Position numbers and translations under genes: made by a program. A stretch of DNA of 64,000 bases from Sphingosinicella sp. BN140058 (lineage in GTDB: Bacteria; Pseudomonadota; Alphaproteobacteria; Sphingomonadales; Sphingomonadaceae). The DNA lies in NCBI RefSeq assembly GCF_004135585.1, contig NZ_CP035501.1:4659501-4723500 (forward strand), read 5' to 3'. Positions 1-64,000 of this stretch are shown here, in pieces. Below the pieces are notes generated by a model. The model did not search any database and was not told where the DNA came from. It saw only the letters and a program-made list of their open reading frames with translations. The stretch's first letter is position 1, and the number at the start of each line of letters is the position of its first letter.

Positions 1-542
1 CGACCGGCGGCGGCGAAGTTGCACGCTACGTGGCGCAGCACGGCGAGGGCCGGGTTGCGAAGGCGGTGCTGATCAGCGCCGTGCCGCCGATCATGGCCAA
101 GACCGATGCCAATCCCGAAGGATTGCCGATCGAAGTGTTCGACGGCTTCCGCACTGCGGTCGCAACCAACCGGGCGCAATTCTACCGCGAGGTCGCCAGC
201 GGTCCGTTCTACGGCTTCAACCGTCCCGGCGCGACGGCCGTCCAGGGCGTCGTCGACAATTGGTGGCGGCAGGGCATGATGGGCGGCCTCAAGGCCCATT
301 ATGACTGCATCAAAGCCTTCTCCGAGACCGATTTCACCGACGACCTCAAGGCGATCGATGTGCCGGTGCTGATCCTCCATGGCGAGGATGACCAGATCGT
401 CCCGATCGCGGATTCCGCGCACAAGGCGATCAAGCTGGTCAAGAACGGCACGCTGAAGACCTATCCGGGGCTGTCGCACGGCATGTTCGTGATCAATGCC
501 GACATCATCAACGCCGATCTGCTCGCCTTCATCCGCGGCTGA
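1..542 (+). CDS. alpha/beta hydrolase (non-haem chloroperoxidase-like), 5' truncated
   Basis: The reading frame is open from the first bases of the window, so the gene starts upstream. The visible part opens with [14 protein letters not shown], the residues that follow the nucleophile serine (G-x-S-TGGG) in cofactor-free haloperoxidase/esterase-type alpha/beta hydrolases; the serine itself lies outside the window. The acid residue is the Asp in [12 protein letters not shown] and the catalytic His is in GLSHGMF near the C-terminus, so the rest of the triad is intact. The length and the [10 protein letters not shown] segment fit the chloroperoxidase subgroup. The physiological substrate cannot be told. 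It is followed by doxX in the same direction after a 187-bp gap with no other gene. Confidence 0.85.
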
Positions 543-729
543 TCCCGAACTGCCATGGAGCGCGGCCGATGCCGCGCTCCATGAACAGCGTGCGGGCGAA
601 CGATCCTGAGACTTCGAGAAAGTCGAACGGATCGTGCGATCTTATTCCACTCCTCCGGAGAGCTGCCACGGCTAAATTCCCTTCGAGCGCCGACGCAGCG
701 CGCGCAGCGTTTTCGACAGGAGAACGTCC

Positions 730-1170
730 ATGCTCACCACCGCCACTCTCCATCCCACCGCCGCCTCGAGCGTTGCACCCGCCGGCACCATCGCCGGTGC
801 GATTCTGCCGCTTGCAGGCCGGATCGGGCTCGCCGCGATCTTCGTGCTCAGCGGCATCTCCAAGCTCACCGCGCCAGATCCCACGATCGGCTATATCGCG
901 TCGGCCGGACTGCCCTTTCCGACGCTCGCACTGGCCGGCGCCGTTTTCGTCGAGCTCGTCGGCGGTCTGTTGCTCATCGCCGGCTACCGCACCCGCCTGG
1001 TCGCGGCCGCCTTGGCGGGCTTTTCGCTGGTGACGGCGCTGGCGTTCCACGCCGACTTCGCCGACCAGAACCAGTTCATCCACTTCTTCAAGAACGTCGC
1101 CATGGCCGGCGGCCTGCTGCAAGTGGCCGCGTTCGGGGCCGGGCGCTTCAGCCTCGACGCGCGGCGCTGA
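730..1170 (+). CDS. DoxX family membrane protein
   Basis: 146 residues with four hydrophobic segments (about 25-48, 63-80, 88-108 and 118-135), the size and layout of DoxX/MauE-type inner-membrane proteins. The GRIGLAAIFVLSGISKL segment at the start of the first helix is typical of the family. DoxX proteins are linked to thiol/redox homeostasis, often beside a pirin and a small regulator, as here (pirin and LysR lie just downstream). The ATG is preceded by AGGAGAAC at a good distance. It converges with the LysR gene on a shared hairpin terminator. Confidence 0.85.
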   Translation: MLTTATLHPTAASSVAPAGTIAGAILPLAGRIGLAAIFVLSGISKLTAPDPTIGYIASAGLPFPTLALAGAVFVELVGGLLLIAGYRTRLVAAALAGFSLVTALAFHADFADQNQFIHFFKNVAMAGGLLQVAAFGAGRFSLDARR

Positions 1171-1188
1171 CAAACGCGCAAGAGCGGG

Positions 1189-1214
1189 CGAGCCGGAGCC
1201 GCAGCTCCGGCTCG
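1189..1214. terminator. bidirectional hairpin terminator between doxX and the LysR gene
   Basis: A perfect 11-bp stem (CGAGCCGGAGC / GCTCCGGCTCG) with a 4-base loop lies between the convergent stop codons of doxX and the LysR gene, followed by a short T run on the plus strand. It can serve both genes. Confidence 0.75.
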
Positions 1215-1222
1215 TTTGCGTT

Positions 1223-2152
1223 TCAGAGGTCGGCGGTGCCGGGTGTCGCCACGTCTTCCGCGCCGCTTTCCACGAAGCGCTCGAGCAGCCACGACAAAGC
1301 AGGGCCGGGCGGCGCGTCCCGGCGATGGATGGCGCAAAAGCGGTAGGTGCCGCCGGGATCGTCGGGCATCATCAGCCGGACCAGGCTGCCCTCGACCAAA
1401 TCCGCCTCGATCATCGGCAACGGCATGTTGCCCCAGCCGATCCCCTCCCGCAGCAAGGCATGCTTGGCGCCGAGATCGGCGAGCCGCCAGGTGCGTGGAC
1501 TCTGCACCGCGAAATCGCGGCCGGCGCTGATCGGAGAACGATCGGTGAGGACGAGCTGGATGTGATCGCGCGCTGCGCCTGGGGGCAGCGGATGAATGCG
1601 CGCGAGCGGATGATCGGGTGCGGCAACCGGGACCATCTGCACCGATCCGGCCGCGATCCTTTCGATTCCGTCGACATCGGTGGCGAGCGGGCCGCTGAGG
1701 CCGAGCCCGGCACGGCCGTCGAGGACGAGCGCGGTGACGGCGCCCAGCGCTTCGACGTGCAGGCGCAGCGCCACGGTCGGAAAGGCGGTGCGGAAGGCGC
1801 GCAGCACCGAGCCGAGCCGCGCCGTCGGCAGCATTACGTCGACGGCGAGGCTGACCTCGGCTTCGAGCCCCTCCAGCAGTCCCTTGACCTTGGCGCGCAG
1901 GCTGTCGACGCCGCCGGCGATGGTGCGGGCTTCGGCGAGCACCGCCTGGCCGGCGACGGTCAGCTGCGGCTTGCGGGTGCCTTCGCGGTCGAACAAGGTG
2001 AGGCCGAGCTGGGCTTCCAGATTGGCGATGCCGTAGCTCACCACCGAGACGGCGCGGTTGAGCTTGCGCCCGGCGCCGCCGAAACTGCCGGTCTCGACCA
2101 CCGCAAGAAACAGGCGCAATTGGTCGAACGTGGGTGTTCCAGGACTTGCCAT
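1223..2152 (-). CDS. LysR family transcriptional regulator
   Basis: 309 residues. The N-terminal winged HTH (about 9-67) reads FDQLRLFLAVVETGSFGGAGRKLN then LEAQLGLTLFDREG, the classic LysR pattern. The rest is a periplasmic-binding-like effector domain. It is divergent from the pirin gene with 144 bp between the starts, the usual place for a LysR protein that controls its neighbour, so the pirin (and possibly doxX) is the likely target. The VSVVSYGIANLEAQ recognition region is a little unusual (VSY where most have QPALS). The inducer is unknown. Confidence 0.88.
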   Translation of the reverse strand: MASPGTPTFDQLRLFLAVVETGSFGGAGRKLNRAVSVVSYGIANLEAQLGLTLFDREGTRKPQLTVAGQAVLAEARTIAGGVDSLRAKVKGLLEGLEAEVSLAVDVMLPTARLGSVLRAFRTAFPTVALRLHVEALGAVTALVLDGRAGLGLSGPLATDVDGIERIAAGSVQMVPVAAPDHPLARIHPLPPGAARDHIQLVLTDRSPISAGRDFAVQSPRTWRLADLGAKHALLREGIGWGNMPLPMIEADLVEGSLVRLMMPDDPGGTYRFCAIHRRDAPPGPALSWLLERFVESGAEDVATPGTADL

Positions 2153-2296
2153 TCAACTTTCTCGAACGATGGAAGCGACTTTATCCCACTGAACAGGAGA
2201 GCGGGCAAGGTCCATATCAGCGTCATCGAGACGCGGGAGAGAGAGCCCGCCCGGACAAGGCCGCAGGCCGCTACCGGACAGCGAAGGAGACCTACG

Positions 2297-2995
2297 ATGA
2301 TCGAATTGCGCCCATTCAGCACGCTCGGCGGCGACAACCACGGCTGGCTCGACGCCAAGCACCATTTTTCGTTCGCCAATTATCATGATCCAAAGCGGGT
2401 CCAATGGGGCAATCTGCGCGTCTGGAACGACGACACGATCGCGCCGAACACGGGCTTTCCGCCGCATCCGCACCGCGACATGGAGATCATCACCTATGTT
2501 CGCAAAGGGGCGATCACCCACAAGGACAGCCTCGGCAATGTCGGCCGCACCGAAGCGGGCGATGTTCAGGTGATGAGCGCGGGCACCGGCGTCACCCATT
2601 CGGAATATAATCTGGAAGCCGAGGAAACGCAGATCTTCCAGATCTGGATCATCCCGACCCGCAACGGCGAGCAGCCGGCCTGGGGCGCCAAGCCGTTTCC
2701 GAAGGACGATCGCGCCGGACAGTTCGTCACCCTCGCGAGCGGTTATTCGGACGACAAGGACGCGCTGCCGATCCGCACCGACGCCAAGGTCGTCGGCGCG
2801 ACGCTCAAGGCGGGCGAGACGACGCAGTACCGGATCGGTGCCGAGCGACGCGCCTATCTGGTGCCGGCGATCGGTGCGATCGAAGTGAATGGAGTCCGCG
2901 TGAATGCCCGCGACGGTGCCGCGATCGAGAAGCTCGAGACAATCACCGTGACCGCTCTCGAGGACAGCGAGATCGTGCTGGTCGACGCGGCCTGA
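2297..2995 (+). CDS. pirin family protein
   Basis: 232 residues, a bicupin of the YhhW/pirin type. The N-terminal cupin carries the metal-binding set: HPHRDME (about 57-63), then the GTGVTHSEYN segment, which adds the third His and the Glu-type ligand. IFQIWIIP is the usual strand after it. Pirins of this group have quercetinase-like activity or act as redox-sensing cofactors; no substrate can be told. I chose ATG 2297 because AAGGAGACC sits just in front of it, although the frame is open further upstream. It ends in a GC-rich hairpin and is divergent from the LysR regulator. Confidence 0.9.
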   Translation: MIELRPFSTLGGDNHGWLDAKHHFSFANYHDPKRVQWGNLRVWNDDTIAPNTGFPPHPHRDMEIITYVRKGAITHKDSLGNVGRTEAGDVQVMSAGTGVTHSEYNLEAEETQIFQIWIIPTRNGEQPAWGAKPFPKDDRAGQFVTLASGYSDDKDALPIRTDAKVVGATLKAGETTQYRIGAERRAYLVPAIGAIEVNGVRVNARDGAAIEKLETITVTALEDSEIVLVDAA

Positions 2996-3001
2996 TCAGG
3001 A

Positions 3002-3028
3002 GAGCCGCCGGACATCGTCCGGCGGCTC
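3002..3028 (+). terminator. hairpin after the pirin gene
   Basis: GAGCCGCCGGA and TCCGGCGGCTC form an 11-bp perfect stem with a 5-base loop a few bases after the pirin stop codon. There is no clear T tract, as is common in this GC-rich group. Confidence 0.6.
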
Positions 3029-3532
3029 GACCGCTACCGGGTGGCGAGCGGCGCGGCCGGGCTCCAGCGCCCCGACTCGCTGCGCTCGAGCGGAGTCGCG
3101 CAGCCCTCGCACAGGGCCCGCAATCCCGCGCCCTTGCGCGTCACCGAGGTGAGGTAAGGCTGGTGGAGCCCAAATGTGCATCGCCAGGACATGATCCGAC
3201 TCTACCCGGGATTGCGGGCGCCACGAAGCGGTTCCGAAGCAGGAATGGCGATTGTGGGCCAGTGTGGCGCCTAGGCCGCAAACATTACGGAGCCGGAACG
3301 CAGGCGCTTTGATGATGAGAAGGCGGCCAAGCACTTGACAGAGCAATCTGCCAAGTTCGTAGGGGTTGAGCCGATCGAAGCCCTGTTTGCACGATCCTCG
3401 CCCGAGAAGAGAGCAGCTTCGACAAGCTCAGCCCGAACGGTGCCGCTTGGGAATCCACTGTGCTGACCGGAGATCAAGCGGTGCTGATCGGCGATCGAGC
3501 GGAGTGATCTCGGGTCAAGCGTGCCCCCCCGC
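3029..3532. other. intergenic region without a credible gene
   Basis: About 500 bases between the pirin terminator and the LacI gene. Open frames exist on both strands, but none has a ribosome binding site and a plausible product. An open plus-strand frame from 3275 to about 3478 has no start codon and may be the tail of a decayed gene. The region holds the 26-base sphingomonad-type repeat listed separately. Confidence 0.5.
3416..3441. repeat. short dispersed repeat (GACAAGCTCAGCCCGAACGG type)
   Basis: The core ACAAGCTCAGCCCGAACGGT resembles a short intergenic repeat that, from memory, is scattered through many sphingomonad genomes. Only this copy was noticed in the window, so the call rests on recognition. 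Confidence 0.4.
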
Positions 3533-4546
3533 TCAGCCGCCGCAGGATTCGCGAACGATCAGTTCGGTGGGCAGGCGCTTGGACTGGGGCTGGGCGCTCG
3601 GATCGAGCACTTGCGCGACCAGCAGGCGGCCGGCTTCCTGCGTGTCCTGGCGGATGGTGGTGAGGGTGGGCGTGCTGAGGCGGCTGAACAGCATGTCGTC
3701 GAACCCGATCACCGACACGTCTCGCGGCACTGCGCGGCCCGCGCGGCGGAGCGCACGAATGGCGCCGAGCGCGATCAGATCGCTGGCGGCGACGACCCCG
3801 TCGATCCGGTCGCCGCGCTGCAGCAGCCCGCTGAGCGCGGCGTCGGCGGATTCGAGTTCGAACTCGACAGGCAGAAGAAGCATCGGATCCTCGTCCAGGC
3901 CGCTCTCCTTGAGGCCGTCGAGATAACCGCGGCGACGCTGCTGCGCCTCGGGATCGCTGCCGCCCAGAAATGCGATCCGCTTGCGCCCGAGCCGCGCCAG
4001 ATGGAGGGTGGCCCGGCGGCCGCCGAGGCGGTTGTCGGAGCCGATCGAGCAGTAACGCTGGCCCGGCATCTGTGCGCCCCAGACGACGAAGCGCGCATTG
4101 GTGTCGACGAGCTTGTTGAAGCCGTCGTGCAGCATGCTCTGGCCGAGAAAGATCACGCCGTCCGCGCGGCTGGTGGTGGTGGTCAGCACCAGATCCTCGT
4201 AGCTGACCGGCGCGGTGTGGCTGACGGTGAGGTCGCAGTCCCGGGCGCGCGCCGCTTCGCCGATGCCGGCGAGCAGTTCGAGAAAGAAAGGGTGGGAGAG
4301 GGGCAGCGGCGCAGCCCGCATGTGCGGCGTGACGATGACGATCGAGCCTTCGGCGCCGATCGGCGCGTGCGGCATGCTCTGCTTGAACGGGTAATTGTGC
4401 TCGCGGGCGAGCGCCCAGATGCGTTGCTTGGTGCGGGTGCTGATCAGCGCATGATCGTTGAGCGCGCGCGACACCGTCGACGGCGAAACCCCGGCAAGAG
4501 TCGCGAGATCCTGGAGCGTGGTGCTGTTGCTGCTATTGGTGCCCAT
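3533..4546 (-). CDS. LacI family repressor of the alpha-glucan locus
   Basis: 337 residues. The HTH is at about 9-55: LQDLATLAGVSPSTVSRALN, the LacI headpiece with the hinge following. The rest is a periplasmic-binding-protein-like sugar sensor, including IDGVVAASDLIALGAIRALR and VSVIGFDD near the C-terminus. It is divergent from the sugar MFS transporter and close to a TonB receptor and a GH97 enzyme, a layout that recalls the Caulobacter maltose genes (repressor MalI, transporter MalY, receptor MalA). It probably represses the transporter and receptor and is released by a glucan-derived sugar. Candidate operators lie at 6157-6170 and 6233-6246. Confidence 0.9.
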   Translation of the reverse strand: MGTNSSNSTTLQDLATLAGVSPSTVSRALNDHALISTRTKQRIWALAREHNYPFKQSMPHAPIGAEGSIVIVTPHMRAAPLPLSHPFFLELLAGIGEAARARDCDLTVSHTAPVSYEDLVLTTTTSRADGVIFLGQSMLHDGFNKLVDTNARFVVWGAQMPGQRYCSIGSDNRLGGRRATLHLARLGRKRIAFLGGSDPEAQQRRRGYLDGLKESGLDEDPMLLLPVEFELESADAALSGLLQRGDRIDGVVAASDLIALGAIRALRRAGRAVPRDVSVIGFDDMLFSRLSTPTLTTIRQDTQEAGRLLVAQVLDPSAQPQSKRLPTELIVRESCGG

Positions 4547-4604
4547 GTTACCCAGTTCGGAAGCGGCCCGTCACGGACGTCAATTGCACATCGAGAGGCA
4601 GGCA

Positions 4605-6137
4605 TTGCAAGGGTCGGGGGAGAAAAGCGAAGCGGCGCAGGCAATCAGGACGCCGCTGAGCCGCGGTCAGATCCTGAACATGTGCTGCGGTCTCTTCGGT
4701 GTCCAGGTCGTCTGGGGGCTGCAGAACGTCAACACCAGCCGAATCCTGCAGACGCTCGGCGCGCGGGTCGACGAACTCGCCATTCTCTGGATCGCGGCAC
4801 CGATTACGGGGCTGCTGGTGCAGCCGGTGATCGGCTATCTGAGCGACCATAGCTGGGGACCGCTCGGCCGTCGGCGCCCCTATATCCTCGCCGGCGCAGT
4901 GCTGACCGCGGCGGCGCTAATCGCCATGCCGAATGCCGACAGCCTGATCATCGCCACTTTCATTCTGTGGCTGCTCACCGCGTCGATCAACGTCGCCATG
5001 GAACCGTTCCGGGCGCTCGTCGCCGACAACCTGCCCCAGGCGCAGCGGACGACGGGCTTCGCCGCCCAAGTCTTCTTCATCGGTCTCGGCGCGGTCTTCG
5101 CGGCGGCCTTGCCCTGGATGCTCACCCACTGGTTCGGTCTGAGCGGCCAGGCCGAACCCGGCCGATTGCCCTTGTCGGTGCGGATGTCGTTCGCGATCGG
5201 TGCGGCGGCCCTGTTGGCGACGGTCGGGTGGACCGTCTTCGCCACACGCGAGCGGCCGCCCGAATGCCTCGACTACGATCCGGACGCTGCGCACCATCAT
5301 CCGATACCGAGCTCGACCGGCGCCGCCACCTTGAAGCGGAGCGGCGCCCTTTGGATCGCCGGCGGGTGCCTGCTCGGCTTCGGCGCGGTGCGCAGCGGCT
5401 GGGGACGCGAACTCGAGCTCGTCGCCGGCATCGCAATCGCCTTCGGGCTGCTTCAGATCGCCGCCGTGCAGCTGCGGCGGGCGGGACAAAGCTCGATCGG
5501 AATGATCGAGATCGTCGAGGACATCCTGCACATGCCGGCGGTGCTGCAGCGTCTCGCCATCGTCCAGTTCTTCACCTGGTTCGGGATGTTCGCTTTGTGG
5601 GTCTATGTCATCCCGGCGGTGGCTGCCCGGCATTACGGCACGACCGATCCGCAATCGGCCTTGTACGGCGAAAGCGCCGACTGGGTCGGCCTGCTGTCCG
5701 CGGAGTATAATGCGGTGTCGGCGCTGGTGGCGCTCGCCCTGCCCAGCGCGGCGCGTGTGATCGGGCGTCGCGCCACCCACAGCTGCGCACTGCTGCTCGG
5801 ATCGCTCGGCTTCGCCGGCTTTGTCCTGATCGACGTGCCCGGCCTGTTGTGGATTCCGGCGATCGGCATCGGCTGCGCCTGGGCGTCGATCCTGTCGCTG
5901 CCCTATGCGATGCTCGCCGACGCGGTGCCACCCCGGAAGATGGGCGTCTATATGGGCGTCCACAACATTTTCCTGGTGCTGCCGCAACTGGTCGCCGCAG
6001 CGTCCCTCGGCTTCCTGGTGCGCTGGATGTTCGGCGGCGAGGCCATCCTGACGCTTGCGCTTGCCGGCGCGTCCCTGGCGGCTGCGGCGTTGCTCACGTT
6101 CGCCATTCCCAACCAAGAAAACGGCCCAGGCCGCTAG
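4605..6137 (+). CDS. sugar MFS transporter (SLC45/GPH-like, MalY-type)
   Basis: About 510 residues with roughly 12 hydrophobic segments. The signature after helix 2 is SDHSWGPLGRRRPYIL, as in SLC45/sucrose-type sugar:cation symporters, and NMCCGLFGVQVVWGLQN opens helix 1. It should carry maltose or other alpha-glucosides across the inner membrane. The start is uncertain: TTG 4605 has GAGAGG in front of it, another in-frame TTG is at 4584, and both lie in TTGCA motifs that could instead be half operators. The frame is open back to 4458 but that would overlap the repressor's start. Divergent from the LacI gene. Confidence 0.88.
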   Translation: MQGSGEKSEAAQAIRTPLSRGQILNMCCGLFGVQVVWGLQNVNTSRILQTLGARVDELAILWIAAPITGLLVQPVIGYLSDHSWGPLGRRRPYILAGAVLTAAALIAMPNADSLIIATFILWLLTASINVAMEPFRALVADNLPQAQRTTGFAAQVFFIGLGAVFAAALPWMLTHWFGLSGQAEPGRLPLSVRMSFAIGAAALLATVGWTVFATRERPPECLDYDPDAAHHHPIPSSTGAATLKRSGALWIAGGCLLGFGAVRSGWGRELELVAGIAIAFGLLQIAAVQLRRAGQSSIGMIEIVEDILHMPAVLQRLAIVQFFTWFGMFALWVYVIPAVAARHYGTTDPQSALYGESADWVGLLSAEYNAVSALVALALPSAARVIGRRATHSCALLLGSLGFAGFVLIDVPGLLWIPAIGIGCAWASILSLPYAMLADAVPPRKMGVYMGVHNIFLVLPQLVAAASLGFLVRWMFGGEAILTLALAGASLAAAALLTFAIPNQENGPGR

Positions 6138-6156
6138 TGCGAACCCGTGCAACATA

Positions 6157-6246
6157 ATGCAACATTGCATCGCTATGTAAGGAGCATTCTGCACTCCTGA
6201 ACGGTTGTTATGCAAAAAATGCCTTGATCGCCATGCAAGATTGCGC
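6157..6246. promoter_or_regulatory. two LacI-type operators upstream of the glucan TonB receptor
   Basis: At 6157-6170 there is a perfect 6-2-6 inverted repeat, ATGCAA-CA-TTGCAT. At 6233-6246 there is a near copy, ATGCAA-GA-TTGCGC. A third ATGCAA half-site lies at about 6210. They sit in the 217-bp gap before the receptor gene and have the size and symmetry of LacI-family operators. Two TTGCA half-sites also occur between the LacI gene and the transporter. I infer binding by the nearby LacI protein. Confidence 0.55.
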
Positions 6247-6354
6247 AATCCTGTTGTTGGTCACGGGGCCGGTCGGTGTGCGGAGTCGCGTTCCCGACCG
6301 TGCGGAGAGTGGCCGTTCGAACCGTCGAAACAGGCGGGCAGCAGGAGGGATATC

Positions 6355-9300
6355 GTGAAGGCATTTCAGCCGAATTGCGCCAGTGTCATGCTCCACGCGG
6401 GCGTGTCGCTTCTTGCCCTGATTGGAGGCGGCAGCGCCGTTCAGGCGCAAGCTACCGAAACCAGTAACGAGGCTGTGGCGGCACAGGCGCAGCAATCCTC
6501 CAATTCAGGCACGCGCGACGTGGCAGCAGAGAGCGGCAGCGACGACGAGATCGTCGTCGTCGGCGTCCGCAACGCGCTTGGCACGTCGCAGGACATCAAG
6601 AAGAATTCCGACACGTTCGTCGACTCGATCACCGCGACCGACATCGGCGCATTCCCGGACAAATCGGCTGCCGAGGCGCTCGCGCGGGTTCCGGGCATCA
6701 CCGTCAACCGCCTGCAATCGGCCGACGACAGCACCCATCCGTCGGGCGAGCCCACCGGCGTGCTGATCCGGGGCCTGACCCAGGTGCGGACAGAGTTCAA
6801 CGGCCGGGAAAGCTTTTCCGCGGATTCGGCGCGGGGCCTCCAGTTCAACGACGTGTCCCCTGAGCTGCTCGCCGGGGTCGATGCCTACAAGAATCAGACC
6901 GCCGAGATGATCGAGGGCGGCATCGCCGGAACGGTGAACCTGCGCACGCGCCTGCCGTTCGATCAGAAGGGGCTGCTCGTCACCGGCAACTTTCGCTACA
7001 ATTACGGTGACGCCTCGGGCCGCTGGACGCCGGAATATTCGGCACTGATCAGCAACGTCTTCGAGACCGAGATCGGGCGCTTCGGCCTGCTCGCAAGCTA
7101 TGCCCATAGCCATGTGGTGACGCGGACCGAAAGCGTCATCATGGACAAGATCGATACCTATTGCACGTCGGGCTTCGGCACGGCGGCCGCCGGCAACGTC
7201 AACGCGGACGGAAGCATCAACTGCACCGGCAATCCGTTCGGCGGCACCGGCTTCGCCTTCGCGCCCGACGGCATCCGCTATTCGCAGGTCGATTACGATC
7301 GCAAGCGCCGCGGCATCGCGCTTGCCGGGCAGTTCGAGAATACCAGCGGAAGCCTGCTCGCCAGCGTCCAATATATCGATTCCCATTATCGCAACGGCTG
7401 GTTCGAACGTGCCAGCCACGTCATTCTGGACGGCAATTACTTCGGCACGCCGGCGTTCAATCCGCGCACGTCGAGCGTGCTCGGGCCGGCGCCGGGCTCC
7501 CCGGCACTCGTCTTCGGTGCCGACGGGATGCTCGAATCCGGCACGCTGACTCAGCCGCACGGCAGCTTCAACGGCACCTATGAGAGCCTCCAGTCGGCGA
7601 TCAATGCCGGCTCCGCCGTTCCGGGCCTGCCGTTCGTCAATTTCTGCGGGGAGGGGGCGAATTGCGCGACCCTGCGCGACGGCCTTTATCTGCAGAACGA
7701 GGCGCGCAACTTCGCCCACCGGGAGGGAACGCGCGATCTTTCCGGGAACATCAAATGGGAGGTGAGCGATCGTCTGCGGGTCAATCTCGACGCGCAATAT
7801 ATCGATGCATCGACCTACAATAACGACATCCTGGTGGCCGCCGGCTCGATGGCCAATTTCGACTATAATGCCGAAGGCGGCGGGCCGCCGCGCGTCACGT
7901 TGCTGCCCGGCTCCAACGTCAATTACGCGGCCGGCGGGCTCGCCAATCCGCACAATTACTGGATCCCGTTCATCCAGGGCCATGTCGAGGACAACGATGC
8001 CAACGCGCTCGCGCTGCGCGGCGACGCCGAATATGATTTCGGCGACGGCGGCTGGCTGGACTCGCTCAAGATCGGCGTGCGCCACGCCGACCGCAAGCAG
8101 ACGGTACGCTATTCCACGTTCAACTGGACTCCGGTTGCGGCGAGCTGGAATTGCAACGGGCCCGGCTTCAATGCCGACAACACGACCGGCGGCGCCTATC
8201 CGACCAATACGCCCAATTGCGCCAACAATGCCGGCCATCCGGATTTCGCCGGCTATGGCGCGGGCATCTGGGAATCGTACCAGATGGACGATTTCTACAA
8301 TGGCGAGGTCTATCCGAACGGCGAATTGGTCTATCTCAATCGCGCCACGCTCAAGGACTTCGGCGGACTCATCCAATCGCTGAGCGGGGCAAACACCCAT
8401 TCGCCCCTGCTGCCCGGCTACACCGCGATTTGCGACCGTGCGGAGGCGACCGTCGACGACTGCTTCACTCCGGGAGAGGTGCTGAAGGTGCGCGAGCGCA
8501 CCAACGCCGCTTATGCGATGCTGCGCTTCGGCGGTGACGACCGGACGATCTTCGGCGGCGTCAGCGTGGTCGGCAATGTCGGCCTGCGCGTCGTCCGGAC
8601 CCGCGAGAATAGCGAAGGCAGCCTGGCCTTTCCGGCGGCGACGATCTTCGCCAATCTGCCGGCCTGCGGAACACCGCTGTCCGGCACCGCGATCGTCAAC
8701 CCGAGCTGCTATCTGACGCTGGCGATCCGCGCCTTCGCCAATGGCGGCGTGACCCCCGACAGCTTCAAATCATCGTACACGAACTGGCTGCCGAGCTTCA
8801 ACGTACGCTTCGGCCTGGACGACAAGAACTTCATCCGCTTCGCTTATTCGAAGGCGATTTCACGGCCTGATTTCGGCTACCTGCGCAACACGGTTGCGAT
8901 CAATGCGCCGGTGATCAACACCGGGCCGGATTCACCCTATATCGTCTACAATTCGCCGACGGCCGCGCATGTCGCCGCCAATGTCACCGGCTACAATTTC
9001 GTCTTCCAGGCGGACTCCGGCAACGCTGCGCTGCGGCCGATCAAGGCCGACCAGTTCGATCTATCGTACGAACGCTATATGGGCCGGAGCAGCTCGCTGA
9101 CGCTGACCGGCTTCTACAAGAAGCTCAACAACAGCATCAGCTTCGGCCAGTTCGACCGCATCTTCACCAACAACGGATCGACCCAGACGGTGCGTGTGCT
9201 CGGCCCGAGCAACGCAGACGGCGGCGGTGAACTGCTCGGCTTCGAAGCGGCCTATCAGTCCTTTTTCGACTTCCTGCCCGGTATCCTGAGCGGCCTCGGG

Positions 9301-9804
9301 ACGCAGCTCAACTACACCTACGTTCACCAGTCGGGGATCAACAATTCCAACCTGCTGAACGCCTCGTCGAGCGGCAATGTCGGTGCGGTCGGCGCCGGGC
9401 AGCCGGCGCTCGGCGGCACCGGATCGGTGATCGATTCCCACCGCCTGGCCGGCATCTCGACCCACACGTTCAATGCCGTCGCCTTGTACGAGAAGGGGCC
9501 GATCGGGTTCCGTCTCGCCTACAATTGGCGCTCCCGCTACCTGACCCAGAATCTCGATTGCTGCATCGGCCTGCCCGTGTTCCAGAAGGCGGCCGGATAT
9601 CTGGACGGATCGCTCCGTTTCTCGATCAACCGCTTCCTCGAGCTGTCGGTCGAGGCCAGCAATCTGCTCAACACCAAGAGCGTGTATCAGCAGCAGATTT
9701 TCGGCGACTCCCCGGCGACGCCGGGCGCTACTCCGGTCTACCGGGATTCCGCGTGGAGCCGGGTCGACCGCCGCTTCCAGTTCGGCGTGCGGGCCAAGTT
9801 CTGA
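6355..9804 (+). CDS. TonB-dependent receptor (TonB-Xanth-Caul type), alpha-glucan uptake
   Basis: 1149 residues from GTG 6355, which has GGAGGG in front. A signal peptide (about 1-32, ending SAVQAQA) is followed by a Gln/Ser-rich linker with the TonB-box-like DDEIVVVG. The plug domain (about 75-230) reads DKSAAEALARVPGITVNR, and the barrel ends in Phe (GVRAKF), the outer-membrane sorting residue. GGIAGTVNLRTRLPFD is characteristic of the TonB-Xanth-Caul subfamily used for plant and starch oligosaccharides. Neighbours (LacI, MFS, GH97) point to malto-oligosaccharides. A strong hairpin after it separates it from the GH97 gene. Confidence 0.92.
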   Translation: MKAFQPNCASVMLHAGVSLLALIGGGSAVQAQATETSNEAVAAQAQQSSNSGTRDVAAESGSDDEIVVVGVRNALGTSQDIKKNSDTFVDSITATDIGAFPDKSAAEALARVPGITVNRLQSADDSTHPSGEPTGVLIRGLTQVRTEFNGRESFSADSARGLQFNDVSPELLAGVDAYKNQTAEMIEGGIAGTVNLRTRLPFDQKGLLVTGNFRYNYGDASGRWTPEYSALISNVFETEIGRFGLLASYAHSHVVTRTESVIMDKIDTYCTSGFGTAAAGNVNADGSINCTGNPFGGTGFAFAPDGIRYSQVDYDRKRRGIALAGQFENTSGSLLASVQYIDSHYRNGWFERASHVILDGNYFGTPAFNPRTSSVLGPAPGSPALVFGADGMLESGTLTQPHGSFNGTYESLQSAINAGSAVPGLPFVNFCGEGANCATLRDGLYLQNEARNFAHREGTRDLSGNIKWEVSDRLRVNLDAQYIDASTYNNDILVAAGSMANFDYNAEGGGPPRVTLLPGSNVNYAAGGLANPHNYWIPFIQGHVEDNDANALALRGDAEYDFGDGGWLDSLKIGVRHADRKQTVRYSTFNWTPVAASWNCNGPGFNADNTTGGAYPTNTPNCANNAGHPDFAGYGAGIWESYQMDDFYNGEVYPNGELVYLNRATLKDFGGLIQSLSGANTHSPLLPGYTAICDRAEATVDDCFTPGEVLKVRERTNAAYAMLRFGGDDRTIFGGVSVVGNVGLRVVRTRENSEGSLAFPAATIFANLPACGTPLSGTAIVNPSCYLTLAIRAFANGGVTPDSFKSSYTNWLPSFNVRFGLDDKNFIRFAYSKAISRPDFGYLRNTVAINAPVINTGPDSPYIVYNSPTAAHVAANVTGYNFVFQADSGNAALRPIKADQFDLSYERYMGRSSSLTLTGFYKKLNNSISFGQFDRIFTNNGSTQTVRVLGPSNADGGGELLGFEAAYQSFFDFLPGILSGLGTQLNYTYVHQSGINNSNLLNASSSGNVGAVGAGQPALGGTGSVIDSHRLAGISTHTFNAVALYEKGPIGFRLAYNWRSRYLTQNLDCCIGLPVFQKAAGYLDGSLRFSINRFLELSVEASNLLNTKSVYQQQIFGDSPATPGATPVYRDSAWSRVDRRFQFGVRAKF

Positions 9805-9815
9805 CGTCTCCCCTG

Positions 9816-9850
9816 GCGCCGCCGTGCCAGCTCACGGCGGCGCGCTTTTT
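9816..9850 (+). terminator. rho-independent terminator after the TonB receptor
   Basis: GCGCCGCCGTG and CACGGCGGCGC form an 11-bp perfect stem with a 6-base loop, followed by GCTTTTT. It lies between the receptor and the GH97 gene, so the enzyme would be made by read-through or from its own promoter. Confidence 0.85.
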
Positions 9851-9923
9851 CGGGCGAGACAAAGCCGTCAGCGCCGATCTTCCGAGCACATATTCTCATC
9901 CTCTTCAGCAGCGGGTCCGCTCC

Positions 9924-11942
9924 ATGTTCCTTCGCACCGTCATTGCCACGATGTTCCTGTCCACGTCGGCAGCGGCGCATGCCGTTGCAAGCGAATGCGC
10001 CCAGTCGCCGAACAAGGTGATCGAAGTCTGCGTCTCGATCGAAGGCGGGAATGCGATCTATTCGATCAATCGGCTCGGCACGCCGGTGCTGGGCGCTTCG
10101 GCGCTCGGGCTCAGCTTCGTCGGCGAGCCGGCGGCGCGCTACACCGCGCTTTCGAACGTGCGCAGATCCTACAAGGACGGCAAATGGGAGCAGCCCTGGG
10201 GCGAACAGCGCGAGATTCGTGACAATCACGTGGAGCTGGCCGCAACCCTCACGGGCGACACGCCGCTCAACCGCGCGGTGGACGTAATCTTCCGGATCTT
10301 CGACGACGGCGTCGGCTTTCGCTATTCCTATGGGCAGATCCCGGCGGGTCAGAAGGTTGAAGTGCGCGGCGAGCGCACCGAATTTCGCCCCGCGGGTGCC
10401 TACCAGGCCTGGTGGTACGAAGCGTTCGGCCAGGAGCGCGACGAGTATCTCTATACGCAGACGGACTCGCGGCGGATCACGATCGCGGAGAGTCCGCTGA
10501 CCCTCAAAGGCGACAACGGCCTCTATCTGTCTTTTCACGAGGCGGCGCTGATCGATTTCCCGAGCATGCTGCTCGCCGGCGATGGTACGGGTGCGCTGAG
10601 CGCGCGGCTGATGCCCTGGCCCGACGGCGTGGCGGCGAAGCGCACCGGCGCGTTCGTCACGCCGTGGCGGACGATCCTGATCGGAACCAGCGCGGCGGCG
10701 CTTGCCGACAGCCGCATCGAGCTCAACCTGAACGCGCCGAACGTGCTCGGCGACGTGTCGTGGGTGAAGCCCGGTAAATATGTCGGCATCTGGTGGGAGA
10801 TGCACCTCAACCGGTCGACCTGGGCGAGCGGTGCCAAGCATGGCGCGACCACGGCCAACACCAAGCGCTATATCGACTTCGCCGCCAAATACGGGTTCGA
10901 CGGCGTGCTGGTGGAGGGCTGGAACCAAGGCTGGGACGGAGACTGGACCCAGAATGGCGACAAGTTCAGCTTCACCAAGGCCTATCCGGATTTCGATCTG
11001 AAAGCAGTGACGGATTATGGCCGGACCAAGGGCGTCAAGCTGATCGGCCATCACGAGACTGGCGGCGCCGTCGTCAATTACGAGAACCAGATCGAAGACG
11101 CGATGCGGCTCTACGAGAACGTCGGCGTCTCCGCGGTGAAGACGGGCTACGTCAAGCATAGCGGCACGATCCTCGACCGCGACGACGGCCGGCAATGGTT
11201 TGCCGGGCAATATATGGTGCGCCACAATCTCATGGCCGCCGAGACCGCAGCACGCCACCGGATTGCGATCGACGCACATGAGCCGGTCAAGGACACCGGC
11301 CTTCGCCGCACCTGGCCGAACATGGTCAGCCGTGAAGGGGCGCGAGGACAGGAATTCAACGCCTGGGGGCGCCCGACCAACCCACCCGAGCATCTCACAA
11401 TCCTGCCGTTCACGCGCATGCTCGCTGGCCCGATGGATTTCACGCCCGGCATTTTCGACCTGACCTTTGGTCAGACCGAACTCACCCATCGGGTCCAGTC
11501 CACCCTGGCGACCCAGCTCGCGGAATATGTCGTGCTCTACAGCCCGATCCAGATGGCCGCCGATCTTCCGGAGAATTACGAGAAGCGGCTCGACGCGTTC
11601 CAGTTCATTCGGGACGTCCCGACTGACTGGGAGGTTTCCCGCACGCTGCAGGCGGAGATCGGCGACTATGTCGTCGTCGCACGTCAGCCGCGCGGCGGCA
11701 GGGACTGGTTCCTCGGTGCGATCACCGACGAGAATGGGAGGAGGCTGGACCAGCCGCTCGATTTCCTGAGCGAGGGCAAGCGCTACCAGGCGGAGATCTA
11801 TGCTGACGGAGCCGGGGCCGATTATCGCACCAATCCGCATGCCCTTCGCATCGAACACCGGATCGTGACGAGCCGGGATCATCTGGTTCTCGACCTCGCG
11901 CCCGGCGGAGGGGCGGCCATCCGTTTCAAGGAAACCGACTGA
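9924..11942 (+). CDS. exported GH97 alpha-glucosidase (inverting, SusB-like)
   Basis: 672 residues from ATG 9924. A signal peptide (about 1-22) is followed by the N-terminal beta-sandwich, the (beta/alpha)8 barrel and a C-terminal sheet domain. The three glutamates of the inverting (SusB-type) branch can be matched: Glu378 in GHHET, Glu453 in DAHEPV and Glu477 in RGQEFN, where retaining members have an Asp nucleophile instead. GLRRTWPNMVSREGARG is a family block. It should release glucose from alpha-glucans in the periplasm after import by the TonB receptor. There is no obvious Shine-Dalgarno sequence, but the signal peptide fixes the start to within a few codons. Confidence 0.92.
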   Translation: MFLRTVIATMFLSTSAAAHAVASECAQSPNKVIEVCVSIEGGNAIYSINRLGTPVLGASALGLSFVGEPAARYTALSNVRRSYKDGKWEQPWGEQREIRDNHVELAATLTGDTPLNRAVDVIFRIFDDGVGFRYSYGQIPAGQKVEVRGERTEFRPAGAYQAWWYEAFGQERDEYLYTQTDSRRITIAESPLTLKGDNGLYLSFHEAALIDFPSMLLAGDGTGALSARLMPWPDGVAAKRTGAFVTPWRTILIGTSAAALADSRIELNLNAPNVLGDVSWVKPGKYVGIWWEMHLNRSTWASGAKHGATTANTKRYIDFAAKYGFDGVLVEGWNQGWDGDWTQNGDKFSFTKAYPDFDLKAVTDYGRTKGVKLIGHHETGGAVVNYENQIEDAMRLYENVGVSAVKTGYVKHSGTILDRDDGRQWFAGQYMVRHNLMAAETAARHRIAIDAHEPVKDTGLRRTWPNMVSREGARGQEFNAWGRPTNPPEHLTILPFTRMLAGPMDFTPGIFDLTFGQTELTHRVQSTLATQLAEYVVLYSPIQMAADLPENYEKRLDAFQFIRDVPTDWEVSRTLQAEIGDYVVVARQPRGGRDWFLGAITDENGRRLDQPLDFLSEGKRYQAEIYADGAGADYRTNPHALRIEHRIVTSRDHLVLDLAPGGGAAIRFKETD

Positions 11943-12089
11943 ATCGAGGATGCCGAGCGGCCCGCCCGAGCGTTTCAGTTCCGCTGGTGCAAGAATGGGT
12001 GCCGCTGATGCCATGCCGCGGCAATTGGGTGCTGGGGGATTTCCGTTATTCTGTTCGGCGCAGCCCGCGGAGCCGGGAGCAGCAGGAGA

Positions 12090-12398
12090 ATGATGATGAA
12101 ATCCGTGTTCATTGCCGCAGGAATGGCGGCCGCCTTCGCTATCGTCGCGCCGCAGGAAGCCCAGGCGCGCTATTGCTGCAAGAGTCATCCGGCGATCTGC
12201 AAGTCAATCTGCGGAAGCGTATGCTGCGGCGACAACAAGGCGCTTTCGGCGGGATGCCAAGGTGCCGATCTGTCGAAGATTCCGACGGCAAGCCTGCAAG
12301 GCGAGCTGAAGGCGGCAGCGCGCAATCCCGAGATGAGCAAGCTGCTCAAGGCCGAACTGGCGCGCCGGACGGCGCTTCGGGCTGCGCCTTCCAAATAG
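12090..12398 (+). CDS. small exported Cys-rich protein, unknown function
   Basis: 102 residues starting Met-Met-Met-Lys with AGGAGA immediately upstream; the third ATG (12096) has the best spacing. Residues 1-26 form a signal peptide ending EAQA. The mature N-terminus holds seven cysteines in about 32 residues (RYCC, AIC, SIC, SVCC, AGC), followed by a charged helical tail. The cysteines could form disulphides in the periplasm or bind metal. I do not recognise a family. It converges with the RidA gene on a perfect hairpin. Confidence 0.75.
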   Translation: MMMKSVFIAAGMAAAFAIVAPQEAQARYCCKSHPAICKSICGSVCCGDNKALSAGCQGADLSKIPTASLQGELKAAARNPEMSKLLKAELARRTALRAAPSK

Positions 12399-12441
12399 GC
12401 GCGCCGAGTCTCGCCTGTCCGCGATTTAGGTCCCGCTTGCA

Positions 12442-12474
12442 CCGCAGGTCGGAGCCAAAAGCTTCGACCTGCGG
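12442..12474. terminator. bidirectional hairpin terminator
   Basis: CCGCAGGTCG and CGACCTGCGG form a perfect 10-bp stem between the convergent Cys-rich gene and the RidA gene. Confidence 0.7.
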
Positions 12475-12504
12475 CAATCAGCCTTCGATGGCGGGTGCGT
12501 TCGC

Positions 12505-12960
12505 TCAGCGCTGCGGCGCTCTTGCTATGCACTCCACCTCGACGAGCGCACCCATGGCCAAGCCGTCCGCACCGAACGCGCTGCGGGCGGGGAGGGCACC
12601 AGGCTTGAAGTAGGTGACATACACCTTGTTGAACGCCGCCCACTCGGCCATATTCTCGATCATCACCGTGCACTTGAAAACGTCGTTCCACCCCGCGTCT
12701 GCCGACGCGAGAACGGCTGCGATATTGTCCATCGCCTGCCGCGCCTGAGCCTCGATGCCGGCGGGCAGGGTGCCGTCCGGGCGCAAACCGATCTGCCCCG
12801 AAAGATAGAGCGTGTCGCCGACACGCACCGCGCTCGAAAAGGGCAGTGGACTGCCGCTCACTGCAGGTGCGGGATAATGGGTGAGCGGCACTTTCGCCGC
12901 GGAGGGTATCGCGCCCGCAGCGATGCCGAGGCTCCCCATGATGGCAAACCACCTCTTCAT
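12505..12960 (-). CDS. exported RidA family protein (enamine/imine deaminase-like)
   Basis: 151 residues. The N-terminal 22 residues (MKRWFAIMGSLGIAAGAIPSAA) are a signal peptide, unusual for a family that is mostly cytoplasmic. The RidA body starts at about residue 35 and keeps LYLSGQIGL, the PARSAFGADGL block with the arginine that binds the carboxylate of imino acids, and the VEVECIA end. RidA proteins hydrolyse reactive 2-aminoacrylate-like enamines and imines. It is divergent from a TonB receptor whose upstream region carries the hydroxyproline-regulon operator, so it could be co-regulated. That link is inference. Confidence 0.85.
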   Translation of the reverse strand: MKRWFAIMGSLGIAAGAIPSAAKVPLTHYPAPAVSGSPLPFSSAVRVGDTLYLSGQIGLRPDGTLPAGIEAQARQAMDNIAAVLASADAGWNDVFKCTVMIENMAEWAAFNKVYVTYFKPGALPARSAFGADGLAMGALVEVECIARAPQR

Positions 12961-13104
12961 GTTCGCTCTCCCTGGTTCCTAGCCTTGCTTACCATGACAG
13001 CTCTGCGTCTCAACGTTGCTGTCGCGGGGTCCACGCGCCACATCTACCCTGTCCTGGCAGCCTTTCCGCAGACGCAAGGCATCATCACCGTGCGGCCAAG
13101 CCAA

Positions 13105-13131
13105 ATCGTATAATATATTTGACATACGATA
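13105..13131. promoter_or_regulatory. GntR-regulon operator and promoter upstream of the second TonB receptor
   Basis: ATCGTATAATAT (13105-13116) and ATACGATA (13124-13131) are two arms of the palindrome also found at 21617, 29370 and 35248. Between them lies TTGACA (13119-13124), a good -35 element for the receptor gene. A bound repressor would cover the promoter. Confidence 0.6.
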
Positions 13132-13182
13132 GTCATTCATGATCCATGTCTCCCATACCCAGAGAACGACAAGGGGAAGCAC

Positions 13183-16146
13183 ATGGCGTATCGGAACCGC
13201 ACTCGCTTGCTGCATAGATCCTGTGCAGCAATCGCCCTCATCGCCGCCGCGTCGGGCGCTGAGGCCCAAACTGTGGGGGCGGCCGATGCCGATCCTTCCG
13301 CTGACGCAACCACAGCGTCGCTCTCGAGCGCGGCGGAGGCAGCTCCCGGGGAAAATATCGTCGTCACCGGCACGCGCCTTCAGCGCCCCGGCCTCACCAG
13401 CAACAGTCCGATCACGGCCGTCGATGCCGGCGAGATCCGGCTGCAGGGGGCGACCAACATCGAGAACGTGATCAACCGATTGCCGCAGGTCACGCCCGAT
13501 GCGAACGAGAACGTCTCGAACGGCTCCGACGGCACTGCCAAGATCAACCTGCGCAATCTGGGCAGCAACCGGAACCTCATTCTGGTGAACGGGCAGCGGC
13601 TGCTGCCGATCCAGGCGACGGACGTGAATCTGATCCCCGCCGCGCTCGTCAAACGGATCGACCTCGTCACCGGCGGTGCGTCTGCGGTCTATGGTTCCGA
13701 TGCCGTCTCCGGCGTCGTCAACTTCATCATGATCGACGATCTGAACGGCGCCAAGCTCGACGTCCAATACGGTTTCTCCGCGCACCACAACACCAACGAT
13801 TTCGCCCGCGATATCGTCAGCGCCAACGGCTATTCGAATGCGCTCAACTCTCCCGTCGACGGGCAGAAGTTCGAAGCCACGCTGGCGCTCGGCGCGAATT
13901 TCGCGGATAATCGCGGCAACGTCACCGCCTATTTCGGCTATCGCGACGTCAAGCCGATCGTCCAGGCGAACCGAGACGTTTCCGCTTGCGCCTTCGACCC
14001 GGCGGGCGAGGGCAATTCGACGCTGACCTGCGGCGGATCGAGCAACAACCCCTTTGGCCTGTTCCAGCCGCTGACCGGACCCAATGCCGGTCTGCGCTTC
14101 AACAACACGCGTGACGGCGAGCGCAGCTGGGTGCCGTACGACAGCAGCTTCCGGTACAACACGGCGCCGCTCAACTACTTCCAGCGTTCGGACAAACGCT
14201 ACGTCGCCGGCGCGTTCGCCCATTACGAGGTGACGCCGGCGGCAGAAGTCTATGGCAGCTTCATGTACATGGACGATCACACATTCTCGCAGGTCGCCCC
14301 GTCCGCCCTGTTCCAGGGCACCACCTTCACGATCAACTGCAACAATCCCTATCTCAGCCAGCAGCAGGGGCAGGCCCTGTGCGGCGGCGATTCCGGGACG
14401 TCGGCGACGCAGGACCTGTTCATCGGCTATCGTCCAGTCGCGGGCAATGCCAAGCCGCGCCGCGACGATCTTCGCCACACGGACTTCAGGGTGACCGGCG
14501 GCCTGCGCGGCGAGATTGCGGAGGGCATACGCTACGACGTGAATGGACTGTTCTCGTCCGTGCTGTTCAACGAGAATTATCAGAACGACATCGATCCGGC
14601 GGCGGCCAATCGCGGCCTGCAGGTGGTGAACGTCAACGGTGTGCCCACCTGCACCTCCGTGATCGATGGCACCGACCCCGATTGCGTGCCGCTCGATGTC
14701 TTCCGCTACAACGGAATCAGCGACGAGGCCTTCGACTACATCTACGCCCCCACCTTCACCCGCGGGCTCGACAAGGAACTGGTCGTCAGCGGCACCGTCA
14801 CGGCCGATCTGACGTCCTATGGAATCAAGAGCCCTTGGTCGGACGAGGGGATCGGCGTGGTGCTCGGCGTCGAGCATCGCCGCGAAAGCCTGAAGTTCGA
14901 GGCGGATGCGTTGGCTCAGCAGAAGGGGACGCAGGAATCGCAGGGCAAGTTCGACGTCACGGAAATGTTCACAGAAGTCAGGCTGCCGATCGCCTCCGGC
15001 CGTCCGTTCCTGGAAACGCTTGCGCTGACCGGCGGCTACCGCCTCTCCGACTACAGCTCGATGGAAAAGAAGATATCGACCTACAAGCTCGAGTTCGAAT
15101 ATGCGCCGGTCAAGGACATCCGCTTCCGCGCCAGCTACAATCGGGCGATCCGGGCACCGAACATTTCCGAGCTGTTCGCGCCCCAGCAGATCGGCAACGT
15201 CTCGGCCCAGGATCCCTGCTCGGGGCCGAATCCGACGGCGACGCTTGCCCAATGTCAGCTGACCGGGGTTACGCAGGCGCAATTCGGCCGTATTCCGGAA
15301 TGCCCGAGCGAGGTCTGCAGTGCCCAGGGCGGCGGCAATCCCGGGCTGCGGCCCGAGGAAGCGGATACCTATACCGCCGGCATCGTGCTTGCGCCGCGCT
15401 TCCTGCCGCGGTTCAACCTCTCGGTCGATTATTTCAACATCAAGGTGAAGGACTATATCAGCTCGGTTCCCGCCTCGCTGATCATCAGCCAGTGCTTCGC
15501 CACCGGCGACCCGTTTTTCTGCGGTCTGTTCACCCGCGATCCGCGTTCGGGGGTGCTGTTCGGCGAAGCGGGTTACGTCGAATCGACGACCCAGAATACC
15601 GGTTCGCTCAAGACATCGGGTATCGACATCGGCGCGAACTGGTCGACCAAGATCGCCGACAAGGTCGCCGTCGACGTGTCCTTCGTCGGTACCTGGCTCA
15701 ACGAATTGCTCAACGAGCCGCTGCCGGGCCTTGGCGCCTATGACTGCAAGGGCCGGTTCGGACCGACGTGCGGCCAGCCGACGCCGGAATGGCGGCATCA
15801 GGCGCGCATCACGCTTTCGGATGCCAATCGGATTGGCTCGGTGTCGCTCAACTGGCGCTATATCGGCGGGACCAAGCTCACCAACAATACCGACGATCCG
15901 TTTCTGACCGGGCCTTCCTACGTCATCAACAGCAAGATCAAGGCCTATAGCTACTTCGATCTCGCGGCTTCGGTGGAGGTGAAGGAGGGCATCGCCTTCC
16001 GGTTCGGAGTCAACAATCTGTTCGACAAGGACCCGCCGGTGATAGCCCAGGGGCTGCTCAGCGCGTTCGGCAACGGCAACACCTATCCGGGCGTCTACGA
16101 CATTGCCGGCAGAAGCTTCTTCGCGGGCCTGTCCGCTGCCTTCTGA
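13183..16146 (+). CDS. TonB-dependent receptor of the hydroxyproline/arabinoside regulon
   Basis: 987 residues with GGGGAAG upstream of the ATG. A signal peptide (about 1-29, ending GAEA) is followed by an Ala-rich linker, the TonB-box-like ENIVVTGTR, a plug domain (about 60-180; INLRNLGSNRNLILVNGQRL and GGASAVYGSDAVSGVVNF) and a beta-barrel ending in Phe (AGLSAAF). The plug type is that of sphingomonad receptors for oligopeptides and other organic ligands. It has a regulon operator upstream, and peptidase, arabinofuranosidase and hydroxyproline genes downstream. I infer import of Hyp-rich (glyco)peptides; the ligand has not been shown. Confidence 0.92.
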   Translation: MAYRNRTRLLHRSCAAIALIAAASGAEAQTVGAADADPSADATTASLSSAAEAAPGENIVVTGTRLQRPGLTSNSPITAVDAGEIRLQGATNIENVINRLPQVTPDANENVSNGSDGTAKINLRNLGSNRNLILVNGQRLLPIQATDVNLIPAALVKRIDLVTGGASAVYGSDAVSGVVNFIMIDDLNGAKLDVQYGFSAHHNTNDFARDIVSANGYSNALNSPVDGQKFEATLALGANFADNRGNVTAYFGYRDVKPIVQANRDVSACAFDPAGEGNSTLTCGGSSNNPFGLFQPLTGPNAGLRFNNTRDGERSWVPYDSSFRYNTAPLNYFQRSDKRYVAGAFAHYEVTPAAEVYGSFMYMDDHTFSQVAPSALFQGTTFTINCNNPYLSQQQGQALCGGDSGTSATQDLFIGYRPVAGNAKPRRDDLRHTDFRVTGGLRGEIAEGIRYDVNGLFSSVLFNENYQNDIDPAAANRGLQVVNVNGVPTCTSVIDGTDPDCVPLDVFRYNGISDEAFDYIYAPTFTRGLDKELVVSGTVTADLTSYGIKSPWSDEGIGVVLGVEHRRESLKFEADALAQQKGTQESQGKFDVTEMFTEVRLPIASGRPFLETLALTGGYRLSDYSSMEKKISTYKLEFEYAPVKDIRFRASYNRAIRAPNISELFAPQQIGNVSAQDPCSGPNPTATLAQCQLTGVTQAQFGRIPECPSEVCSAQGGGNPGLRPEEADTYTAGIVLAPRFLPRFNLSVDYFNIKVKDYISSVPASLIISQCFATGDPFFCGLFTRDPRSGVLFGEAGYVESTTQNTGSLKTSGIDIGANWSTKIADKVAVDVSFVGTWLNELLNEPLPGLGAYDCKGRFGPTCGQPTPEWRHQARITLSDANRIGSVSLNWRYIGGTKLTNNTDDPFLTGPSYVINSKIKAYSYFDLAASVEVKEGIAFRFGVNNLFDKDPPVIAQGLLSAFGNGNTYPGVYDIAGRSFFAGLSAAF

Positions 16147-16150
16147 TTTC

Positions 16151-16183
16151 GGAAAAGCTCCGCGCCTGGCGCGGAGCTTTTCC
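16151..16183. terminator. strong hairpin terminator after the second TonB receptor
   Basis: GGAAAAGCTCCGCG and CGCGGAGCTTTTCC form a perfect 14-bp stem with a 5-base loop and a TTTT run in the 3' arm, five bases after the receptor's stop codon. Confidence 0.9.
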
Positions 16184-16214
16184 GTCGGCCATTCGGCCTC
16201 GAGCGGTCCGACCC

Positions 16215-16812
16215 ATGAACCCGCGCTCTCCGCTTCTGGCCGCATTTGCTCTCCTGGTGAGCGCGGCAGCCCCGTCCAAACAGCCCGACCGCGCCGCCGT
16301 CGATCGCTCGGTTCACCTTCGTGAGGATCGGCGCTGGCTGACCCGCGATATTGCCGACAACGTGGTTTGGGACGGACGACGGCAAGCGCTTCGTCTATCG
16401 AAAGACGATCGCGGGCGGGTTCGCCTTCGTTGCGGTCGATCCGGTTACCCTTCAGGAAATCGTCGCCCTTCGACGCCGGTCGGCTGGCGGCGGCGCTCGG
16501 TACGGTGACAGGCGGGATCAGCTGGAACGCGCAGTGGCTCGGCTGGCCGGTCGATCAGAGCTATCTCGATGCGTCGGGAGTCGTGCATGCGGACAAGTTG
16601 CAGGGGCGGTTGCTGATGATCGTCGGCGAGCAGGACAGCAACGTCGATCCCGCCTCCACCCTCCAAGTCGTCGATGCATTGATCAAAGCGGGGAAGGACT
16701 TCGAGCTGCTCGTCGTTCCGGGCGGGAGCATAGCGTCGGCCGATCGAGCGGACCGATCGATTATGTCCAGCGCCGCCAATTCGATTTCTTCACCCGACCG
16801 CTCGGAAAATAG
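16215..16812 (+). pseudogene. decayed S9 prolyl oligopeptidase/DPP IV-like peptidase
   Basis: The pieces match only the two ends of an exported S9 peptidase of over 700 residues. The N-terminus (MNPRSPLLAAFALLVSAAA, then [15 protein letters not shown]) shifts frame near 16368 into [20 protein letters not shown], shifts again near 16455 into [14 protein letters not shown], and jumps directly to [19 protein letters not shown] and [17 protein letters not shown], the C-terminal hydrolase edge with the catalytic Asp. A further shift near 16730 leads to the [11 protein letters not shown] end. Most of the propeller and the nucleophile Ser are gone. It was probably a proline-specific peptidase of this locus. 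Confidence 0.8.
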
Positions 16813-16903
16813 GCGCGGATGCCGCGACCGGCACCGCCGCAGCGGCAGCGCCGGCGCCCAGGACGAAACGGCGGTCGAACCCCGCTCTGCGGTCCGCCGT
16901 CAC
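16790..16903 (-). pseudogene. truncated Tat-exported protein, N-terminal stub
   Basis: A GTG overlaps the stop of the DUF885 gene (GTGA), as in a coupled operon. The 37-codon frame reads [18 protein letters not shown] followed by [10 protein letters not shown], a twin-arginine signal peptide, then stops in the remains of the S9 peptidase. The body of the protein is missing, evidently removed by the deletion that joined the two remnants. Its function cannot be told. Confidence 0.55.
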
Positions 16904-18696
16904 GATTGCGGCCAGGGTGCCGGGTTGCGGCCGCCTGCTGCGATGTATTCGTCCAGCACGCGCTCCAGGGTCGGCAGTGGCACCGACCCGAGCTGAAGGA
17001 TCACGTCGTGGAAGATGCGCTGATCGAACTTGGTGCCGAGCGCCTTTTCCGCCTCGGCGCGCTGACGGCGGATCTGCAGTTCGCCGAGCTTGTAGGCGAG
17101 CGCCTGCGCCGGCCATGCGATGTAGCGATCGACCTCGGTGGTGATCTCATGCTCCGAGAGGGCGGTGTTGTCCCTGAGGTAATCGATCGCGCGCTGTCGG
17201 CTCCACCCAAATTGGTGAATGCCGGTGTCGATCACCAGTCGCGCCGCCCGCCACATCTCGTAGGTCTCGCGGCCGAACTCGTCATAGGGCGTCTCGTACA
17301 TGCCGAGCTTGGTGCCGAGCCATTCCATGTACAGGGCCCACCCTTCGCCATAGCCGGAGAAGCCCGCCGCCTTGCGGAAGTCCGGGCGCGCAGGGGCTTC
17401 GAGCTCGAGGGCCGCCTGAAAGCTGTGGCCCGGCGTGCCTTCGTGGAGGGCGAGCGCGGTCAACGTGTAGAGCGGCCTGACCGGCAGGTTGTAGGTGTTG
17501 AATAGGCAGGCTTCGAGGCCGCCCCGGCCGCCCGTATAGATCGGAGCGAGTGCCGGCGGTACCGGCAGGATGCCGTGGCGGAAACGCGGGATCGTGCCCA
17601 CGATGCCCTTCAGCCGGTAATCGGCGCCTTTGACCGCATAGGCGGCCTTCGCCAGCAATTCTTTCGGCGTGCGCGCATAGAAGCGTGGATCGCTGCGCAG
17701 GAAGGCGAGGAACTCCGGCATGCTGCCCTCGAAGCCCGACGCTCGCCGGGTGGCCTCCATGTCGGCACGGATGCGGGCGACTTCCTTAAGGCCGATGGCG
17801 TGGATCTGCTCGGCGGTAAGATCGAGGGTGGTGAACTTGCGGATCAGCGCCTGGTAATAAGCCTTCCCGCCGGGCAGCGAGGTCGCAGCGATATCCTCTC
17901 GCGCCCTCGGCATGTACTCGGTGCGCAGAAAGGCCAGCAGCTTCCGATAAGCCGGAATGACGCGTTCCCGGATCGCGGTTTCGGCTTCGGCGCAGATGCG
18001 AGCGCGATCGGACTCGGCCATGTCTTCCGGCATGGCGGCGATGGCAGCCCAGTAGGGATTGACCTCTCCGGGCTGGAGGTAGGGTTCGGCCGATTTGTCC
18101 CGTCCGGCCGTCGCGACTCGAGGCACGGTGAAGCCGCGCTTCAATCCGGCCCGCATGTTGGCGATCTGATCGTCGAAGTAGCGCGGAATATCGTTCAGCC
18201 GGCCGATATAACGGCGATACTGGTCTGCCGTCTCGAAGCCGTCCCTCGGCGTGTGGCTCGTCCAGAAGAAGGTGTCGGCGTTGAACGGTGCCTCATAACT
18301 TTTATACTCAGTATCGGTGACATTGCCTTCGATCGTCGCCCGGAGCACCTCGGCGTTGATCCGTTCCTCCCGCGACAATGCTGCAACGTCGATCCCATCC
18401 AGTTCCCGAAGCGCCGCTCGCCAGTAAGCAAGTCGTGTCGCCTGGCTGGCGGCGTCGACGCGCGGCAGATGATCCTCATTGTTGCCACGTTCACCGCCAA
18501 TCGGGACGTGCCCGAATTCGCGTTGTCGCCACGCCCATTCGCGTTCGTAGAGTGCGCGCAGTCGGGCGTCGGCCGTGGCTGCGGTGGATAGGATCGGCAC
18601 TTGGGCGTGCGCAGTTGCCACTCCAAGACAGAGGACGATCGCGAGAGCGGAGGCGGCACGGCATGTGCTCCGAGCCGCGCGTTCAGTGTCAATCAT
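16900..18696 (-). CDS. exported DUF885 protein, putative metallopeptidase
   Basis: 598 residues with a signal peptide (about 1-31, ending AHA) and AGGAGG in front of the ATG. The DUF885 hallmark HEGTPGH is at 418-424, followed by [20 protein letters not shown] and [21 protein letters not shown]. These His/Glu-rich blocks have the look of a zinc peptidase active site, and the family is widely guessed to be peptidases. It is downstream of the DUF5695-like gene in the same direction (45 bp) and upstream of a truncated Tat gene. Its paralogue at 25078 is in the arabinofuranosidase operon, so cleavage of Hyp/Pro-rich peptides is the likely task. Confidence 0.85.
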
Positions 18697-18741
18697 GCAA
18701 CCTCCTCGTGACCGCCAGATTTTCTGCTTCTCCAGGGCCGA

Positions 18742-21462
18742 TCATTGCGGGGTGAGTACCAGGCGGGTGGTCCTTGCGCCGAGCGGAACGGTATAGGCGC
18801 CGCGCTCCTGGCGGCCGCGATCCGGGCGGTAATGCGGACCCGCCGCGGTCGTCCTCTCGATCACCAGGCGCGCCGTCGGAGTCGCGGCGTTTGCCGGATC
18901 AAGGCTTAGTTCGATCGTGCCGGTTGCGGGCGTGTAGGCGGCCGAGGCAATCTTGCCGGCTTCGAGGGTGAGCCAGGCGCCGACCGGAGCGATGAAGATC
19001 CGACTCCGCGCACCGTCTTTCGGCGCAATCATGATTTTCCTGCCTTGCTCCAGCGCAGTGCCGCCGAAGCCGATCCAGCCAAAGGTCGGATGATCGACCA
19101 AATAGGTGGCGGCCGCATAAACGTGGCCGAAATAGCCCATGCCGTAGTCGCCGCTATAGGGATCCCAGTCCATCCGATCGGGCCAGGAATGGAAACCGGC
19201 CGACGAGAAGCCCTCCCGGTCGACATTGGTGATGCCGCCCATCAGCCCACCGTAGGCGACGCGGAGCAGATGGAGATCGGACGGATCGGCCCGAAACGCG
19301 TCGAACAAGGGGATGGCGTTGAGCGTCGAGCCATAATGATGGATCTGACGTTCGATACGCGGATACTTCCCTGCGTAGAGGAAGTCCCAGTAGCGACGTG
19401 CATTGCCGTTATAGCCCCAGTTCGGCAAGCTCGGATCATATCCCAGGATCACCTCCCGAGTGGTGTCGGCCTGGTGCTGCCAGCCGAAGTACCGCATCCA
19501 TGCATAGACTTCCGGCTGTCCGGTGGAATCCCACGCCATCTCGCTGCCGAACGGATAGCGCAGCGTTCGCCAGTGCTCGGCGCGGCGCCGCATCAGTTGC
19601 TCCATTTCCGCGGCTTGGGCGGCAAGCCCTTCGCGTTTCAGATCTTTCAGGATGTCGACGAAGACGTCGCCTTCCATTTGGCCGAACTGGGCATAATGCG
19701 GCGCATCGCGCATCATCGCGACGCTCGTCTGGAACGCGTGCTCCAGATACCAGCGCCAATCGTGGTGGCGGACCAACCCGTGATGGTTGCGCGCGAGGCG
19801 GTAGAGAACCCAGTGACCGGCGGCGACGTGCGGGTAATTGTAGGAGCGGCCGAGATCGTCGGCCTGCTCCTTTTTCCACGAGGCCCAGCTGGTCCAATCC
19901 CGATCCTTGTCGTAGACGCCGGGGAACCTCATTGGGTCGTAGTAGAACAGGCTTTTCCTGACGCCGCCGGCATGGGGTCCCTCCGCAATCTGGAGCTTGC
20001 CGAGGATGGTTTCGTCGATCAGGCGTTCCAGCTTGGCGATCTCGGCCGCATTCGGGTTGTCGAGCTGCTTCATCACCGCGGCCAGCCAGCTGCCTCCGCC
20101 GCCCTCGTCACTCATTCCGGCGATCCAGACGCGCTGATCCTGGGTGACGATGCGGCTGGCCTCCCGATCATAGGTGAGGATGGCGGGGGCGCGGCCGAAC
20201 GGATCGCGCGGGTCGTCGAACCATTGCCGGGTCGTCGCGAACCGGCCGAGATCGGCGTGTAGCGCCTCGAGCGGCTTGGTGATGAAATAGTGGAGGGTGC
20301 CGACGCTACCGTCCGCATAAGAGATGGTGAGTCGGGCACGGCCCCATCCACTGCTCTTGATGGCATAACGCTGCCAGCCGTCGACGCTGCCGGACGCGGT
20401 CGCCGTGAGCGAACCGGCTGGATGGCTTTCGATCCGGGCCACCTTGCTCGAACTCTTGAGGAACAGCAGGCCCGACTGGTCGGTCGGCAGGACGTAGCCC
20501 GGAATGCCGACGGCGACCGGGCGGCTCTGATCCGCCAGTGTCTGTTCGATCGCACGGATCGCCGGTGCCTGAACGAAGCGGATGCCGATCGTGCGGCTCT
20601 CTCCCGGCGCCAGCGTGAAGCCGGTCGGCACGTTCCATTGCTCGCCCGCGCCTTTCCATTCGCGATCGGCAAAGCCCTTGCTGGCGACCAGCCAGTCGTA
20701 AAAGCCCTCCGATGTCTGCGCACGCGGCGAGCGGTCGTTGAACACTGCCTTTGGCGCTTCCTTGGCCGTGGCGATCGGCACGTACGCCTCGAGCGGAGTG
20801 CCTTTCTCCGGGATTACGAGCAGAGCCGGGCCCTTGCCGTTCAAGCGGGTGACCTGAAGATAGCCGGAGTCCATCCCCACATACGGATCGACGAAGACCG
20901 CTTCGGCATGCGCCTCTTCCAGAGTTCGATCGGTGATGATGTTGTCGAACACCATCGGCATGCCGAGCGCCCCGACTTCGACCGGTTCGCTGCCGCGGTT
21001 GGAAAGGGTGAAGCGAAGCGCAAGTACGCCGCTCTCGTCCAACCAGCGGCGCTCGACCGTCAGCGGGACATCATCGCCCATCGAGGCCGTGATATCTGCG
21101 GCCGCCAGGACGTAGCGATTCCCTTCAAGCCTATGGACTGGCCGCCTTTGATGTGCGGAGGAGAAATCCCGCCAACGGCCGCCGGCGGTGCGCGCGCGCA
21201 GATGAAGGTCGCCGATGTGGACGTAACCGTCACCCGTGCGCTCGGCGCTGCGCCCGCTGGGCACGAAATCGAACGCGGTCTCGGCGGCAGGAGAGAGGCG
21301 GGCGAGGGTTCCCGTCCCGGCATCAAGCGCGACCTCAAACGCGCCCACCCGGCGGCTTGCGCTGGTGGCCGCGCTTGCCGAGGTAATTGCCGCCGCAACG
21401 ACCCCGACCGGCGCGGCGACAATGAGCAGCGCCGTAGCCGTGAACCAGCGTGACCCACGCAT
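18742..21462 (-). CDS. large exported DUF5695-like protein, possible glycoside hydrolase
   Basis: 906 residues from ATG 21462, which has GGAG nine bases upstream (another ATG is at 21477). A signal peptide (about 1-31) is followed by a beta-rich N-terminal half and a helical C-terminal half with Trp/Tyr/His-rich blocks: SYNYPHVAAGHWVLYRLA, NARRYWDFLYAGKYPRIE, HHYGSTLNAIPLFDAFRA and MDWDPYSGDYGMGYFGH. This looks like an (alpha/alpha)6-toroid carbohydrate-active fold and resembles, from memory, DUF5695. It heads an operon with a DUF885 peptidase and is divergent from the arabinofuranosidase gene, with regulon operators between. Removal of another sugar from the same glycopeptide is a fair guess. 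No catalytic residue can be named. Confidence 0.7.
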   Translation of the reverse strand: MRGSRWFTATALLIVAAPVGVVAAAITSASAATSASRRVGAFEVALDAGTGTLARLSPAAETAFDFVPSGRSAERTGDGYVHIGDLHLRARTAGGRWRDFSSAHQRRPVHRLEGNRYVLAAADITASMGDDVPLTVERRWLDESGVLALRFTLSNRGSEPVEVGALGMPMVFDNIITDRTLEEAHAEAVFVDPYVGMDSGYLQVTRLNGKGPALLVIPEKGTPLEAYVPIATAKEAPKAVFNDRSPRAQTSEGFYDWLVASKGFADREWKGAGEQWNVPTGFTLAPGESRTIGIRFVQAPAIRAIEQTLADQSRPVAVGIPGYVLPTDQSGLLFLKSSSKVARIESHPAGSLTATASGSVDGWQRYAIKSSGWGRARLTISYADGSVGTLHYFITKPLEALHADLGRFATTRQWFDDPRDPFGRAPAILTYDREASRIVTQDQRVWIAGMSDEGGGGSWLAAVMKQLDNPNAAEIAKLERLIDETILGKLQIAEGPHAGGVRKSLFYYDPMRFPGVYDKDRDWTSWASWKKEQADDLGRSYNYPHVAAGHWVLYRLARNHHGLVRHHDWRWYLEHAFQTSVAMMRDAPHYAQFGQMEGDVFVDILKDLKREGLAAQAAEMEQLMRRRAEHWRTLRYPFGSEMAWDSTGQPEVYAWMRYFGWQHQADTTREVILGYDPSLPNWGYNGNARRYWDFLYAGKYPRIERQIHHYGSTLNAIPLFDAFRADPSDLHLLRVAYGGLMGGITNVDREGFSSAGFHSWPDRMDWDPYSGDYGMGYFGHVYAAATYLVDHPTFGWIGFGGTALEQGRKIMIAPKDGARSRIFIAPVGAWLTLEAGKIASAAYTPATGTIELSLDPANAATPTARLVIERTTAAGPHYRPDRGRQERGAYTVPLGARTTRLVLTPQ

Positions 21463-21547
21463 TCCGACATTCTCCATTCGCAGCTGTGATGCGACATTTT
21501 TAGCCGCGCCATTATGGTGAGCACGAAGGTTTACGACGTCAAGATAA

Positions 21548-21564
21548 ATTATATCGTATATTAT
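21548..21564 (-). promoter_or_regulatory. promoter and operator of the DUF5695-like operon
   Basis: ATATCGTATATTAT (21551-21564) is a copy of the regulon operator. On the minus strand TATAAT (21553-21548) overlaps it and is a consensus -10 element about 85 bp before the start codon. The -35 element is not clear. Confidence 0.5.
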
Positions 21565-21589
21565 CCGAAGGGGTTCCATAGCTTTGGCG

Positions 21590-21630
21590 TTGACCGTCGC
21601 ATCCTAGTTCTGTAATATCGTATACGGTAT
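21590..21630 (+). promoter_or_regulatory. promoter and operator of the arabinofuranosidase operon
   Basis: TTGACC (21590-21595), a 17-base spacer and TAATAT (21613-21618) make a near-consensus sigma-70 promoter. The operator ATCGTATACGGTAT (21617-21630) overlaps the end of the -10 and the expected transcription start, which is the position of a repressor site. The core GTATAC is typical of FCD-type GntR regulators. Confidence 0.7.
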
Positions 21631-21647
21631 TTTCAAGGAGTGGCTGG

Positions 21648-24050
21648 ATGTTGGTGACGAGCCGCCGAACTTTGCTGATGACGGGCGCCGGGATGGCGCT
21701 CTTGCAAACGGCCATGAACGCTGAGGCCGCCCTTCCGCGGACGGCTTTGCCACGCCGCCTGAAGCCGCTGCCGCTCTCCGCCGTTCGACTGACGTCATCC
21801 CCCTTCGCCACGGCGGTTGAAGTCAACCGCAAGTATCTGCTTGCTCTCGACGCAGATCGCCTTCTGCACAATTTTCGCAAATATGCCGGGCTGACGCCCA
21901 AGGCGCCGATCTACGGCGGGTGGGAGAGCGACACCATCGCCGGCCATACGCTCGGCCATTATCTGACCGCCCTGGTGCTGACCCACGCGCAGACCGGCTG
22001 CGGCGAATGCCGCCGGCGCGCGGATTATATCGTCAACGAACTCGCCGACGTGCAGGCCAAGCGCGGTGACGGCTATGTCGGAGCGCTCGGCCGCAAGCGC
22101 AACGACGGGTCGGTGGTCGACGGAGAGGAGATATTTCCCGAAATCATGCGCGGCGAGATCCGATCCGGCGGATTCGATCTCAACGGCTCATGGTCTCCGC
22201 TCTACACGGTGCACAAGGTCTTCGCCGGCCTCCTCGATGTTCATGCCGGCTGGGGAAACACGCAGGCGCTGACCGTCGCGACCGGACTCGGCGGCTATTT
22301 CGAACGTGTCTTCGCCGCACTCGACGACGCCCAGATGCAGGAGGTTCTCGGCTGCGAATATGGCGGGCTGAACGAGAGCTTTGCCGAGCTCTACGCCCGG
22401 ACAGGCGAACGGCGTTGGCTCACCGTCGCAGAGCGGCTCTACGATCGCAAGGTGCTCGATCCGCTCGCTGCACGTGAGGACAAGCTCGCCAACTTCCATG
22501 CCAATACCCAGGTGCCCAAGCTGATCGGTCTGGCGCGTTTGCACGAGCTGACCGGAAAGCCGGGCTACGCCACCGCCGCGCGCTTCTTCTGGGAGCGGGT
22601 GACGGGCCATCACAGCTTTGTGATCGGGGGCAATGCCGACCGCGAATATTTCTTCGAGCCCGATACCGTCGCCAATCATATTACCGAGCAAACGTGCGAG
22701 CATTGCAACACCTACAACATGCTCAAGCTGACCAGCCACCTTTATGAGTGGCAGCCGGATGGCGCGCTGTTCGACTTTTACGAACGCGCCCACCTCAACC
22801 ACGTCATGTCGGCGCAGGATCCCGCGACCGGCGGCTTCACCTACATGACCCCGCTGATGACGGGCATTCCGCGCGGCTATTCCGCTCCCGACGAAGACAG
22901 CTTCTGGTGTTGCGTCGGCAGCGGCATGGAGAGCCACGCCAAGCATGGCGAAGCAATCTTCTGGGAAGGGGAGGGCGGCCTGCTCGTCAACCTCTACATC
23001 CCCGCGACCGCGGAATGGAAGGCGCGCGGCGCCTCGCTCGGCCTCGACAGCAATTATCCATATTCTCCGGAGAGCCGGCTGACCCTCAACAAGCTCGCAA
23101 AACCCGGGCGGTTCGCGATCGCATTCCGGGTGCCCGGCTGGGCGAATGGCCGAGCGTCGATCGCCGTCAACGGAAAGCCCGTTTCTCCGCCGATGGCGCA
23201 GGGATATGCCGTAATCGAGCGTCGGTGGAAGGCAGGTGACGTCGTGTCGATCGCACTGCCGCTCGAACTTCGCATAGAATCGACACCTGGTGATCCGGAC
23301 ACGATCGCCTTCGTGCGTGGTCCGATGGTGCTTGCTGCGGATCTCGGCGCCGCGCCGACCGGCAAGTCCGGGCGGGACGTCGAAGGCTATGACGGCGTCG
23401 CCCCCGCCATGGTCGGGGACGATCTGCTTGCCGCCTTCGCTCCGGTCGAGCCCTCGCGCGGCATCTACCAGGCGCGCGGCATCGTTCGGCCGGCCGATCT
23501 TACCTTTGTTCCGTTCTACAGCCAGTATCGGCGTCGCAGCGCCGTCTATTTCAAGCGTTTCTCGGATGCGAGCTGGGTCGCGGAGCAAGCCGCCTTCCTG
23601 AAGGAGCAGGCGCGTCAGCGGGATATCGCCGCGCGCTCCGTGGACGTCATGCACCTTGGCGAAATGCAGCCGGAGCGCGATCATTCGCTTGTCTCGGAAA
23701 TCTCCTATCCCGTGACGTACAGGGCGCGGCAGGGGCGCGACGCGCGCTCCGGCGGCTATTTCGAATTCACGATGAAGGTGAGGCCCGGTCCGCTCATCCT
23801 GCAGGCGAGCTATTGGGGCGACGAGCGGCGGGTATCGTTCGACATCCTGGTCGACGGCGTGAAGATCGGCAGCCAAATTCTCGATCACGACAAGCCCGGC
23901 AGCTTCTTCGACGTCGAATATCCGGTTCCCGAAGCGCTCACCAAAGGCAAGACATCGGTCAAGGTGAAGTTCCTGCCGCACGATCGAAGCCGCGCCGGCC
24001 CCGTGTTCGGCGCGAGGATTTTCACCGCCAAACCGCTCCCCACGGCGTGA
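21648..24050 (+). CDS. Tat-exported GH127/GH146-type beta-L-arabinofuranosidase
   Basis: 800 residues with AAGGAG before the ATG. The N-terminus SRRTLLMTGAGMALL is a Tat signal. The (alpha/alpha)6 catalytic domain (about 45-450) keeps the zinc-thiolate centre: Glu351-x-Cys353 in CEHCNTYNMLKLT and Cys421-Cys422 in FWCCVGSGMESHAKHG. In HypBA1 the equivalent double-Cys motif supplies the nucleophile cysteine. WCCVG...MESH is closer to GH146 than to classic GH127. Glu333 in DREYF is a candidate acid/base. Beta-sheet domains follow (DUF4986/DUF6805-like). It should remove beta-L-arabinofuranose, the sugar carried by hydroxyproline in extensins. Coupled to the next two genes. Confidence 0.88.
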   Translation: MLVTSRRTLLMTGAGMALLQTAMNAEAALPRTALPRRLKPLPLSAVRLTSSPFATAVEVNRKYLLALDADRLLHNFRKYAGLTPKAPIYGGWESDTIAGHTLGHYLTALVLTHAQTGCGECRRRADYIVNELADVQAKRGDGYVGALGRKRNDGSVVDGEEIFPEIMRGEIRSGGFDLNGSWSPLYTVHKVFAGLLDVHAGWGNTQALTVATGLGGYFERVFAALDDAQMQEVLGCEYGGLNESFAELYARTGERRWLTVAERLYDRKVLDPLAAREDKLANFHANTQVPKLIGLARLHELTGKPGYATAARFFWERVTGHHSFVIGGNADREYFFEPDTVANHITEQTCEHCNTYNMLKLTSHLYEWQPDGALFDFYERAHLNHVMSAQDPATGGFTYMTPLMTGIPRGYSAPDEDSFWCCVGSGMESHAKHGEAIFWEGEGGLLVNLYIPATAEWKARGASLGLDSNYPYSPESRLTLNKLAKPGRFAIAFRVPGWANGRASIAVNGKPVSPPMAQGYAVIERRWKAGDVVSIALPLELRIESTPGDPDTIAFVRGPMVLAADLGAAPTGKSGRDVEGYDGVAPAMVGDDLLAAFAPVEPSRGIYQARGIVRPADLTFVPFYSQYRRRSAVYFKRFSDASWVAEQAAFLKEQARQRDIAARSVDVMHLGEMQPERDHSLVSEISYPVTYRARQGRDARSGGYFEFTMKVRPGPLILQASYWGDERRVSFDILVDGVKIGSQILDHDKPGSFFDVEYPVPEALTKGKTSVKVKFLPHDRSRAGPVFGARIFTAKPLPTA

Positions 24051-25081
24051 CTGGGGCTGCTGCCGACGCTGGCGTGGCGATGCGCCTCGACGAGCTGCGC
24101 GTGCTCGCCTGTACGGTGCTGCGTCGCGCCGGCCTTGCCGGCCACCATGCCGAGGCGGTTGCGGAGACGATTGTCGCCGGCGAGCGCGACGGCTGTGCGT
24201 CGCACGGCGCCTATCGGCTGCTGGTAGCGGCGAACACCATCCGCAAGGGCATCGTCACCTCAAATCCGAAATTGCAGATCGAGGAGCCCGGACCGGCACT
24301 GGTCCGCGTCCGTGGTGATTACGGCTTCGCCCAGCTCGCTTTCGCGCGCGGCCGGCCGCGCCTGGTCGACAAGGCACGCCGGTTCGGGATCGCCGCGATG
24401 GCGCTGAACGATGTGGTACACTTCGCTGCTTTGTGGCCCGAAGTCGAGGCGCTTGCCGAAGATGGTCTCGTCTCCCTTGCGGTGACTCCGAGCCACGCCT
24501 GGGTTGCGCCTGCCGGCGGTACTCGGCCGGTCTTCGGCACCAATCCTATCGCGTTCGGATGGCCACGGCCCGGACGAGATCCGTTCGTGTTCGACTTCGC
24601 AACCAGCGCGGTTGCGCGCGGCGAGATCGAACTCCATCGTCGGGCCGGCAAGGCGGTGCCGGATGATTGGGGCTATGATGCCGAGGGAAAGGCAACCACC
24701 GATGCGGAGGCGGTGCTGAACGGTGCGATGCGGACGTTCGGCGGACACAAGGGCTCGGCGCTTGCTGCGATGGTAGAGTTGCTCGCGGGCCCACTGATCG
24801 GGGATCTGACCAGCCGCCAGTCGCTGATCGCGGACGCCGAGCGCGGCGGATCGCCGATCGGCGGGGAATTGCTGATCGCAATCGATCCAGCCGCTTTCCT
24901 CGGCGGCAGCGTTGCTGAGCATCTCGCTCAAGCCGAGGCGATGTTCGAGTCGATCGAAAGGCAGGGCGCGCGCTTGCCCTCGGCGCGCCGTTATGCTGCT
25001 CGCGCGCACAGCCTCGAGCATGGCGTCCTCATTCCGTCGGCCCTTCATGCCGAGATTACGAAGATTCTGGAGACCGAATGA
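24047..25081 (+). CDS. Ldh/DpkA family oxidoreductase (imino-acid reductase-like)
   Basis: 344 residues if GTG 24047 is used; this codon overlaps the preceding stop (GTGA). The alternative ATG 24080 has no ribosome binding site. The family pattern is clear: ERDGCASHGAYRL near the N-terminus, FGTNPIAFGWPRP and the VFDFATSAVARGEIELH block, then TFGGHKGSALAAMVELLAG. Members are NAD(P)H-dependent reductases of 2-oxo or cyclic imino acids, including delta-1-pyrroline-2-carboxylate. In this setting reduction of a pyrroline carboxylate from (3-hydroxy)proline is the best guess. Its stop overlaps the next start (ATGA), so it is the middle gene of a translationally coupled trio. Confidence 0.85.
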   Translation: MTGAAADAGVAMRLDELRVLACTVLRRAGLAGHHAEAVAETIVAGERDGCASHGAYRLLVAANTIRKGIVTSNPKLQIEEPGPALVRVRGDYGFAQLAFARGRPRLVDKARRFGIAAMALNDVVHFAALWPEVEALAEDGLVSLAVTPSHAWVAPAGGTRPVFGTNPIAFGWPRPGRDPFVFDFATSAVARGEIELHRRAGKAVPDDWGYDAEGKATTDAEAVLNGAMRTFGGHKGSALAAMVELLAGPLIGDLTSRQSLIADAERGGSPIGGELLIAIDPAAFLGGSVAEHLAQAEAMFESIERQGARLPSARRYAARAHSLEHGVLIPSALHAEITKILETE

Positions 25082-26853
25082 AGAGCTCGCTGCTGGTTCT
25101 CGCCATGCTCATGTCCGCGCCGGGCCCGGGGGAAGCCCAGGCTGCGGCCCCGGCCGCCGAGCGCCCGAAGAATGAAGCGGATGCCAAGTTCGAGACGATC
25201 TACACGCAGGAATATGCGTGGCGGGAGACCTTGAACGGACCGAGCGAAGATGGGCCGCGCAGCATTCCTGATCGCCTTCCAGACGTCGGGCCCCGGGTTC
25301 AGGCTGAAAAAACCGCGCGCTGGACCGAAGTGAGCGCCGCGCTCGCCGCGATTGACCGGAACAGCCTCTCGCCCGAGAACCGAGTCAATTTCGCTGTCTA
25401 CAAGGGCCAGGTCGACGCTCTTCTGGCCGGGCAGCGCTTTCGCGACTTTGAAAAGCCGCTCAATGCGGACAGCAGTTTCTGGGGGGACATTGCCGGGGTC
25501 GCAGGCGAGAGCTTCCGCACCGAGGCGGATTATCGCAACTATATCCGCATGCTGCGCACCATGCCCGCGCACTTCGCGCAGCAGATCGTCAACATGCGCG
25601 CCGGTCTCGCCCGCGGCTTCACGCCGCCGAGGGTGACATTGGAGGGGCGGGATTCCGGTGTGATCGAAGTAACGGAGGCGAAGAGCGCCGAAGCGTCGCC
25701 CTATTACGCGCCGTTCAAGGCGATGCCCGAGACGATCCCGGCAGACCGGCAAGCGGAGCTTCGCGCGGCGGGGCGTGCCGCGATCGAGGAAGCGGTAGTC
25801 CCAGCGCATCGAGACCTGCTGACCTTTCTTCGCGAGGAGTATTTCCCGAAGGCTCGAACTGCTCTCGCCGCCAGGAATCTTCCAAACGGCGAGGCCTATT
25901 ACCAGGCGAAGATACGCGAGTTCGTGACGCTCGATCTTCCTGCCGAGGAGATCCACGCCATCGGTCTGGGCGAAGTCGCCAAGATCCGCGGGCGGATGCA
26001 TGACGTGATGCGGCAGGTGAAGTTCGAAGGCGACCTCAAGGCGTTTCTCACTTTTCTTCGTACCGATCCGCGTTTCTACGCGAAGACTCCGCAAGCGCTG
26101 CTCGATCGGGCGGCCTGGATCGCGAAGACGTTCGACGGCAAGGCGGCCGACTGGTTCGGCAGGCTGCCGCGAAGCCGGTTCGCCATCAAGCCGGTGCCCG
26201 AGGCGATCGCGCCCTTCTACACAAGCGGTCGCGGCGGACCCGGGATCTACCTGGTCAACACCTACAACTTGCCCGCTCGTGCGCTCTATTCCTTACCGGC
26301 GCTGACCCTACACGAGAGCGCGCCGGGCCATGCCTTCCAGATGCCGCTCGCCAACGAGAATGACAGTTTGCCCAAGTTCCGGCGCGATTCCTATCTGTCG
26401 GCCTATGGCGAGGGGTGGGCGCTCTACTCCGAGGCGCTGGGCGAGGAGATGGGCATGTACGAGACGCCCTACGATCTGTTCGGCATGCTGAGCTACCAGA
26501 TGTGGCGCGCCGCGCGGCTGGTGGTGGATACCGGCATTCACACCAAGGGGTGGACCCGGGCCCAGGCGATCGCTTTCCTGCTCGACAATACGGCTTTGGC
26601 CGAGCACGAGGTGACGACCGAGGTCGATCGCTACATTGCCTGGCCGGGGCAGGCTTTGTCCTACTACATGGGCGAACTCGCCATTCAGGAGCAGCGCACG
26701 CGTGCCGAGAAGGCGCTCGGGGAAAAGTTCGACATCCGCGCCTTTCACGATGCGGTGCTGTCGCTCGGTTCGGTGCCGTTGCCGGTGATCAAGGATCGCA
26801 TAGACCAGTTGATCGCCGATGGCGGCAAGGGCCCGTATCCGATCGAGAGATGA
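25078..26853 (+). CDS. exported DUF885 protein, putative metallopeptidase (second copy)
   Basis: 591 residues. Signal peptide at about 1-20. The family motif is present as HESAPGH, followed by [20 protein letters not shown] and the [20 protein letters not shown] block, nearly the same as in the copy ending at 16900. The ATG overlaps the stop of the reductase gene (ATGA). Being coupled to a beta-L-arabinofuranosidase and an imino-acid reductase, it is best explained as a peptidase acting on deglycosylated Hyp-rich peptides. DUF885 has no agreed biochemical activity that I can cite. Confidence 0.87.
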   Translation: MKSSLLVLAMLMSAPGPGEAQAAAPAAERPKNEADAKFETIYTQEYAWRETLNGPSEDGPRSIPDRLPDVGPRVQAEKTARWTEVSAALAAIDRNSLSPENRVNFAVYKGQVDALLAGQRFRDFEKPLNADSSFWGDIAGVAGESFRTEADYRNYIRMLRTMPAHFAQQIVNMRAGLARGFTPPRVTLEGRDSGVIEVTEAKSAEASPYYAPFKAMPETIPADRQAELRAAGRAAIEEAVVPAHRDLLTFLREEYFPKARTALAARNLPNGEAYYQAKIREFVTLDLPAEEIHAIGLGEVAKIRGRMHDVMRQVKFEGDLKAFLTFLRTDPRFYAKTPQALLDRAAWIAKTFDGKAADWFGRLPRSRFAIKPVPEAIAPFYTSGRGGPGIYLVNTYNLPARALYSLPALTLHESAPGHAFQMPLANENDSLPKFRRDSYLSAYGEGWALYSEALGEEMGMYETPYDLFGMLSYQMWRAARLVVDTGIHTKGWTRAQAIAFLLDNTALAEHEVTTEVDRYIAWPGQALSYYMGELAIQEQRTRAEKALGEKFDIRAFHDAVLSLGSVPLPVIKDRIDQLIADGGKGPYPIER

Positions 26854-26925
26854 TCCGAGCCTTGCTCGGGCGGCCGGCGCACCCCGCGTATCAGGCCGGG
26901 CGGGGCAATGGTTCCCAGGTCCTCG

Positions 26926-28107
26926 TCAGCCGAACGGACGGTCGATCGCTGTCTGCGGCTCCGTGAACCAGGCGGCGCCATCTTCGGTGACGTGGAAATG
27001 GTCTTCGAGGCGGATGCCGAACTTGCCCGGAACCACGATCATCGGCTCGTTCGAGAAGCACATTCCCGGTGAGAGCGGTGTGCGGTCGCCGCGGACCAGA
27101 TAAGCGGGTTCGTGAATCGACAGCCCGATACCGTGGCCGGTGCGGTGGGGAAGCCCGGGCAGCCGATAACCGGGTCCGAGTCCGGCGGCCTCGAGCACGC
27201 GGCGGGCGGCTGCGTCCACCTCTTCGCATGGCGTTCCGGGGCGGGCTGCGGCGAACGCCGCCGCCTGCGCCTCTTTCTCTAGCGCCCACATCATTCGCTC
27301 CTCGTCAGTTGCGCGACCGAAGGCGTAGGTGCGGGTGATGTCGGAATGATAGCCCTCAACCCGGCAGCCGGTGTCGATCAGAACGAGTTGATCTTCTTCA
27401 AGATATTGCTCGCCCGGAAGGCCGTGGGGGAAGGCGGTCGCGCGGCCGAACTGAACGATGCAGAACGTCGATCCGCCGCCGCCGATCGCCCGGTGGGCGT
27501 CGTCGATGAACTTCGTGACCGTGCTGGCTGCCATTCCCGGCGACAGGATGCGCGCGGCGCGTCGATGGACCTCCAGGGTCATCGCCTTGGCCTGAGCGAG
27601 CAGCTTGAGCTCCGCGCCGGACTTGCACTTGCGGCAACCATCGATCGCAGCGGCGCCATCGATGACTTCGAGGCCGCCTGCGCGCAGCCGTTCGCCCCAT
27701 TGAAAGGGCAGCAACGGATCGACCGCTAGCGTCGCCCCGCGCGGCAATGTCCGCCTGACTAGGGCGATCGGATCCTCGTCTTCCTCCCAAAGCAGCAGAT
27801 CCGCGGCGATGGCGACGCCAGCTTCGAGGCTGCCGCGCTCGAAGGCCGGGCAGACGATGGCCGGAGGTCCGCTCAGCGGCAGCAACAGTGCAACCATTCG
27901 CTCGCTCAGACTCCAGGCAAGTCCGGTGAAGTAACGAAGGCTTGCCCCCGCATTTACGAGAAGAGCGTCGGCACCCGCCGCTTCGGTGAGGGCGCGCGCC
28001 CGCTCCAGCCGCATCTGCCGCTCTTCGGCATCGATCGCAGGTGCAACATCCGCCCATGGCCGTATCGCCGCAAGCTCCGCTTCGATCGTTGCGCCGCCAA
28101 TCGTCAT
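26926..28107 (-). CDS. M24 family Xaa-Pro peptidase (prolidase-like)
   Basis: 393 residues, no signal peptide, so cytoplasmic. The creatinase-like N-terminal domain (about 30-160) is followed by the pita-bread domain with all five metal ligands: Asp245 and Asp256 (LIDTGCRVEGYHSDITRTY), His325 (HRTGHGIGLSIHE), Glu354 (FSNEPMIV) and Glu368 (GIRLEDHFHV). It should split X-Pro or X-Hyp dipeptides, feeding free Hyp to the epimerase. Its ATG overlaps the stop of the D-amino-acid dehydrogenase gene (ATGA), so the two are translationally coupled. It converges with the DUF885 gene ending at 26853. Confidence 0.9.
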   Translation of the reverse strand: MTIGGATIEAELAAIRPWADVAPAIDAEERQMRLERARALTEAAGADALLVNAGASLRYFTGLAWSLSERMVALLLPLSGPPAIVCPAFERGSLEAGVAIAADLLLWEEDEDPIALVRRTLPRGATLAVDPLLPFQWGERLRAGGLEVIDGAAAIDGCRKCKSGAELKLLAQAKAMTLEVHRRAARILSPGMAASTVTKFIDDAHRAIGGGGSTFCIVQFGRATAFPHGLPGEQYLEEDQLVLIDTGCRVEGYHSDITRTYAFGRATDEERMMWALEKEAQAAAFAAARPGTPCEEVDAAARRVLEAAGLGPGYRLPGLPHRTGHGIGLSIHEPAYLVRGDRTPLSPGMCFSNEPMIVVPGKFGIRLEDHFHVTEDGAAWFTEPQTAIDRPFG

Positions 28108-29339
28108 ATCGTTCTCGTCCTTTCGAAACGCTCCACAGCAAACGGCGTCGCATCGATCGGGGTCGCGGCACCGCGGATCAGCGCGGCGACGATCTCGGCC
28201 GTGACCGGCGCCAAGGTGAGGCCGAGGTGCTGATGGCCGAAAGCATAAAACAGATTCTGCACACGGCGCGAGCGGCCGATTGCGGGAAGGTAATCGGGCA
28301 GGGTCGGTCGTGCGCCTAGCCAGCGCGCGAATGGTGCGGCGAGCGGGAGCCCCAGCGCCGCGACATGTGCTTCCAGCCGCCGCCACTTGCGGGGATCCGG
28401 CGGCGCATCGACACGTCCGAACTCGACGAAGCTGGCTGCCTGCACGCAGTCGGCATAACCGGTGACGATCATCGAGCGATCCTCGAACACGATCGGAGGC
28501 AGGTGCGAGGGCCAGCGATCGGCGCTTGCGCGGATGTGGTAGCCGCGCTCCGCAATCAGTGGCACGGCATGTCCGGCGGCGGCCATGAGGCGACGCGAGC
28601 CCGTGCCCGCCGAGACCAGCACCAGGTCGGCTGGGTGAGCGTCGACCACTGCGCGGCCGTTCTCCACACGAAGGAACGCCTGGGCGCGGACGATCGTACC
28701 ACCCGCGGCGGTCAGCGCCGCTTCGAGCGCATCGGCCAGCTGACTGAGATCGGTGATCTGCCCGCTTCCCCGAAACTGTATTGCGTCGGCGACACGTCCT
28801 TTCGTCATTGCGTCGATGTCGCGGAGGTCACCGCCGGCAACGGGCTCGATCCGCGCCGTGCCGATGTCCGCCGCTTCCCAGGCAGCCCGGCCGGCGGCAC
28901 CGCTCGCGGCGGTTTCCCAAGCGACGATGTGCCCGTCGCAGCGCAGCAGATCGGGACGGCCGACGGCGTCGGACAATCGCCGCCATCCGGGTACCGCATC
29001 CCCAAGAAGCGCGGCGAGCGCGTCACGTCCGACTTTGAAGCGGCCGGGGGTCGACGCGGCGAGCATCCGCACGCCGAAAGGAAGCCACTCGCGCACCATG
29101 GACGGCGGCAAGGAGAGAGCACCGCCCCTGAAGAACAGTCGTCTGGGGAATGCGCGAAACGTCGCAGCGGAGGCGAGCGGCGCAACCTGCTCGACCGCAA
29201 TGTGACCTGCATTCCCCCATGATGCGGCATTGCGCATCGGCGAAGGTTCGAGCACCTTCACCGAGCGGCCTTGCTGGGCGAGGGTGACCGCCGCGGCGAG
29301 TCCGATCACACCTCCGCCGACGATCAGAACATCAGTCAC
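28104..29339 (-). CDS. FAD-dependent D-amino-acid (D-hydroxyproline) dehydrogenase
   Basis: 411 residues of the DAO fold. The FAD-binding dinucleotide motif is at the N-terminus (VLIVGGGVIGLAAAVTLAQQ), and ASWGNAGHIA and the C-terminal FGHQHLGLTLAP are typical of bacterial D-amino-acid/D-hydroxyproline dehydrogenases. In bacterial hydroxyproline catabolism this enzyme oxidises cis-4-hydroxy-D-proline, made by the epimerase, to delta-1-pyrroline-4-hydroxy-2-carboxylate. Here it is divergent from the HypD-like and epimerase genes with a regulon operator between, and coupled to an M24 prolidase. Assignment to D-Hyp rests on this setting. Confidence 0.85.
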   Translation of the reverse strand: MTDVLIVGGGVIGLAAAVTLAQQGRSVKVLEPSPMRNAASWGNAGHIAVEQVAPLASAATFRAFPRRLFFRGGALSLPPSMVREWLPFGVRMLAASTPGRFKVGRDALAALLGDAVPGWRRLSDAVGRPDLLRCDGHIVAWETAASGAAGRAAWEAADIGTARIEPVAGGDLRDIDAMTKGRVADAIQFRGSGQITDLSQLADALEAALTAAGGTIVRAQAFLRVENGRAVVDAHPADLVLVSAGTGSRRLMAAAGHAVPLIAERGYHIRASADRWPSHLPPIVFEDRSMIVTGYADCVQAASFVEFGRVDAPPDPRKWRRLEAHVAALGLPLAAPFARWLGARPTLPDYLPAIGRSRRVQNLFYAFGHQHLGLTLAPVTAEIVAALIRGAATPIDATPFAVERFERTRTI

Positions 29340-29352
29340 ACCATTTCCTCAG

Positions 29353-29387
29353 TTGCACTGCGCAATTCTATATCGTATACCGTATAA
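29353..29387. promoter_or_regulatory. divergent promoter/operator between the D-Hyp dehydrogenase and HypD-like genes
   Basis: TATATCGTATACCGTATA (29369-29386) is a copy of the regulon operator. Read on the minus strand it gives ATACGGTATACGATAT, which matches the minus-strand reading of the 21615 site at all but one position. TTGCAC (29353-29358) with TATACC 17 bases on is a possible promoter for the rightward genes. The gap between the two start codons is only 63 bp, so one bound regulator would act on both. Confidence 0.65.
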
Positions 29388-29402
29388 GTCTTCAAGGAAC
29401 GG

Positions 29403-30332
29403 ATGAACGAACAGATGGCCATCGGATGGAAGGGCGTGTTCCCGGCAGTTACAACGCAGTTGCACGAGGATCTTACGATAGATCTCGAGAATACGCAGCG
29501 GGTGGTCGACGATCTCATCCGTGATGGTGTCACCGGGATCATCGCCCTCGGCACCGTCGGTGAGAACAATTCGCTGACCTACGAAGAGAAGGTTTCGACC
29601 CTCGCCGCCATCGTCGAAGTTGTCGCCGGACGGGTGCCGGTTGTGACCGGCTGTTCCGAATACGACCTCCGTCGCGCCGCACGCTACGCCCGGGCAGCCG
29701 AGACGGTGGGGGCGGACGGGCTGATGCTGCTGCCGCCGATGGTCTACGTTCCCAAGCGCAACGAGCTGGTCTCTCACTTCAAGGGCGTCGCCCAGGCGAC
29801 GACGCTTCCGATCATGCTCTACAACAATCCTCCGGCCTATCGGACGACGATCGATGCGGAAGTGCTCGATGCGCTGACCGAGGTCGAGAACATCGTTGCA
29901 GTCAAGGAATCGGCGCCCGATACCCGCCGCTTCACCGACTTTCGCAACCGGTTCGGCAATCGCTACATATTGTTCGCCGGTCTCGACGATGTCGCGCTCG
30001 AAGGGCTTTATTTGGGCGCACAGGGTTGGGTGTCCGGTCTCACCAACGCCTTTCCACGGGAGTCGGTCGAACTCGTTGCGGCCTTCGAGAGGGGCGACCA
30101 TGCGAAGGCGCTGGAGATCTATCGCTGGTTTATGCCGCTTCTGCATCTCGACGCGGAACATGATCTCGTTCAGGCGATCAAGCTTGCCGAGCAGGTGATG
30201 GGCCGTGGTTCGGAACGGGTGCTGCCGCCGCGACTGACTCTGGAGGGCGCCCGGCGGGCCGAGATCATCGCCATGGTCGAAAAGGCTGCCGCAACGCGTC
30301 CGCAGCTCGCCAACACCGCTCAGGCGGCCTGA
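29403..30332 (+). CDS. DapA-family deaminase, probable pyrroline-4-hydroxy-2-carboxylate deaminase
   Basis: 309 residues of the DHDPS/NAL superfamily with AAGGA before the ATG. The Schiff-base lysine is Lys168 (IVAVKES) and the catalytic tyrosine is Tyr140 (IMLYNNPPAY); the GTVGENNSLTYEEK block replaces the GTTGE loop. In hydroxyproline clusters this family member deaminates and dehydrates delta-1-pyrroline-4-hydroxy-2-carboxylate to 2-oxoglutarate semialdehyde. First gene of a four-gene operon with the epimerase, regulator and permease. The semialdehyde dehydrogenase needed for the last step is not in the window. Confidence 0.88.
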   Translation: MNEQMAIGWKGVFPAVTTQLHEDLTIDLENTQRVVDDLIRDGVTGIIALGTVGENNSLTYEEKVSTLAAIVEVVAGRVPVVTGCSEYDLRRAARYARAAETVGADGLMLLPPMVYVPKRNELVSHFKGVAQATTLPIMLYNNPPAYRTTIDAEVLDALTEVENIVAVKESAPDTRRFTDFRNRFGNRYILFAGLDDVALEGLYLGAQGWVSGLTNAFPRESVELVAAFERGDHAKALEIYRWFMPLLHLDAEHDLVQAIKLAEQVMGRGSERVLPPRLTLEGARRAEIIAMVEKAAATRPQLANTAQAA

Positions 30333-30344
30333 ACCGGATCGAAG

Positions 30345-31343
30345 ATGCGCCACACCTTCTTCTGCATCGACGGCCACACGGCGGGCAATCCGGTACGGCT
30401 GGTCGCTGGCGGCGCGCCGTTGCTGAAAGGAGCGTCGATGTCGGAACGGCGCCAGGACTTCCTCGCTCGTTTCGACTGGATTCGCACCGGTCTGTGCTTC
30501 GAGCCACGCGGCCATGACATGATGTCCGGAGGGTTCCTTTATCCTCCGACGGATGCTGCAAACGATGTCGGCATTCTGTTCATAGAGACGTCGGGGTGCC
30601 TGCCGATGTGCGGCCATGGCACGATCGGAATGGTGACCTTCGGGATCGAGCACGGCCTGATCCAACCCGCCATGCCGAGCCGACTTCGGGTCGAGGTGCC
30701 GGCCGGGTTGCTCGAAATCGCCTATGCGCGGGAAGGGGACCGGGTCACCTCGGTGCGCATCACCAACGTCGCCTCCTACATCGCGGCGCGCGGGATCACG
30801 GTGGATGTGGAGGGGATCGGGCCGCTCAGCATCGATGTCGCTTATGGCGGCAACTTCTACGCCATCGTCGAGCCGCAAGGGGCGTATGAGGGGCTCGACG
30901 CGATGGGTGCCGCAAGGCTCGTCGAGCTCAGCGGCCGCGTCCGTCAGGCCGTGCAGGCCAAGTTCGAACCCGTTCACCCGCTCGATCCGACGATCCGCGG
31001 CGTCAGTCATGTCCTGTGGGCGGATGTCCCGCGCTGGGACGGTGCCGACGGCCGCAATGCGGTCTTCTACGGCGACAAGGCGATAGACCGAAGCCCGTGC
31101 GGTACCGGCACGTCGGCGCGGCTCGCCCATCTCGCGGGCACCGGACGGCTCCAGGTCGGGGAGCGGTTCGTGCACGAAAGCTACATCGGCAGCCGGTTCA
31201 TCGGACGGGTCGAGCAGGAGACGAAGCTCGGCGACCAGTCCGCGATCGTCCCGTCCATCGAGGGCTCTGCGGTGGCAACCGGGTTCAACACGATCTGGAT
31301 TGATCGCGCCGATCCTTTCTGGGAAGGTTTTCAGGTCAAGTGA
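30345..31343 (+). CDS. 4-hydroxyproline 2-epimerase (proline racemase family)
   Basis: 332 residues. Both acid/base cysteines of the racemase/epimerase type are present: Cys89 in LPMCGHGTIG and Cys252 in DRSPCGTGTSARLA. That excludes the trans-3-hydroxyproline dehydratase branch, in which the second Cys is a Thr. It converts trans-4-hydroxy-L-proline to cis-4-hydroxy-D-proline, the first step of Hyp catabolism. It lies 12 bp after the HypD-like gene and before the GntR regulator. True proline racemases also carry both cysteines, but the neighbouring D-Hyp dehydrogenase and HypD-like genes favour the Hyp epimerase. Confidence 0.9.
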   Translation: MRHTFFCIDGHTAGNPVRLVAGGAPLLKGASMSERRQDFLARFDWIRTGLCFEPRGHDMMSGGFLYPPTDAANDVGILFIETSGCLPMCGHGTIGMVTFGIEHGLIQPAMPSRLRVEVPAGLLEIAYAREGDRVTSVRITNVASYIAARGITVDVEGIGPLSIDVAYGGNFYAIVEPQGAYEGLDAMGAARLVELSGRVRQAVQAKFEPVHPLDPTIRGVSHVLWADVPRWDGADGRNAVFYGDKAIDRSPCGTGTSARLAHLAGTGRLQVGERFVHESYIGSRFIGRVEQETKLGDQSAIVPSIEGSAVATGFNTIWIDRADPFWEGFQVK

Positions 31344-31401
31344 TCGATGCCAGATCCCGGCTCCCGGCCGTCGCGGCTCGGTCGAGCAGGAGCCTTTCCC
31401 A

Positions 31402-32064
31402 ATGAGCATCGTGGTCCGAACCCTGTCCGAGCAGATCTTCGAGATCATCCGGGAACGAATCGTGCTCGGCAAACTTCCCGATCAACTGCCGATCCGCCAG
31501 GATGCGCTAGCCAACGAGCTCGGCGTCAGCAAGATTCCGCTCCGCGAGGCGTTGGCGCGCCTTGAGCAGGAAGGCCTGCTCGTCAGCCAGGCCAATCGCG
31601 GCTATTTCGTCCGGCCGATGTCGGCGGAATCCGCCGAAGAGATATTCGAGCTTCGGCTGAGTCTGGAGCCGCAGGCGGCAGGGCGGGGAGCGTTGCTTGC
31701 CGACGACGTCGGCCGGGCGGCGGCGGTCGAGGCTTATGAGGCGCTCGACAGTGCGGCGCTCGATGCCGGTGCCGAAGTGGCGGTGCGCAACCGCGCCTTC
31801 CACACCGCTCTGGTTCGTCCCGGCGGGCGGCTGCTCACGACCCAATTGGTCGAGCGCTTGGCGATCCTCTCGGAGCGCTACGTGGTGACGCACCTGGAGC
31901 CGGCCGGCCGCGAGGACCGCGCGCACCTGGAGCACAAGCAACTGATCGAGACCTGGCTCGCGCGCGATGCAGAAGGAATTGCTGCGCTGCTGACCGCCCA
32001 TATTCGCGGCACGCTCGAGGATCTGAGAGCCCAGCTGGCAAATTCGGCGGGCGAGGGTAGCTAG
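31402..32064 (+). CDS. GntR/FCD family regulator, likely repressor of the whole locus
   Basis: 220 residues from ATG 31402, which has CAGGAG upstream. The winged HTH (about 8-70) reads RIVLGKLPDQLPIRQDAL and LGVSKIPLREALARLEQEGL, a GntR domain. The FCD effector domain follows with spaced histidines (NRAFHTAL, HLEHKQLIE, LTAHIRGTLE) that usually bind a metal and an organic acid ligand. FCD regulators favour GTATAC-centred palindromes, exactly the sequence repeated upstream of the genes in this locus. It sits inside the Hyp operon. I infer it is a repressor released by a Hyp-pathway intermediate. Confidence 0.88.
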   Translation: MSIVVRTLSEQIFEIIRERIVLGKLPDQLPIRQDALANELGVSKIPLREALARLEQEGLLVSQANRGYFVRPMSAESAEEIFELRLSLEPQAAGRGALLADDVGRAAAVEAYEALDSAALDAGAEVAVRNRAFHTALVRPGGRLLTTQLVERLAILSERYVVTHLEPAGREDRAHLEHKQLIETWLARDAEGIAALLTAHIRGTLEDLRAQLANSAGEGS

Positions 32065-32083
32065 ACAAAATGAAGGGGAGACG

Positions 32084-33508
32084 ATGTTCGGACCGCGTAA
32101 ATCGATCGACACAGCCGGCAGTCAAGGTGCCGGACATCGTCTCGCCAAGACTCTCAGCTGGCCGCACCTGATCGCGCTTGGGGTTGGCGCGATTGTCGGC
32201 ACCGGCATCTACACGCTGACGGGGGTGGGCGCGGAACGTGCCGGTCCCGCCGTGATCCTGGCCTTCGCCATCGCCGGCGCGGTGTGCGCGTGCGCGGCAC
32301 TCGCTTACGCGGAAATGGCCACCATGGTTCCGGCCGCCGGCAGCGCCTATACGTTCAGCTATGTCGCCATGGGTGAGGCGATCGCCTGGGTGATAGGCTG
32401 GAGCCTGGTGCTCGAATATTCGCTCGCCTGTTCGACGGTGGCGGTCGGATGGTCTGGCTATCTGGTCGGTTGGCTACAGTCGGCTGGTCTCGATCTACCG
32501 CAAGCTTTGCTGGTCGGCCCCCATGCCGGCGGCATCATTAACCTTCCGGCCGTCGTCGTCGCGCTGTCGATCATGGGTCTGTTGATCGCCGGCACGCGGG
32601 AGAGCGCTACCCTCAACATCATTCTCGTCGTCATCAAGCTTGTCGCGCTCAGCCTGTTCGTGATCTTCGCGCTGCCCGCCTTTCAAAGCGACAATCTTCA
32701 GCCGTTCATGCCTTATGGCTTCGGCAGCACCGAGGTGATGGGCGAGAAGAAGGGCGTGATGGCCGCGGCGGCGATCGTCTTCTTCGCCTTCTACGGCTTC
32801 GATGCCGTTGCGACGTCGGCGGAGGAAGCCAAGCAACCAGGTCGGGATCTGACCATCGGCATCATCGGATCGATGGCAGCCTGCACGATCATCTACATGC
32901 TGGTGGCGATTTCGGCGATCGGAGCGCTGCCGTTCACCGCGCTCGCCAATTCTCCCGAGCCGCTCGCTCTGGTCCTGCGGACGCTCGATCATCCCGTTGC
33001 CGCACATCTTATCGCCTTGGCCGCGGTGATCGCGCTGCCGTCGGTCATCCTGGTGATGATGTACGGCCAAAGCCGGATCTTCTTCGTGATGGCGCGTGAC
33101 GGACTGTTGCCTCGCCGGCTCGCGGCGGTGAGCCCGCGCACTGGCGCTCCGACCCTGATCACCCTGCTGACCGGCATCGTGGTCGCCGCCGTCGCCGGCT
33201 TCTTCCGTCTCGATGAAATCGCCGAACTCGCCAATGCCGGCACCCTCGTCGCCTTCGTCGCGGTGGCCGCGAGCATGATGATCCTCAGGCGCACGGCGCC
33301 AGGTGCGGCGCGTCTGTTCCGCTGCCCCCAACCATATCTGGTCGGCACCGCCGCCATCCTCGGTTGCCTGTATCTGTTCGTCAGCCTCCCTGAGACGACG
33401 ATCGTCCGCTTCCTGATCTGGAACCTGGTTGGGCTCGTGGTCTATTACGCCTACGGGCGCCGCCGCAGCGCGCTGCGCGACCCGCAACCTGTCGCTGCCG
33501 CGGAATAG
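32084..33508 (+). CDS. APC family amino-acid permease
   Basis: 474 residues with about 12 hydrophobic segments. The first helix carries ALGVGAIVGTGIYTLTG, the APC/CAT substrate-binding signature, and GFDAVATSAEEAKQPGRD is the usual loop after helix 6. It is the last gene of the operon holding the HypD-like enzyme, epimerase and GntR regulator, so it probably imports hydroxyproline, proline or a small Hyp peptide across the inner membrane. The stop codon is followed by a hairpin shared with the convergent DUF885-like gene. Confidence 0.9.
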   Translation: MFGPRKSIDTAGSQGAGHRLAKTLSWPHLIALGVGAIVGTGIYTLTGVGAERAGPAVILAFAIAGAVCACAALAYAEMATMVPAAGSAYTFSYVAMGEAIAWVIGWSLVLEYSLACSTVAVGWSGYLVGWLQSAGLDLPQALLVGPHAGGIINLPAVVVALSIMGLLIAGTRESATLNIILVVIKLVALSLFVIFALPAFQSDNLQPFMPYGFGSTEVMGEKKGVMAAAAIVFFAFYGFDAVATSAEEAKQPGRDLTIGIIGSMAACTIIYMLVAISAIGALPFTALANSPEPLALVLRTLDHPVAAHLIALAAVIALPSVILVMMYGQSRIFFVMARDGLLPRRLAAVSPRTGAPTLITLLTGIVVAAVAGFFRLDEIAELANAGTLVAFVAVAASMMILRRTAPGAARLFRCPQPYLVGTAAILGCLYLFVSLPETTIVRFLIWNLVGLVVYYAYGRRRSALRDPQPVAAAE

Positions 33509-33517
33509 GGCAAGGCT

Positions 33518-33537
33518 GCACGACCGGCGCGTCGTGC
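33518..33537. terminator. hairpin between convergent permease and DUF885-like genes
   Basis: GCACGAC and GTCGTGC form a 7-bp stem with a 6-base loop in the 35-bp gap between the two stop codons. There is no T tract. Confidence 0.45.
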
Positions 33538-33543
33538 GCCTGC

Positions 33544-35220
33544 TCAGTTCGGGAGCATCTCGTCGGCGATGAGCGGGATCGGGATCATTCCCGCCTTGTT
33601 GAACGAATCCAGAAAAGCCCGCAGGACGAATGGCTTTCCGGCGCGTTCGGAGCGGTGTGCTGCGTCGGCGATCAGCCTTTCGAGCATCAGCTTGCCAGTG
33701 ATGTAGCTGGTGCCGTAACCTGGCTGGCGAAGATAGAGAAGCTGTTCGAAGGCCGTCAGGTCGTCGCCGGCCTTTGCCCAGCCGCGCGGCGTCCAATCGG
33801 CATGGAAGCGGCCTGCCTGCTCGAGGCTCCATTCATTCGCCTGTACGTGCAATGAGGCGAGCCCGCGCGCGGCGCGATTGGCAAGCATGATCCAGACGAG
33901 TTCGCGCGCACGCGGATTGTCGTCGTACAGGCCCGCCTGCATCATCAGTTCCTCGAAGGCGGTGGCGAAACCTTCGGCGCGCCCATCCCAGATATTGGAG
34001 AGCGAGGCACCCCGGCGGATCGGGCTCGGATGCGGCTCGTCGCGCATCCGGGCGAGGTCGATCCAATGGTAATCGTGGCTGAACAGCAGCATCGGCTCGC
34101 GATGCGTGACCTGTGCGAAGAAGGCGCGTTGCGGCTCCGGCACGAAATGGCCGATCTGCGGTGCGATGGCAGTCCTCAGATAGGGCTTGTCGGGAATTAT
34201 CTGCTCTCGGACGAGGAAGGCGACGAACGCGTCGAGACGTCTATTCGACAGCGCCTGAAAGGTCGCCTCATCGGTAACGGGCGCGAGTGGCGGCAGATCC
34301 CGGTTGCGATGCTCTTCAAGCTTCAGCGCGGCATGCGCGCGTTCCAGCTCGCGGCGGAGCAGAGCCATTTCCTCGTTCCAGTCATAGGGGCTGAAATGGA
34401 CATTGCGCTGATACCAGCTATATTCGTCGCGGCCGACGCCGGACGGGCCGGTTTTCCCTGGTGCTACCGTCTCGACCCACTCGATGAAGCCATCAGTCGC
34501 CGTGCGCGCCGCATTGATCGCCTGTCGGAGCGCACCGCCCGCACCGGTCATGTCGGCCTTTCGGCTGCCATCCAGCTTGGATATGATCAGCGTTCCCGCC
34601 TCGAGTTGCGTCAGTGCTTCGGCCTGGTCGCGCAGCATTCGAGGGCTGTAGCGCCAGAGATCTCCGGCATTGGAATCCTTCAAATTCGCTCGAGCCTGCG
34701 CGAGCAGCGCAGGGATTGCACGAAGCTGTGCCGTGAGCGTCGCCTGATCCGCTCGGGAAAGCGGAAATTCATACGCGTGAAGTGCGATTTCCGGTTGTGC
34801 AGCCGGTCCTTCGCGAAGAGGCACGTCGGTGCGGCTCGCCCAGACCTGGACGTAGAAAGCAGGGTCCCGCGCCCAGGGGCGAAGCACCCGCAGCTCGAAA
34901 TCCAGGCCGTTCATCTCCGCCTCGACAAGTCTGTAGTCGTTGCGCTGCTCGGCATTCCAGCCTGCGGTCCGAATGGAGGCCAGGCGTTGCTTCCATCCCG
35001 GGAGGGCAGCCGCCTTGCGTGCCATTGCGGCAGCCGAATAGTCCGGAACCCCGCCGTGTATCTCCGGAGCCTGAAAGACACGCCAGGCTTCGAACAATGA
35101 GGCGAGGTCCGCGTAATCGGATTTCCCGTCTTGCCCACTCGGATGTGGCGTGTCGGGGCGTGCGTATCCCGGAACACAGAGTGCGAGCGCACATGCTGCG
35201 GCGATGAAGGACGCTCGCAC
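33544..35220 (-). CDS. exported DUF885-like protein lacking the HE..PGH motif
   Basis: 558 residues from GTG 35220 (CAGGAG upstream); an in-frame ATG at 35289 would place the operator and promoter inside the coding region and is unlikely. Signal peptide at about 1-21. The overall plan follows DUF885: EGFATAFEELMMQAGLY and NEWSLEQAGRFHADWTP occupy the places of the EGWALY and second-helix blocks of the two other copies. The HExxPGH motif is absent; FSHDYHWIDLARMRDEPH stands in that region. It may bind rather than cut peptides, or use other residues. It has a perfect regulon operator at its promoter. Confidence 0.75.
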   Translation of the reverse strand: MRASFIAAACALALCVPGYARPDTPHPSGQDGKSDYADLASLFEAWRVFQAPEIHGGVPDYSAAAMARKAAALPGWKQRLASIRTAGWNAEQRNDYRLVEAEMNGLDFELRVLRPWARDPAFYVQVWASRTDVPLREGPAAQPEIALHAYEFPLSRADQATLTAQLRAIPALLAQARANLKDSNAGDLWRYSPRMLRDQAEALTQLEAGTLIISKLDGSRKADMTGAGGALRQAINAARTATDGFIEWVETVAPGKTGPSGVGRDEYSWYQRNVHFSPYDWNEEMALLRRELERAHAALKLEEHRNRDLPPLAPVTDEATFQALSNRRLDAFVAFLVREQIIPDKPYLRTAIAPQIGHFVPEPQRAFFAQVTHREPMLLFSHDYHWIDLARMRDEPHPSPIRRGASLSNIWDGRAEGFATAFEELMMQAGLYDDNPRARELVWIMLANRAARGLASLHVQANEWSLEQAGRFHADWTPRGWAKAGDDLTAFEQLLYLRQPGYGTSYITGKLMLERLIADAAHRSERAGKPFVLRAFLDSFNKAGMIPIPLIADEMLPN

Positions 35221-35247
35221 ACCGGTTCTCCTGATCAGTGAGCCAAA

Positions 35248-35277
35248 ATCGTATACGATGTAGCTCGCCCTGGTCAA
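35248..35277 (-). promoter_or_regulatory. promoter with perfect GntR operator for the third DUF885-like gene
   Basis: The perfect 12-bp palindrome ATCGTATACGAT lies at 35248-35259. On the minus strand TTGACC (35277-35272), a 16-base spacer and TATACG (35255-35250) form a promoter whose -10 is inside the operator. The start codon is about 30 bp further on. Confidence 0.7.
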
Positions 35278-35381
35278 CAAACGGGACAAGGAGACCGCTA
35301 TCGGGAGATGAAGCGGGCGGCTATCAGGCCGTCCGGGGGCGTGCCTCCAGTGTTCGAAGAAGCGTATCGGTAGCGTTGGTA

Positions 35382-35747
35382 ATGTTTGCGTCCGTCATGT
35401 TCGTCTGTGCCGTCGTCAGCGTCTACGACGGTGACACCTTGACCTGCGAAAGCGGGGTCAAGGTTCGTCTGCGCGCTGTCGACGCGCCCGAGATCAGGGG
35501 ATGCGGTGGGCGGCGCGGCCGGGTTTGCGTCGAAGGAGATCCGATTGCCTCGAAGCGCCATCTGCAAAAGCTTGCGCTCGGCAGAAAGCTCCAATGCCGC
35601 AAGGACGGCGGCATGTCCTACAAGCGGCAGAATGCGTGGTGCAGCGCCGGCGGTGTCGATCTCTCCTGTGCCCAGGTGCGGGCGGGTTACGCGGCGCACG
35701 ACGTCAAATATGATCGCGCGCGCAGGCTTTGCCGCCAATCCGGTTGA
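35382..35747 (+). CDS. thermonuclease (SNase-like) family protein
   Basis: 121 residues. VVSVYDGDTLTCESGVKVRLRAVDAPEI is the SNase core with the Asp (DGDT) and Arg (VRLRAVDAPE) used in catalysis; the C-terminal AQVRAGYA segment is also typical. The N-terminal MFASVMFVCAVVS is hydrophobic and may direct export. The frame is open further upstream, but no ribosome binding site favours a longer form; ATG 35397 is an alternative. Such nucleases cut DNA or RNA outside the cytoplasm. It has no evident link to its neighbours. Confidence 0.8.
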   Translation: MFASVMFVCAVVSVYDGDTLTCESGVKVRLRAVDAPEIRGCGGRRGRVCVEGDPIASKRHLQKLALGRKLQCRKDGGMSYKRQNAWCSAGGVDLSCAQVRAGYAAHDVKYDRARRLCRQSG

Positions 35748-35834
35748 TCGGGCGCGAGTTTCCGGGGATGGGAATGGAGCCGATCGCCCGTTCTTCGGTT
35801 GGATCATCGATGCGGAGGAGGAGGAGGAGCGCAT

Positions 35835-35984
35835 ATGTCACTAGATGACGAGATCATCGACACGCCTGAGGGGCCGATGACCTGGGCGCAGTGGAAGAAG
35901 AAGAACCCCGTTCAGATCCCGTCGCGCCGCACCAAGGGCAAGAAGCTGCCGGTGAAGGTGAAGCGGTTCACGTCCGAACGCTGA
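35835..35984 (+). CDS. small conserved-looking basic protein, unknown
   Basis: 49 residues with GAGGAGGAG upstream of the ATG. An acidic N-terminal stretch (SLDDEIIDTPEGPMTWAQW) is followed by a strongly basic tail (RRTKGKKLPVKVKRF). Acidic-then-basic small proteins of this kind are common in sphingomonads, but I do not recognise a family. The good ribosome binding site supports it being translated. Confidence 0.6.
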   Translation: MSLDDEIIDTPEGPMTWAQWKKKNPVQIPSRRTKGKKLPVKVKRFTSER

Positions 35985-36012
35985 GCCGAGGGACGCTGCC
36001 GGTCAGGCGTCC

Positions 36013-36213
36013 TTACTTCTTGGGCGTGACCCACACCGAAACCGGGACGACGAACTTGCCCGGTTCCGGCTTTCCGACGTCCACCCTTTCAGCCTTCACC
36101 AGTTCGCCGCTTGCGAGCGTGAAAGGGGCCCAGGGTTTTGGCATGCGCCCGAAGGTCATCTTCTGGATCGGAAGGCCGGTGGACGTGTTCATGATGGTTG
36201 CAATGATGCTCAT
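36013..36213 (-). CDS. small hypothetical protein
   Basis: 66 residues: MSIIATIMNTSTGLPIQKM at the N-terminus and PEPGKFVVPVSVWVTPKK at the end, with beta-strand-like composition. There is no clear Shine-Dalgarno sequence and I do not recognise a family. It converges with the small basic gene ending at 35984. Confidence 0.45.
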   Translation of the reverse strand: MSIIATIMNTSTGLPIQKMTFGRMPKPWAPFTLASGELVKAERVDVGKPEPGKFVVPVSVWVTPKK

Positions 36214-36306
36214 CGCGGGCCGGTAGCCAGCACGGTGCCGGTCGTCCAGTGGGCTGCAACGTGTCGGCGGATCACCACGCTACTGACACCACGAGTGGAG
36301 GCGCGA

Positions 36307-36445
36307 ATGCCGCATTGCATCAACCACCGCTTCTGCTTTAGACGAATTCCTGTGAAAGCAGCATTTGCCTCGATTCCCGGCATGTCGCTCGGCTTGCGAC
36401 TTATCGGCGGCCGCCGGGACTGACGGCCGCCCGGCGGCGGCATCG
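36307..36445 (+). promoter_or_regulatory. possible leuA leader/attenuator region
   Basis: A short frame from TTG 36315 reads HQPPLLL before TAG (36339-36341), three Leu codons in a row just upstream of leuA. Downstream, from about 36409 to 36440, GCCGCCGGG and CCCGGCGGC can pair, and the inner CGGCCG repeats allow alternative pairings, as in an attenuator. The TTG start is weak and no T tract is seen, so this is tentative. Confidence 0.35.
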
Positions 36446-36484
36446 CTGTCGTTTCCACATCAACAGGTTTCAGGAGGCGCACCG

Positions 36485-38161
36485 ATGCTGCGCGACCCAT
36501 CAATCAAATACCGCCCGTTCCCGGCCGTTGCGCTGCCCGACCGCCAGTGGCCCGCAAGAACGATCACCAAGCCGCCGCGCTGGCTCTCCACTGACATGCG
36601 GGACGGAAATCAGGCGCTGATCGACCCGATGAATGCCGAGAAGAAGCAGCGCTTCTTCGATCTGCTGGTCGAGGTCGGACTGAAGGAGATCGAGATCGGC
36701 TTTCCCTCCGCAGGAGCGACCGAATTCGACTATATTCGCGGGCTCGTCGGCTCCGGCGCGATCCCGGACGACGTGACCGTCCAGGTTCTGACGCAGGCGC
36801 GAGACGACCTCATCGATCGCTCGTTCGAAAGCCTGGAGGGCGCCCGAACGGCTGTCGTCCACCTCTACAACGCCGTGTCCCCGGCCTGGCGCCGGATCGT
36901 GTTCGGTCTCGATCGTGCAGGCGTCAAGGAGATCGCCATTCGCGGCATGACTCGCATGCGCGAGCAGGCGGAGCGCCGGCCGGAGACCGATTGGCGTTTC
37001 GAATACAGCCCGGAAACCTTTTCGACGGCCGAGCTCGAATTCAGCCTGGAGGTCTGCGAGGCGGTGATCGACGTGATCGAGCCGACCCCCGAGCGGCCGC
37101 TCATCTTCAACCTGCCGGCGACAGTGGAGGCGTCGACGCCGAACATCTACGCCGATCAGATCGAATGGTTTTGCCGGCATATCTCGCGCCGAGACAGCGT
37201 TGTGATTTCGGTTCATCCGCACAATGATCGCGGCACCGGCGTCGCGGCCGCGGAGCTTGCGATCCTCGCCGGAGCTGATCGGGTGGAGGGCTGCCTGTTC
37301 GGCAATGGCGAGCGCACCGGCAACGTCGATCTGGTGACGCTGGCGCTCAACCTCTACACGCAGGGCATCGATCCCGGGCTCGATTTTTCCGACATCGATC
37401 GAGTCGTCAGCATCGTCCAGCACTGCAACGCCCTGCCGGTCCATCCGCGACATCCCTATGCCGGCGAATTGGTGTTCACCGCCTTTTCGGGCAGCCATCA
37501 GGACGCGATCAAGAAGGGGTTCGCAGCGCAAGCCCAGCGCAACGATGAAATCTGGGACGTGCCTTACCTGCCGATCGATCCGGCGGATCTCGGTCGCTCC
37601 TACGAGGCCGTCATCCGGGTCAATTCGCAGTCGGGCAAGGGCGGAGCCGCCTGGGTGCTGGAGCAGGACAAGAAGCTCAAGCTGCCGAAGCGGATGCAGG
37701 CCGATTTCAGCCGGCACGTGCAGACGCATGCGGACGCCTTGGGCCGGGAGCTGACGGCGCAGGACATCTGGTCGGTGTTCCAGCAGGCCTATGCACTCGT
37801 CGGCGAGCAGCCTTTGGCTCTTGTCGAGTATGAAGGCCGATCCATCGGCGATGGCGACCGGCAGTTTATCGGCCAGATCCGCTTCAATGGCCAGGAGGTT
37901 CGGCTCGCCGGCCGCGGAAACGGGCTGCTTTCCGGTGTGCTGCACGCTTTGCAGGATGCCTGCGGCGTCGGCTTCGACATCGCGGATTATCACGAGCATG
38001 CCATCGGCCACGGCAGCGACGCCCAGGCGGCGGCTTATGTCGAGTGCAGGACGCCCGAAGGTGCCGCCTTCTTCGGCGTCGGCCTCGACACCGATGTCGC
38101 CAGTGCCTCGGTCAAGGCCCTGCTCAGTGCCGCCAATCAGGCGCTGCAGAGATCGGAGTGA
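36485..38161 (+). CDS. leuA: 2-isopropylmalate synthase
   Basis: 558 residues with CAGGAGG before ATG 36485. It condenses acetyl-CoA and 2-oxoisovalerate, the first committed step of leucine synthesis. The HMGL-like TIM barrel (about 35-310) shows [15 protein letters not shown] at the start with the catalytic Arg-Asp pair, and [19 protein letters not shown] with the metal-binding HxH. The C-terminal part, after about 430, is the LeuA dimerisation/leucine-feedback domain. The length fits the long LeuA form of actinobacteria and sphingomonads rather than the 510-residue enterobacterial type. A possible leader peptide lies upstream. Confidence 0.95.
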
Positions 38162-38173
38162 GAAGAACGGCTT

Positions 38174-38198
38174 CGGCGCTCGAGGCCTTCGAGCGCCG
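38174..38198. terminator. hairpin after leuA
   Basis: CGGCGCTCGA and TCGAGCGCCG form a perfect 10-bp stem with a 5-base loop between the leuA stop and the methyltransferase start. There is no T tract. Confidence 0.55.
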
Positions 38199-38222
38199 AG
38201 CCTTGCGTATCAGGACCTGAAC

Positions 38223-39041
38223 ATGCCCAACGTCGTGACCATCGATGATCCGGCGGACATTCGGATCGCGGCCTATCGGGACATACGCGAGCGCGACCTT
38301 GTCGGGCGCGATGGCCTGTTCGTCGCCGAGGGGCAGGTGGTTTTGGAAAAACTGATCGACAGCCGGTGGTACCACCCGCAATCCCTTCTGATCGCTGCCA
38401 AGCGCCTGGATGCCTTGGCGGCGCTGCTGGCCCGCCTTCCCGATGACGTGCCGGTATTCGCGGCGTCACAGCGGGTCGTCGACGGCGTCGCGGGCTTCCC
38501 GTTGCACCGCGGGATCCTTGCGATCGGTGCGCGCAGCGAGACATCGAGTGCTGAAACGTTGCTCGCCGGACTTCCCGCCGACGCGGATGTGCTGCTGCTC
38601 TCGGCAATTGCCAATCACGACAATGTAGGGGGAATCTTTCGCAACGCGGCCGCGTTCGGGATCGCGGCAGTGCTGCTCGACGCGGATTGCTGCGATCCGC
38701 TCTACCGCAAGGCGATCCGGGTATCTGTCGGCGCGTCCTTGCTGGTGCCGTTCGCACGGCTGGGGCGCGGCGAGGATCCGCTAGACCTGCTGGCGCGCCA
38801 CCGCTTTCATACGGTCGCGCTCAGTCCGGCTGGCGCGGCGATACTGTCCGATTGGGCTCCGCAGCGGCGTAACGCGGTGCTCCTCGGCGCTGAGGGGCCG
38901 GGCCTTTCTCCGGCAATGTTGGCACGCACGACGAGCTTGCGGATACCGATGAGCGCGGGTTTCGACTCGCTCAACGTCGCAACCACCAGCGGCATCGTGC
39001 TGCACCACATCGCAGTCGAACGGCGCGGACGGATCTGCTAA
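38223..39041 (+). CDS. TrmH/SpoU family RNA 2'-O-methyltransferase
   Basis: 272 residues from ATG 38223. The N-terminal substrate-binding domain (about 1-105) includes GLFVAEGQVVLEKLI. The SPOUT knot domain shows the three family motifs: NHDNVGGIFRNAAAFG (motif 1), LLGAEGPGLSP (motif 2) and SLNVATTSGIVLHH (motif 3). It uses S-adenosylmethionine to methylate a ribose in tRNA or rRNA; the target nucleotide cannot be told. The frame is open upstream within leuA, but those starts lie inside another gene. Confidence 0.9.
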   Translation: MPNVVTIDDPADIRIAAYRDIRERDLVGRDGLFVAEGQVVLEKLIDSRWYHPQSLLIAAKRLDALAALLARLPDDVPVFAASQRVVDGVAGFPLHRGILAIGARSETSSAETLLAGLPADADVLLLSAIANHDNVGGIFRNAAAFGIAAVLLDADCCDPLYRKAIRVSVGASLLVPFARLGRGEDPLDLLARHRFHTVALSPAGAAILSDWAPQRRNAVLLGAEGPGLSPAMLARTTSLRIPMSAGFDSLNVATTSGIVLHHIAVERRGRIC

Positions 39042-39070
39042 CCCGCAATCTGGTATCGACGAGCCTCGTG

Positions 39071-39430
39071 TCAGCGCCGATCCGCTGGCGCTGCTGCGCC
39101 GCTCAAGACGTCTCGGGTGCACCCGACCGGCAGCAAGGGCCGCAGAAAGCTTCGTTCATAGCGCAGGACGCATCCGCTCTCGTCACGAATGCGATCGGCA
39201 GCAATGAATTCGGGATCCACTCCGAACCGTTGCCGGTACCTCTCGTAGGCGGCAAGACTGTCGAAGCTGAACAAAGCGATCGCCAGGTCGCTTGCACCCT
39301 CGGCCGGAAGATAATAGCCGTGATGCACGCCGCCGTGCTGCGCGACGAGGCACATCCAAGCTTGGGCGAACGCTTCGAAGGCGTCGAGGCGCTTGGGCGC
39401 GATGACATAATGGACGACGCACGTGATCAT
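39071..39430 (-). CDS. NIPSNAP family protein
   Basis: 119 residues from ATG 39430. ITCVVHYVIAPKRLDAFEAFAQAW at the N-terminus and SLAAYERYRQRFGVDPEFIAA in the middle are typical of the small NIPSNAP/dimeric alpha-beta-barrel proteins that sphingomonads carry beside redox and monooxygenase genes. The function is unknown. It appears to be downstream of a damaged small gene in the same direction and near a LysR regulator with which that pair is divergent. Confidence 0.8.
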   Translation of the reverse strand: MITCVVHYVIAPKRLDAFEAFAQAWMCLVAQHGGVHHGYYLPAEGASDLAIALFSFDSLAAYERYRQRFGVDPEFIAADRIRDESGCVLRYERSFLRPLLPVGCTRDVLSGAAAPADRR

Positions 39431-39729
39431 CTCTGCGCCTTCGCGGATGAACGTGCATCCCGATGTGGGGACAGGGGCGGGAGCCCCCCTGCACCGCACG
39501 CGTCCCGCCACTTCACATCGGTGAATGGCCGGTCTCCGGAAACGATCGGAGGCTTAGGTGGATCACCCGACCGCAGGAAGCGAAGAGGGCATCCGCCTGC
39601 TCCTTCGCCGCTCCCGGAGTTCCAAACCTGCGGTGCATCACCATGCCCGCCATTCCGGCGACCGTATGGGACCGTCAATGCACGGCGGGAGCTCTGCTCC
39701 GAATGCGCTTGGACGATGAAGATGTTCAC
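39427..39729 (-). pseudogene. possible decayed small gene (NAD(P)H oxidoreductase-like start)
   Basis: GTG 39729 has a strong AGGAGGG upstream. The product starts NIFIVQAHSEQSS, resembling the first strand and phosphate loop of flavodoxin-fold NAD(P)H oxidoreductases, then turns into low-complexity sequence; a different frame looks more protein-like downstream (MVMHRRFGTPGAAKEQADAL). This suggests a frameshifted or deleted gene. It overlaps the NIPSNAP start by a few bases. The identification is weak. Confidence 0.3.
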
Positions 39730-39837
39730 TTTCCCTCCTTCGAGCCCGGCGCGGGAAGGACGTTGCTGATGCACGGCCATCGGCGCCTTTATTGCCGTCG
39801 AGAGATGCGGACGCCGGAGATATTGGTCCAATTTTCC

Positions 39838-39857
39838 TTTCGTATATACGGTATCGA
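39838..39857 (+). promoter_or_regulatory. weak copy of the GntR operator in front of a LysR gene
   Basis: TTTCGTATATACGGTATCGA resembles the operator at 21617-21630 but has two extra bases in the core (CGTATATACG instead of CGTATACG). It ends directly in front of the start codon at 39859. Confidence 0.4.
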
Positions 39858-39858
39858 G

Positions 39859-40758
39859 ATGGTGGATATCAGGACGTTCGACCTCAACCTGATCCGGATC
39901 CTCGACGCGCTGCTCGACGAAGGAAGCGTGACCGGAGCCGCGTCGCGGCTCGGCCTGACTCAGCCGGCGGTCAGTGGGGCCCTGGCACGCTTGCGCCACG
40001 CGCTCGGAGATCCGTTGTTCGTCCGTGCCCAGCGGGGCGTGGTGCCAACCCCGCGCGCTCTGGATCTGGCGCTCTCCGTCAAACGCGTGTTGAGGGAAGC
40101 CGAGGCGATCCTCCAGCCGTCGGCGTTCGATCCGGCTTCGGCGCAATTTCAGGTATCGGTGTCCGCCTCGGATTACACTCAGCGCGTCCTGCTCACGCCA
40201 TTTCTCTCGATTCTGGGGCGAGACGCGCCGGGGCTAAGGCTGGCGATACGGCCATTGCTCGGCGGCAGTCTGCTGCCACTGATGGCGCGCGGTTCCGTAG
40301 ATCTGGCCTTGCTGACGCTCGAGGAGGCGCCGGAACAGCTCATCTCCCGGCGATTGTTCGACGATCGCTACGTGTGCGCGATGCGGCGAGGCCACCCGCT
40401 CTCCGCCGGCGTGCTGAATCTCGACGCCTTTTGCGACCTCAAGCACGCACTGGTCTCGCCGCAGGGGGGCGGCTTTCGGGGCCGCGTCGATGCTGCACTC
40501 GATGTACTGGGGCGCTCTCGTCATGTGGCGGTTTCGGTGCCCAGCTTCCTTGCCCTGCTCGACATCCTTGCGGAGACCGATCTTATTGCAGCAATTCCCG
40601 AGCGGTTGGTCAGGAGCGCGCCGGACCTCGAGCAGCAACCGCTGCCAGTCGCGGTTCCGGAGTTCACGATTATCGCCGCCTGGCACGAGCGCACGCGGCA
40701 TGACCCTGCGCAGAACTGGCTCCGGGCCCGCCTCGCCGACTTTGCCGGTGCAGCCTGA
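39859..40758 (+). CDS. LysR family transcriptional regulator
   Basis: 299 residues from ATG 39859 (or GTG 39862). The winged HTH reads FDLNLIRILDALLDEGSV and AASRLGLTQPAVSGALARLR, of the NodD/PcpR-like branch. The effector domain follows to the end. No Shine-Dalgarno sequence is seen. It is divergent from the NIPSNAP gene and its damaged upstream partner. A weak GntR operator directly upstream hints that it may belong to the Hyp regulon. The open frame starting further upstream is not supported. Confidence 0.85.
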   Translation: MVDIRTFDLNLIRILDALLDEGSVTGAASRLGLTQPAVSGALARLRHALGDPLFVRAQRGVVPTPRALDLALSVKRVLREAEAILQPSAFDPASAQFQVSVSASDYTQRVLLTPFLSILGRDAPGLRLAIRPLLGGSLLPLMARGSVDLALLTLEEAPEQLISRRLFDDRYVCAMRRGHPLSAGVLNLDAFCDLKHALVSPQGGGFRGRVDAALDVLGRSRHVAVSVPSFLALLDILAETDLIAAIPERLVRSAPDLEQQPLPVAVPEFTIIAAWHERTRHDPAQNWLRARLADFAGAA

Positions 40759-41202
40759 GCCCGTGACGCTCGGCCATTCAGGAGCGTGCCTGCCGGCAAA
40801 TGCTCGTCAACACCCTCCACACGGCGTGGACGTTCCGCTGATGATGAAGGAGTAGCTGAGCGGCCCCAGCGTAATTCGATGGCGCGTGTTGGGGGGCATC
40901 CTGATTCCAGCCGGTGTCGCCACCGACACCCGTCTTCGCGAGATCGATCAGCAGACTGCCGTCGCCATCTGGGCGGATGTCGGAACTACGTGCCTGTCCC
41001 GGAGCCTTCGTCGCCGATCGCCATGGAGAGAGGCGAGGACGTTTGATCTAGGATCGGCGGTGCTGCGGACATGATCGAGGGTCGGCGCGGTGCTGTGGAC
41101 GAGACCGACGCCCAGCGGGCAGGGGAGGTCGTCGCGTAGCGGCGTGAACTGCATCATTCCGGTAACGCTGCCGTTCCCGCCACTTACCCCGACGCAACGT
41201 GT
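40759..41202. other. intergenic stretch without a credible gene
   Basis: About 440 bases between the LysR gene and the spanin-like genes. Short frames exist but none has a ribosome binding site and a recognisable product. Imperfect repeats (CGGCGGTGCTGCGGAC and CGGCGCGGTGCTGTGGAC, about 41055-41101) are visible. It may be the boundary of the prophage remnant. Confidence 0.4.
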
Positions 41203-41535
41203 TCAATCGCGTAGGCTGCCCTGATCTCCCGTCGTTCTGAGGCGTCCAGGTAAATTTGCGCACCCACCGAGGAGCGCTCGGAGCGAACGGTCGGTTGCCC
41301 GCAACTCCAGCACCTTCGCACTCAGGATGTCGGCGGCTGCGCGTGCATCTTTCGGAAGTGGACCGACCATAGGCACGGGAGGGGGAATGTCACCACGATC
41401 CGCACAGGTGACGGCCACCGGAATATAAGCAATCGTCGGCGTCACCCTCCCACAGCCGCTGAGTAGGACAACGGCAAGGCATGGCACCATGCGTACCGAA
41501 ATGGCGGCTTGGCCGCCGACTAACGTCATCATCAT
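41203..41535 (-). CDS. Rz1-like spanin lipoprotein
   Basis: 110 residues; AGAGGA precedes the repeated ATG codons, and Met16 (41490) is an alternative start. VPCLAVVLLSGC is a lipoprotein signal with lipobox LSGC, and the mature part is Pro-rich at first (DIPPPVPMVGPLP) and then helical. This is the outer-membrane half of a phage spanin pair; it is next to the inner-membrane partner and downstream of the endolysin. The family is recognised by plan and context, not by conserved residues. Confidence 0.6.
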   Translation of the reverse strand: MMMTLVGGQAAISVRMVPCLAVVLLSGCGRVTPTIAYIPVAVTCADRGDIPPPVPMVGPLPKDARAAADILSAKVLELRATDRSLRALLGGCANLPGRLRTTGDQGSLRD

Positions 41536-41576
41536 CGCTACCGATCCTCTGGCCTGAGTAGGGGCGCTTCGTCCGG

Positions 41577-41945
41577 CTACAGACCGGACATCGTCTGCAG
41601 CGTGTCGCTGATCGTGCAGGGTTCCGCGACAGTGCGAGGTCGGGCGGCTGACCTCCGAAGCGCCGTGATGTGCGGGGCCTGAAGGCGGTTGGCCTTGTTC
41701 GCGGCCGCAAGCAGTGTCTTCGCTTCCGTCATGCGCCGCGCGCTCTCGTCCGCGAGACGTCGCGCGGCACGTGCCTGCACGCCAATCAGAGCATTTGCGT
41801 CCGCAAGTTGCGCATTGAGCTTGGCCGCATGACGCTGCTCGGATTGCAACGAGAGCCAGAGAAAGGCGATGATCAGGACGATCGATCCGGCAGCCGCTAT
41901 ACGCCAGTAGCGCAGCACGGAGCCGAGCAAGGAGAGCCTACCCAT
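41577..41945 (-). CDS. Rz-like inner-membrane spanin
   Basis: 122 residues. One N-terminal membrane helix (IAAAGSIVLIIAFLWLSL) is followed by a long helical, probably coiled-coil, periplasmic region rich in Ala, Glu and Lys (EQRHAAKLNAQLADANALIG). This is the layout of phage Rz i-spanins. Its ATG overlaps the stop of the small upstream ORF (TGATG). The Rz1-like lipoprotein gene follows. Confidence 0.65.
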   Translation of the reverse strand: MGRLSLLGSVLRYWRIAAAGSIVLIIAFLWLSLQSEQRHAAKLNAQLADANALIGVQARAARRLADESARRMTEAKTLLAAANKANRLQAPHITALRRSAARPRTVAEPCTISDTLQTMSGL

Positions 41946-42121
41946 CAGGCAATCCCCCGATTGAGCTGTTGTCGTGCCGGTCCGAAATAGGGAGGCGTGT
42001 TCAACATCGGTTGGATCGGCGCAGGTGACGGCAATGGTGCGAACGCGCACGGAGGAAGAGCCTGCTCCTGGCTGGCCGGTATTGGAACGGCAAGGATCGC
42101 TGCGACGGTGAAGAACTTCAC
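41945..42121 (-). CDS. tiny ORF in the lysis cassette
   Basis: 58 residues from GTG 42121, with GGAG upstream. A hydrophobic N-terminus (KFFTVAAILAVPIPA) is followed by a Pro-rich part (PPCAFAPLPSPAPIQPML). It overlaps both neighbours: its start shares GTGA with the upstream ORF and its stop shares TGATG with the Rz-like gene. The chain of overlaps supports translation. It could be a small exported or membrane protein; I would not call it a holin. Confidence 0.45.
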   Translation of the reverse strand: MKFFTVAAILAVPIPASQEQALPPCAFAPLPSPAPIQPMLNTPPYFGPARQQLNRGIA

Positions 42122-42294
42122 GACCGTGTCTCCTTTCTGAGCGCGTTGATGGCCGGCGAGCAGCGGACCCGAGTGGCGACGAACTCGAAACAGTGCGGGT
42201 GCACGTCTCGCCCATAGCTCCCCGCGCGGGCAGGAACTGAGCTTTGCGTCGGCACATTCAGGCATGAGCCTCGGGACCAGGAGCAGGGGCGCAC
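42118..42294 (-). CDS. second tiny ORF in the lysis cassette
   Basis: 58 residues from GTG 42294, which overlaps the amidase stop (TAGTG). It contains YGRDVHPHCFEFVATRVRCS with scattered Cys and His. The stop overlaps the next start (GTGA). The only support is the tight overlap pattern; no family is recognised. Confidence 0.35.
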   Translation of the reverse strand: MRPCSWSRGSCLNVPTQSSVPARAGSYGRDVHPHCFEFVATRVRCSPAINALRKETRS

Positions 42295-42734
42295 TAAGCG
42301 CCGGCGGCGGTTTTTCCCAAGTCGGTCTCCGCCATCCAGGCTGCAACGTCGAAGCTGGGGCAAGCCTTGTTGACGCCCGGAAAATCACGATGGCCGCAGA
42401 CCCTTGCCTCGGGATATGCCTCCAGCATCGTTCCGATAAGAGCCTTCATCGCCATCTTCTGCGCTTGAGTGCGCGTGTCCTTCGGACGCATGGCCACGTC
42501 GACACCGCCGGCGTAACAGATGCCGATGGTATCCAGATTATGGCCTTGAACATGTGCGCCCGGAACGCCGTCAGGGCGCCCCTTCTCGATCTTGCCATCC
42601 AGCCGGATGAAATAGTGGTAGCCAATTCGATCGAAGCCGCGGGTCCGGTGCATCTGGTCGATATCAGACGCGCTGATCTCGCGTCCCTCCGGCGTAGCGG
42701 AGCAATGAAGGACGATTGCGGAGATTTTGCGCAT
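42294..42734 (-). CDS. phage-type N-acetylmuramoyl-L-alanine amidase (endolysin)
   Basis: 146 residues, the size of T7 lysozyme-like amidases. The zinc ligands are His10 (IVLHCSAT), a His in AHVQGHN and the Cys of GVNKACPSF, with GYHYFIRLDG and CGHRDFPG as the other family blocks. It cleaves the amide bond between MurNAc and L-Ala. No signal peptide is present, so it needs a holin or other release. First gene of the lysis cassette. Confidence 0.92.
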   Translation of the reverse strand: MRKISAIVLHCSATPEGREISASDIDQMHRTRGFDRIGYHYFIRLDGKIEKGRPDGVPGAHVQGHNLDTIGICYAGGVDVAMRPKDTRTQAQKMAMKALIGTMLEAYPEARVCGHRDFPGVNKACPSFDVAAWMAETDLGKTAAGA

Positions 42735-42881
42735 CGAGATGAGCCTTTCGTCTGAGGAGCATGGTTGGTTGGCGCTCCGGGAAGGGCAGCGTGGCCTAGA
42801 GTCCCGCCGGATTGCGGAGGCAGGGATTACCGTCCGTTTTGCCTGGCCTTTGAAATCGCCCGCGGCGGAGCGGGAGCCAAA

Positions 42882-43046
42882 TCAGTCGATTCCGTCGAGT
42901 TTCCTGATCAGGTCTTCGAGCCGCCGATCCGGCATCAACGCACGGGCAGGCCCGGGATGCGAGAACAGATCGATAAGGCTGCAAGCCTTTCTCAGCTGAC
43001 AGGCCGCGTCCCGCACCGTCCGCATCGCATCGGATTGTCCACACAT
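42882..43046 (-). CDS. small prophage protein, unknown
   Basis: 54 residues. The ATG overlaps the stop of the upstream gene in another frame (TGATG). The sequence starts MCGQSDAMRTVRDAACQL and ends RRLEDLIRKLDGID, with amphipathic helices. No family recognised. The coupling to the upstream gene supports it. Confidence 0.5.
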   Translation of the reverse strand: MCGQSDAMRTVRDAACQLRKACSLIDLFSHPGPARALMPDRRLEDLIRKLDGID

Positions 43047-43373
43047 CAGCGTAGTCCTTCGATTCTGGCCGCGAGTGCTGTCATCGATCGGGCGACCTCG
43101 AGATCGGTCTGGATCCGCTCCTTGGCGAGCAGCAACGCGGCATCCTCGCGCTCGCGGGTCGCCGAAGCCCTCGCCGCCTTCGGCAAGCCATCTGTCGGCG
43201 ACGTTCGGATAAAGGTTGCGCAGCACCTTGATCATCTTCTGCCGGCCGCCGCCGAGCTCGCCCGAAAGATCGACCACGGTGGCCTGGCGGTAGGTGGCAT
43301 GCTGCGCGGCGAATGGGTTGATTAACGCCTCTTCCGGCACGGCGGCTTTCTTCCTGCGCTTGTCCTTCGCCAT
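43046..43373 (-). CDS. prophage protein with an apparent frameshift
   Basis: ATG 43373 has AAAGGAG upstream. The first about 75 codons (MAKDKRRKKAAVPEEAL, then KMIKVLRNLYPNVADRWLAE) are in one frame. Near 43155 the sensible reading moves to another frame, AALLLAKERIQTDLEVARSM, which ends in TGA overlapping the next ATG. Joined, the product would be about 108 residues, basic and helical. Without the shift, the first frame continues through low-quality sequence into the next small gene. Either the gene is damaged or recoding occurs. DNA-packaging-like function is possible but not shown. Confidence 0.5.
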
Positions 43374-43571
43374 TGCGGCACTCCTTTGACTGTTTCGTTC
43401 CGGGTGATCGAGTGTGTTGCTGCTTCGCGGCCGAAAGGCCGGAGCGCCGATTGCGCGGCGCTCCGGAGGTCGCGGCGGAGGGGAGGGGGCCGCCGATGCG
43501 AATTCGGCCTGCTGATCCAACGCTGCGGGCGTTGCTGATCTCATCGTGGAATAATGCAAAAGGCATCATAC

Positions 43572-43590
43572 AAAAGCAAGTGCTTTTTGC
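43572..43590. promoter_or_regulatory. XRE repressor operator, copy 1
   Basis: AAAAGCA-AG-TGCTTTT (43572-43587) is a 7-2-7 inverted repeat just upstream of the XRE gene. Read on the minus strand 43590-43576 gives GCAAAAAGCACTTGC, which recurs with one mismatch at 44281-44295. Confidence 0.55.
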
Positions 43591-43613
43591 ACCATTTCTG
43601 ATATTGTTCTGGC

Positions 43614-44087
43614 ATGACGACACCGAACCAGCGCTTGAAGATCGCTCGCGCCCGCCGCTTCCCCCGCGCCATCGACGCGGCCAAGGCGCTGGGCATGCCG
43701 GTCGCGACCTACAATCAGCATGAAAATGGTCTGCGAGGATCGGGCAGCATTCCGCGCCGGGCGGCCGAGCGTTATGCCGACTTCTTCGACGTTTCGCTCG
43801 ATTGGCTGCTCACCGGCCGGCAGCCCGATACCGATGTCGACGACCCTCTTCCTACTGAGGGCGAGCTGGAGAAAATGGTGGAAATCGCGATGCTTGAGGT
43901 CCCTGCCGGCGCTCGGCTCGCGGACTTTCCGCATATCGTCGGCCCAGCGCTTCATGCGCAGCTAGTGCAGTATCGAGCTGCTCGCGGAGCGCGGTCGACT
44001 GAGGGCGTAGAGACCGCTCCCGGCAAAGTCGCTCGATCTCGCGCGACCACCAGCTCAGGCGCGAGGGCAGGATCGCGCACGCCATGA
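43614..44087 (+). CDS. XRE family repressor-like protein
   Basis: 157 residues. The N-terminal HTH (about 5-65) reads QRLKIARARRFPRAIDAAKALGMPV and YNQHENGLRG, with the SLDWLLTG end of a phage CI/C2-type DNA-binding domain. The C-terminal part is not a recognisable protease domain and becomes low in quality after about residue 125, where a minus-strand frame overlaps it. It is divergent from the lysis-cassette genes and has an operator directly upstream. Probably the maintenance repressor of the prophage remnant. Confidence 0.75.
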   Translation: MTTPNQRLKIARARRFPRAIDAAKALGMPVATYNQHENGLRGSGSIPRRAAERYADFFDVSLDWLLTGRQPDTDVDDPLPTEGELEKMVEIAMLEVPAGARLADFPHIVGPALHAQLVQYRAARGARSTEGVETAPGKVARSRATTSSGARAGSRTP

Positions 44088-44151
44088 GGCAGCTGGGACA
44101 TGCCGCCTCACAGGCGGGCTCCTGAAGGAGCAGGTGCTTGAGTTCGTCCAC
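43852..44151 (-). CDS. possible small protein overlapping the XRE gene in antisense
   Basis: 99 residues from GTG 44151, with GGAGAG upstream. The N-terminal part looks protein-like (DELKHLLLQEPACEAACPSC, then SWWSREIERLC) with a Cys cluster; the last third overlaps the XRE gene's 3' half. Only one of the two frames need be real in the overlap. No family recognised. Confidence 0.35.
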   Translation of the reverse strand: MDELKHLLLQEPACEAACPSCLMACAILPSRLSWWSREIERLCRERSLRPQSTALREQLDTALAAHEALGRRYAESPRAERRQGPQASRFPPFSPARPQ

Positions 44152-44421
44152 GACTCGACTCTCCCGTTCTCCATATGTTCTACCAACAAGTAGTGAAAAT
44201 CGCAAGCGGGAATGGGTTCCCACCTGACGCTGACGCGCGGCTGAGAAGCAGCAACAGCACAGAAAGACTTCTCGAATGATGCAAAATGCACTTGCCTTCT
44301 CCGCATGGATGAGGCATGGAGGCTGAGATGGTTTCAGGCTGCGGAGAGGCCGACTGAGATCGAGGGCGGCAGCGGCCTCGCCCCGCCGGACGCACGTGTA
44401 TGATCCTGGAGGCGACGACCA
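44152..44421. promoter_or_regulatory. intergenic region with XRE operator copy 2
   Basis: GCAAAATGCACTTGC (44281-44295) matches 14 of 15 bases of the operator in front of the XRE gene, in inverse orientation. It lies between two divergent small genes. Nothing else was recognised in the stretch. Confidence 0.5.
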
Positions 44422-44706
44422 ATGAGACATGCTCCGATCACCACCGATGGGCGCGTGTCACCCCTCGTCTGGGGGATGACGCCGGACGGGCGCAGCGACC
44501 GTGAAAGGCTTCTCGACGCAATCGACCGGCACCTCGCAACGGCGGCGCACTTTGGCGCACTCTGCGCCGGCGGAGGCACGCTCGACGAAGCGGCCTACGC
44601 CGCAGCCGAGAAGGCGCGCGAAGACAGCGAAGCTCAATTGATCAGGCTCGTCGAGGATATCGCACTGGTGCCCTATGATCGCCTGCTCAGGGCGATGACG
44701 GCCTGA
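44422..44706 (+). CDS. small hypothetical protein
   Basis: 94 residues with TGGAGG upstream of the ATG. Mostly helical: RSDRERLLDAIDRHLATAAH and AYAAAEKAREDSEAQLIRL. No family recognised. It is preceded by the second XRE operator, so it may be under prophage repressor control. Confidence 0.6.
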   Translation: MRHAPITTDGRVSPLVWGMTPDGRSDRERLLDAIDRHLATAAHFGALCAGGGTLDEAAYAAAEKAREDSEAQLIRLVEDIALVPYDRLLRAMTA

Positions 44707-44784
44707 TCGGCCGTACCGCCGGACCGAGCGGATCGCCACCATGCACCTCCCTTTTTCACGCAGAGCGGCGAAAGGGCGTGTCTC

Positions 44785-45078
44785 CTATCGATCCAGGCTC
44801 ACCAGCAGGTCTTCGAAACCGAGCGACGCAGTCTCTGCCGGGAGTTCCAGGGCGTGAAAGATGCTGGTCATCGCTTCGCGAGTCTCACGATGCCGGCTCT
44901 CCAATACGGCGTCCTCTGTCCCATTCTCGCCGAACAGCCGGTCCAGATATTGCGAGGCGAGGCGCTGATGCGCTTTCGCGGCTTCGGGCTCGGCGCAGGC
45001 CGCGCATGCTGCTTCGGCTTGAGCGCGCTCGAACAGATAGTCTGAATCCGGAACATCGGACTTTGGAAGAAGGCCCAT
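44785..45078 (-). CDS. small hypothetical protein with a CtrA-type site upstream
   Basis: 97 residues, acidic and helical: SDYLFERAQAEAACAACAEPE and REAMTSIFHALELPAETASL. No signal peptide or membrane segment. The upstream region (45131-45146) carries TTAA-N7-TTAAC, the CtrA box, about 55 bp before the start. I do not recognise the family. Confidence 0.6.
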   Translation of the reverse strand: MGLLPKSDVPDSDYLFERAQAEAACAACAEPEAAKAHQRLASQYLDRLFGENGTEDAVLESRHRETREAMTSIFHALELPAETASLGFEDLLVSLDR

Positions 45079-45130
45079 GGCTCGCCTCTAGCAATACGCA
45101 CACTACCCGTTTACCGATCGCTAACATTGG

Positions 45131-45146
45131 TTAAAAAAAGGTTAAC
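45131..45146. promoter_or_regulatory. candidate CtrA box
   Basis: TTAA (45131-45134), seven bases, TTAAC (45142-45146): an exact TTAA-N7-TTAAC. CtrA is the alphaproteobacterial cell-cycle response regulator. One such site could arise by chance, though AT-rich 16-mers are rare in this DNA. Confidence 0.45.
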
Positions 45147-45374
45147 GGCGCCCTGAAACGGGGACGCCTCGGGGACGCTTCGCTTCGTGCCGGAGGCGTC
45201 GCTGGAAACGCGGCAGCGCCTTCGACTGCTCGGCCCGTGCTCACAGGGAGACCTCTCGACTCCCGCTCGATCCCTGCGGTACCTGCTCGGAGGCCCTGGC
45301 ACTATGATCCTTCGCGCGGGCCATGGCGCGTGCTAGCGGCGTTCCGCGCACCCGGCGCTCGTGGAGACAGCATC

Positions 45375-45803
45375 ATGTTGGCATTGATGGCCACTCTTGC
45401 GGCGATCGCGATCGCTCCGGAGCGCTCCTCGGAGCCCGTAGGCATCTCGGAGGCCGAGCGCGTCGCAGCGGCCCGGGCAGCAGGCTTTCGCCTTCGTGGC
45501 GATGTCATCGCGAACGGGTGCGACGAAGTCGCGGAGATGATCTCGTTCGAGCGGCATGATCTCGACCGTGACGGAACCGGGGAAATCGTCGTTTCCGACG
45601 GGGGCGCGTGCTACGGCGCAGCGGGGGCGATGTTCGTCGTCTTGCGCAAGGTCGGCGGAACTTGGCGCCCGATCCTCTCTGCTCAAGGCATCATGTCCAT
45701 CCTGCCGAGCAGCCACGGCGGCTGGCGCGACATCGAGATTGGCGGTCCGGGCTTCGGAAAGATCCCGGTCGCCCGGTGGAACGGCGCGAAATACGTCCTT
45801 TAG
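45375..45803 (+). CDS. exported hypothetical protein with Asp-rich calcium-like loop
   Basis: 142 residues from ATG 45375 (GGAGA upstream). A short hydrophobic N-terminus (LALMATLAAIAIA) is probably a signal peptide. FERHDLDRDGTGEIVVSDGG is an Asp-rich DxDxDG-type loop, as in EF-hand or FG-GAP-like repeats, followed by a beta-rich region. No family can be named. Confidence 0.6.
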   Translation: MLALMATLAAIAIAPERSSEPVGISEAERVAAARAAGFRLRGDVIANGCDEVAEMISFERHDLDRDGTGEIVVSDGGACYGAAGAMFVVLRKVGGTWRPILSAQGIMSILPSSHGGWRDIEIGGPGFGKIPVARWNGAKYVL

Positions 45804-45833
45804 CGGCTATGTGAGCTCGGAACGCCTGGTGCG

Positions 45834-46028
45834 ATGCTGCAGGAGAACAAGATGCGCACGCGGCTGAGCATTTGCCTCCGCAAGGCGGATTACGCCACCG
45901 CCCGGGAAGCGCTCGAAGCCGCGCGCGGCTACGGCCTTCCGCTCCGGCCCTACCGCTGCGAACGCTGCCGGCGCTTTCACTTGACGAGCCGCACCAAAGG
46001 CAAGTGGCAGCCGAAGCCGCAGGACTAG
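45834..46028 (+). CDS. small zinc-finger-like protein
   Basis: 64 residues, or 58 from the second ATG (45852). The end reads YRCERCRRFHLTSR, a C-x2-C-x4-H knuckle in a basic context. The N-terminal LRKADYATAREALEAARGYG is helical. Small proteins of this plan occur in sphingomonad prophages and chromosomes; function unknown. Confidence 0.6.
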   Translation: MLQENKMRTRLSICLRKADYATAREALEAARGYGLPLRPYRCERCRRFHLTSRTKGKWQPKPQD

Positions 46029-46103
46029 CCGCTCCGCACCCGGAGAGCCAATGACGCCACCGAGCAGGCTTAAGGCCTTGCCGCGACGTTTGAGCGGCGT
46101 GGG

Positions 46104-46514
46104 TCAAGCATGCGCGCGCTGTAGATCCAGCAAGGCGGCGAGCGCGGCTGGCGCGCTCGCCGCCGGTACGAAGACGTGGTCGTGGTGGTAGGCGGCGACC
46201 ATGTTGCACGGGATGTCGCACGCCGCCAGAACCGTGGCAACGGCGGCGGTCAGGCCGACGCCGTCGAGCGCCGAATGGACGTTGAGCGTGATCTGGCACA
46301 TTTCCTGATCTGTCTCGAAGCCGAGGGCCCGTGCCCGCTCGGCGGGCAGCAGGAAGGATTGGCCCTCCGCCTCGACGAACATGCCGATCGCTGCCTCCCG
46401 ACAAGCACGTGCAACCGCTTCGCTGGCGGTGGTGCAGAATATGAAGCGCCCGTTCCGCAGCACCGGATCCATCGCCGCGATCATCGCATCACGATCGCGC
46501 ACCACCTCTTCCAT
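46104..46514 (-). CDS. ACT-domain protein (DUF2241-like)
   Basis: 136 residues from ATG 46514, which has AGAGGAG ten bases upstream. MDPVLRNGRFIFCTTASE starts the DUF2241-type N-terminal part and the C-terminal half is an ACT domain (MCQITLNVHSALDGVGLTAA, then IPCNMVAAYHHDHVFVP). Such proteins are thought to bind small ligands, often amino acids. The frame is open upstream but without a supported start. Divergent from the carboxylesterase. Confidence 0.8.
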   Translation of the reverse strand: MEEVVRDRDAMIAAMDPVLRNGRFIFCTTASEAVARACREAAIGMFVEAEGQSFLLPAERARALGFETDQEMCQITLNVHSALDGVGLTAAVATVLAACDIPCNMVAAYHHDHVFVPAASAPAALAALLDLQRAHA

Positions 46515-46746
46515 CCTCAACGACTCCTCTAGCCATTGCTTGTGTCGCTCGGTCAGCATTCGCACGACCGGCGCCGTGATCAAGTTCGCAGCGCCTTGGT
46601 CGCCGCTGCCTCGGCCGCGGTCACGGGCGGATCGCCGCGACTGCCGGCGAACAGCCTTGATGTGGACCGTGGGCCACGGCCGGGTTCCCGGCGCAAATCG
46701 GCTTGTCCAATGCCGCTCTGTTTCTATGCTGCTTCGACATCGAACG

Positions 46747-48315
46747 ATGGAGGGTGACCTGTTTCGCTTGGCGCTCCGCTTGACCATCTGCCTGGTCGCC
46801 CCCCTCAGCCTGGCGGCGGCCGCACCGCCTTCGGCGGGGCCGGTGGCGACGACCCGCAGCGGCCGCATCGAAGGCATCGATCAGGGCGCGGTCCATGCTT
46901 TTCTCGGCATCCCGTTTGCCGCTGCTCCGGTTGGTCCCGGTCGCTGGCGTGCGCCGCGCCCGGTTGCCGCCTGGAGCGGGGTGCGCTCCGCCCGCACCTC
47001 CGGCGCCAGCTGTTGGCAGGGGGTGACGCCGGAGGGCTTCGGTCCGTGGAGCCCCGAATATGTGGTGCAGGGCGATGTCAGCGAAGACTGCCTGTTCCTC
47101 AACGTCTGGGCACCCGCCGCGGGGAAGGCTCGCCGCCGGCCGGTGCTGGTATGGATACACGGCGGCGGATTCAACTCGGGCTCGGGGGCAGTCCCCATCT
47201 ACGATGGCGGGGCGCTCGCCGCGCGGGGCATCGTCGTGGTGACGATCAACTATCGGGTGAACGTCTTCGGCTTCCTCGCCCACCCGGGCCTCAGCGCGGA
47301 AGCGGGCGCCGCACCCGCCGCGAATTTCGGGCTGCAGGACATGATCGCGGCGCTGCACTGGGTGCGGGACAACGTCTCCGCCTTCGGCGGCGATCCGGGT
47401 CAGGTCACGATCGCCGGTCAGTCGGCAGGGGCGATGGCCGTGCATGCGTTGATCGCCGCACCCTCGGCACGGGGGCTGTTCCAGCGGGCGATCGCGCAAA
47501 GCGGCTTTCCCCGCCCGCTGCCCCTGCCCAGGTTGGCGGAGGCCGAGAAAGAGGGGCTCGCCTTCGGTGCCGAGAAGAAGGCGCTTTCCCTGGCGGCCTT
47601 GCGCGCCCTTCCGGCGGAGGCGCTGCAATCGTCCCGCGGGGCGAATTCCGGTCGCTTCGGGCCGGTGATCGATGGTCGTCTGCTCCCGCAGCCCCTCGGC
47701 GAGGCCCTGCGAAGCGGGCGGGGCGCGGACGTGCCGATGCTCGCCGGATTCACGGCGGACGAGGGAAGCGGGCTTTCCAGCGCCTATGGCGCGCCCGATC
47801 CGGGCATATTGCGGCAGCTCCGGGAGGAGCTTTTCGGTCCGCGGGCGGCAAGTGCCGCGGTGCTCTACCGTGACTCGACCGACGCCGATCGTGCCGAATC
47901 GAACATCCAGCTGCACCGCGATCGCTGGGCGTGGCTGCTCGCAGCATGGGCAAGCGCCAGAAACGGTCGTGCGCCGCTTTATGGCTATCGCTTCACCCGG
48001 GTTGCGCCAGGTCCGCAATCCGCGCGCTGGCGCGCCTTCCATTCCTCGGAGATCCCCTATCTGTTCGGCACCCTCGATGCAGCGCCCGAGCGGGGCTTCA
48101 CTGCCGACGATCACGCCTTCTCCGCGCAGATCGCGGGCTACTGGCTGAACTTCATCAAGACCGGCAATCCCAACGGTGCCGGTTTGCCTGCCTGGCCGGC
48201 ACTGCGCGTCGACGATCCGCGGGTGATGCGGCTTGGCGAACCCCTCGCGCCCGAGCCGCTTCTGGCGCCCCAAAAGCGCGCCTTGCTGCGCAGCGACATG
48301 GGTACGAAGAAATGA
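46747..48315 (+). CDS. exported type-B carboxylesterase
   Basis: About 522 residues from ATG 46747 (46726 is an alternative). Signal peptide at about 1-26. The catalytic set is visible: oxyanion WIHGGGFNSG, nucleophile elbow GQSAGAMAVHAL, the acid in GFTADEGSG and His in FHSSEIPYLFG. EDCLFLNVWAP is the family signature 2. It hydrolyses ester bonds outside the cytoplasm; the substrate is unknown. No clear Shine-Dalgarno sequence. Confidence 0.9.
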   Translation: MEGDLFRLALRLTICLVAPLSLAAAAPPSAGPVATTRSGRIEGIDQGAVHAFLGIPFAAAPVGPGRWRAPRPVAAWSGVRSARTSGASCWQGVTPEGFGPWSPEYVVQGDVSEDCLFLNVWAPAAGKARRRPVLVWIHGGGFNSGSGAVPIYDGGALAARGIVVVTINYRVNVFGFLAHPGLSAEAGAAPAANFGLQDMIAALHWVRDNVSAFGGDPGQVTIAGQSAGAMAVHALIAAPSARGLFQRAIAQSGFPRPLPLPRLAEAEKEGLAFGAEKKALSLAALRALPAEALQSSRGANSGRFGPVIDGRLLPQPLGEALRSGRGADVPMLAGFTADEGSGLSSAYGAPDPGILRQLREELFGPRAASAAVLYRDSTDADRAESNIQLHRDRWAWLLAAWASARNGRAPLYGYRFTRVAPGPQSARWRAFHSSEIPYLFGTLDAAPERGFTADDHAFSAQIAGYWLNFIKTGNPNGAGLPAWPALRVDDPRVMRLGEPLAPEPLLAPQKRALLRSDMGTKK

Positions 48316-48379
48316 CCGGGAGCGGCCTGCTCCGGCAGGTCTGCTGGATGCAGTGTAGGCTGCGATGGGAGGAGGAGAG

Positions 48380-48838
48380 ATGCGCTCGAACGATGATCTT
48401 CGCGCCGAATATCTGCTGATCCAGTCGCAATATGAGGCATATGATCAGCGGGCGCTGACCCTCAAAGGTCTTGCGACGCCGTTGCTCGGCGCCGGTCTGG
48501 CGATCGGCGTGAAGGAGAGCAGCAGCCTGATTCTGCTCGGCACCCTGTTCGTCGCGGCATCGCTCTGGCTGCTGGAGGCGATCTGGAAGAGCTTTCAATA
48601 TTGCTTCGCTGCGAGAATTCGGACTCTCGAAGCCTGGCATCGAGGCGAGGGCGACGAGAACATCCCCGCTTTCCAGATCTTCACCGAGTGGGGCCGCTCG
48701 TGGGGATCGGACTATTCGCGCTGGCAGGCCTTGCCGCCGATCCTGATGCTCCCCTTCGTGGCGCTGCCTTATGCTGCGGTGATCGCGATCTCGCTGTCCG
48801 CCGTCGCCCTCATCGAGCTTGGAGGCCCCGGGAACTGA
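48380..48838 (+). CDS. hypothetical membrane protein
   Basis: 152 residues with GGAGGAGAG before ATG 48380. Two membrane segments in the first half (GLATPLLGAGLAIGV and SLILLGTLFVAASLWLLEAI) and one near the C-terminus (PILMLPFVALPYAAVIAISL). A charged cytoplasmic loop lies between. No family recognised. Confidence 0.75.
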   Translation: MRSNDDLRAEYLLIQSQYEAYDQRALTLKGLATPLLGAGLAIGVKESSSLILLGTLFVAASLWLLEAIWKSFQYCFAARIRTLEAWHRGEGDENIPAFQIFTEWGRSWGSDYSRWQALPPILMLPFVALPYAAVIAISLSAVALIELGGPGN

Positions 48839-48871
48839 GGCGCCGGACGCGTCGATGGCGTTGGATCTTCT

Positions 48872-48935
48872 CCTCCCTGTCCGCGAAGCGGATGGGGAGG
48901 GGGACCGCCGGAGGCGGGGGAGGGGCCTTCCGGCG
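48872..48935. repeat. GC-rich intergenic repeat
   Basis: CTCCCTGTCCGCGAAGCGGA followed by a G-rich run and CCGCCGGAGGCGG resembles the short mosaic repeats found between genes in many sphingomonads. CCTCCCTGTCCGC and GCGGATGGGGAGG can pair. Only one copy was noticed. Confidence 0.4.
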
Positions 48936-49068
48936 CCGAAAGCCCATTAAGCGTACTTCGTACTCTTTTCTCCCCGATCGCCCGGTGCGGCAGTGAGGAT
49001 CGGGATTCCTGGCGCCGCGCCCGCGACAATGGACGAACCGCCCGCTGTGCCTTATTCGGGCGAGCACG

Positions 49069-50031
49069 ATGTCAGATCTCGATTTGCCGATCCGTGTGGC
49101 GGCGCTCTACAAATTCACACCGCTGGAAGACTGCGCCTCGCTCCGTTCGTCGCTCGAGCAGCTGTGCGTGGACGAGGGCATCAAGGGGACGTTGCTGCTC
49201 GCGCACGAAGGGATCAACGGCACGATCGCCGGAACCGACGCCGCCATCGATCGGGTGCTCGAACACGTCCGCACTCTGCCGGGATGCGCCGACATCGAGG
49301 TCAAGGACTCTCGCGCCGCATCGATGCCGTTTCTCCGCATGAAGGTTCGCATCAAGCGCGAGATCGTGACCATGGGAAAGCCCGATGTCGATCCGCTGAG
49401 CGGCACTGGGCATTATGTCGCGCCCTCCGACTGGAATGCGCTGATCGATGATCCCGACACAATCGTGATCGACACGCGCAACGATTATGAGGTGGCCGTC
49501 GGCACGTTCGCCGGTGCGATCGATCCCAGGACCCGGAGCTTCCGCGATTTCCCAGCCTGGTTCGAGGCCAATCGCGCTGCCTTGGACGGGAATGGACAAA
49601 CTGCCCGTCCGAAAATCGCGATGTTCTGCACTGGCGGCATACGCTGCGAGAAGTCGACCGCCTTTCTGAAGTCGCAAGGCCTCGACCAGGTCTATCATCT
49701 GAAGGGCGGCATTCTTGCCTATCTCGAGACGGTGCCGGCCGAGGCAAGCCGCTGGCAGGGCGACTGCTTCGTGTTCGACGAACGGGTAACCGTCGGCCAT
49801 GGTCTGCGACCCGGCGGTTTCGTCCTTTGCCGTGCCTGCCGCATGCCCGTCTCGCCCCAACAGCGGGCCTCGCCGCTGTACCGGGAAGGAGTCAGCTGCC
49901 CGGCCTGCCAGCACGAACGCAGCGATGCCCAGCGGGCGCGCTATGCCGAGCGAGAGCGCCAGGTTCGTCTGGCGGAGGCGCGCGGCATCGCCCATGTCGG
50001 GGCGATCCTGCCCGAGGCCGAGGACGGTTGA
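49069..50031 (+). CDS. trhO: oxygen-dependent tRNA uridine(34) hydroxylase (rhodanese-like)
   Basis: 320 residues. TrhO (YceA) hydroxylates U34 of some tRNAs on the way to cmo5U/mo5U. The N-terminal acylphosphatase-like domain (about 8-95; GTLLLAHEGINGTIAG) is followed by the rhodanese domain (about 125-225) with active-site Cys in MFCTGGIRCEKS. The C-terminal Cys pairs (CRACRMPVS and SCPACQHERS) form a probable zinc site. All match TrhO. Confidence 0.93.
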   Translation: MSDLDLPIRVAALYKFTPLEDCASLRSSLEQLCVDEGIKGTLLLAHEGINGTIAGTDAAIDRVLEHVRTLPGCADIEVKDSRAASMPFLRMKVRIKREIVTMGKPDVDPLSGTGHYVAPSDWNALIDDPDTIVIDTRNDYEVAVGTFAGAIDPRTRSFRDFPAWFEANRAALDGNGQTARPKIAMFCTGGIRCEKSTAFLKSQGLDQVYHLKGGILAYLETVPAEASRWQGDCFVFDERVTVGHGLRPGGFVLCRACRMPVSPQQRASPLYREGVSCPACQHERSDAQRARYAERERQVRLAEARGIAHVGAILPEAEDG

Positions 50032-50133
50032 GCCTCCAGCCGCGGCTCAGCCGACCTGAAGGGCCAATGAAGGCTTGCATCTAGGCCGTCCAGATTGGAT
50101 CGTTGCGCTCCCGATCCTGGTTCCGGAGAACAC

Positions 50134-50742
50134 GTGGCCACACTCTTCCCCGACGGCAAGGCACGCTGCAAATGGGCGGCGGCAGCGCCTGAATTCCTCG
50201 ATTATCACGACCGCGAATGGGGCTTTCCGGTCGCTGAGGATCGCCGCCTGTTCGAAAAGATCTGCCTGGAGGGCTTTCAGTCGGGGCTGAGCTGGCGGAC
50301 CATCCTCGCCAAGCGCGAACGCTTCCGAACCGTCTTTTGCGGCTTCGACTTCGAAGCGGTTGCCGAATTCGGTGGAGCCGATGTCGAGCGTCTGCTCGGC
50401 GATGCCGGCATCGTTCGCCATCGCGGCAAGATCGAGGCGACGATCAACAATGCCCGCCGCGCCGTCGAACTGGTCGAAGAGAAGGGATCGCTCGCGGCGT
50501 ATCTCTGGGGCTTCGAGCCGAGCTCCGAAGCGCAGGTTGCGCCCCAATCCGCATCCACCTCCTCAGCCTCGATCGCAATTTCGAAGGATCTGAAGCGTCG
50601 CGGCTGGCGCTTCGTCGGCCCGACCACGATCTTCGCCTTCATGCAGGCGATGGGGCTCATCAACGATCATGCCGAAGATTGCGTCATCCGCCGCAAAGTC
50701 GCGGAAGCGCGCGCCGACTTCACCCGACCCGCGGTGCGATAG
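50134..50742 (+). CDS. tag: DNA-3-methyladenine glycosylase I
   Basis: 202 residues from GTG 50134, preceded by CCGGAGAAC. Tag removes 3-methyladenine from alkylated DNA. RCKWAAAAPEFLDYHDREWG contains the first zinc-binding Cys and His, and NDHAEDC near the C-terminus the others. FQSGLSWRTILAKRERFR is the family's helix-hairpin-helix region with the base-recognising Trp. The gene stands alone. Confidence 0.92.
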   Translation: MATLFPDGKARCKWAAAAPEFLDYHDREWGFPVAEDRRLFEKICLEGFQSGLSWRTILAKRERFRTVFCGFDFEAVAEFGGADVERLLGDAGIVRHRGKIEATINNARRAVELVEEKGSLAAYLWGFEPSSEAQVAPQSASTSSASIAISKDLKRRGWRFVGPTTIFAFMQAMGLINDHAEDCVIRRKVAEARADFTRPAVR

Positions 50743-51048
50743 GCAGACCGCCCGTACGCGCGGGATGTCGATCGGACCCGTGGCATCACTCACTCTCTCG
50801 CACCACCTGGTTTGCGGCTGCATCTCCTGCGATGTCATGGCAGCGCCCCCGGGTGGCGTGGACGACCTGCCGCACAGATCGACCGCCTAAAAAGCCTCCA
50901 GTGGTGCGGACATGTGTCGCAGGGCGGAACCGAGGGGTGTTCGATCCAGACGAGCCATGAGCGCGATTGATGTCTGCCCCGAGGAATGATGCTTTGTCGT
51001 TGGCTTAGGCATGGGAGATCCCCTTCCCGAACATTCGGGAGGCGGTAA
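50743..51048. other. intergenic region, one doubtful small ORF
   Basis: About 300 bases. A minus-strand frame from 51012 to 50887 would encode 41 residues (MPKPTTKHHSSGQTS start, HMSAPLEAF end) but has no clear ribosome binding site. Nothing else was recognised. Confidence 0.4.
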
Positions 51049-51963
51049 GTGAGACGAAGCAAATGGTTTGCCTTGTGGGTGAGTGCGGCGCTGCTCCAGT
51101 CGTCCGGAGGCGCGCACGAGCGGAGCGATCCGCTGCTGCAGCCGATCGAACCCGAATATGCCAAGCGCTGGCTGGTGTCGCAGCCGCCGGCCCGCATCTA
51201 CGGGAATACCTTTCTTGTCGGCTTCGCCGGGCTCAACGTGGCGCTGATCCGGACACGTTCGGGCCTGATCCTGATCGACGGCAGCGTGCCGCAGGGCGTC
51301 GCCGCATTGGAACGCAACATTCGCAGCCTCGGATTCGATCCCAAGGACATCAAGCTGATCCTCAGTACCGAACCGCATTGGGATCATGCCGGCGGCCTCG
51401 CCGCGCTCGCCCGGGACACGGGCGCGGTGGTGGTGGCCGCGCCTGCCGCCGCGGAAGTGCTCCGCAGGGGGCGGAGCGCGGCCGACGATCCCCAGGCGGC
51501 CTGGCTCGCGCCCTATCCGGCTGTCGCGCGGGTTCGGTCGATCGCCGGCGGAAAGACGCTGCGCCTCGGCGAGGTGACGGTCACGGCGGTGGCGACGCCC
51601 GGTCACACGCCGGGAAGTATGAGCTGGACGTGGGATTCGTGTGAAGCCGGGCGCTGCGTGCGGATCGTGTTCGGGGCGAGTCTGAGGCCGATCGCAGCGG
51701 AAAGCTATCGCTTCTCGAGCCCGGCACGCGCCTCCGCGCTGGCCGCGTTCCGCCGCTCCTTCGCGACCTTGCGAACGATATCGTGCGGCATCCTTCTGAC
51801 CGCGCATCCGGATCAATCCGGCGGCGATCTCAAGTTCGCGCAGCTGCAGCGACAACGCGATCCCAATCCGTTCCTCGATCCCGTCGCCTGTCGCGCCTAC
51901 GCCGACCGCTACGAACGCCTGCTCGACAAACGCCTCGCCGACGAAGCCGCTGGGAGCTTCTGA
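51049..51963 (+). CDS. subclass B3 metallo-beta-lactamase-like hydrolase
   Basis: 304 residues from GTG 51049 (GGGAGG upstream). Signal peptide at about 1-22. It follows the B3 plan: AGLNVALIRTRSGLILIDGS, then zinc motif EPHWDHAGG, TPGHTPGSMSW (His196 equivalent), GASL (Ser221 region) and LTAHPDQSGG (His263 equivalent). The first ligand, His116 in most B3 enzymes, is Glu108 here, while His110, Asp112 and His113 remain. GOB enzymes have Gln there. It may still hydrolyse beta-lactams or act on another substrate. Isolated gene. Confidence 0.87.
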   Translation: MRRSKWFALWVSAALLQSSGGAHERSDPLLQPIEPEYAKRWLVSQPPARIYGNTFLVGFAGLNVALIRTRSGLILIDGSVPQGVAALERNIRSLGFDPKDIKLILSTEPHWDHAGGLAALARDTGAVVVAAPAAAEVLRRGRSAADDPQAAWLAPYPAVARVRSIAGGKTLRLGEVTVTAVATPGHTPGSMSWTWDSCEAGRCVRIVFGASLRPIAAESYRFSSPARASALAAFRRSFATLRTISCGILLTAHPDQSGGDLKFAQLQRQRDPNPFLDPVACRAYADRYERLLDKRLADEAAGSF

Positions 51964-52004
51964 TCTGAATCAGGCAAATATCGCCCGGACCTGCTGCAAA
52001 CCAG

Positions 52005-52499
52005 GTGCCGCTCGCCTATCATTCCTCCTGCGCCGCGACGAAAGCCGGGGTGTGGGCGCTCGGGCGGGTGTTGAACGAGGAATTGCGCCTTGCCGGCGTC
52101 GGCAAGAGGATCAAGGTGGTAACGCTCATGCCCTGGGCTGCCGACACGCCCTTCTGGACGCATGCCGCCAATTATTCGGGGCACAAGCCGCGGATGATCC
52201 TGATGGACGATCCCGACAAGGTCGCCGAGGCGATCGTGTGGGTATCGCTGCATCCCCGCGAGGAGCTTCCGGTCGGCTGGAAGGCGCAGGCGGCCTCGAC
52301 CTTCCACACGATCCTGCCCGATCTGACGGAGAAGATTTCGGCCGACATCGTCCATCGGGAAATGGCCAAGGGCAGCCCGGATCCGGCAACGCCCGGCGCG
52401 GTGCATCGCCCGACGCCGGAAGGCCGCGGCGTCGAGGGCGGCGTGCGTCAGCGCATGGACCGCGAAGACAAGGCTCGGCAGCGAACCGATCCGCGGTGA
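52005..52499 (+). pseudogene. SDR family remnant lacking the N-terminal half
   Basis: The visible part starts in the middle of an SDR fold. LAYHSSCAATKAGVWALG corresponds to the catalytic Tyr-x3-Lys segment but the Tyr is Cys. The rest continues to a plausible SDR C-terminus with a charged tail (HRPTPEGRGVEGGVRQRMDR). The cofactor-binding half is not upstream. A truncated, probably inactive gene. Confidence 0.7.
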
Positions 52500-52795
52500 C
52501 TGCCGGCGCAGACGTCGCGTGCCGACGGCGTAGCATCACGACACTTCACTCGCAGCGCCTGCAGTGGCTCACCAATATCCGGCGATCGATCAGGTCCTAC
52601 CGACGGCCAGAACAGGAAATCGCAGCCGACCGGCCGGATATGTCAGGCCTCGCCAATGTAGGTCGTGGCCAGCATCCATTTAGAATTGTGCTTCAAAACA
52701 AGACATTGGCGGTTTGACACTTAGCGCCTCAATGCCCGATCATGATGCTGCGACTCGGATCAGGGCCGGGTCGCGACTTGAGGGGGTATTACAAC

Positions 52796-53461
52796 GTGAA
52801 AAAGCGCCTTTGCGCGTGCGGGCTTCTGCTCGCACCGACCATTTCATTTGGACAAGTGTCGCCGGCCGCGCCGACGAGCTCGGCCGTCGCGGCAACACCG
52901 GTCGCCGCATCGGCCCTGTCGCCGATCATGGCGCCTGCCGCCGGCAATGCCGTCCTGCGCACCGGCACCGAGGTGCCGCTTCGGCTGGTCGAGGAACTGA
53001 CCACCAAAGGCAAGAAGCTGAAGGTCGGCCATCGTTTCCGGCTTGAAACGTCCGACGCGGTGGTCGTTCAAGGTGCAACCGTCATCCCCAGCGGCAGCCC
53101 CGCCGTTGGAGAGGTTACCGACGTGCGTAACAAGGGCATGTGGGGCAAGTCGGGCAGGCTCGACGCCCGGCTTCTGTACGTAACCGTGAACGGCCGCCAG
53201 ATTCGGCTCACCGGTGCGTTCGACGACAAGGGCACGGCGGGCGGCATCGGCGCGGTCGCAGTTTCCGCGGTCGTGTTTCTCCCGGCTGGCTTCTTCATGA
53301 CGGGCACCAGCGCCAAGGTGCCGTTGGGCACGATCGTAAAGGGTTTCGTCGACGAGGATGTGCCGCTGGCGATGGCGGCCGCTGAGCAGGCACCGCTTCC
53401 CGTCACCATTGCGCCCGAACCGGTGACTGTCGCCACCGCTGCCGATCCTTCGACCCGCTGA
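52796..53461 (+). CDS. exported hypothetical protein
   Basis: 221 residues from GTG 52796 (GAGGGGG upstream). Signal peptide KKRLCACGLLLAPTISFGQ, then an Ala/Pro-rich linker and a beta-rich domain (TGTEVPLRLVEELTTKGKKL, then TVIPSGSPAVGEVTDVRNKG). A short hydrophobic glycine-rich stretch follows at about 150-170. Such proteins occur widely in sphingomonads without assigned function. The frame is open to an ATG at 52742, less well placed. Confidence 0.7.
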   Translation: MKKRLCACGLLLAPTISFGQVSPAAPTSSAVAATPVAASALSPIMAPAAGNAVLRTGTEVPLRLVEELTTKGKKLKVGHRFRLETSDAVVVQGATVIPSGSPAVGEVTDVRNKGMWGKSGRLDARLLYVTVNGRQIRLTGAFDDKGTAGGIGAVAVSAVVFLPAGFFMTGTSAKVPLGTIVKGFVDEDVPLAMAAAEQAPLPVTIAPEPVTVATAADPSTR

Positions 53462-53553
53462 CGGGAACTAAAGAGGCGGCCGGGCCGCGTGTCCCGTCCG
53501 CCTCCAAGCCGTACCAAACCTAGGCGCCCAGTTGACTCGTTACATCCACTATC

Positions 53554-53565
53554 ATAACAGGTTAT
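53554..53565. promoter_or_regulatory. candidate MarR operator
   Basis: ATAAC-AG-GTTAT is an inverted repeat 26 bp before the MarR-GNAT start codon; a third GGTTAT follows at 53571-53576. The AT-rich context suggests the gene's own promoter and autoregulation. Confidence 0.4.
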
Positions 53566-53591
53566 ATATCGGGTTATGAGGCGAGTGATCT

Positions 53592-54563
53592 ATGACCGAC
53601 GTGATTGCAGATTTGGGCCCCGTCTTCCTCGGCAGCCGGCTGAAGCGGCTTGCCGAGCGGTTCCAGGGCAGCGCCGCCCGGATCATCGCGGACGCCGGCC
53701 TGCCGGTGCAGCCGAGTCATATGCCCTTGCTGACCGCGCTCGCAAGCGGACCCACCACGGTCGGGCAGTTGGTCGACATGGTCGGCACCAGCCAGCCGGG
53801 CATTACCCGAAGCGTCGGGCAACTGGTCGCGTTGGGCCTGGTGACGTCGGAACGGGGAACCGACCAGCGCGAGCGCCGCCTGTCGCTGACCGGTGCGGGT
53901 GAAAGGGTGATGACGCAGAGCCGTGCACTGATCTGGCCGCGCGTCGAGGCCGCCGTCGGCGATTTGTGCGCAAGCGTGTCCGGCGGGTTTCTCGAACAGG
54001 TCGCGGCGCTCGAGGCGGCGCTGACGGCCGAGCCGCTCGAGTCGCGAGTCGCGAGGGCGCCAAGGCCGAAGCTCAGCCTCGTCGAGTATGATGACTCGCT
54101 TGCTCCGCTCTTCCACGATCTCAACGCCGAGTGGATCGCGGCGATGTTCTCGCTCGAGCCGACCGACCGCGACGTTCTCGAGAACCCGCGTACGCGGATC
54201 ATCGAGCCGGGCGGAGCGATCCTGTTCGTCGAAGTCGAAGGCCTCGGCGTGGTCGGCACCTGCGCTCTGCAGAAGACAGGGGAAGGGCGGTTCGAACTGA
54301 CCAAGATGGCCGTCCGCGACAGCGCGCGCGGGATGAAGGCCGGTGCGTTTCTGCTGAAGGCGATGCTCGATCGCGCCGCCGCGATGGACGTGCGCGAACT
54401 CTATCTGCTGTCCAACAGGCGCTGTGCCGCTGCTGTCCATCTCTACGAAAAGGCCGGCTTCCGCCACGATCCGGAGATCATGGCGAGGTACGGCGCGCGC
54501 TACGAACGCTGCGACGTCGCCATGCGCTATCACGGTCCGCTCGGGACAGCGGGGAACGCGTGA
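53592..54563 (+). CDS. MarR-GNAT fusion regulator/acetyltransferase
   Basis: 323 residues. The N-terminal MarR winged helix (about 10-145) includes GPTTVGQLVDMVGTSQPGIT and the wing ERGTDQRERRLSLT. The C-terminal GNAT domain (about 165-320) shows the acetyl-CoA loop region (KMAVRDSARGMKAGAFLLKA) and the LYEKAGFRHDPEIMARYG end. Fusions of this sort are known in several bacteria; the acetylated substrate is unknown. A palindrome lies just upstream. Confidence 0.9.
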   Translation: MTDVIADLGPVFLGSRLKRLAERFQGSAARIIADAGLPVQPSHMPLLTALASGPTTVGQLVDMVGTSQPGITRSVGQLVALGLVTSERGTDQRERRLSLTGAGERVMTQSRALIWPRVEAAVGDLCASVSGGFLEQVAALEAALTAEPLESRVARAPRPKLSLVEYDDSLAPLFHDLNAEWIAAMFSLEPTDRDVLENPRTRIIEPGGAILFVEVEGLGVVGTCALQKTGEGRFELTKMAVRDSARGMKAGAFLLKAMLDRAAAMDVRELYLLSNRRCAAAVHLYEKAGFRHDPEIMARYGARYERCDVAMRYHGPLGTAGNA

Positions 54564-54690
54564 GGTCCGGTCGCACAGGGTTTTTGCCGCGTACGATCTT
54601 CCCTGCCGCAGCCCGTCGGTTCTATGGGACGGTCAAGTCGTGCCCGACCTGCTTCGGTCCGTGCACGCGCCGATCCAGGAGAGGACGCCC

Positions 54691-54969
54691 ATGCAGTTTT
54701 TCATCTTCATCCGCTGCAAGCCGGGGAAGACCACTCAGGTGGGCTTGTCGATGGTGCGCAAGCGCCTCAAGGAAGTGCAGGAGATCCACTCGATCAGCGG
54801 CGATTGGGATCTGATGGTGCGCGCTCTGGTCAGCCCACGCGGCGTGGAGGCCGACTTCGAAAGCAATGTGATGGAAAGCCTGCTCGCCGATCAGTGGGAC
54901 AATGTCGACCGCACCCAAACGATCATCGGTTACCGCGTGTTCAATCCGGAAGATTCGTTTGTGGAATAG
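54691..54969 (+). CDS. stand-alone Lrp/AsnC ligand-binding (RAM) domain protein
   Basis: 92 residues from ATG 54691 (AGGAGAGG upstream). QFFIFIRCKPGKTTQVGLSM and IHSISGDWDLMVRALV are the RAM-domain strand-helix-strand pattern found at the C-terminus of Lrp/AsnC regulators. The HTH is absent, as in small stand-alone RAM proteins. It may sense an amino acid and associate with full-length Lrp proteins. Confidence 0.85.
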   Translation: MQFFIFIRCKPGKTTQVGLSMVRKRLKEVQEIHSISGDWDLMVRALVSPRGVEADFESNVMESLLADQWDNVDRTQTIIGYRVFNPEDSFVE

Positions 54970-54981
54970 GATGGGGGCGGG

Positions 54982-55317
54982 TCAGGGCGCCTCGCGTCCT
55001 TGCGCCTCCCACCAATCCCGATAGGGCGAGTTCTTGACCAGAGTGCGGTTGAGATCGGGCGCGCCGTCGCTCCACCACACAGGTCCGCGTTCGCCGAGCG
55101 CCCGTTTCGCCTGGTCGACGTCGCGCCGGGCGCGGGTCAGTTCCGGTTGCTTGTCGCCGGCGGCACGCACCGCACGCCGCGCGTCCATCAATGCGCTGAC
55201 GAGCACGCGCCGGTCCTGTTCCGGAAGGGTCGGGTTGGAGGCCCGCCACAGCCGCGGTCCGAGCTTGCCTTGGACGATCAGGTAGCGCCCATCGGGTGTT
55301 CGCGGCGGTTCGATCAT
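54982..55317 (-). CDS. hypothetical protein, conserved-looking in sphingomonads
   Basis: 111 residues from ATG 55317 (weak ribosome binding site). IEPPRTPDGRYLIVQGKLGP and RRVLVSALMDARRAVRAA followed by ERGPVWWSDGAPDLNRTLVK. Trp-rich and highly charged, no signal peptide. From memory, similar small proteins are common in the group; function unknown. Divergent from the photolyase. Confidence 0.7.
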   Translation of the reverse strand: MIEPPRTPDGRYLIVQGKLGPRLWRASNPTLPEQDRRVLVSALMDARRAVRAAGDKQPELTRARRDVDQAKRALGERGPVWWSDGAPDLNRTLVKNSPYRDWWEAQGREAP

Positions 55318-55396
55318 CTGGCGCGACAACCGGTCGTGCCGGGCGGTAGTTCCTTTTGCCGTAGCAGCTTCTTGCTCGCCGGGTGGTTGGACGCGG

Positions 55397-56884
55397 ATGC
55401 AATCTGTACTTCCCGAGTCCCTGACCGACTGGCCTGAAGCGCCGCGCTGCCGGGTTCTGAACCGGGCTCCGCTCCGGCCTCGGAGCAAATATGTGCTGTG
55501 CTGGCTGCAGCAGGCGCTGCGCGCGACCGACAATCCCGCGATCGATGCGGCTGTGCTGCTCGCCAACCACCTCGGACTTCCCGTGCTCGTCTACCACGGC
55601 CTCCGCGAGGATTATCCCTATGCGTCCGATCGCCTGCACCGGTTCGTCCTGGGCGCGAGCCGGGATCTCGCGCGCGGTTGTGCGGATCGCGGCATCGCCT
55701 GCGTGCAGCACGTCGACCGCGTCGGCGTTCGGGAGAGGGGCTTGGTCTATCGTCTTGCCGCCGATGCCGCGGCCATCGTGCTCGAGGATCAGCCCGCCTT
55801 CGTCGCCCAGTGGCAGGCGGAGAGGGTTGCTGCCCGAAGCGACGTGGCCGTGATCGCCGTCAATGCGGCCTGCCTCGTGCCGCCCGCTGCGCTCGATCAA
55901 GGGGTCGGCACTACGGCCGCCTTTCGCCGCCGCCACCTCGCGGCCCGAGACCAATGGGAGCGCGGTACGGATGCGGAGCCCGCAATCGCGGCTTATGACG
56001 GAGCGCTTCCGTTCGCGCCGGATCGGCTCGGGTCGATGGACGATCAGGCGCTCGACCGGCTCGTCGCCACGCTCGACATCGACCATGCTCTTCCGCCGAG
56101 CGCGATGCTGCCGGGGGCGCGCGCCGAAGTCGGCCTTCGCCTGGAGCGTCTGACGCGCGAAGTACTTCCGGCTTATGCCGACGCCCGCGGGGATGCCTCG
56201 CGTCCTGAAGGGGCGAGCACCTTGTCCCCTTACCTGCACTTCGGGCTGGTCGGGCCGCGCGAGGTGATGGCCGCGATCCGGGCTTCCGATGTTCCCGCGG
56301 CCCAGCAGGAGAAGTTCGCCGACGAACTGCTCACTTGGCGCGAGTGGTTCCACTACAAGGCGCGGACGCTGCGTGTGCCGGAGAGCTACGCCCGCATCCC
56401 CAACTGGGCGCGAACCCAGCTCGACAACCACGCGGCCGACCCCCGGCCGGACTTAGAGTCCCTCGAAGCGCTGCTCCACGGAGAGACAGGCGACGAGAGC
56501 TGGAATGCGTGTCAGAAGCAGTATCTGATCGACGGCTGGATGCACAACAATCTGCGCATGTACTGGGCGAAGCGGATCATCGCGATGACACCCGATCCGA
56601 AGACGGCTTGGGCGACAGCCTGCTATCTCAACGATCGGCTGAGCCTCGACGGGCGCGATCCTTCCACTTACGGCAATCTCGCCTGGGCGTTCGGCGATGC
56701 GGCGCCCGGCTACCGCGACAATCCCGTTTACGGCCTCGTCCAGAAGCGGACCGATCGTTCGATCCGCGAGCGGCCCGGTGGACCGGAATGGCTGCGCGCC
56801 GCCGCTGCACGGGCTGGCCCCCGGCTGGCAGTCCCCGAAAGGGCTCCGGAAGATCCCTATATCACTGAGACGCTGCCGATCTGA
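55397..56884 (+). CDS. class II CPD photolyase
   Basis: 495 residues. It uses light to split cyclobutane pyrimidine dimers. The N-terminal Rossmann domain (about 30-170) starts YVLCWLQQALRATDNPA, and the FAD-binding domain shows STLSPYLHFGLVGPREV, WREWFHYKA, MHNNLRMYWAKRII and the AFGDAAPGYRDNPVYG end. ESWNACQKQYLIDGW fits class II rather than class I. Its stop overlaps the start of the next gene (TGATG). No PAS or other extra domain. Confidence 0.92.
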   Translation: MQSVLPESLTDWPEAPRCRVLNRAPLRPRSKYVLCWLQQALRATDNPAIDAAVLLANHLGLPVLVYHGLREDYPYASDRLHRFVLGASRDLARGCADRGIACVQHVDRVGVRERGLVYRLAADAAAIVLEDQPAFVAQWQAERVAARSDVAVIAVNAACLVPPAALDQGVGTTAAFRRRHLAARDQWERGTDAEPAIAAYDGALPFAPDRLGSMDDQALDRLVATLDIDHALPPSAMLPGARAEVGLRLERLTREVLPAYADARGDASRPEGASTLSPYLHFGLVGPREVMAAIRASDVPAAQQEKFADELLTWREWFHYKARTLRVPESYARIPNWARTQLDNHAADPRPDLESLEALLHGETGDESWNACQKQYLIDGWMHNNLRMYWAKRIIAMTPDPKTAWATACYLNDRLSLDGRDPSTYGNLAWAFGDAAPGYRDNPVYGLVQKRTDRSIRERPGGPEWLRAAAARAGPRLAVPERAPEDPYITETLPI

Positions 56885-58011
56885 TGGGCGATCGCGCCGC
56901 AGCCGCCCCGATCGGCGGGCACGAAGATGCCGCCGCCGGCAACCCGCAGGCTGCATCGTCCCGGCTCTGGCGCCCCAAACGTGTCCTCCTCACCCGTTCC
57001 GCCCGGTCATTCGATCATGGCCGCGCCATCGCCGAACGGGCGAGTGCTCTCGGCATCGAGATCATTGAGCTTCCGTCCGATCGCCTGATGCTGGATCGCT
57101 GGACGGATCCCAGGCGGGCTTATGCCGAGGCGAAGCAGACCCTCGCCGTGGTGAATGCTTCGCCCTCGAAGCGGCGCCTGCAGCCGATCGCGCCAAGCGC
57201 CGACTGGCGGGTCGACCTTGCAGAAGGGTGCCCGGCGCATTGCAGCTATTGCTATCTGGCAGGGTCGTTGAAGGGACCGCCGATCACCCGCGCCTACGCC
57301 AATCTCCCCGAAATTTTAGCGGCCTTGCCCGATTATCTCGGCAAGGGTTCTGTCACCTCGGGAACGAAGCTGCGCGGCCATGAAGGCACGACCTACGAAG
57401 CCTCCTGCTATACCGATCCGCTTGCGATCGAGCATATCACAGGCTCTCTTTCCGCGCTGATCGACTTCTTCGGTCGCTGGAACGCCGATGTCCAGCTGCG
57501 CTTCACGACGAAGTTTTCGTCGGTGACGCCTTTGCTGGCAAGGGACCATGGCGGGCGCACACGCATGCGCATCTCGGTCAACCCGCCGGCATTCGCCCGT
57601 CACGAGGGCGGCACCAGCCCCGTCGCGGCGCGGATCGCCGGCCTGCGCCTGATGGCGGAAGCGGGGTACCGGATCGGGCTCACCATCGCGCCGATCATCG
57701 CGGCTCCCGGGTGGCGCGACGTCTATGGCGATCTCATCGACGAGGTGGCCGAAGCCCTGCTTGGGATACCTGTCGATCTCACTGTCGAATTGATCACCCA
57801 TCGCTACACTCCCGGATCGAAGGAGGTGCTGACTCGCTGGTATCCGGGGTCGGATCTCGACATGTCGGCGCGAAACCGTGTGGAAAAGCGCACCAAATTC
57901 GGCAGCATCAAGCACGTCTACGATCCGCCGACGATGGCCGGTCTCAAGAGCTTCTTCGAGGAGCGCATCTCCCAGGCCTTGCCCGGTGCCCGGATCCTCT
58001 ACTTCACCTGA
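56884..58011 (+). CDS. SplB-like radical SAM protein (spore photoproduct lyase family)
   Basis: 375 residues. The iron-sulphur motif is CPAHCSYC (C-x3-C-x2-C), embedded in WRVDLAEGCPAHCSYCYLAG. TYEASCYTDPLAIEHITGSL and LRFTTKFSSVTPLLARDH follow, as in SplB. Spore photoproduct lyase repairs a UV thymine lesion of spores. This organism is not expected to form spores, so the substrate is open. Translation is coupled to the class II photolyase, which strengthens a role in UV repair. A Gly/Ala-rich N-terminus of about 30 residues precedes the domain. Confidence 0.88.
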   Translation: MGDRAAAAPIGGHEDAAAGNPQAASSRLWRPKRVLLTRSARSFDHGRAIAERASALGIEIIELPSDRLMLDRWTDPRRAYAEAKQTLAVVNASPSKRRLQPIAPSADWRVDLAEGCPAHCSYCYLAGSLKGPPITRAYANLPEILAALPDYLGKGSVTSGTKLRGHEGTTYEASCYTDPLAIEHITGSLSALIDFFGRWNADVQLRFTTKFSSVTPLLARDHGGRTRMRISVNPPAFARHEGGTSPVAARIAGLRLMAEAGYRIGLTIAPIIAAPGWRDVYGDLIDEVAEALLGIPVDLTVELITHRYTPGSKEVLTRWYPGSDLDMSARNRVEKRTKFGSIKHVYDPPTMAGLKSFFEERISQALPGARILYFT

Positions 58012-58023
58012 GCAAAGCGGACG

Positions 58024-58752
58024 TCAGGGGACGATCTCGCGCCCATCCCACGCGAACAGCTTGCCGCTGGCATCGGCCGGGAGCTGCTCGATAACGTCGA
58101 TCAGCTGCCGCGCCGCCGTCTGGGGGGAGAACAGCCTGTCGGCCGGCACGCCGCGCTGGAATGGCTGGCTCAGCTTCGTATCGACCGTGCCAGGGTGAAG
58201 CGCGACGCACGCCGTCAGCGGCCGCGTCCGGGCGAGTTCGATTGCGAGCGATCTGACGATCATGTTCAGCGCCGCCTTAGACGCCCGATAGCTGTACCAG
58301 CCGCCGAGCCGGTTGTCGCCGATGCTGCCGACCCGGGCCGAGAGCATCGCCATCATCGAGGGTGCGTGTACCGGCAGCAGCGGCAGGAAGTGCTTCGCGA
58401 TCAGACCAGGGCCGATCGTATTGATTGCAAAGGTGCGCGCCATCCCCTCTGCCGAGATCTGCCGATAGGTCTTTTCCGGCGCGACTCCGTCGCCGTGCAG
58501 GATCCCGGTCGCGACCAGCACGAGGTCGATCGGCTTTCCCGATTGCGACACGGTCGCTGCCGCCCGCTGGATGCTGGCTTCGTCCTCGATGTCGATCGCA
58601 ACCCGCCGAACGCGCTGGTCGCCACCATCGGCGCGGCGCGAAAGGGCATGGACCAATGCGCCGCGATCCGCGAAGGCGGCGGCGAGCGCTGCACCGACAC
58701 CGCCGGAGGCGCCGACGATGACGACATGGTCGAGGCGCCGCCGTTCGGTCAG
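58024..58752 (-). CDS. SDR family NAD(P)-dependent oxidoreductase
   Basis: About 242 residues. The cofactor motif VVIVGASGGVGAALAAAFAD requires a start further upstream than ATG 58656. The only in-frame choice near the Rossmann strand is CTG 58752, which overlaps the preceding stop (CTGA). The active site is SARVGS...YSYRASKAAL with Tyr-x3-Lys. The substrate is unknown. Downstream of the twin-TM gene. Confidence 0.83.
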   Translation of the reverse strand: MTERRRLDHVVIVGASGGVGAALAAAFADRGALVHALSRRADGGDQRVRRVAIDIEDEASIQRAAATVSQSGKPIDLVLVATGILHGDGVAPEKTYRQISAEGMARTFAINTIGPGLIAKHFLPLLPVHAPSMMAMLSARVGSIGDNRLGGWYSYRASKAALNMIVRSLAIELARTRPLTACVALHPGTVDTKLSQPFQRGVPADRLFSPQTAARQLIDVIEQLPADASGKLFAWDGREIVP

Positions 58753-58949
58753 CTGCGGCCGATCAGGATGAACAGGACCGCGAATACGATCGCGATCGCC
58801 TGATAGGCGACGCGTTTCTGCATCAGCGCCTGCGATCGGACAGCGTGGACGTCGCCGCCACCCTGCGCCATGGCAACGAGGCCTTTGACCAGCACGAACA
58901 AGGTCGCTCCGGCGGCGGCGATGATCAGGATAAAAAGAAGGATCTGCAT
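58749..58949 (-). CDS. twin transmembrane small protein (HIG1-like)
   Basis: 66 residues from ATG 58949. Two membrane helices (QILLFILIIAAAGATLFVLV and AIAIVFAVLFILIG) flank a loop with QALMQKRVAYQ, the QxxxRxxxQ-type pattern of HIG1-domain proteins. In mitochondria, HIG1 proteins associate with respiratory supercomplexes; the bacterial role is unknown. Its stop overlaps the next gene's putative start. Confidence 0.82.
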   Translation of the reverse strand: MQILLFILIIAAAGATLFVLVKGLVAMAQGGGDVHAVRSQALMQKRVAYQAIAIVFAVLFILIGRS

Positions 58950-59080
58950 GATCGGGATATAGGACCTCCCCCCGCAGTTTTCATCGGCACGGCAGCGCTC
59001 CGCAAAGATCTTGCCGCCGCATTCGCCATTGTCAAAGACCCGTCTCTCGGCAAGATGGAGGAACGAAGGGCAGGGGAAAT

Positions 59081-59545
59081 ATGCGCGGACAGGTACTTGG
59101 CGTAGACACACGGACGGGCGACGGGATCGTCCTCGGCGACGATGGCCGCCGTTACACCTTCCGGCCGCGCGATTGGGCCGATCGCGGCGAGCCCGCCGTC
59201 GGCCTCCAGGTGGATTTCGAAACCGACCAGAGCCGTGCGCTCAGCATCTTCCCGGTTCCGGGCGCGGCGCCGGTTCGGCCCGCGTACGACATCGCGAGCG
59301 TCCGCGCGCCCGTTGCGAACGACCGCAACAAATATATCGCGGCGCTGATCGCCTTCGCGTTCGGCCCGCTCGGCATTCACCGTTTCTACCTGGGCCGCAC
59401 CGGTACCGGCATCCTGATGCTGGTGCTCAGCTGCACCATCGTCGGATTGCTGCTCTCGGTGCCCTGGGCGATCATCGACATGATCCGCTATCTGGTCATG
59501 TCCGAGCGCGAATTCGAGGCGCGCTACCCGCGGTACGAAGCATAG
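59081..59545 (+). CDS. TM2 domain membrane protein
   Basis: 154 residues with CAGGGG upstream. The N-terminal OB-like part (MRGQVLGVDTRTGDGIVLGD) is followed by the TM2 domain: KYIAALIAFAFGPLGIHRFY, LGRTGTGILMLV and PWAIIDMIRYL. TM2 proteins are of unknown function. The cold-shock-like N-terminus may bind nucleic acid or ligand. Confidence 0.85.
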   Translation: MRGQVLGVDTRTGDGIVLGDDGRRYTFRPRDWADRGEPAVGLQVDFETDQSRALSIFPVPGAAPVRPAYDIASVRAPVANDRNKYIAALIAFAFGPLGIHRFYLGRTGTGILMLVLSCTIVGLLLSVPWAIIDMIRYLVMSEREFEARYPRYEA

Positions 59546-59579
59546 CTGCGACGGGGGCGCATTCGGCGTCGGGTCGTTC

Positions 59580-59960
59580 TCACTCGCAACGCTGAAGCTC
59601 GGGCCCCTGAGCGTCCGGGCCGTCGGCATAGCCCGCACCTTTGAGCCGGCGTCCATCGGGCGAGAGTTCGAGGATACCGGTCGCTGGCGAGTCGCCGTCA
59701 TAGGTCGACAAGGTGCCCTCATAGCGGATGCTGTCGGGGCTCAACGCCGTGACTCGCACGATCGTGACGCCTTCCTCGTAGCGGACGATGTCCGTCGCGG
59801 TGATCTTCGCGCCCTCGACATTGTCGCCGCCGCGCGACGCGCAATGGGCCGGATCGATGACCCATTCGCCCTGAAACTTCGCCGGGACCTGCCCGGGCGA
59901 TGCCTTCGGCGAGGCCGCCGCCGGCGCGGCAAGTGCGAGAAGAATGGCGACAATCGGCAT
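59580..59960 (-). CDS. exported hypothetical protein
   Basis: 126 residues. Signal peptide at about 1-16 (MPIVAILLALAAPAAA). The mature part starts with a lipocalin-like segment (KFQGEWVIDPAHCASRGG) and is beta-rich with a C-terminal Cys (PELQRCE), so one disulphide with Cys40 is possible. No family named. Confidence 0.7.
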   Translation of the reverse strand: MPIVAILLALAAPAAASPKASPGQVPAKFQGEWVIDPAHCASRGGDNVEGAKITATDIVRYEEGVTIVRVTALSPDSIRYEGTLSTYDGDSPATGILELSPDGRRLKGAGYADGPDAQGPELQRCE

Positions 59961-60107
59961 GTACGGTCTCCGCCGGCATAAGGGATCTGGCAGCCGGCCG
60001 CGCGCGCCCTACAAAGTCGCGCCGATCTTGCCCAGCCGTTTCCGGCCCGGAACGAAGATGTCACTGCCAGGCGACCCGGACGGTTTTCTGAAGGGGCAGG
60101 GCGAACG

Positions 60108-61484
60108 CTACCGCGTGGTCTCGATCAAGTGGAACGCCTTCTGGCGGCCGTCCAGGTAGGTGAGGCTCGTGCCGTCGAAATAGGCATCTTCCTCCAGTCG
60201 GAACGGGATCCTCTGTCCGCCCCATTCGGGCACGGCCTGGGTTTGCGATAGCTCGATCGACCAGGCCGTATTGGCGCGGAGCCGCCGCTCGCCTCTGGGG
60301 CTCGGCTTCTGATCGTCCCAGAAGCCGATCGCGGCGCCCGCACCATGACCGTGAAAGCCGATCGGGTGAGAATAGATGCTCGGCTCCAGTCCGAGCGCAG
60401 TCGCCTTCGCGCGGGCACGTTCCAGCATCTGATTGCCGGAAAGGCCGACGGCAAAGGATGTCGCCAGGGAGTCCTGGACTCGATTGGCGTTGGCGAGGCC
60501 GGCACGCAATCCCGGCGGTGCATCGCGTTCGCCGGGCTTCAGCACGTAGGCGAGATGCTGCGTGTCCGTCGCGAGACCGAGATGCATGATCCCGAAGTCG
60601 GTCCAAAGCATGTCGCCCGGCTGGATCACGGTGTCGCCGGAGAGCTCGCCGGCAGCGCCCTTGCGGAAGATGCCGACCGAAGGCTGGAACCATGTGGAAA
60701 GCTTCAATGCCGCGATCCGCTCGCGAAACCACCAGACGAGGTCGGCCGCGGTTGTCCGGCCGGGGGTGATCACGTGGCGCGAAAACCCTTCGCCGATGAT
60801 CGCGTGCGCGGTTCGCACGATCGTCGGATAGGTCTCCATCTCGGCTGCGCTGCGCGCCTCCAGCCAGCCGATCGCGAGTTCCTCTCCGGACACCACCCGC
60901 TTCGCGTAGCCGGCCGGCAAGGCTGCCAACACCGAATCATGCTGGCTCTTGGTCAGCCCATCGGCAAAGGCGCTGTTCTCCGAGACGTTGAGGGCGATCC
61001 TGCGCGGGTTTTTCTCGGTAATGATGGCGGCGAGCCGCCGAAACTGATCCGGTTCCTCTTCGGGCCGCCACGCCGGCTGAAACAGGCCGCCCATCCCGTA
61101 CCGGCTGACCGTCAGCCGCTGCACGCCTTGCCCCCCGCCCGGATCGAAGAAGATCAGGATGGTCCGCCGGCGCGCCCGCATGCTCTCGGCGTCCAGCATC
61201 GTCGCTACGACGGGATCCTCGAGATATTCGCGGGCGACCAGCACCCACATGTCGATACCCTGCTCGCGCATCAGTGCGGGCACGACCGTATCGAGCCGTT
61301 GCGCCAGCCACGTGTCGCGAAGCCGCGCCTGATCGCGCAGCGGCATGATCGGCGGTAGCACGGCCGGCAGCTGCTCGGCGTCCGCGGTGGGAGTGGACGG
61401 CAGCGCCTCGGCGGCCGCCGGCGGGAGCAAGGCAACAGCCAGCGAGAGGGCGACGGCACGGGTGCCGCGAAGGATCAGGGTCAT
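60108..61484 (-). CDS. exported M24 family metallopeptidase
   Basis: 458 residues from ATG 61484 (CAGGAG upstream). Signal peptide at about 1-27. After a creatinase-like N-terminal domain, the metal ligands are visible: two Asp (LWTDFGIMHLGLATDTQHL), His (GFHGHGAGAAI), Glu (WSIELSQTQ) and Glu (FRLEEDAYFDG). It is longer than cytoplasmic prolidases and is exported, so it probably cleaves X-Pro peptides in the periplasm. Not adjacent to the Hyp locus. Confidence 0.87.
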   Translation of the reverse strand: MTLILRGTRAVALSLAVALLPPAAAEALPSTPTADAEQLPAVLPPIMPLRDQARLRDTWLAQRLDTVVPALMREQGIDMWVLVAREYLEDPVVATMLDAESMRARRRTILIFFDPGGGQGVQRLTVSRYGMGGLFQPAWRPEEEPDQFRRLAAIITEKNPRRIALNVSENSAFADGLTKSQHDSVLAALPAGYAKRVVSGEELAIGWLEARSAAEMETYPTIVRTAHAIIGEGFSRHVITPGRTTAADLVWWFRERIAALKLSTWFQPSVGIFRKGAAGELSGDTVIQPGDMLWTDFGIMHLGLATDTQHLAYVLKPGERDAPPGLRAGLANANRVQDSLATSFAVGLSGNQMLERARAKATALGLEPSIYSHPIGFHGHGAGAAIGFWDDQKPSPRGERRLRANTAWSIELSQTQAVPEWGGQRIPFRLEEDAYFDGTSLTYLDGRQKAFHLIETTR

Positions 61485-61541
61485 GTGCACTCCTGAAGGA
61501 GGGGCAGGCGGCGCTTTGCCGGGGCAGGATTCTCCGGCGCC

Positions 61542-62255
61542 TCAGTCGCGGTGCAGCATCGCCGCAAACCGGTGCTCGTCGCGGCCGGCCGTGACGACGA
61601 TGGTGAGCGGCTGATCCGCCTTTTGCGATCGCACGATCTTCGGCAATTCGAAGACGAGATAGCCGCCCGACGCCTCCTGAGGGCCGACCTTGGCGGGCTG
61701 CAGAACGCCGTCGATCGCGCTCAGCAGCTTTGCACCGGGCAGCAGGTCCGCGTCCTGATTGCGATCTTGCCTTGCGGCTGCCGCATTGCTCGCCGCCGTG
61801 CCGTTCCCGCCGCTGACGAAGCCGGTCGGCACCTGGGTGCCGGTGCTCGCCGACTGGGCTAGGCTCGACAGATCGCCCTTGACCCGGCGGTCGACCGATG
61901 CGGCACGTCCCATCTCGCGCTCTACGAGATTGGCGCCCTTGGCAAATTCGGTCAGCGGTACTTCGCTCAGCACCGAGCCGTCGGCGAGTTCCAATCGGAC
62001 GCTCGCGGGGCCGAAATCGAAGACCTTGGCGCCCAGGTTCATCACCAGCACCCGAACTGTGCCGCGCCTCGTGATCGCGCTTCCCGGCGAGATCACCCGC
62101 ACCAGCGAACCCTCGGTGCGGCTGTCGGCGGCATGAAGCCCGCCATAGCCGTGCAGCAATTTGTGATCCTGGCCGCTCAGCTGCACGCGGTAATTGCCCG
62201 CCGCGGCAGGGCCCGCGAGCGCCAGGGCCAGGGCTGCGACCAGATATCGGCTCAT
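61542..62255 (-). CDS. exported hypothetical protein
   Basis: 237 residues from ATG 62255 (GGGGAG upstream). Signal peptide at about 1-19. Beta-rich, with RVISPGSAITRRGTVRVLVM and ELADGSVLSEVPLTEFAKGA; an Asn/Gln-rich stretch around 150-170. It lies 57 bp upstream of, and in the same direction as, the M24 gene, so they may form an operon. No family recognised. Confidence 0.75.
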   Translation of the reverse strand: MSRYLVAALALALAGPAAAGNYRVQLSGQDHKLLHGYGGLHAADSRTEGSLVRVISPGSAITRRGTVRVLVMNLGAKVFDFGPASVRLELADGSVLSEVPLTEFAKGANLVEREMGRAASVDRRVKGDLSSLAQSASTGTQVPTGFVSGGNGTAASNAAAARQDRNQDADLLPGAKLLSAIDGVLQPAKVGPQEASGGYLVFELPKIVRSQKADQPLTIVVTAGRDEHRFAAMLHRD

Positions 62256-62354
62256 TGAGGCTCCCCCACACGTATTCGGTGGGAGAATGCCGTGGATGCG
62301 TCGCTTCCGCAATGGATCCGGATGCGCACCGCACGAGGCTCTGACGGATCGACC

Positions 62355-62687
62355 TCAAAGGCGCATGTCGCTCGCTGCGATGCGGTGGTGCTCGACCGAC
62401 TGCGGCTTCTCGAGCAGATACTGGTCGTCCTCCGGATAATAGCGCGCCACGTCGATCGGCTGTCCGGCGAAGGCTTCGATCGCCGCCAGCGATTCCCACC
62501 AACTGAGCGTCGTCACTTCGGTCGAGCCATCGGCAAGATCGCGCAGCAGCATCTGGCAACCAAGGTTGCCGGCGGTAGCTCGATAGTCCTTGAACCCGGT
62601 CTCCTCGATATAGCGAACATAGTCGGCTGTGTCCGAGGTCCTGATCCGGGAAGACCAGCGTCGTAAGATCATGGTAGGCCTGTTCAT
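62355..62687 (-). CDS. antibiotic biosynthesis monooxygenase (ABM)-domain protein
   Basis: 110 residues with GAGAGG before the ATG. MILRRWSSRIRTSDTADYVR and TLSWWESLAAIEAFAGQPID followed by ARYYPEDDQYLLE are the pattern of small ABM/dimeric ferredoxin-like proteins. Such proteins are often quinol or polyketide monooxygenases or have no known role. Met6 is an alternative start. Confidence 0.83.
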   Translation of the reverse strand: MNRPTMILRRWSSRIRTSDTADYVRYIEETGFKDYRATAGNLGCQMLLRDLADGSTEVTTLSWWESLAAIEAFAGQPIDVARYYPEDDQYLLEKPQSVEHHRIAASDMRL

Positions 62688-62937
62688 CGGCGCCTCTCAA
62701 AAACCGGATTCTAGCATTCGACCGTCGACCGGTGACAGGCAATTCCCCCGCTTCGGTGATAAAGGCGGCTTATCGTCTCGCTCCCGCCCGCAGAAGACAG
62801 CGGCTGGCAACAGGCAAGGCATCGCACGAGCGACGAGCTTGGAACCGGGGCGGAACGAAACCGGCGGCCTGCGCGCGGGTTGTTGTCTTGCCCTTTGCGC
62901 CGCCATTCCTAAGATGAAGCGTCAGGAGCTTGCCAGA

Positions 62938-64000
62938 ATGTCCAAGGGTTCCAGTGCGTCATGGACCGAAGTTGAGCGGCTGCGCATACTCCGCGATTAC
63001 TCGATTCTGGATACGCCGCCGGAGCCGGTCTTCGACGAGATCGTCGCGCTTGCGGCCGAAGTGTGCGACACGCCGATTGCGCTCGTCAGCCTGGTCGACG
63101 AGTTGCGGCAGTGGTTCAAGGCCGAATACGGCCTTGGTCAGCGCGAAACGCCGCGTGCGGTCGCCGTCTGCGCGCACGCCATGCTGGAGCCGGACACGTT
63201 CATCGTTCCGGATCTTAGCCGGGATACTCGCTTCACCGACAATCCGCTGGTCACCGGAGCCGAAAATCTGCGGTTCTACGCCGGGGTCCAGTTGATCGGG
63301 CGCGACGGGGTTCCGCTGGGGACTCTATCGGTGCTCGATCGTTGTCCGCGGCCGGAAGGGCTTAGCCCGCGTCAGCAGCGCCTTTTGCGCGGCCTGGCGC
63401 GGCAGGTGATGAGCGAGCTCGAGCTCAGGCGATCACTTGCCGAACAGCGCATCCAGCTTCAGCGTTTCCAGTTGCTGTTCGAGCAGGCGCCGCTGTTCCT
63501 GGCCTTGTGCGAAGGTCCCGCCTTGCAGTTCGGCTACGCCAATCGTGCCTTCCATGATCTCATCGGTCGTGAGACCGTCTTCGGACATGCAGCGGAAGAA
63601 GCCCTTCGGGATCTGAACGACGACGATCTTCTCGTGCATCTCCGCAGCGTCTGGGACAGCGGAGCGCCATTCAGGGGCCGGGATCTCCCGTTGCGCAGGA
63701 AAAAGTCTTCGGCGGGCTCGTCATGTCGCCACGTCGACATGATCGTCGAGCCGATGGTCGGTGCCAATGGGCGTATCGTCGGATTGCTATGTGCCGGTTC
63801 CGACATGACCGAGGAACATCAGGCGAAGGATCAGGCGGCGCGCCTGCGGGCCCAGATCGAGCATGGTCGGCAGGTCAGCGCGATGGGCCTGATGGCGACG
63901 ACCATCGCGCATGAGCTCAATCAGCCGCTGGCGGCCGCCGGGAACTACCTCAGCGCGGTCCGCTATCTGCTGCCCTCCCTGGCCGGCGACAAGCTTGCCA
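62938..64000 (+). CDS. GAF-PAS sensor histidine kinase, 3' truncated by window end
   Basis: 354 residues are visible from ATG 62938 (GGAG nine bases upstream). A GAF domain (about 20-165; LRILRDYSILDTPPEPVFDE and GVQLIGRDGVPLGTLSVLDR) is followed by a PAS domain (about 175-300; FGYANRAFHDLIGR). The HisKA box is ATTIAHELNQPLAAAGNYLS with the phosphorylated His, of the FixL-like HELNQPL type. The ATPase domain lies beyond the window. No membrane helix is present, so it is cytoplasmic. Signal unknown. Confidence 0.92.
   Translation, partial: MSKGSSASWTEVERLRILRDYSILDTPPEPVFDEIVALAAEVCDTPIALVSLVDELRQWFKAEYGLGQRETPRAVAVCAHAMLEPDTFIVPDLSRDTRFTDNPLVTGAENLRFYAGVQLIGRDGVPLGTLSVLDRCPRPEGLSPRQQRLLRGLARQVMSELELRRSLAEQRIQLQRFQLLFEQAPLFLALCEGPALQFGYANRAFHDLIGRETVFGHAAEEALRDLNDDDLLVHLRSVWDSGAPFRGRDLPLRRKKSSAGSSCRHVDMIVEPMVGANGRIVGLLCAGSDMTEEHQAKDQAARLRAQIEHGRQVSAMGLMATTIAHELNQPLAAAGNYLSAVRYLLPSLAGDKLA

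What the first reader, a model, noticed from the sequence alone, without database searches (positions are those of the whole stretch)
13105..35277. Candidate regulon for plant hydroxyproline-rich, beta-L-arabinosylated glycopeptides
Within 22 kb the sequence shows an outer-membrane receptor, a Tat-exported GH127/GH146-type enzyme with its Cys-Cys/Glu-x-Cys zinc centre, an unknown exported DUF5695-like protein, three DUF885 proteins, a prolidase, D-amino-acid dehydrogenase, 4-Hyp epimerase with both catalytic Cys, a HypD-like deaminase, a GntR regulator and an amino-acid permease, with a shared operator at several promoters. Known: extensins carry beta-L-arabinofuranose chains on Hyp, GH127/146 enzymes remove beta-L-Araf, and the epimerase/dehydrogenase/deaminase trio degrades Hyp. 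Inference: one system handles sugar and peptide parts together, a 'HRGP utilisation locus'. I know of no described locus joining these steps.
Basis: partly seen in the sequence, partly recalled or inferred. Interest (0 to 1): 0.9.

Follow-up and report, generated by a model that had tools for sequence, protein, structure and literature searches.

The report
Plant hydroxyproline-glycoprotein utilisation regulon
A bacterium of the Sphingomonas family carries one apparently co-regulated gene set that looks built to strip arabinose off plant hydroxyproline-rich wall proteins, chop up the protein and burn the hydroxyproline, and the same set recurs in many related bacteria.

Summary
Window 13105-35259 holds six putative transcription units (receptor; DUF5695-DUF885; GH146-Ldh2-DUF885; dehydrogenase-prolidase; deaminase-epimerase-GntR-permease; divergent DUF885) with five copies of a palindrome near ATCGTATACGAT. 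ATNGTATACNRT occurs at four places in the 6.07-Mb genome, three of them here. Of 298 Sphingomonadaceae genomes, 25 have this GH146 at 55% identity or more; all 25 have the Hyp epimerase, 21 within 15 kb. The palindrome is conserved upstream of Hyp operons, GH146 and receptor, and of several GH146 genes away from Hyp genes. The GH146 lies in a clade sister to Xanthomonas XeHypBA1, which frees arabinose from Araf-beta-Hyp (PMC6085000). Relatives add GH43 and DPP-IV-type genes; Granulicella couples a different Hyp module to the same set. Precedents: HypR regulons reaching up to collagenases (PMC5343134) and HRGP deglycosylation in Xanthomonas; this looks like a plant-glycoprotein variant joining both. 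Substrate, GntR-operator binding and DUF5695/DUF885 functions are inferred.

The parts
13105..13116 (.). operator 1, ATCGTATAATAT, upstream of the TonB receptor
   Evidence: (10 of 12 positions)
13183..16146 (+). TonB-dependent outer-membrane receptor (987 aa), candidate importer of Hyp-glycopeptides
   Evidence: Pfam plug and barrel; operator at -78 by the script's reckoning; relatives at 53-60% in six Hyp loci
16900..18696 (-). DUF885 protein a, HExxPGHxxQ motif (candidate metallopeptidase), apparent signal peptide
18742..21462 (-). DUF5695 protein (906 aa), apparent signal peptide; model closest to PL27 lyase BACCELL_00875
21553..21564 (.). operator 2, ATCGTATATTAT, next to the DUF5695-DUF885a unit
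21617..21628 (.). operator 3, ATCGTATACGGT, at the GH146 promoter
21648..24050 (+). GH146-type beta-L-arabinofuranosidase, putative Tat export, Zn site E351/C353/C421/C422
24047..25081 (+). Ldh_2-family oxidoreductase (best PDB hit 1WTJ, delta1-piperideine-2-carboxylate reductase), 4-bp overlaps on both sides
25078..26853 (+). DUF885 protein b, HExxPGHxxQ motif, apparent signal peptide
26926..28107 (-). M24 prolidase-type peptidase (393 aa), 4-bp overlap with the upstream dehydrogenase gene
28104..29339 (-). DAO-family dehydrogenase, proposed cis-4-hydroxy-D-proline dehydrogenase
   Evidence: substrate inferred from context
29372..29383 (.). operator 4, ATCGTATACCGT, between the divergent Hyp units
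29403..30332 (+). DHDPS-family protein, proposed 1-pyrroline-4-hydroxy-2-carboxylate deaminase
   Evidence: function inferred from context
30345..31343 (+). 4-hydroxyproline 2-epimerase, Cys89/Cys252
31402..32064 (+). GntR/FCD regulator, proposed HypR-like repressor of the regulon
   Evidence: operator binding inferred
32084..33508 (+). APC-family amino-acid permease
33544..35220 (-). divergent DUF885-like protein c with apparent signal peptide, without the HExxPGHxxQ motif
35248..35259 (.). operator 5, perfect palindrome ATCGTATACGAT, before DUF885c

Best explanation
The locus is one regulon for eating plant hydroxyproline-rich glycoproteins (extensins, solanaceous lectins, arabinogalactan proteins or their fragments). 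Proposed working: exported GH146 removes beta-L-arabinofuranose from hydroxyproline, with DUF5695 acting on other parts of the glycan. Exported DUF885 proteins and the M24 prolidase break the bared peptide. The TonB receptor and the permease carry fragments and Hyp inward. Epimerase, D-Hyp dehydrogenase and deaminase turn trans-4-hydroxy-L-proline into alpha-ketoglutarate semialdehyde, finished by an aldehyde dehydrogenase encoded elsewhere. The GntR protein represses the six transcription units through ATCGTATACGAT until Hyp or a derivative appears. Shown here: gene content, shared and conserved operator, conserved neighbourhood, GH146 clade. Inferred: activities, order of steps, unit borders, the regulator-operator pairing, substrate.
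For: Co-occurrence: 25 of 25 family genomes with GH146 (55% or more) have the epimerase, 21 within 15 kb; Fisher p 2.5e-26, not corrected for kinship. DUF5695: 13 of 13 genomes have both, 9 within 20 kb of the epimerase. Control: of 6 genomes with a GH127/146 match below 55% only, the 5 with the 47-50% paralogue lack the epimerase; the sixth (G029, 40%) has it. Operator of 9/12 or more upstream, edge-cut and duplicate rows removed (raw counts): deaminase 43 of 44, dehydrogenase 31 of 34, GH146 34 of 38, receptor 9 of 9, DUF5695 12 of 21; inner or other genes: epimerase 3 of 46, permease 3 of 36, prolidase 1 of 31, GH43 1 of 14; shuffle null 6%, Markov null 12%. Sites of 10/12 or more: 110 in 95,163 bp of promoter windows, 31 in 1,217,124 bp elsewhere. 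The site persists before GH146 in regions without Hyp genes, e.g. G294g, G297g, L113, L117, L146. GH146 is 49% identical to a 791-aa X. euvesicatoria protein matching XeHypBA1 in species, family and length; their clades join at 96/92. Relatives add GH43, DPP-IV-type, Ldh2 genes. Granulicella and a Chitinophagaceae MAG pair GH146 with other Hyp-type genes.
Against: No activity or induction data. 15 of 40 family genomes with the epimerase have no such GH146. Class-wide 38 of 240 genomes have the epimerase and 3 of 240 a GH146 match. Duganella copies and some others lack the operator, G083 has none of 9/12 at GH146 or DUF5695, and 9 of 21 DUF5695 promoters fall short. GH43, needed for the alpha-1,3-Ara cap, is not in the window; best own-genome hit 36%. 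GH121 was not searched for. No araA in the genome, so the arabinose's fate is open. The proposed last-step dehydrogenase (5,526,926) shows no GTATAC-centred site; best 12-mer 10/12. Two of the 25 counted GH146 genes (G057, and the linked copy of G052) carry an in-frame stop. DUF5695 resembles an AGP-acting lyase, not an extensin enzyme.
Confidence: 0.74

Rival explanations
1. The main substrate is arabinogalactan protein or gum rather than extensin-type Hyp-arabinosides: DUF5695 is a PL27-like lyase or a hydrolase on the type II arabinogalactan, GH146 removes beta-Araf decorations on it, and Hyp comes from the AGP backbone.
Against: GH146 here lies in a clade sister to XeHypBA1 (Araf-beta-Hyp), not with Bll3HypBA1, though that row has a very long branch. 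None of the ten recurring-neighbour proteins scanned is a galactanase. Sequence search finds no PL27 link. DUF5695 is in only 13 of the 25 GH146 genomes.
Confidence: 0.2
2. A free-Hyp or collagen-peptide regulon (ordinary HypR type) in which the GH146 is a bystander serving another sugar.
For: HypR regulons with collagenases, proline peptidases and a TonB transporter are described in Alteromonadales (PMC5343134). Hyp genes occur without this GH146 in 15 of 40 family genomes.
Against: The operator is conserved directly upstream of GH146 in 34 of 38 distinct loci and at GH146 genes away from the Hyp operon. GH43 and DPP-IV-type genes recur beside it.
Confidence: 0.06

Closest known systems
HypR (GntR) hydroxyproline regulon of Proteobacteria (Leyn et al. 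2016, PMC5343134; passages and HypR section read)
   Same: GntR-type regulator, epimerase/dehydrogenase/deaminase core, upstream peptidases and a TonB receptor drawn in; in Alteromonadales it reaches up to secreted collagenases
   Different: Here the upstream part is a glycan-removing set (GH146, DUF5695, in relatives GH43) fitting plant wall glycoproteins; no collagenase family among the locus genes scanned; orthology of the regulator to S. meliloti HypR not tested
Xanthomonas euvesicatoria XeHypBA1/BA2/AA (PMC6085000; abstract, Discussion and passages read)
   Same: GH146-clade beta-L-arabinofuranosidase 49% identical; a GH43 partner (here only in relatives of the window); a prolyl oligopeptidase gene nearby, reported decayed there as the S9 remnant is in the window
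   Different: The parts read name no Hyp-catabolic genes with it; the BA2-AA operon is controlled by HrpX; GH121 present there, not searched for here; the authors state that X. euvesicatoria cannot use L-arabinose
Bifidobacterium longum HypBA1/HypBA2/HypAA cluster (PMC7263609, start of abstract in the listing; PMC10850190, passages)
   Same: Degrades beta-L-arabino-oligosaccharides of HRGPs
   Different: Sugar part only in what I saw; ABC transporter; GH127 and GH121
PL27 L-rhamnose-alpha-1,4-D-glucuronate lyase BACCELL_00875 (PDB 5NO8/5NOK)
   Different: 12-14% identity, no sequence-profile match; catalytic residues not compared

Membership tests
GH146 | closest sequence relatives are GH146 members rather than GH127 | tested here: met
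   Best PDB match BT0349 (5opj, 466.5 bits) against 74-87 bits for the GH127 chains 3wkw/3wre/4qjy; in one clade with XeHypBA1, called GH146 in PMC10850190
GH146 | Cys3-Glu zinc site | tested here: met
   E351, C353, C421, C422, invariant over 20 rows
GH146 | beta-L-arabinofuranosidase activity | not testable with these tools
   needs an enzyme assay
HypR-type hydroxyproline regulon | GntR regulator linked to epimerase, D-Hyp dehydrogenase and deaminase | tested here: met
HypR-type hydroxyproline regulon | common operator upstream of the Hyp operons, conserved in relatives | tested here: met
HypR-type hydroxyproline regulon | alpha-ketoglutarate semialdehyde dehydrogenase (hypH) in the regulon | tested here: not met
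   none among the locus genes scanned; the homologue of the relatives' aldehyde dehydrogenase lies at 5,526,926 without a GTATAC-centred site, best 12-mer 10/12. Seven relatives' regions do hold an aldehyde dehydrogenase of that cluster
HypR-type hydroxyproline regulon | regulator orthologous to S. meliloti HypR | not tested
   HypR sequence not at hand
4-hydroxyproline 2-epimerase | two catalytic cysteines and equivalog-level score | tested here: met
   Cys89 and Cys252; PRK13971 535.6 bits, cut-off 376
Bacteroidota-type polysaccharide utilisation locus (SusC/SusD pair) | SusD-like lipoprotein beside a SusC-type receptor | tested here: not met
   no SusD domain among the locus genes scanned; the receptor scores 36.9 bits to the SusC model, cut-off 368
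PL27 | fold: beta-sandwich plus (alpha/alpha) barrel as in BACCELL_00875 | tested here: inconclusive
DUF885 (PF05960) | family score and HExxPGHxxQ motif | tested here: met
   proteins a and b; 27 of 27 members of the main DUF885 cluster (the window's two included) carry the motif; protein c scores 87 bits and lacks it

The most novel reading that the evidence does not exclude
This is an example of a glycoprotein utilisation locus: a single regulon that consumes both the sugar and the backbone of plant hydroxyproline-rich glycoproteins. It was assembled at least twice, since Alphaproteobacteria and Acidobacteriota (and perhaps Bacteroidota) couple a GH146/DPP-IV-type module to Hyp modules of different ancestry. 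It contains a carbohydrate-active family not yet described as such (DUF5695, PL27-like fold) and a Hyp/Pro-peptide metallopeptidase family (DUF885).
Probability: 0.4. Interest if true: 0.78.

Novelty: new variant of a known kind. Interest (0 to 1): 0.66.

Why it matters
Hydroxyproline-rich glycoproteins are abundant plant wall polymers that carry nitrogen as well as carbon (general knowledge). A bacterial route that takes both halves, under one switch, would explain how sphingomonads and caulobacters on plants and in soil tap this pool. It would also point to functions for two uncharacterised families (DUF5695, DUF885) and supply a defined operator with which to find further members. If the arabinose is oxidised by the non-phosphorylating route (inferred only; no araA was found), sugar and Hyp would meet at the same intermediate, alpha-ketoglutarate semialdehyde.

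Tried and rejected
Chance or niche clustering: rejected on operator and neighbourhood data. RidA (12505-12960) as a core member: no RidA hit at the reporting cut-offs in the relatives' loci, so left out. GH127 proper: rejected for GH146. PL27 membership by sequence: no match. Operator before the aldehyde dehydrogenase elsewhere in the genome: no GTATAC-centred site found. Whether the relatives' GH43 is the XeHypAA orthologue: not reached (rejected the centre given); only the lengths are similar (524 against 528 aa), and its best PDB matches are beta-xylosidase/alpha-L-arabinofuranosidases. GH121 was not searched for. Spread outside the family: class-wide, 38 of 240 genomes have the epimerase and 3 of 240 a GH146-type match, two of these in the same family, so the coupling is not general in Alphaproteobacteria. 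Caveats on counts: identity cut-offs (70% epimerase, 55% GH146) were set after seeing the lists; each genome search scored only its best candidates; the named set is the best 80 of a larger, capped list; the regions fetched were chosen, not random; the window itself is among the counted rows. In one search some rows were cut at a locus edge or repeated between the two locus sets (the receptor rows L097 and L132 were wrong); one search repeats the count without them.
Full report
What is there. Four-base overlaps link GH146, Ldh2 and DUF885b, and also the dehydrogenase and the prolidase. By orientation and spacing the region divides into six putative transcription units: receptor (+), DUF5695-DUF885a (-), GH146-Ldh2-DUF885b (+), dehydrogenase-prolidase (-), deaminase-epimerase-GntR-permease (+), DUF885c (-). 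The unit borders are inferred.

The operator in the window. Five copies beginning ATCGTATA, most nearly the palindrome ATCGTATACGAT, sit at 13105, 21553, 21617, 29372 and 35248, before each unit or between divergent units. ATCGTATA is expected 0.22 times in the window and found 6 times at 5 places. In the whole genome ATNGTATACNRT occurs at four places: three are in this locus and the fourth, at 3,235,150, lies just upstream of another TonB receptor gene. The looser one-mismatch search also lists six sites with a changed centre (ATCGTAGACGAT or its complement) elsewhere in the genome, not examined further.

The operator in relatives. In 55 regions with an epimerase hit (window included; edge-cut and duplicate rows removed), the best 12-mer in the stretch from 250 bases upstream to 60 bases downstream of the start scores 9 of 12 or more for deaminase 43 of 44, dehydrogenase 31 of 34, GH146 34 of 38, receptor 9 of 9 and DUF5695 12 of 21. 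Genes expected inside operons, or otherwise without a promoter of this kind, score low: epimerase 3 of 46, permease 3 of 36, prolidase 1 of 31, GH43 1 of 14; in between are GntR 12 of 38, DUF885b 7 of 24, DUF885a 5 of 15 and Ldh2 6 of 24. The mononucleotide-shuffle null is 6%; a first-order Markov null gives 12% at 9 or more and 2% at 10 or more. Sites of 10/12 or more number 110 in 95,163 bp of promoter windows and 31 in 1,217,124 bp elsewhere (duplicates not removed). In regions without epimerase or deaminase the site is still present before GH146 (10 or more of 12) in G294g, G297g, G182g, L099, L111, L113, L115, L117, L118, L146 and L150; some of these stretches are short or at contig ends, so Hyp genes may lie beyond. 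Among the GH146-type genes at 51% identity or below in that list only L159 reaches 10, with a site not centred on GTATAC; the Duganella and Acidobacteriota copies do not reach 10. It fails in G083g, where GH146 scores 7 and DUF5695 8. That the neighbouring GntR/FCD protein reads this palindrome is inferred from its place and from the usual GntR half-site (recalled), not tested.

Neighbourhood. Among 298 Sphingomonadaceae genomes, 40 have an epimerase at 70% identity or more, 25 a GH146 at 55% or more and 13 a DUF5695. All 25 and all 13 have the epimerase; 21 of the 25 pairs lie within 15 kb. The other four are G294 and G297 (elsewhere in the genome), G083 (other contig) and G182 (epimerase on a 3.4-kb contig, so distance unknown). 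The 25 genomes carry 15 different genus labels by my count. Of six genomes with only weaker matches, five with the 47-50% paralogue lack the epimerase and one (G029, 40%) has it. Fisher p is 2.5e-26, without correction for kinship. Gene-by-gene comparison of 38 chosen regions of 31 related genomes shows the same set with the order rearranged, plus recurring extras: DPP-IV-type (8 regions), amidohydrolase (8), aldehyde dehydrogenase (7), alpha/beta hydrolase (5), GH43 (4), gamma-glutamyltransferase (4); names rest on one or two members of each cluster. The GH146 alignment brought 80 named loci, the best of a longer, capped list. Of these, 49 have GH146 at 54% or more; 21 of the 49 have the epimerase and 26 the epimerase or deaminase at 45% or more, 16 a GH43 and 23 a DUF5695. 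Of the 31 below 54%, none has the epimerase at that level and one has the deaminase. Organisms with the coupling include Sphingomonas, Novosphingobium, Croceibacterium, an uncultured Caulobacter, Sphingobium SYK-6, Nitrospirillum, Azospirillum, Niveispirillum and Pacificimonas.

Independent assemblies. In Granulicella paludicola (Acidobacteriota, L108) the GH146 (72%), a DUF885, a permease, a GntR/FCD regulator, GH43 and DPP-IV stand beside an epimerase of another subfamily (PRK13970 411 bits, just under its cut-off of 442), two FAD-linked oxidoreductases, a DHDPS protein, an aldehyde dehydrogenase and a second GH127-type gene. Its GH146 promoter lacks the palindrome. A Chitinophagaceae MAG (L171) has two DPP-IV-type genes, GH146 (41%), a D-amino-acid dehydrogenase, a DHDPS protein, a permease and a GH39, but no epimerase hit. 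L140 pairs GH146 (53%) with a trans-3-hydroxyproline dehydratase-like gene (415 bits, cut-off 550).

Literature. Ten searches of the open-licence library. PMC5343134 (passages and the HypR section read) describes HypR regulons that extend to collagenases, proline peptidases and a TonB transporter. PMC6085000 describes HRGP deglycosylation in Xanthomonas. PMC10850190 (passages) describes GH146 enzymes. No paper joining Hyp catabolism to HRGP deglycosylation turned up; DUF5695 is named in one paper, on fungal regulators (listing only). Subscription journals are mostly not held.

Verdict. It is a plant-glycoprotein variant of the HypR kind of regulon, with two uncharacterised families drawn in.

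Noticed in passing
window 16216-16870 (+): Decayed S9/DPP-IV-type peptidase gene, coding similarity spread over frames with stops (Pfam Peptidase_S9 on one piece). DPP-IV-type genes with open frames sit in eight relatives' regions; next to X. euvesicatoria hypAA a prolyl oligopeptidase gene is also reported as a pseudogene (PMC6085000).
   Followed up: partly
genome G000:C1:3235150-3235161 (L192:9150-9161): The only ATNGTATACNRT site outside the locus lies just upstream of another TonB receptor gene (940 aa), which is hardly similar to the window's receptor: a possible distant regulon member.
   Followed up: partly
window 3533-11942: LacI-type regulator (by eye), MFS transporter, TonB receptor and GH97: apparently a separate alpha-glucan-type uptake cluster directly upstream.
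   Followed up: partly
window 12505-12960 (-): RidA-family protein with an apparent signal peptide, divergent from the TonB receptor; not seen at the reporting cut-offs in relatives' Hyp loci.
   Followed up: partly
genome G000:C1 about 4637852-4651190 (L194): Two GH92 mannosidases, a GH43 and two TonB receptors, about 8 to 22 kb before the window begins: possibly a second glycoprotein-glycan cluster.
   Followed up: partly
G175 and G032 regions (L054, L057): A second, distant DUF5695-like protein (25-26% identity) lies between the DUF885b gene and the prolidase gene in two relatives.
   Followed up: no
window 35385-35748 (+): Small ORF that reads by eye like a staphylococcal-nuclease-type domain, next to the locus edge; no family scan made.
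   Followed up: no
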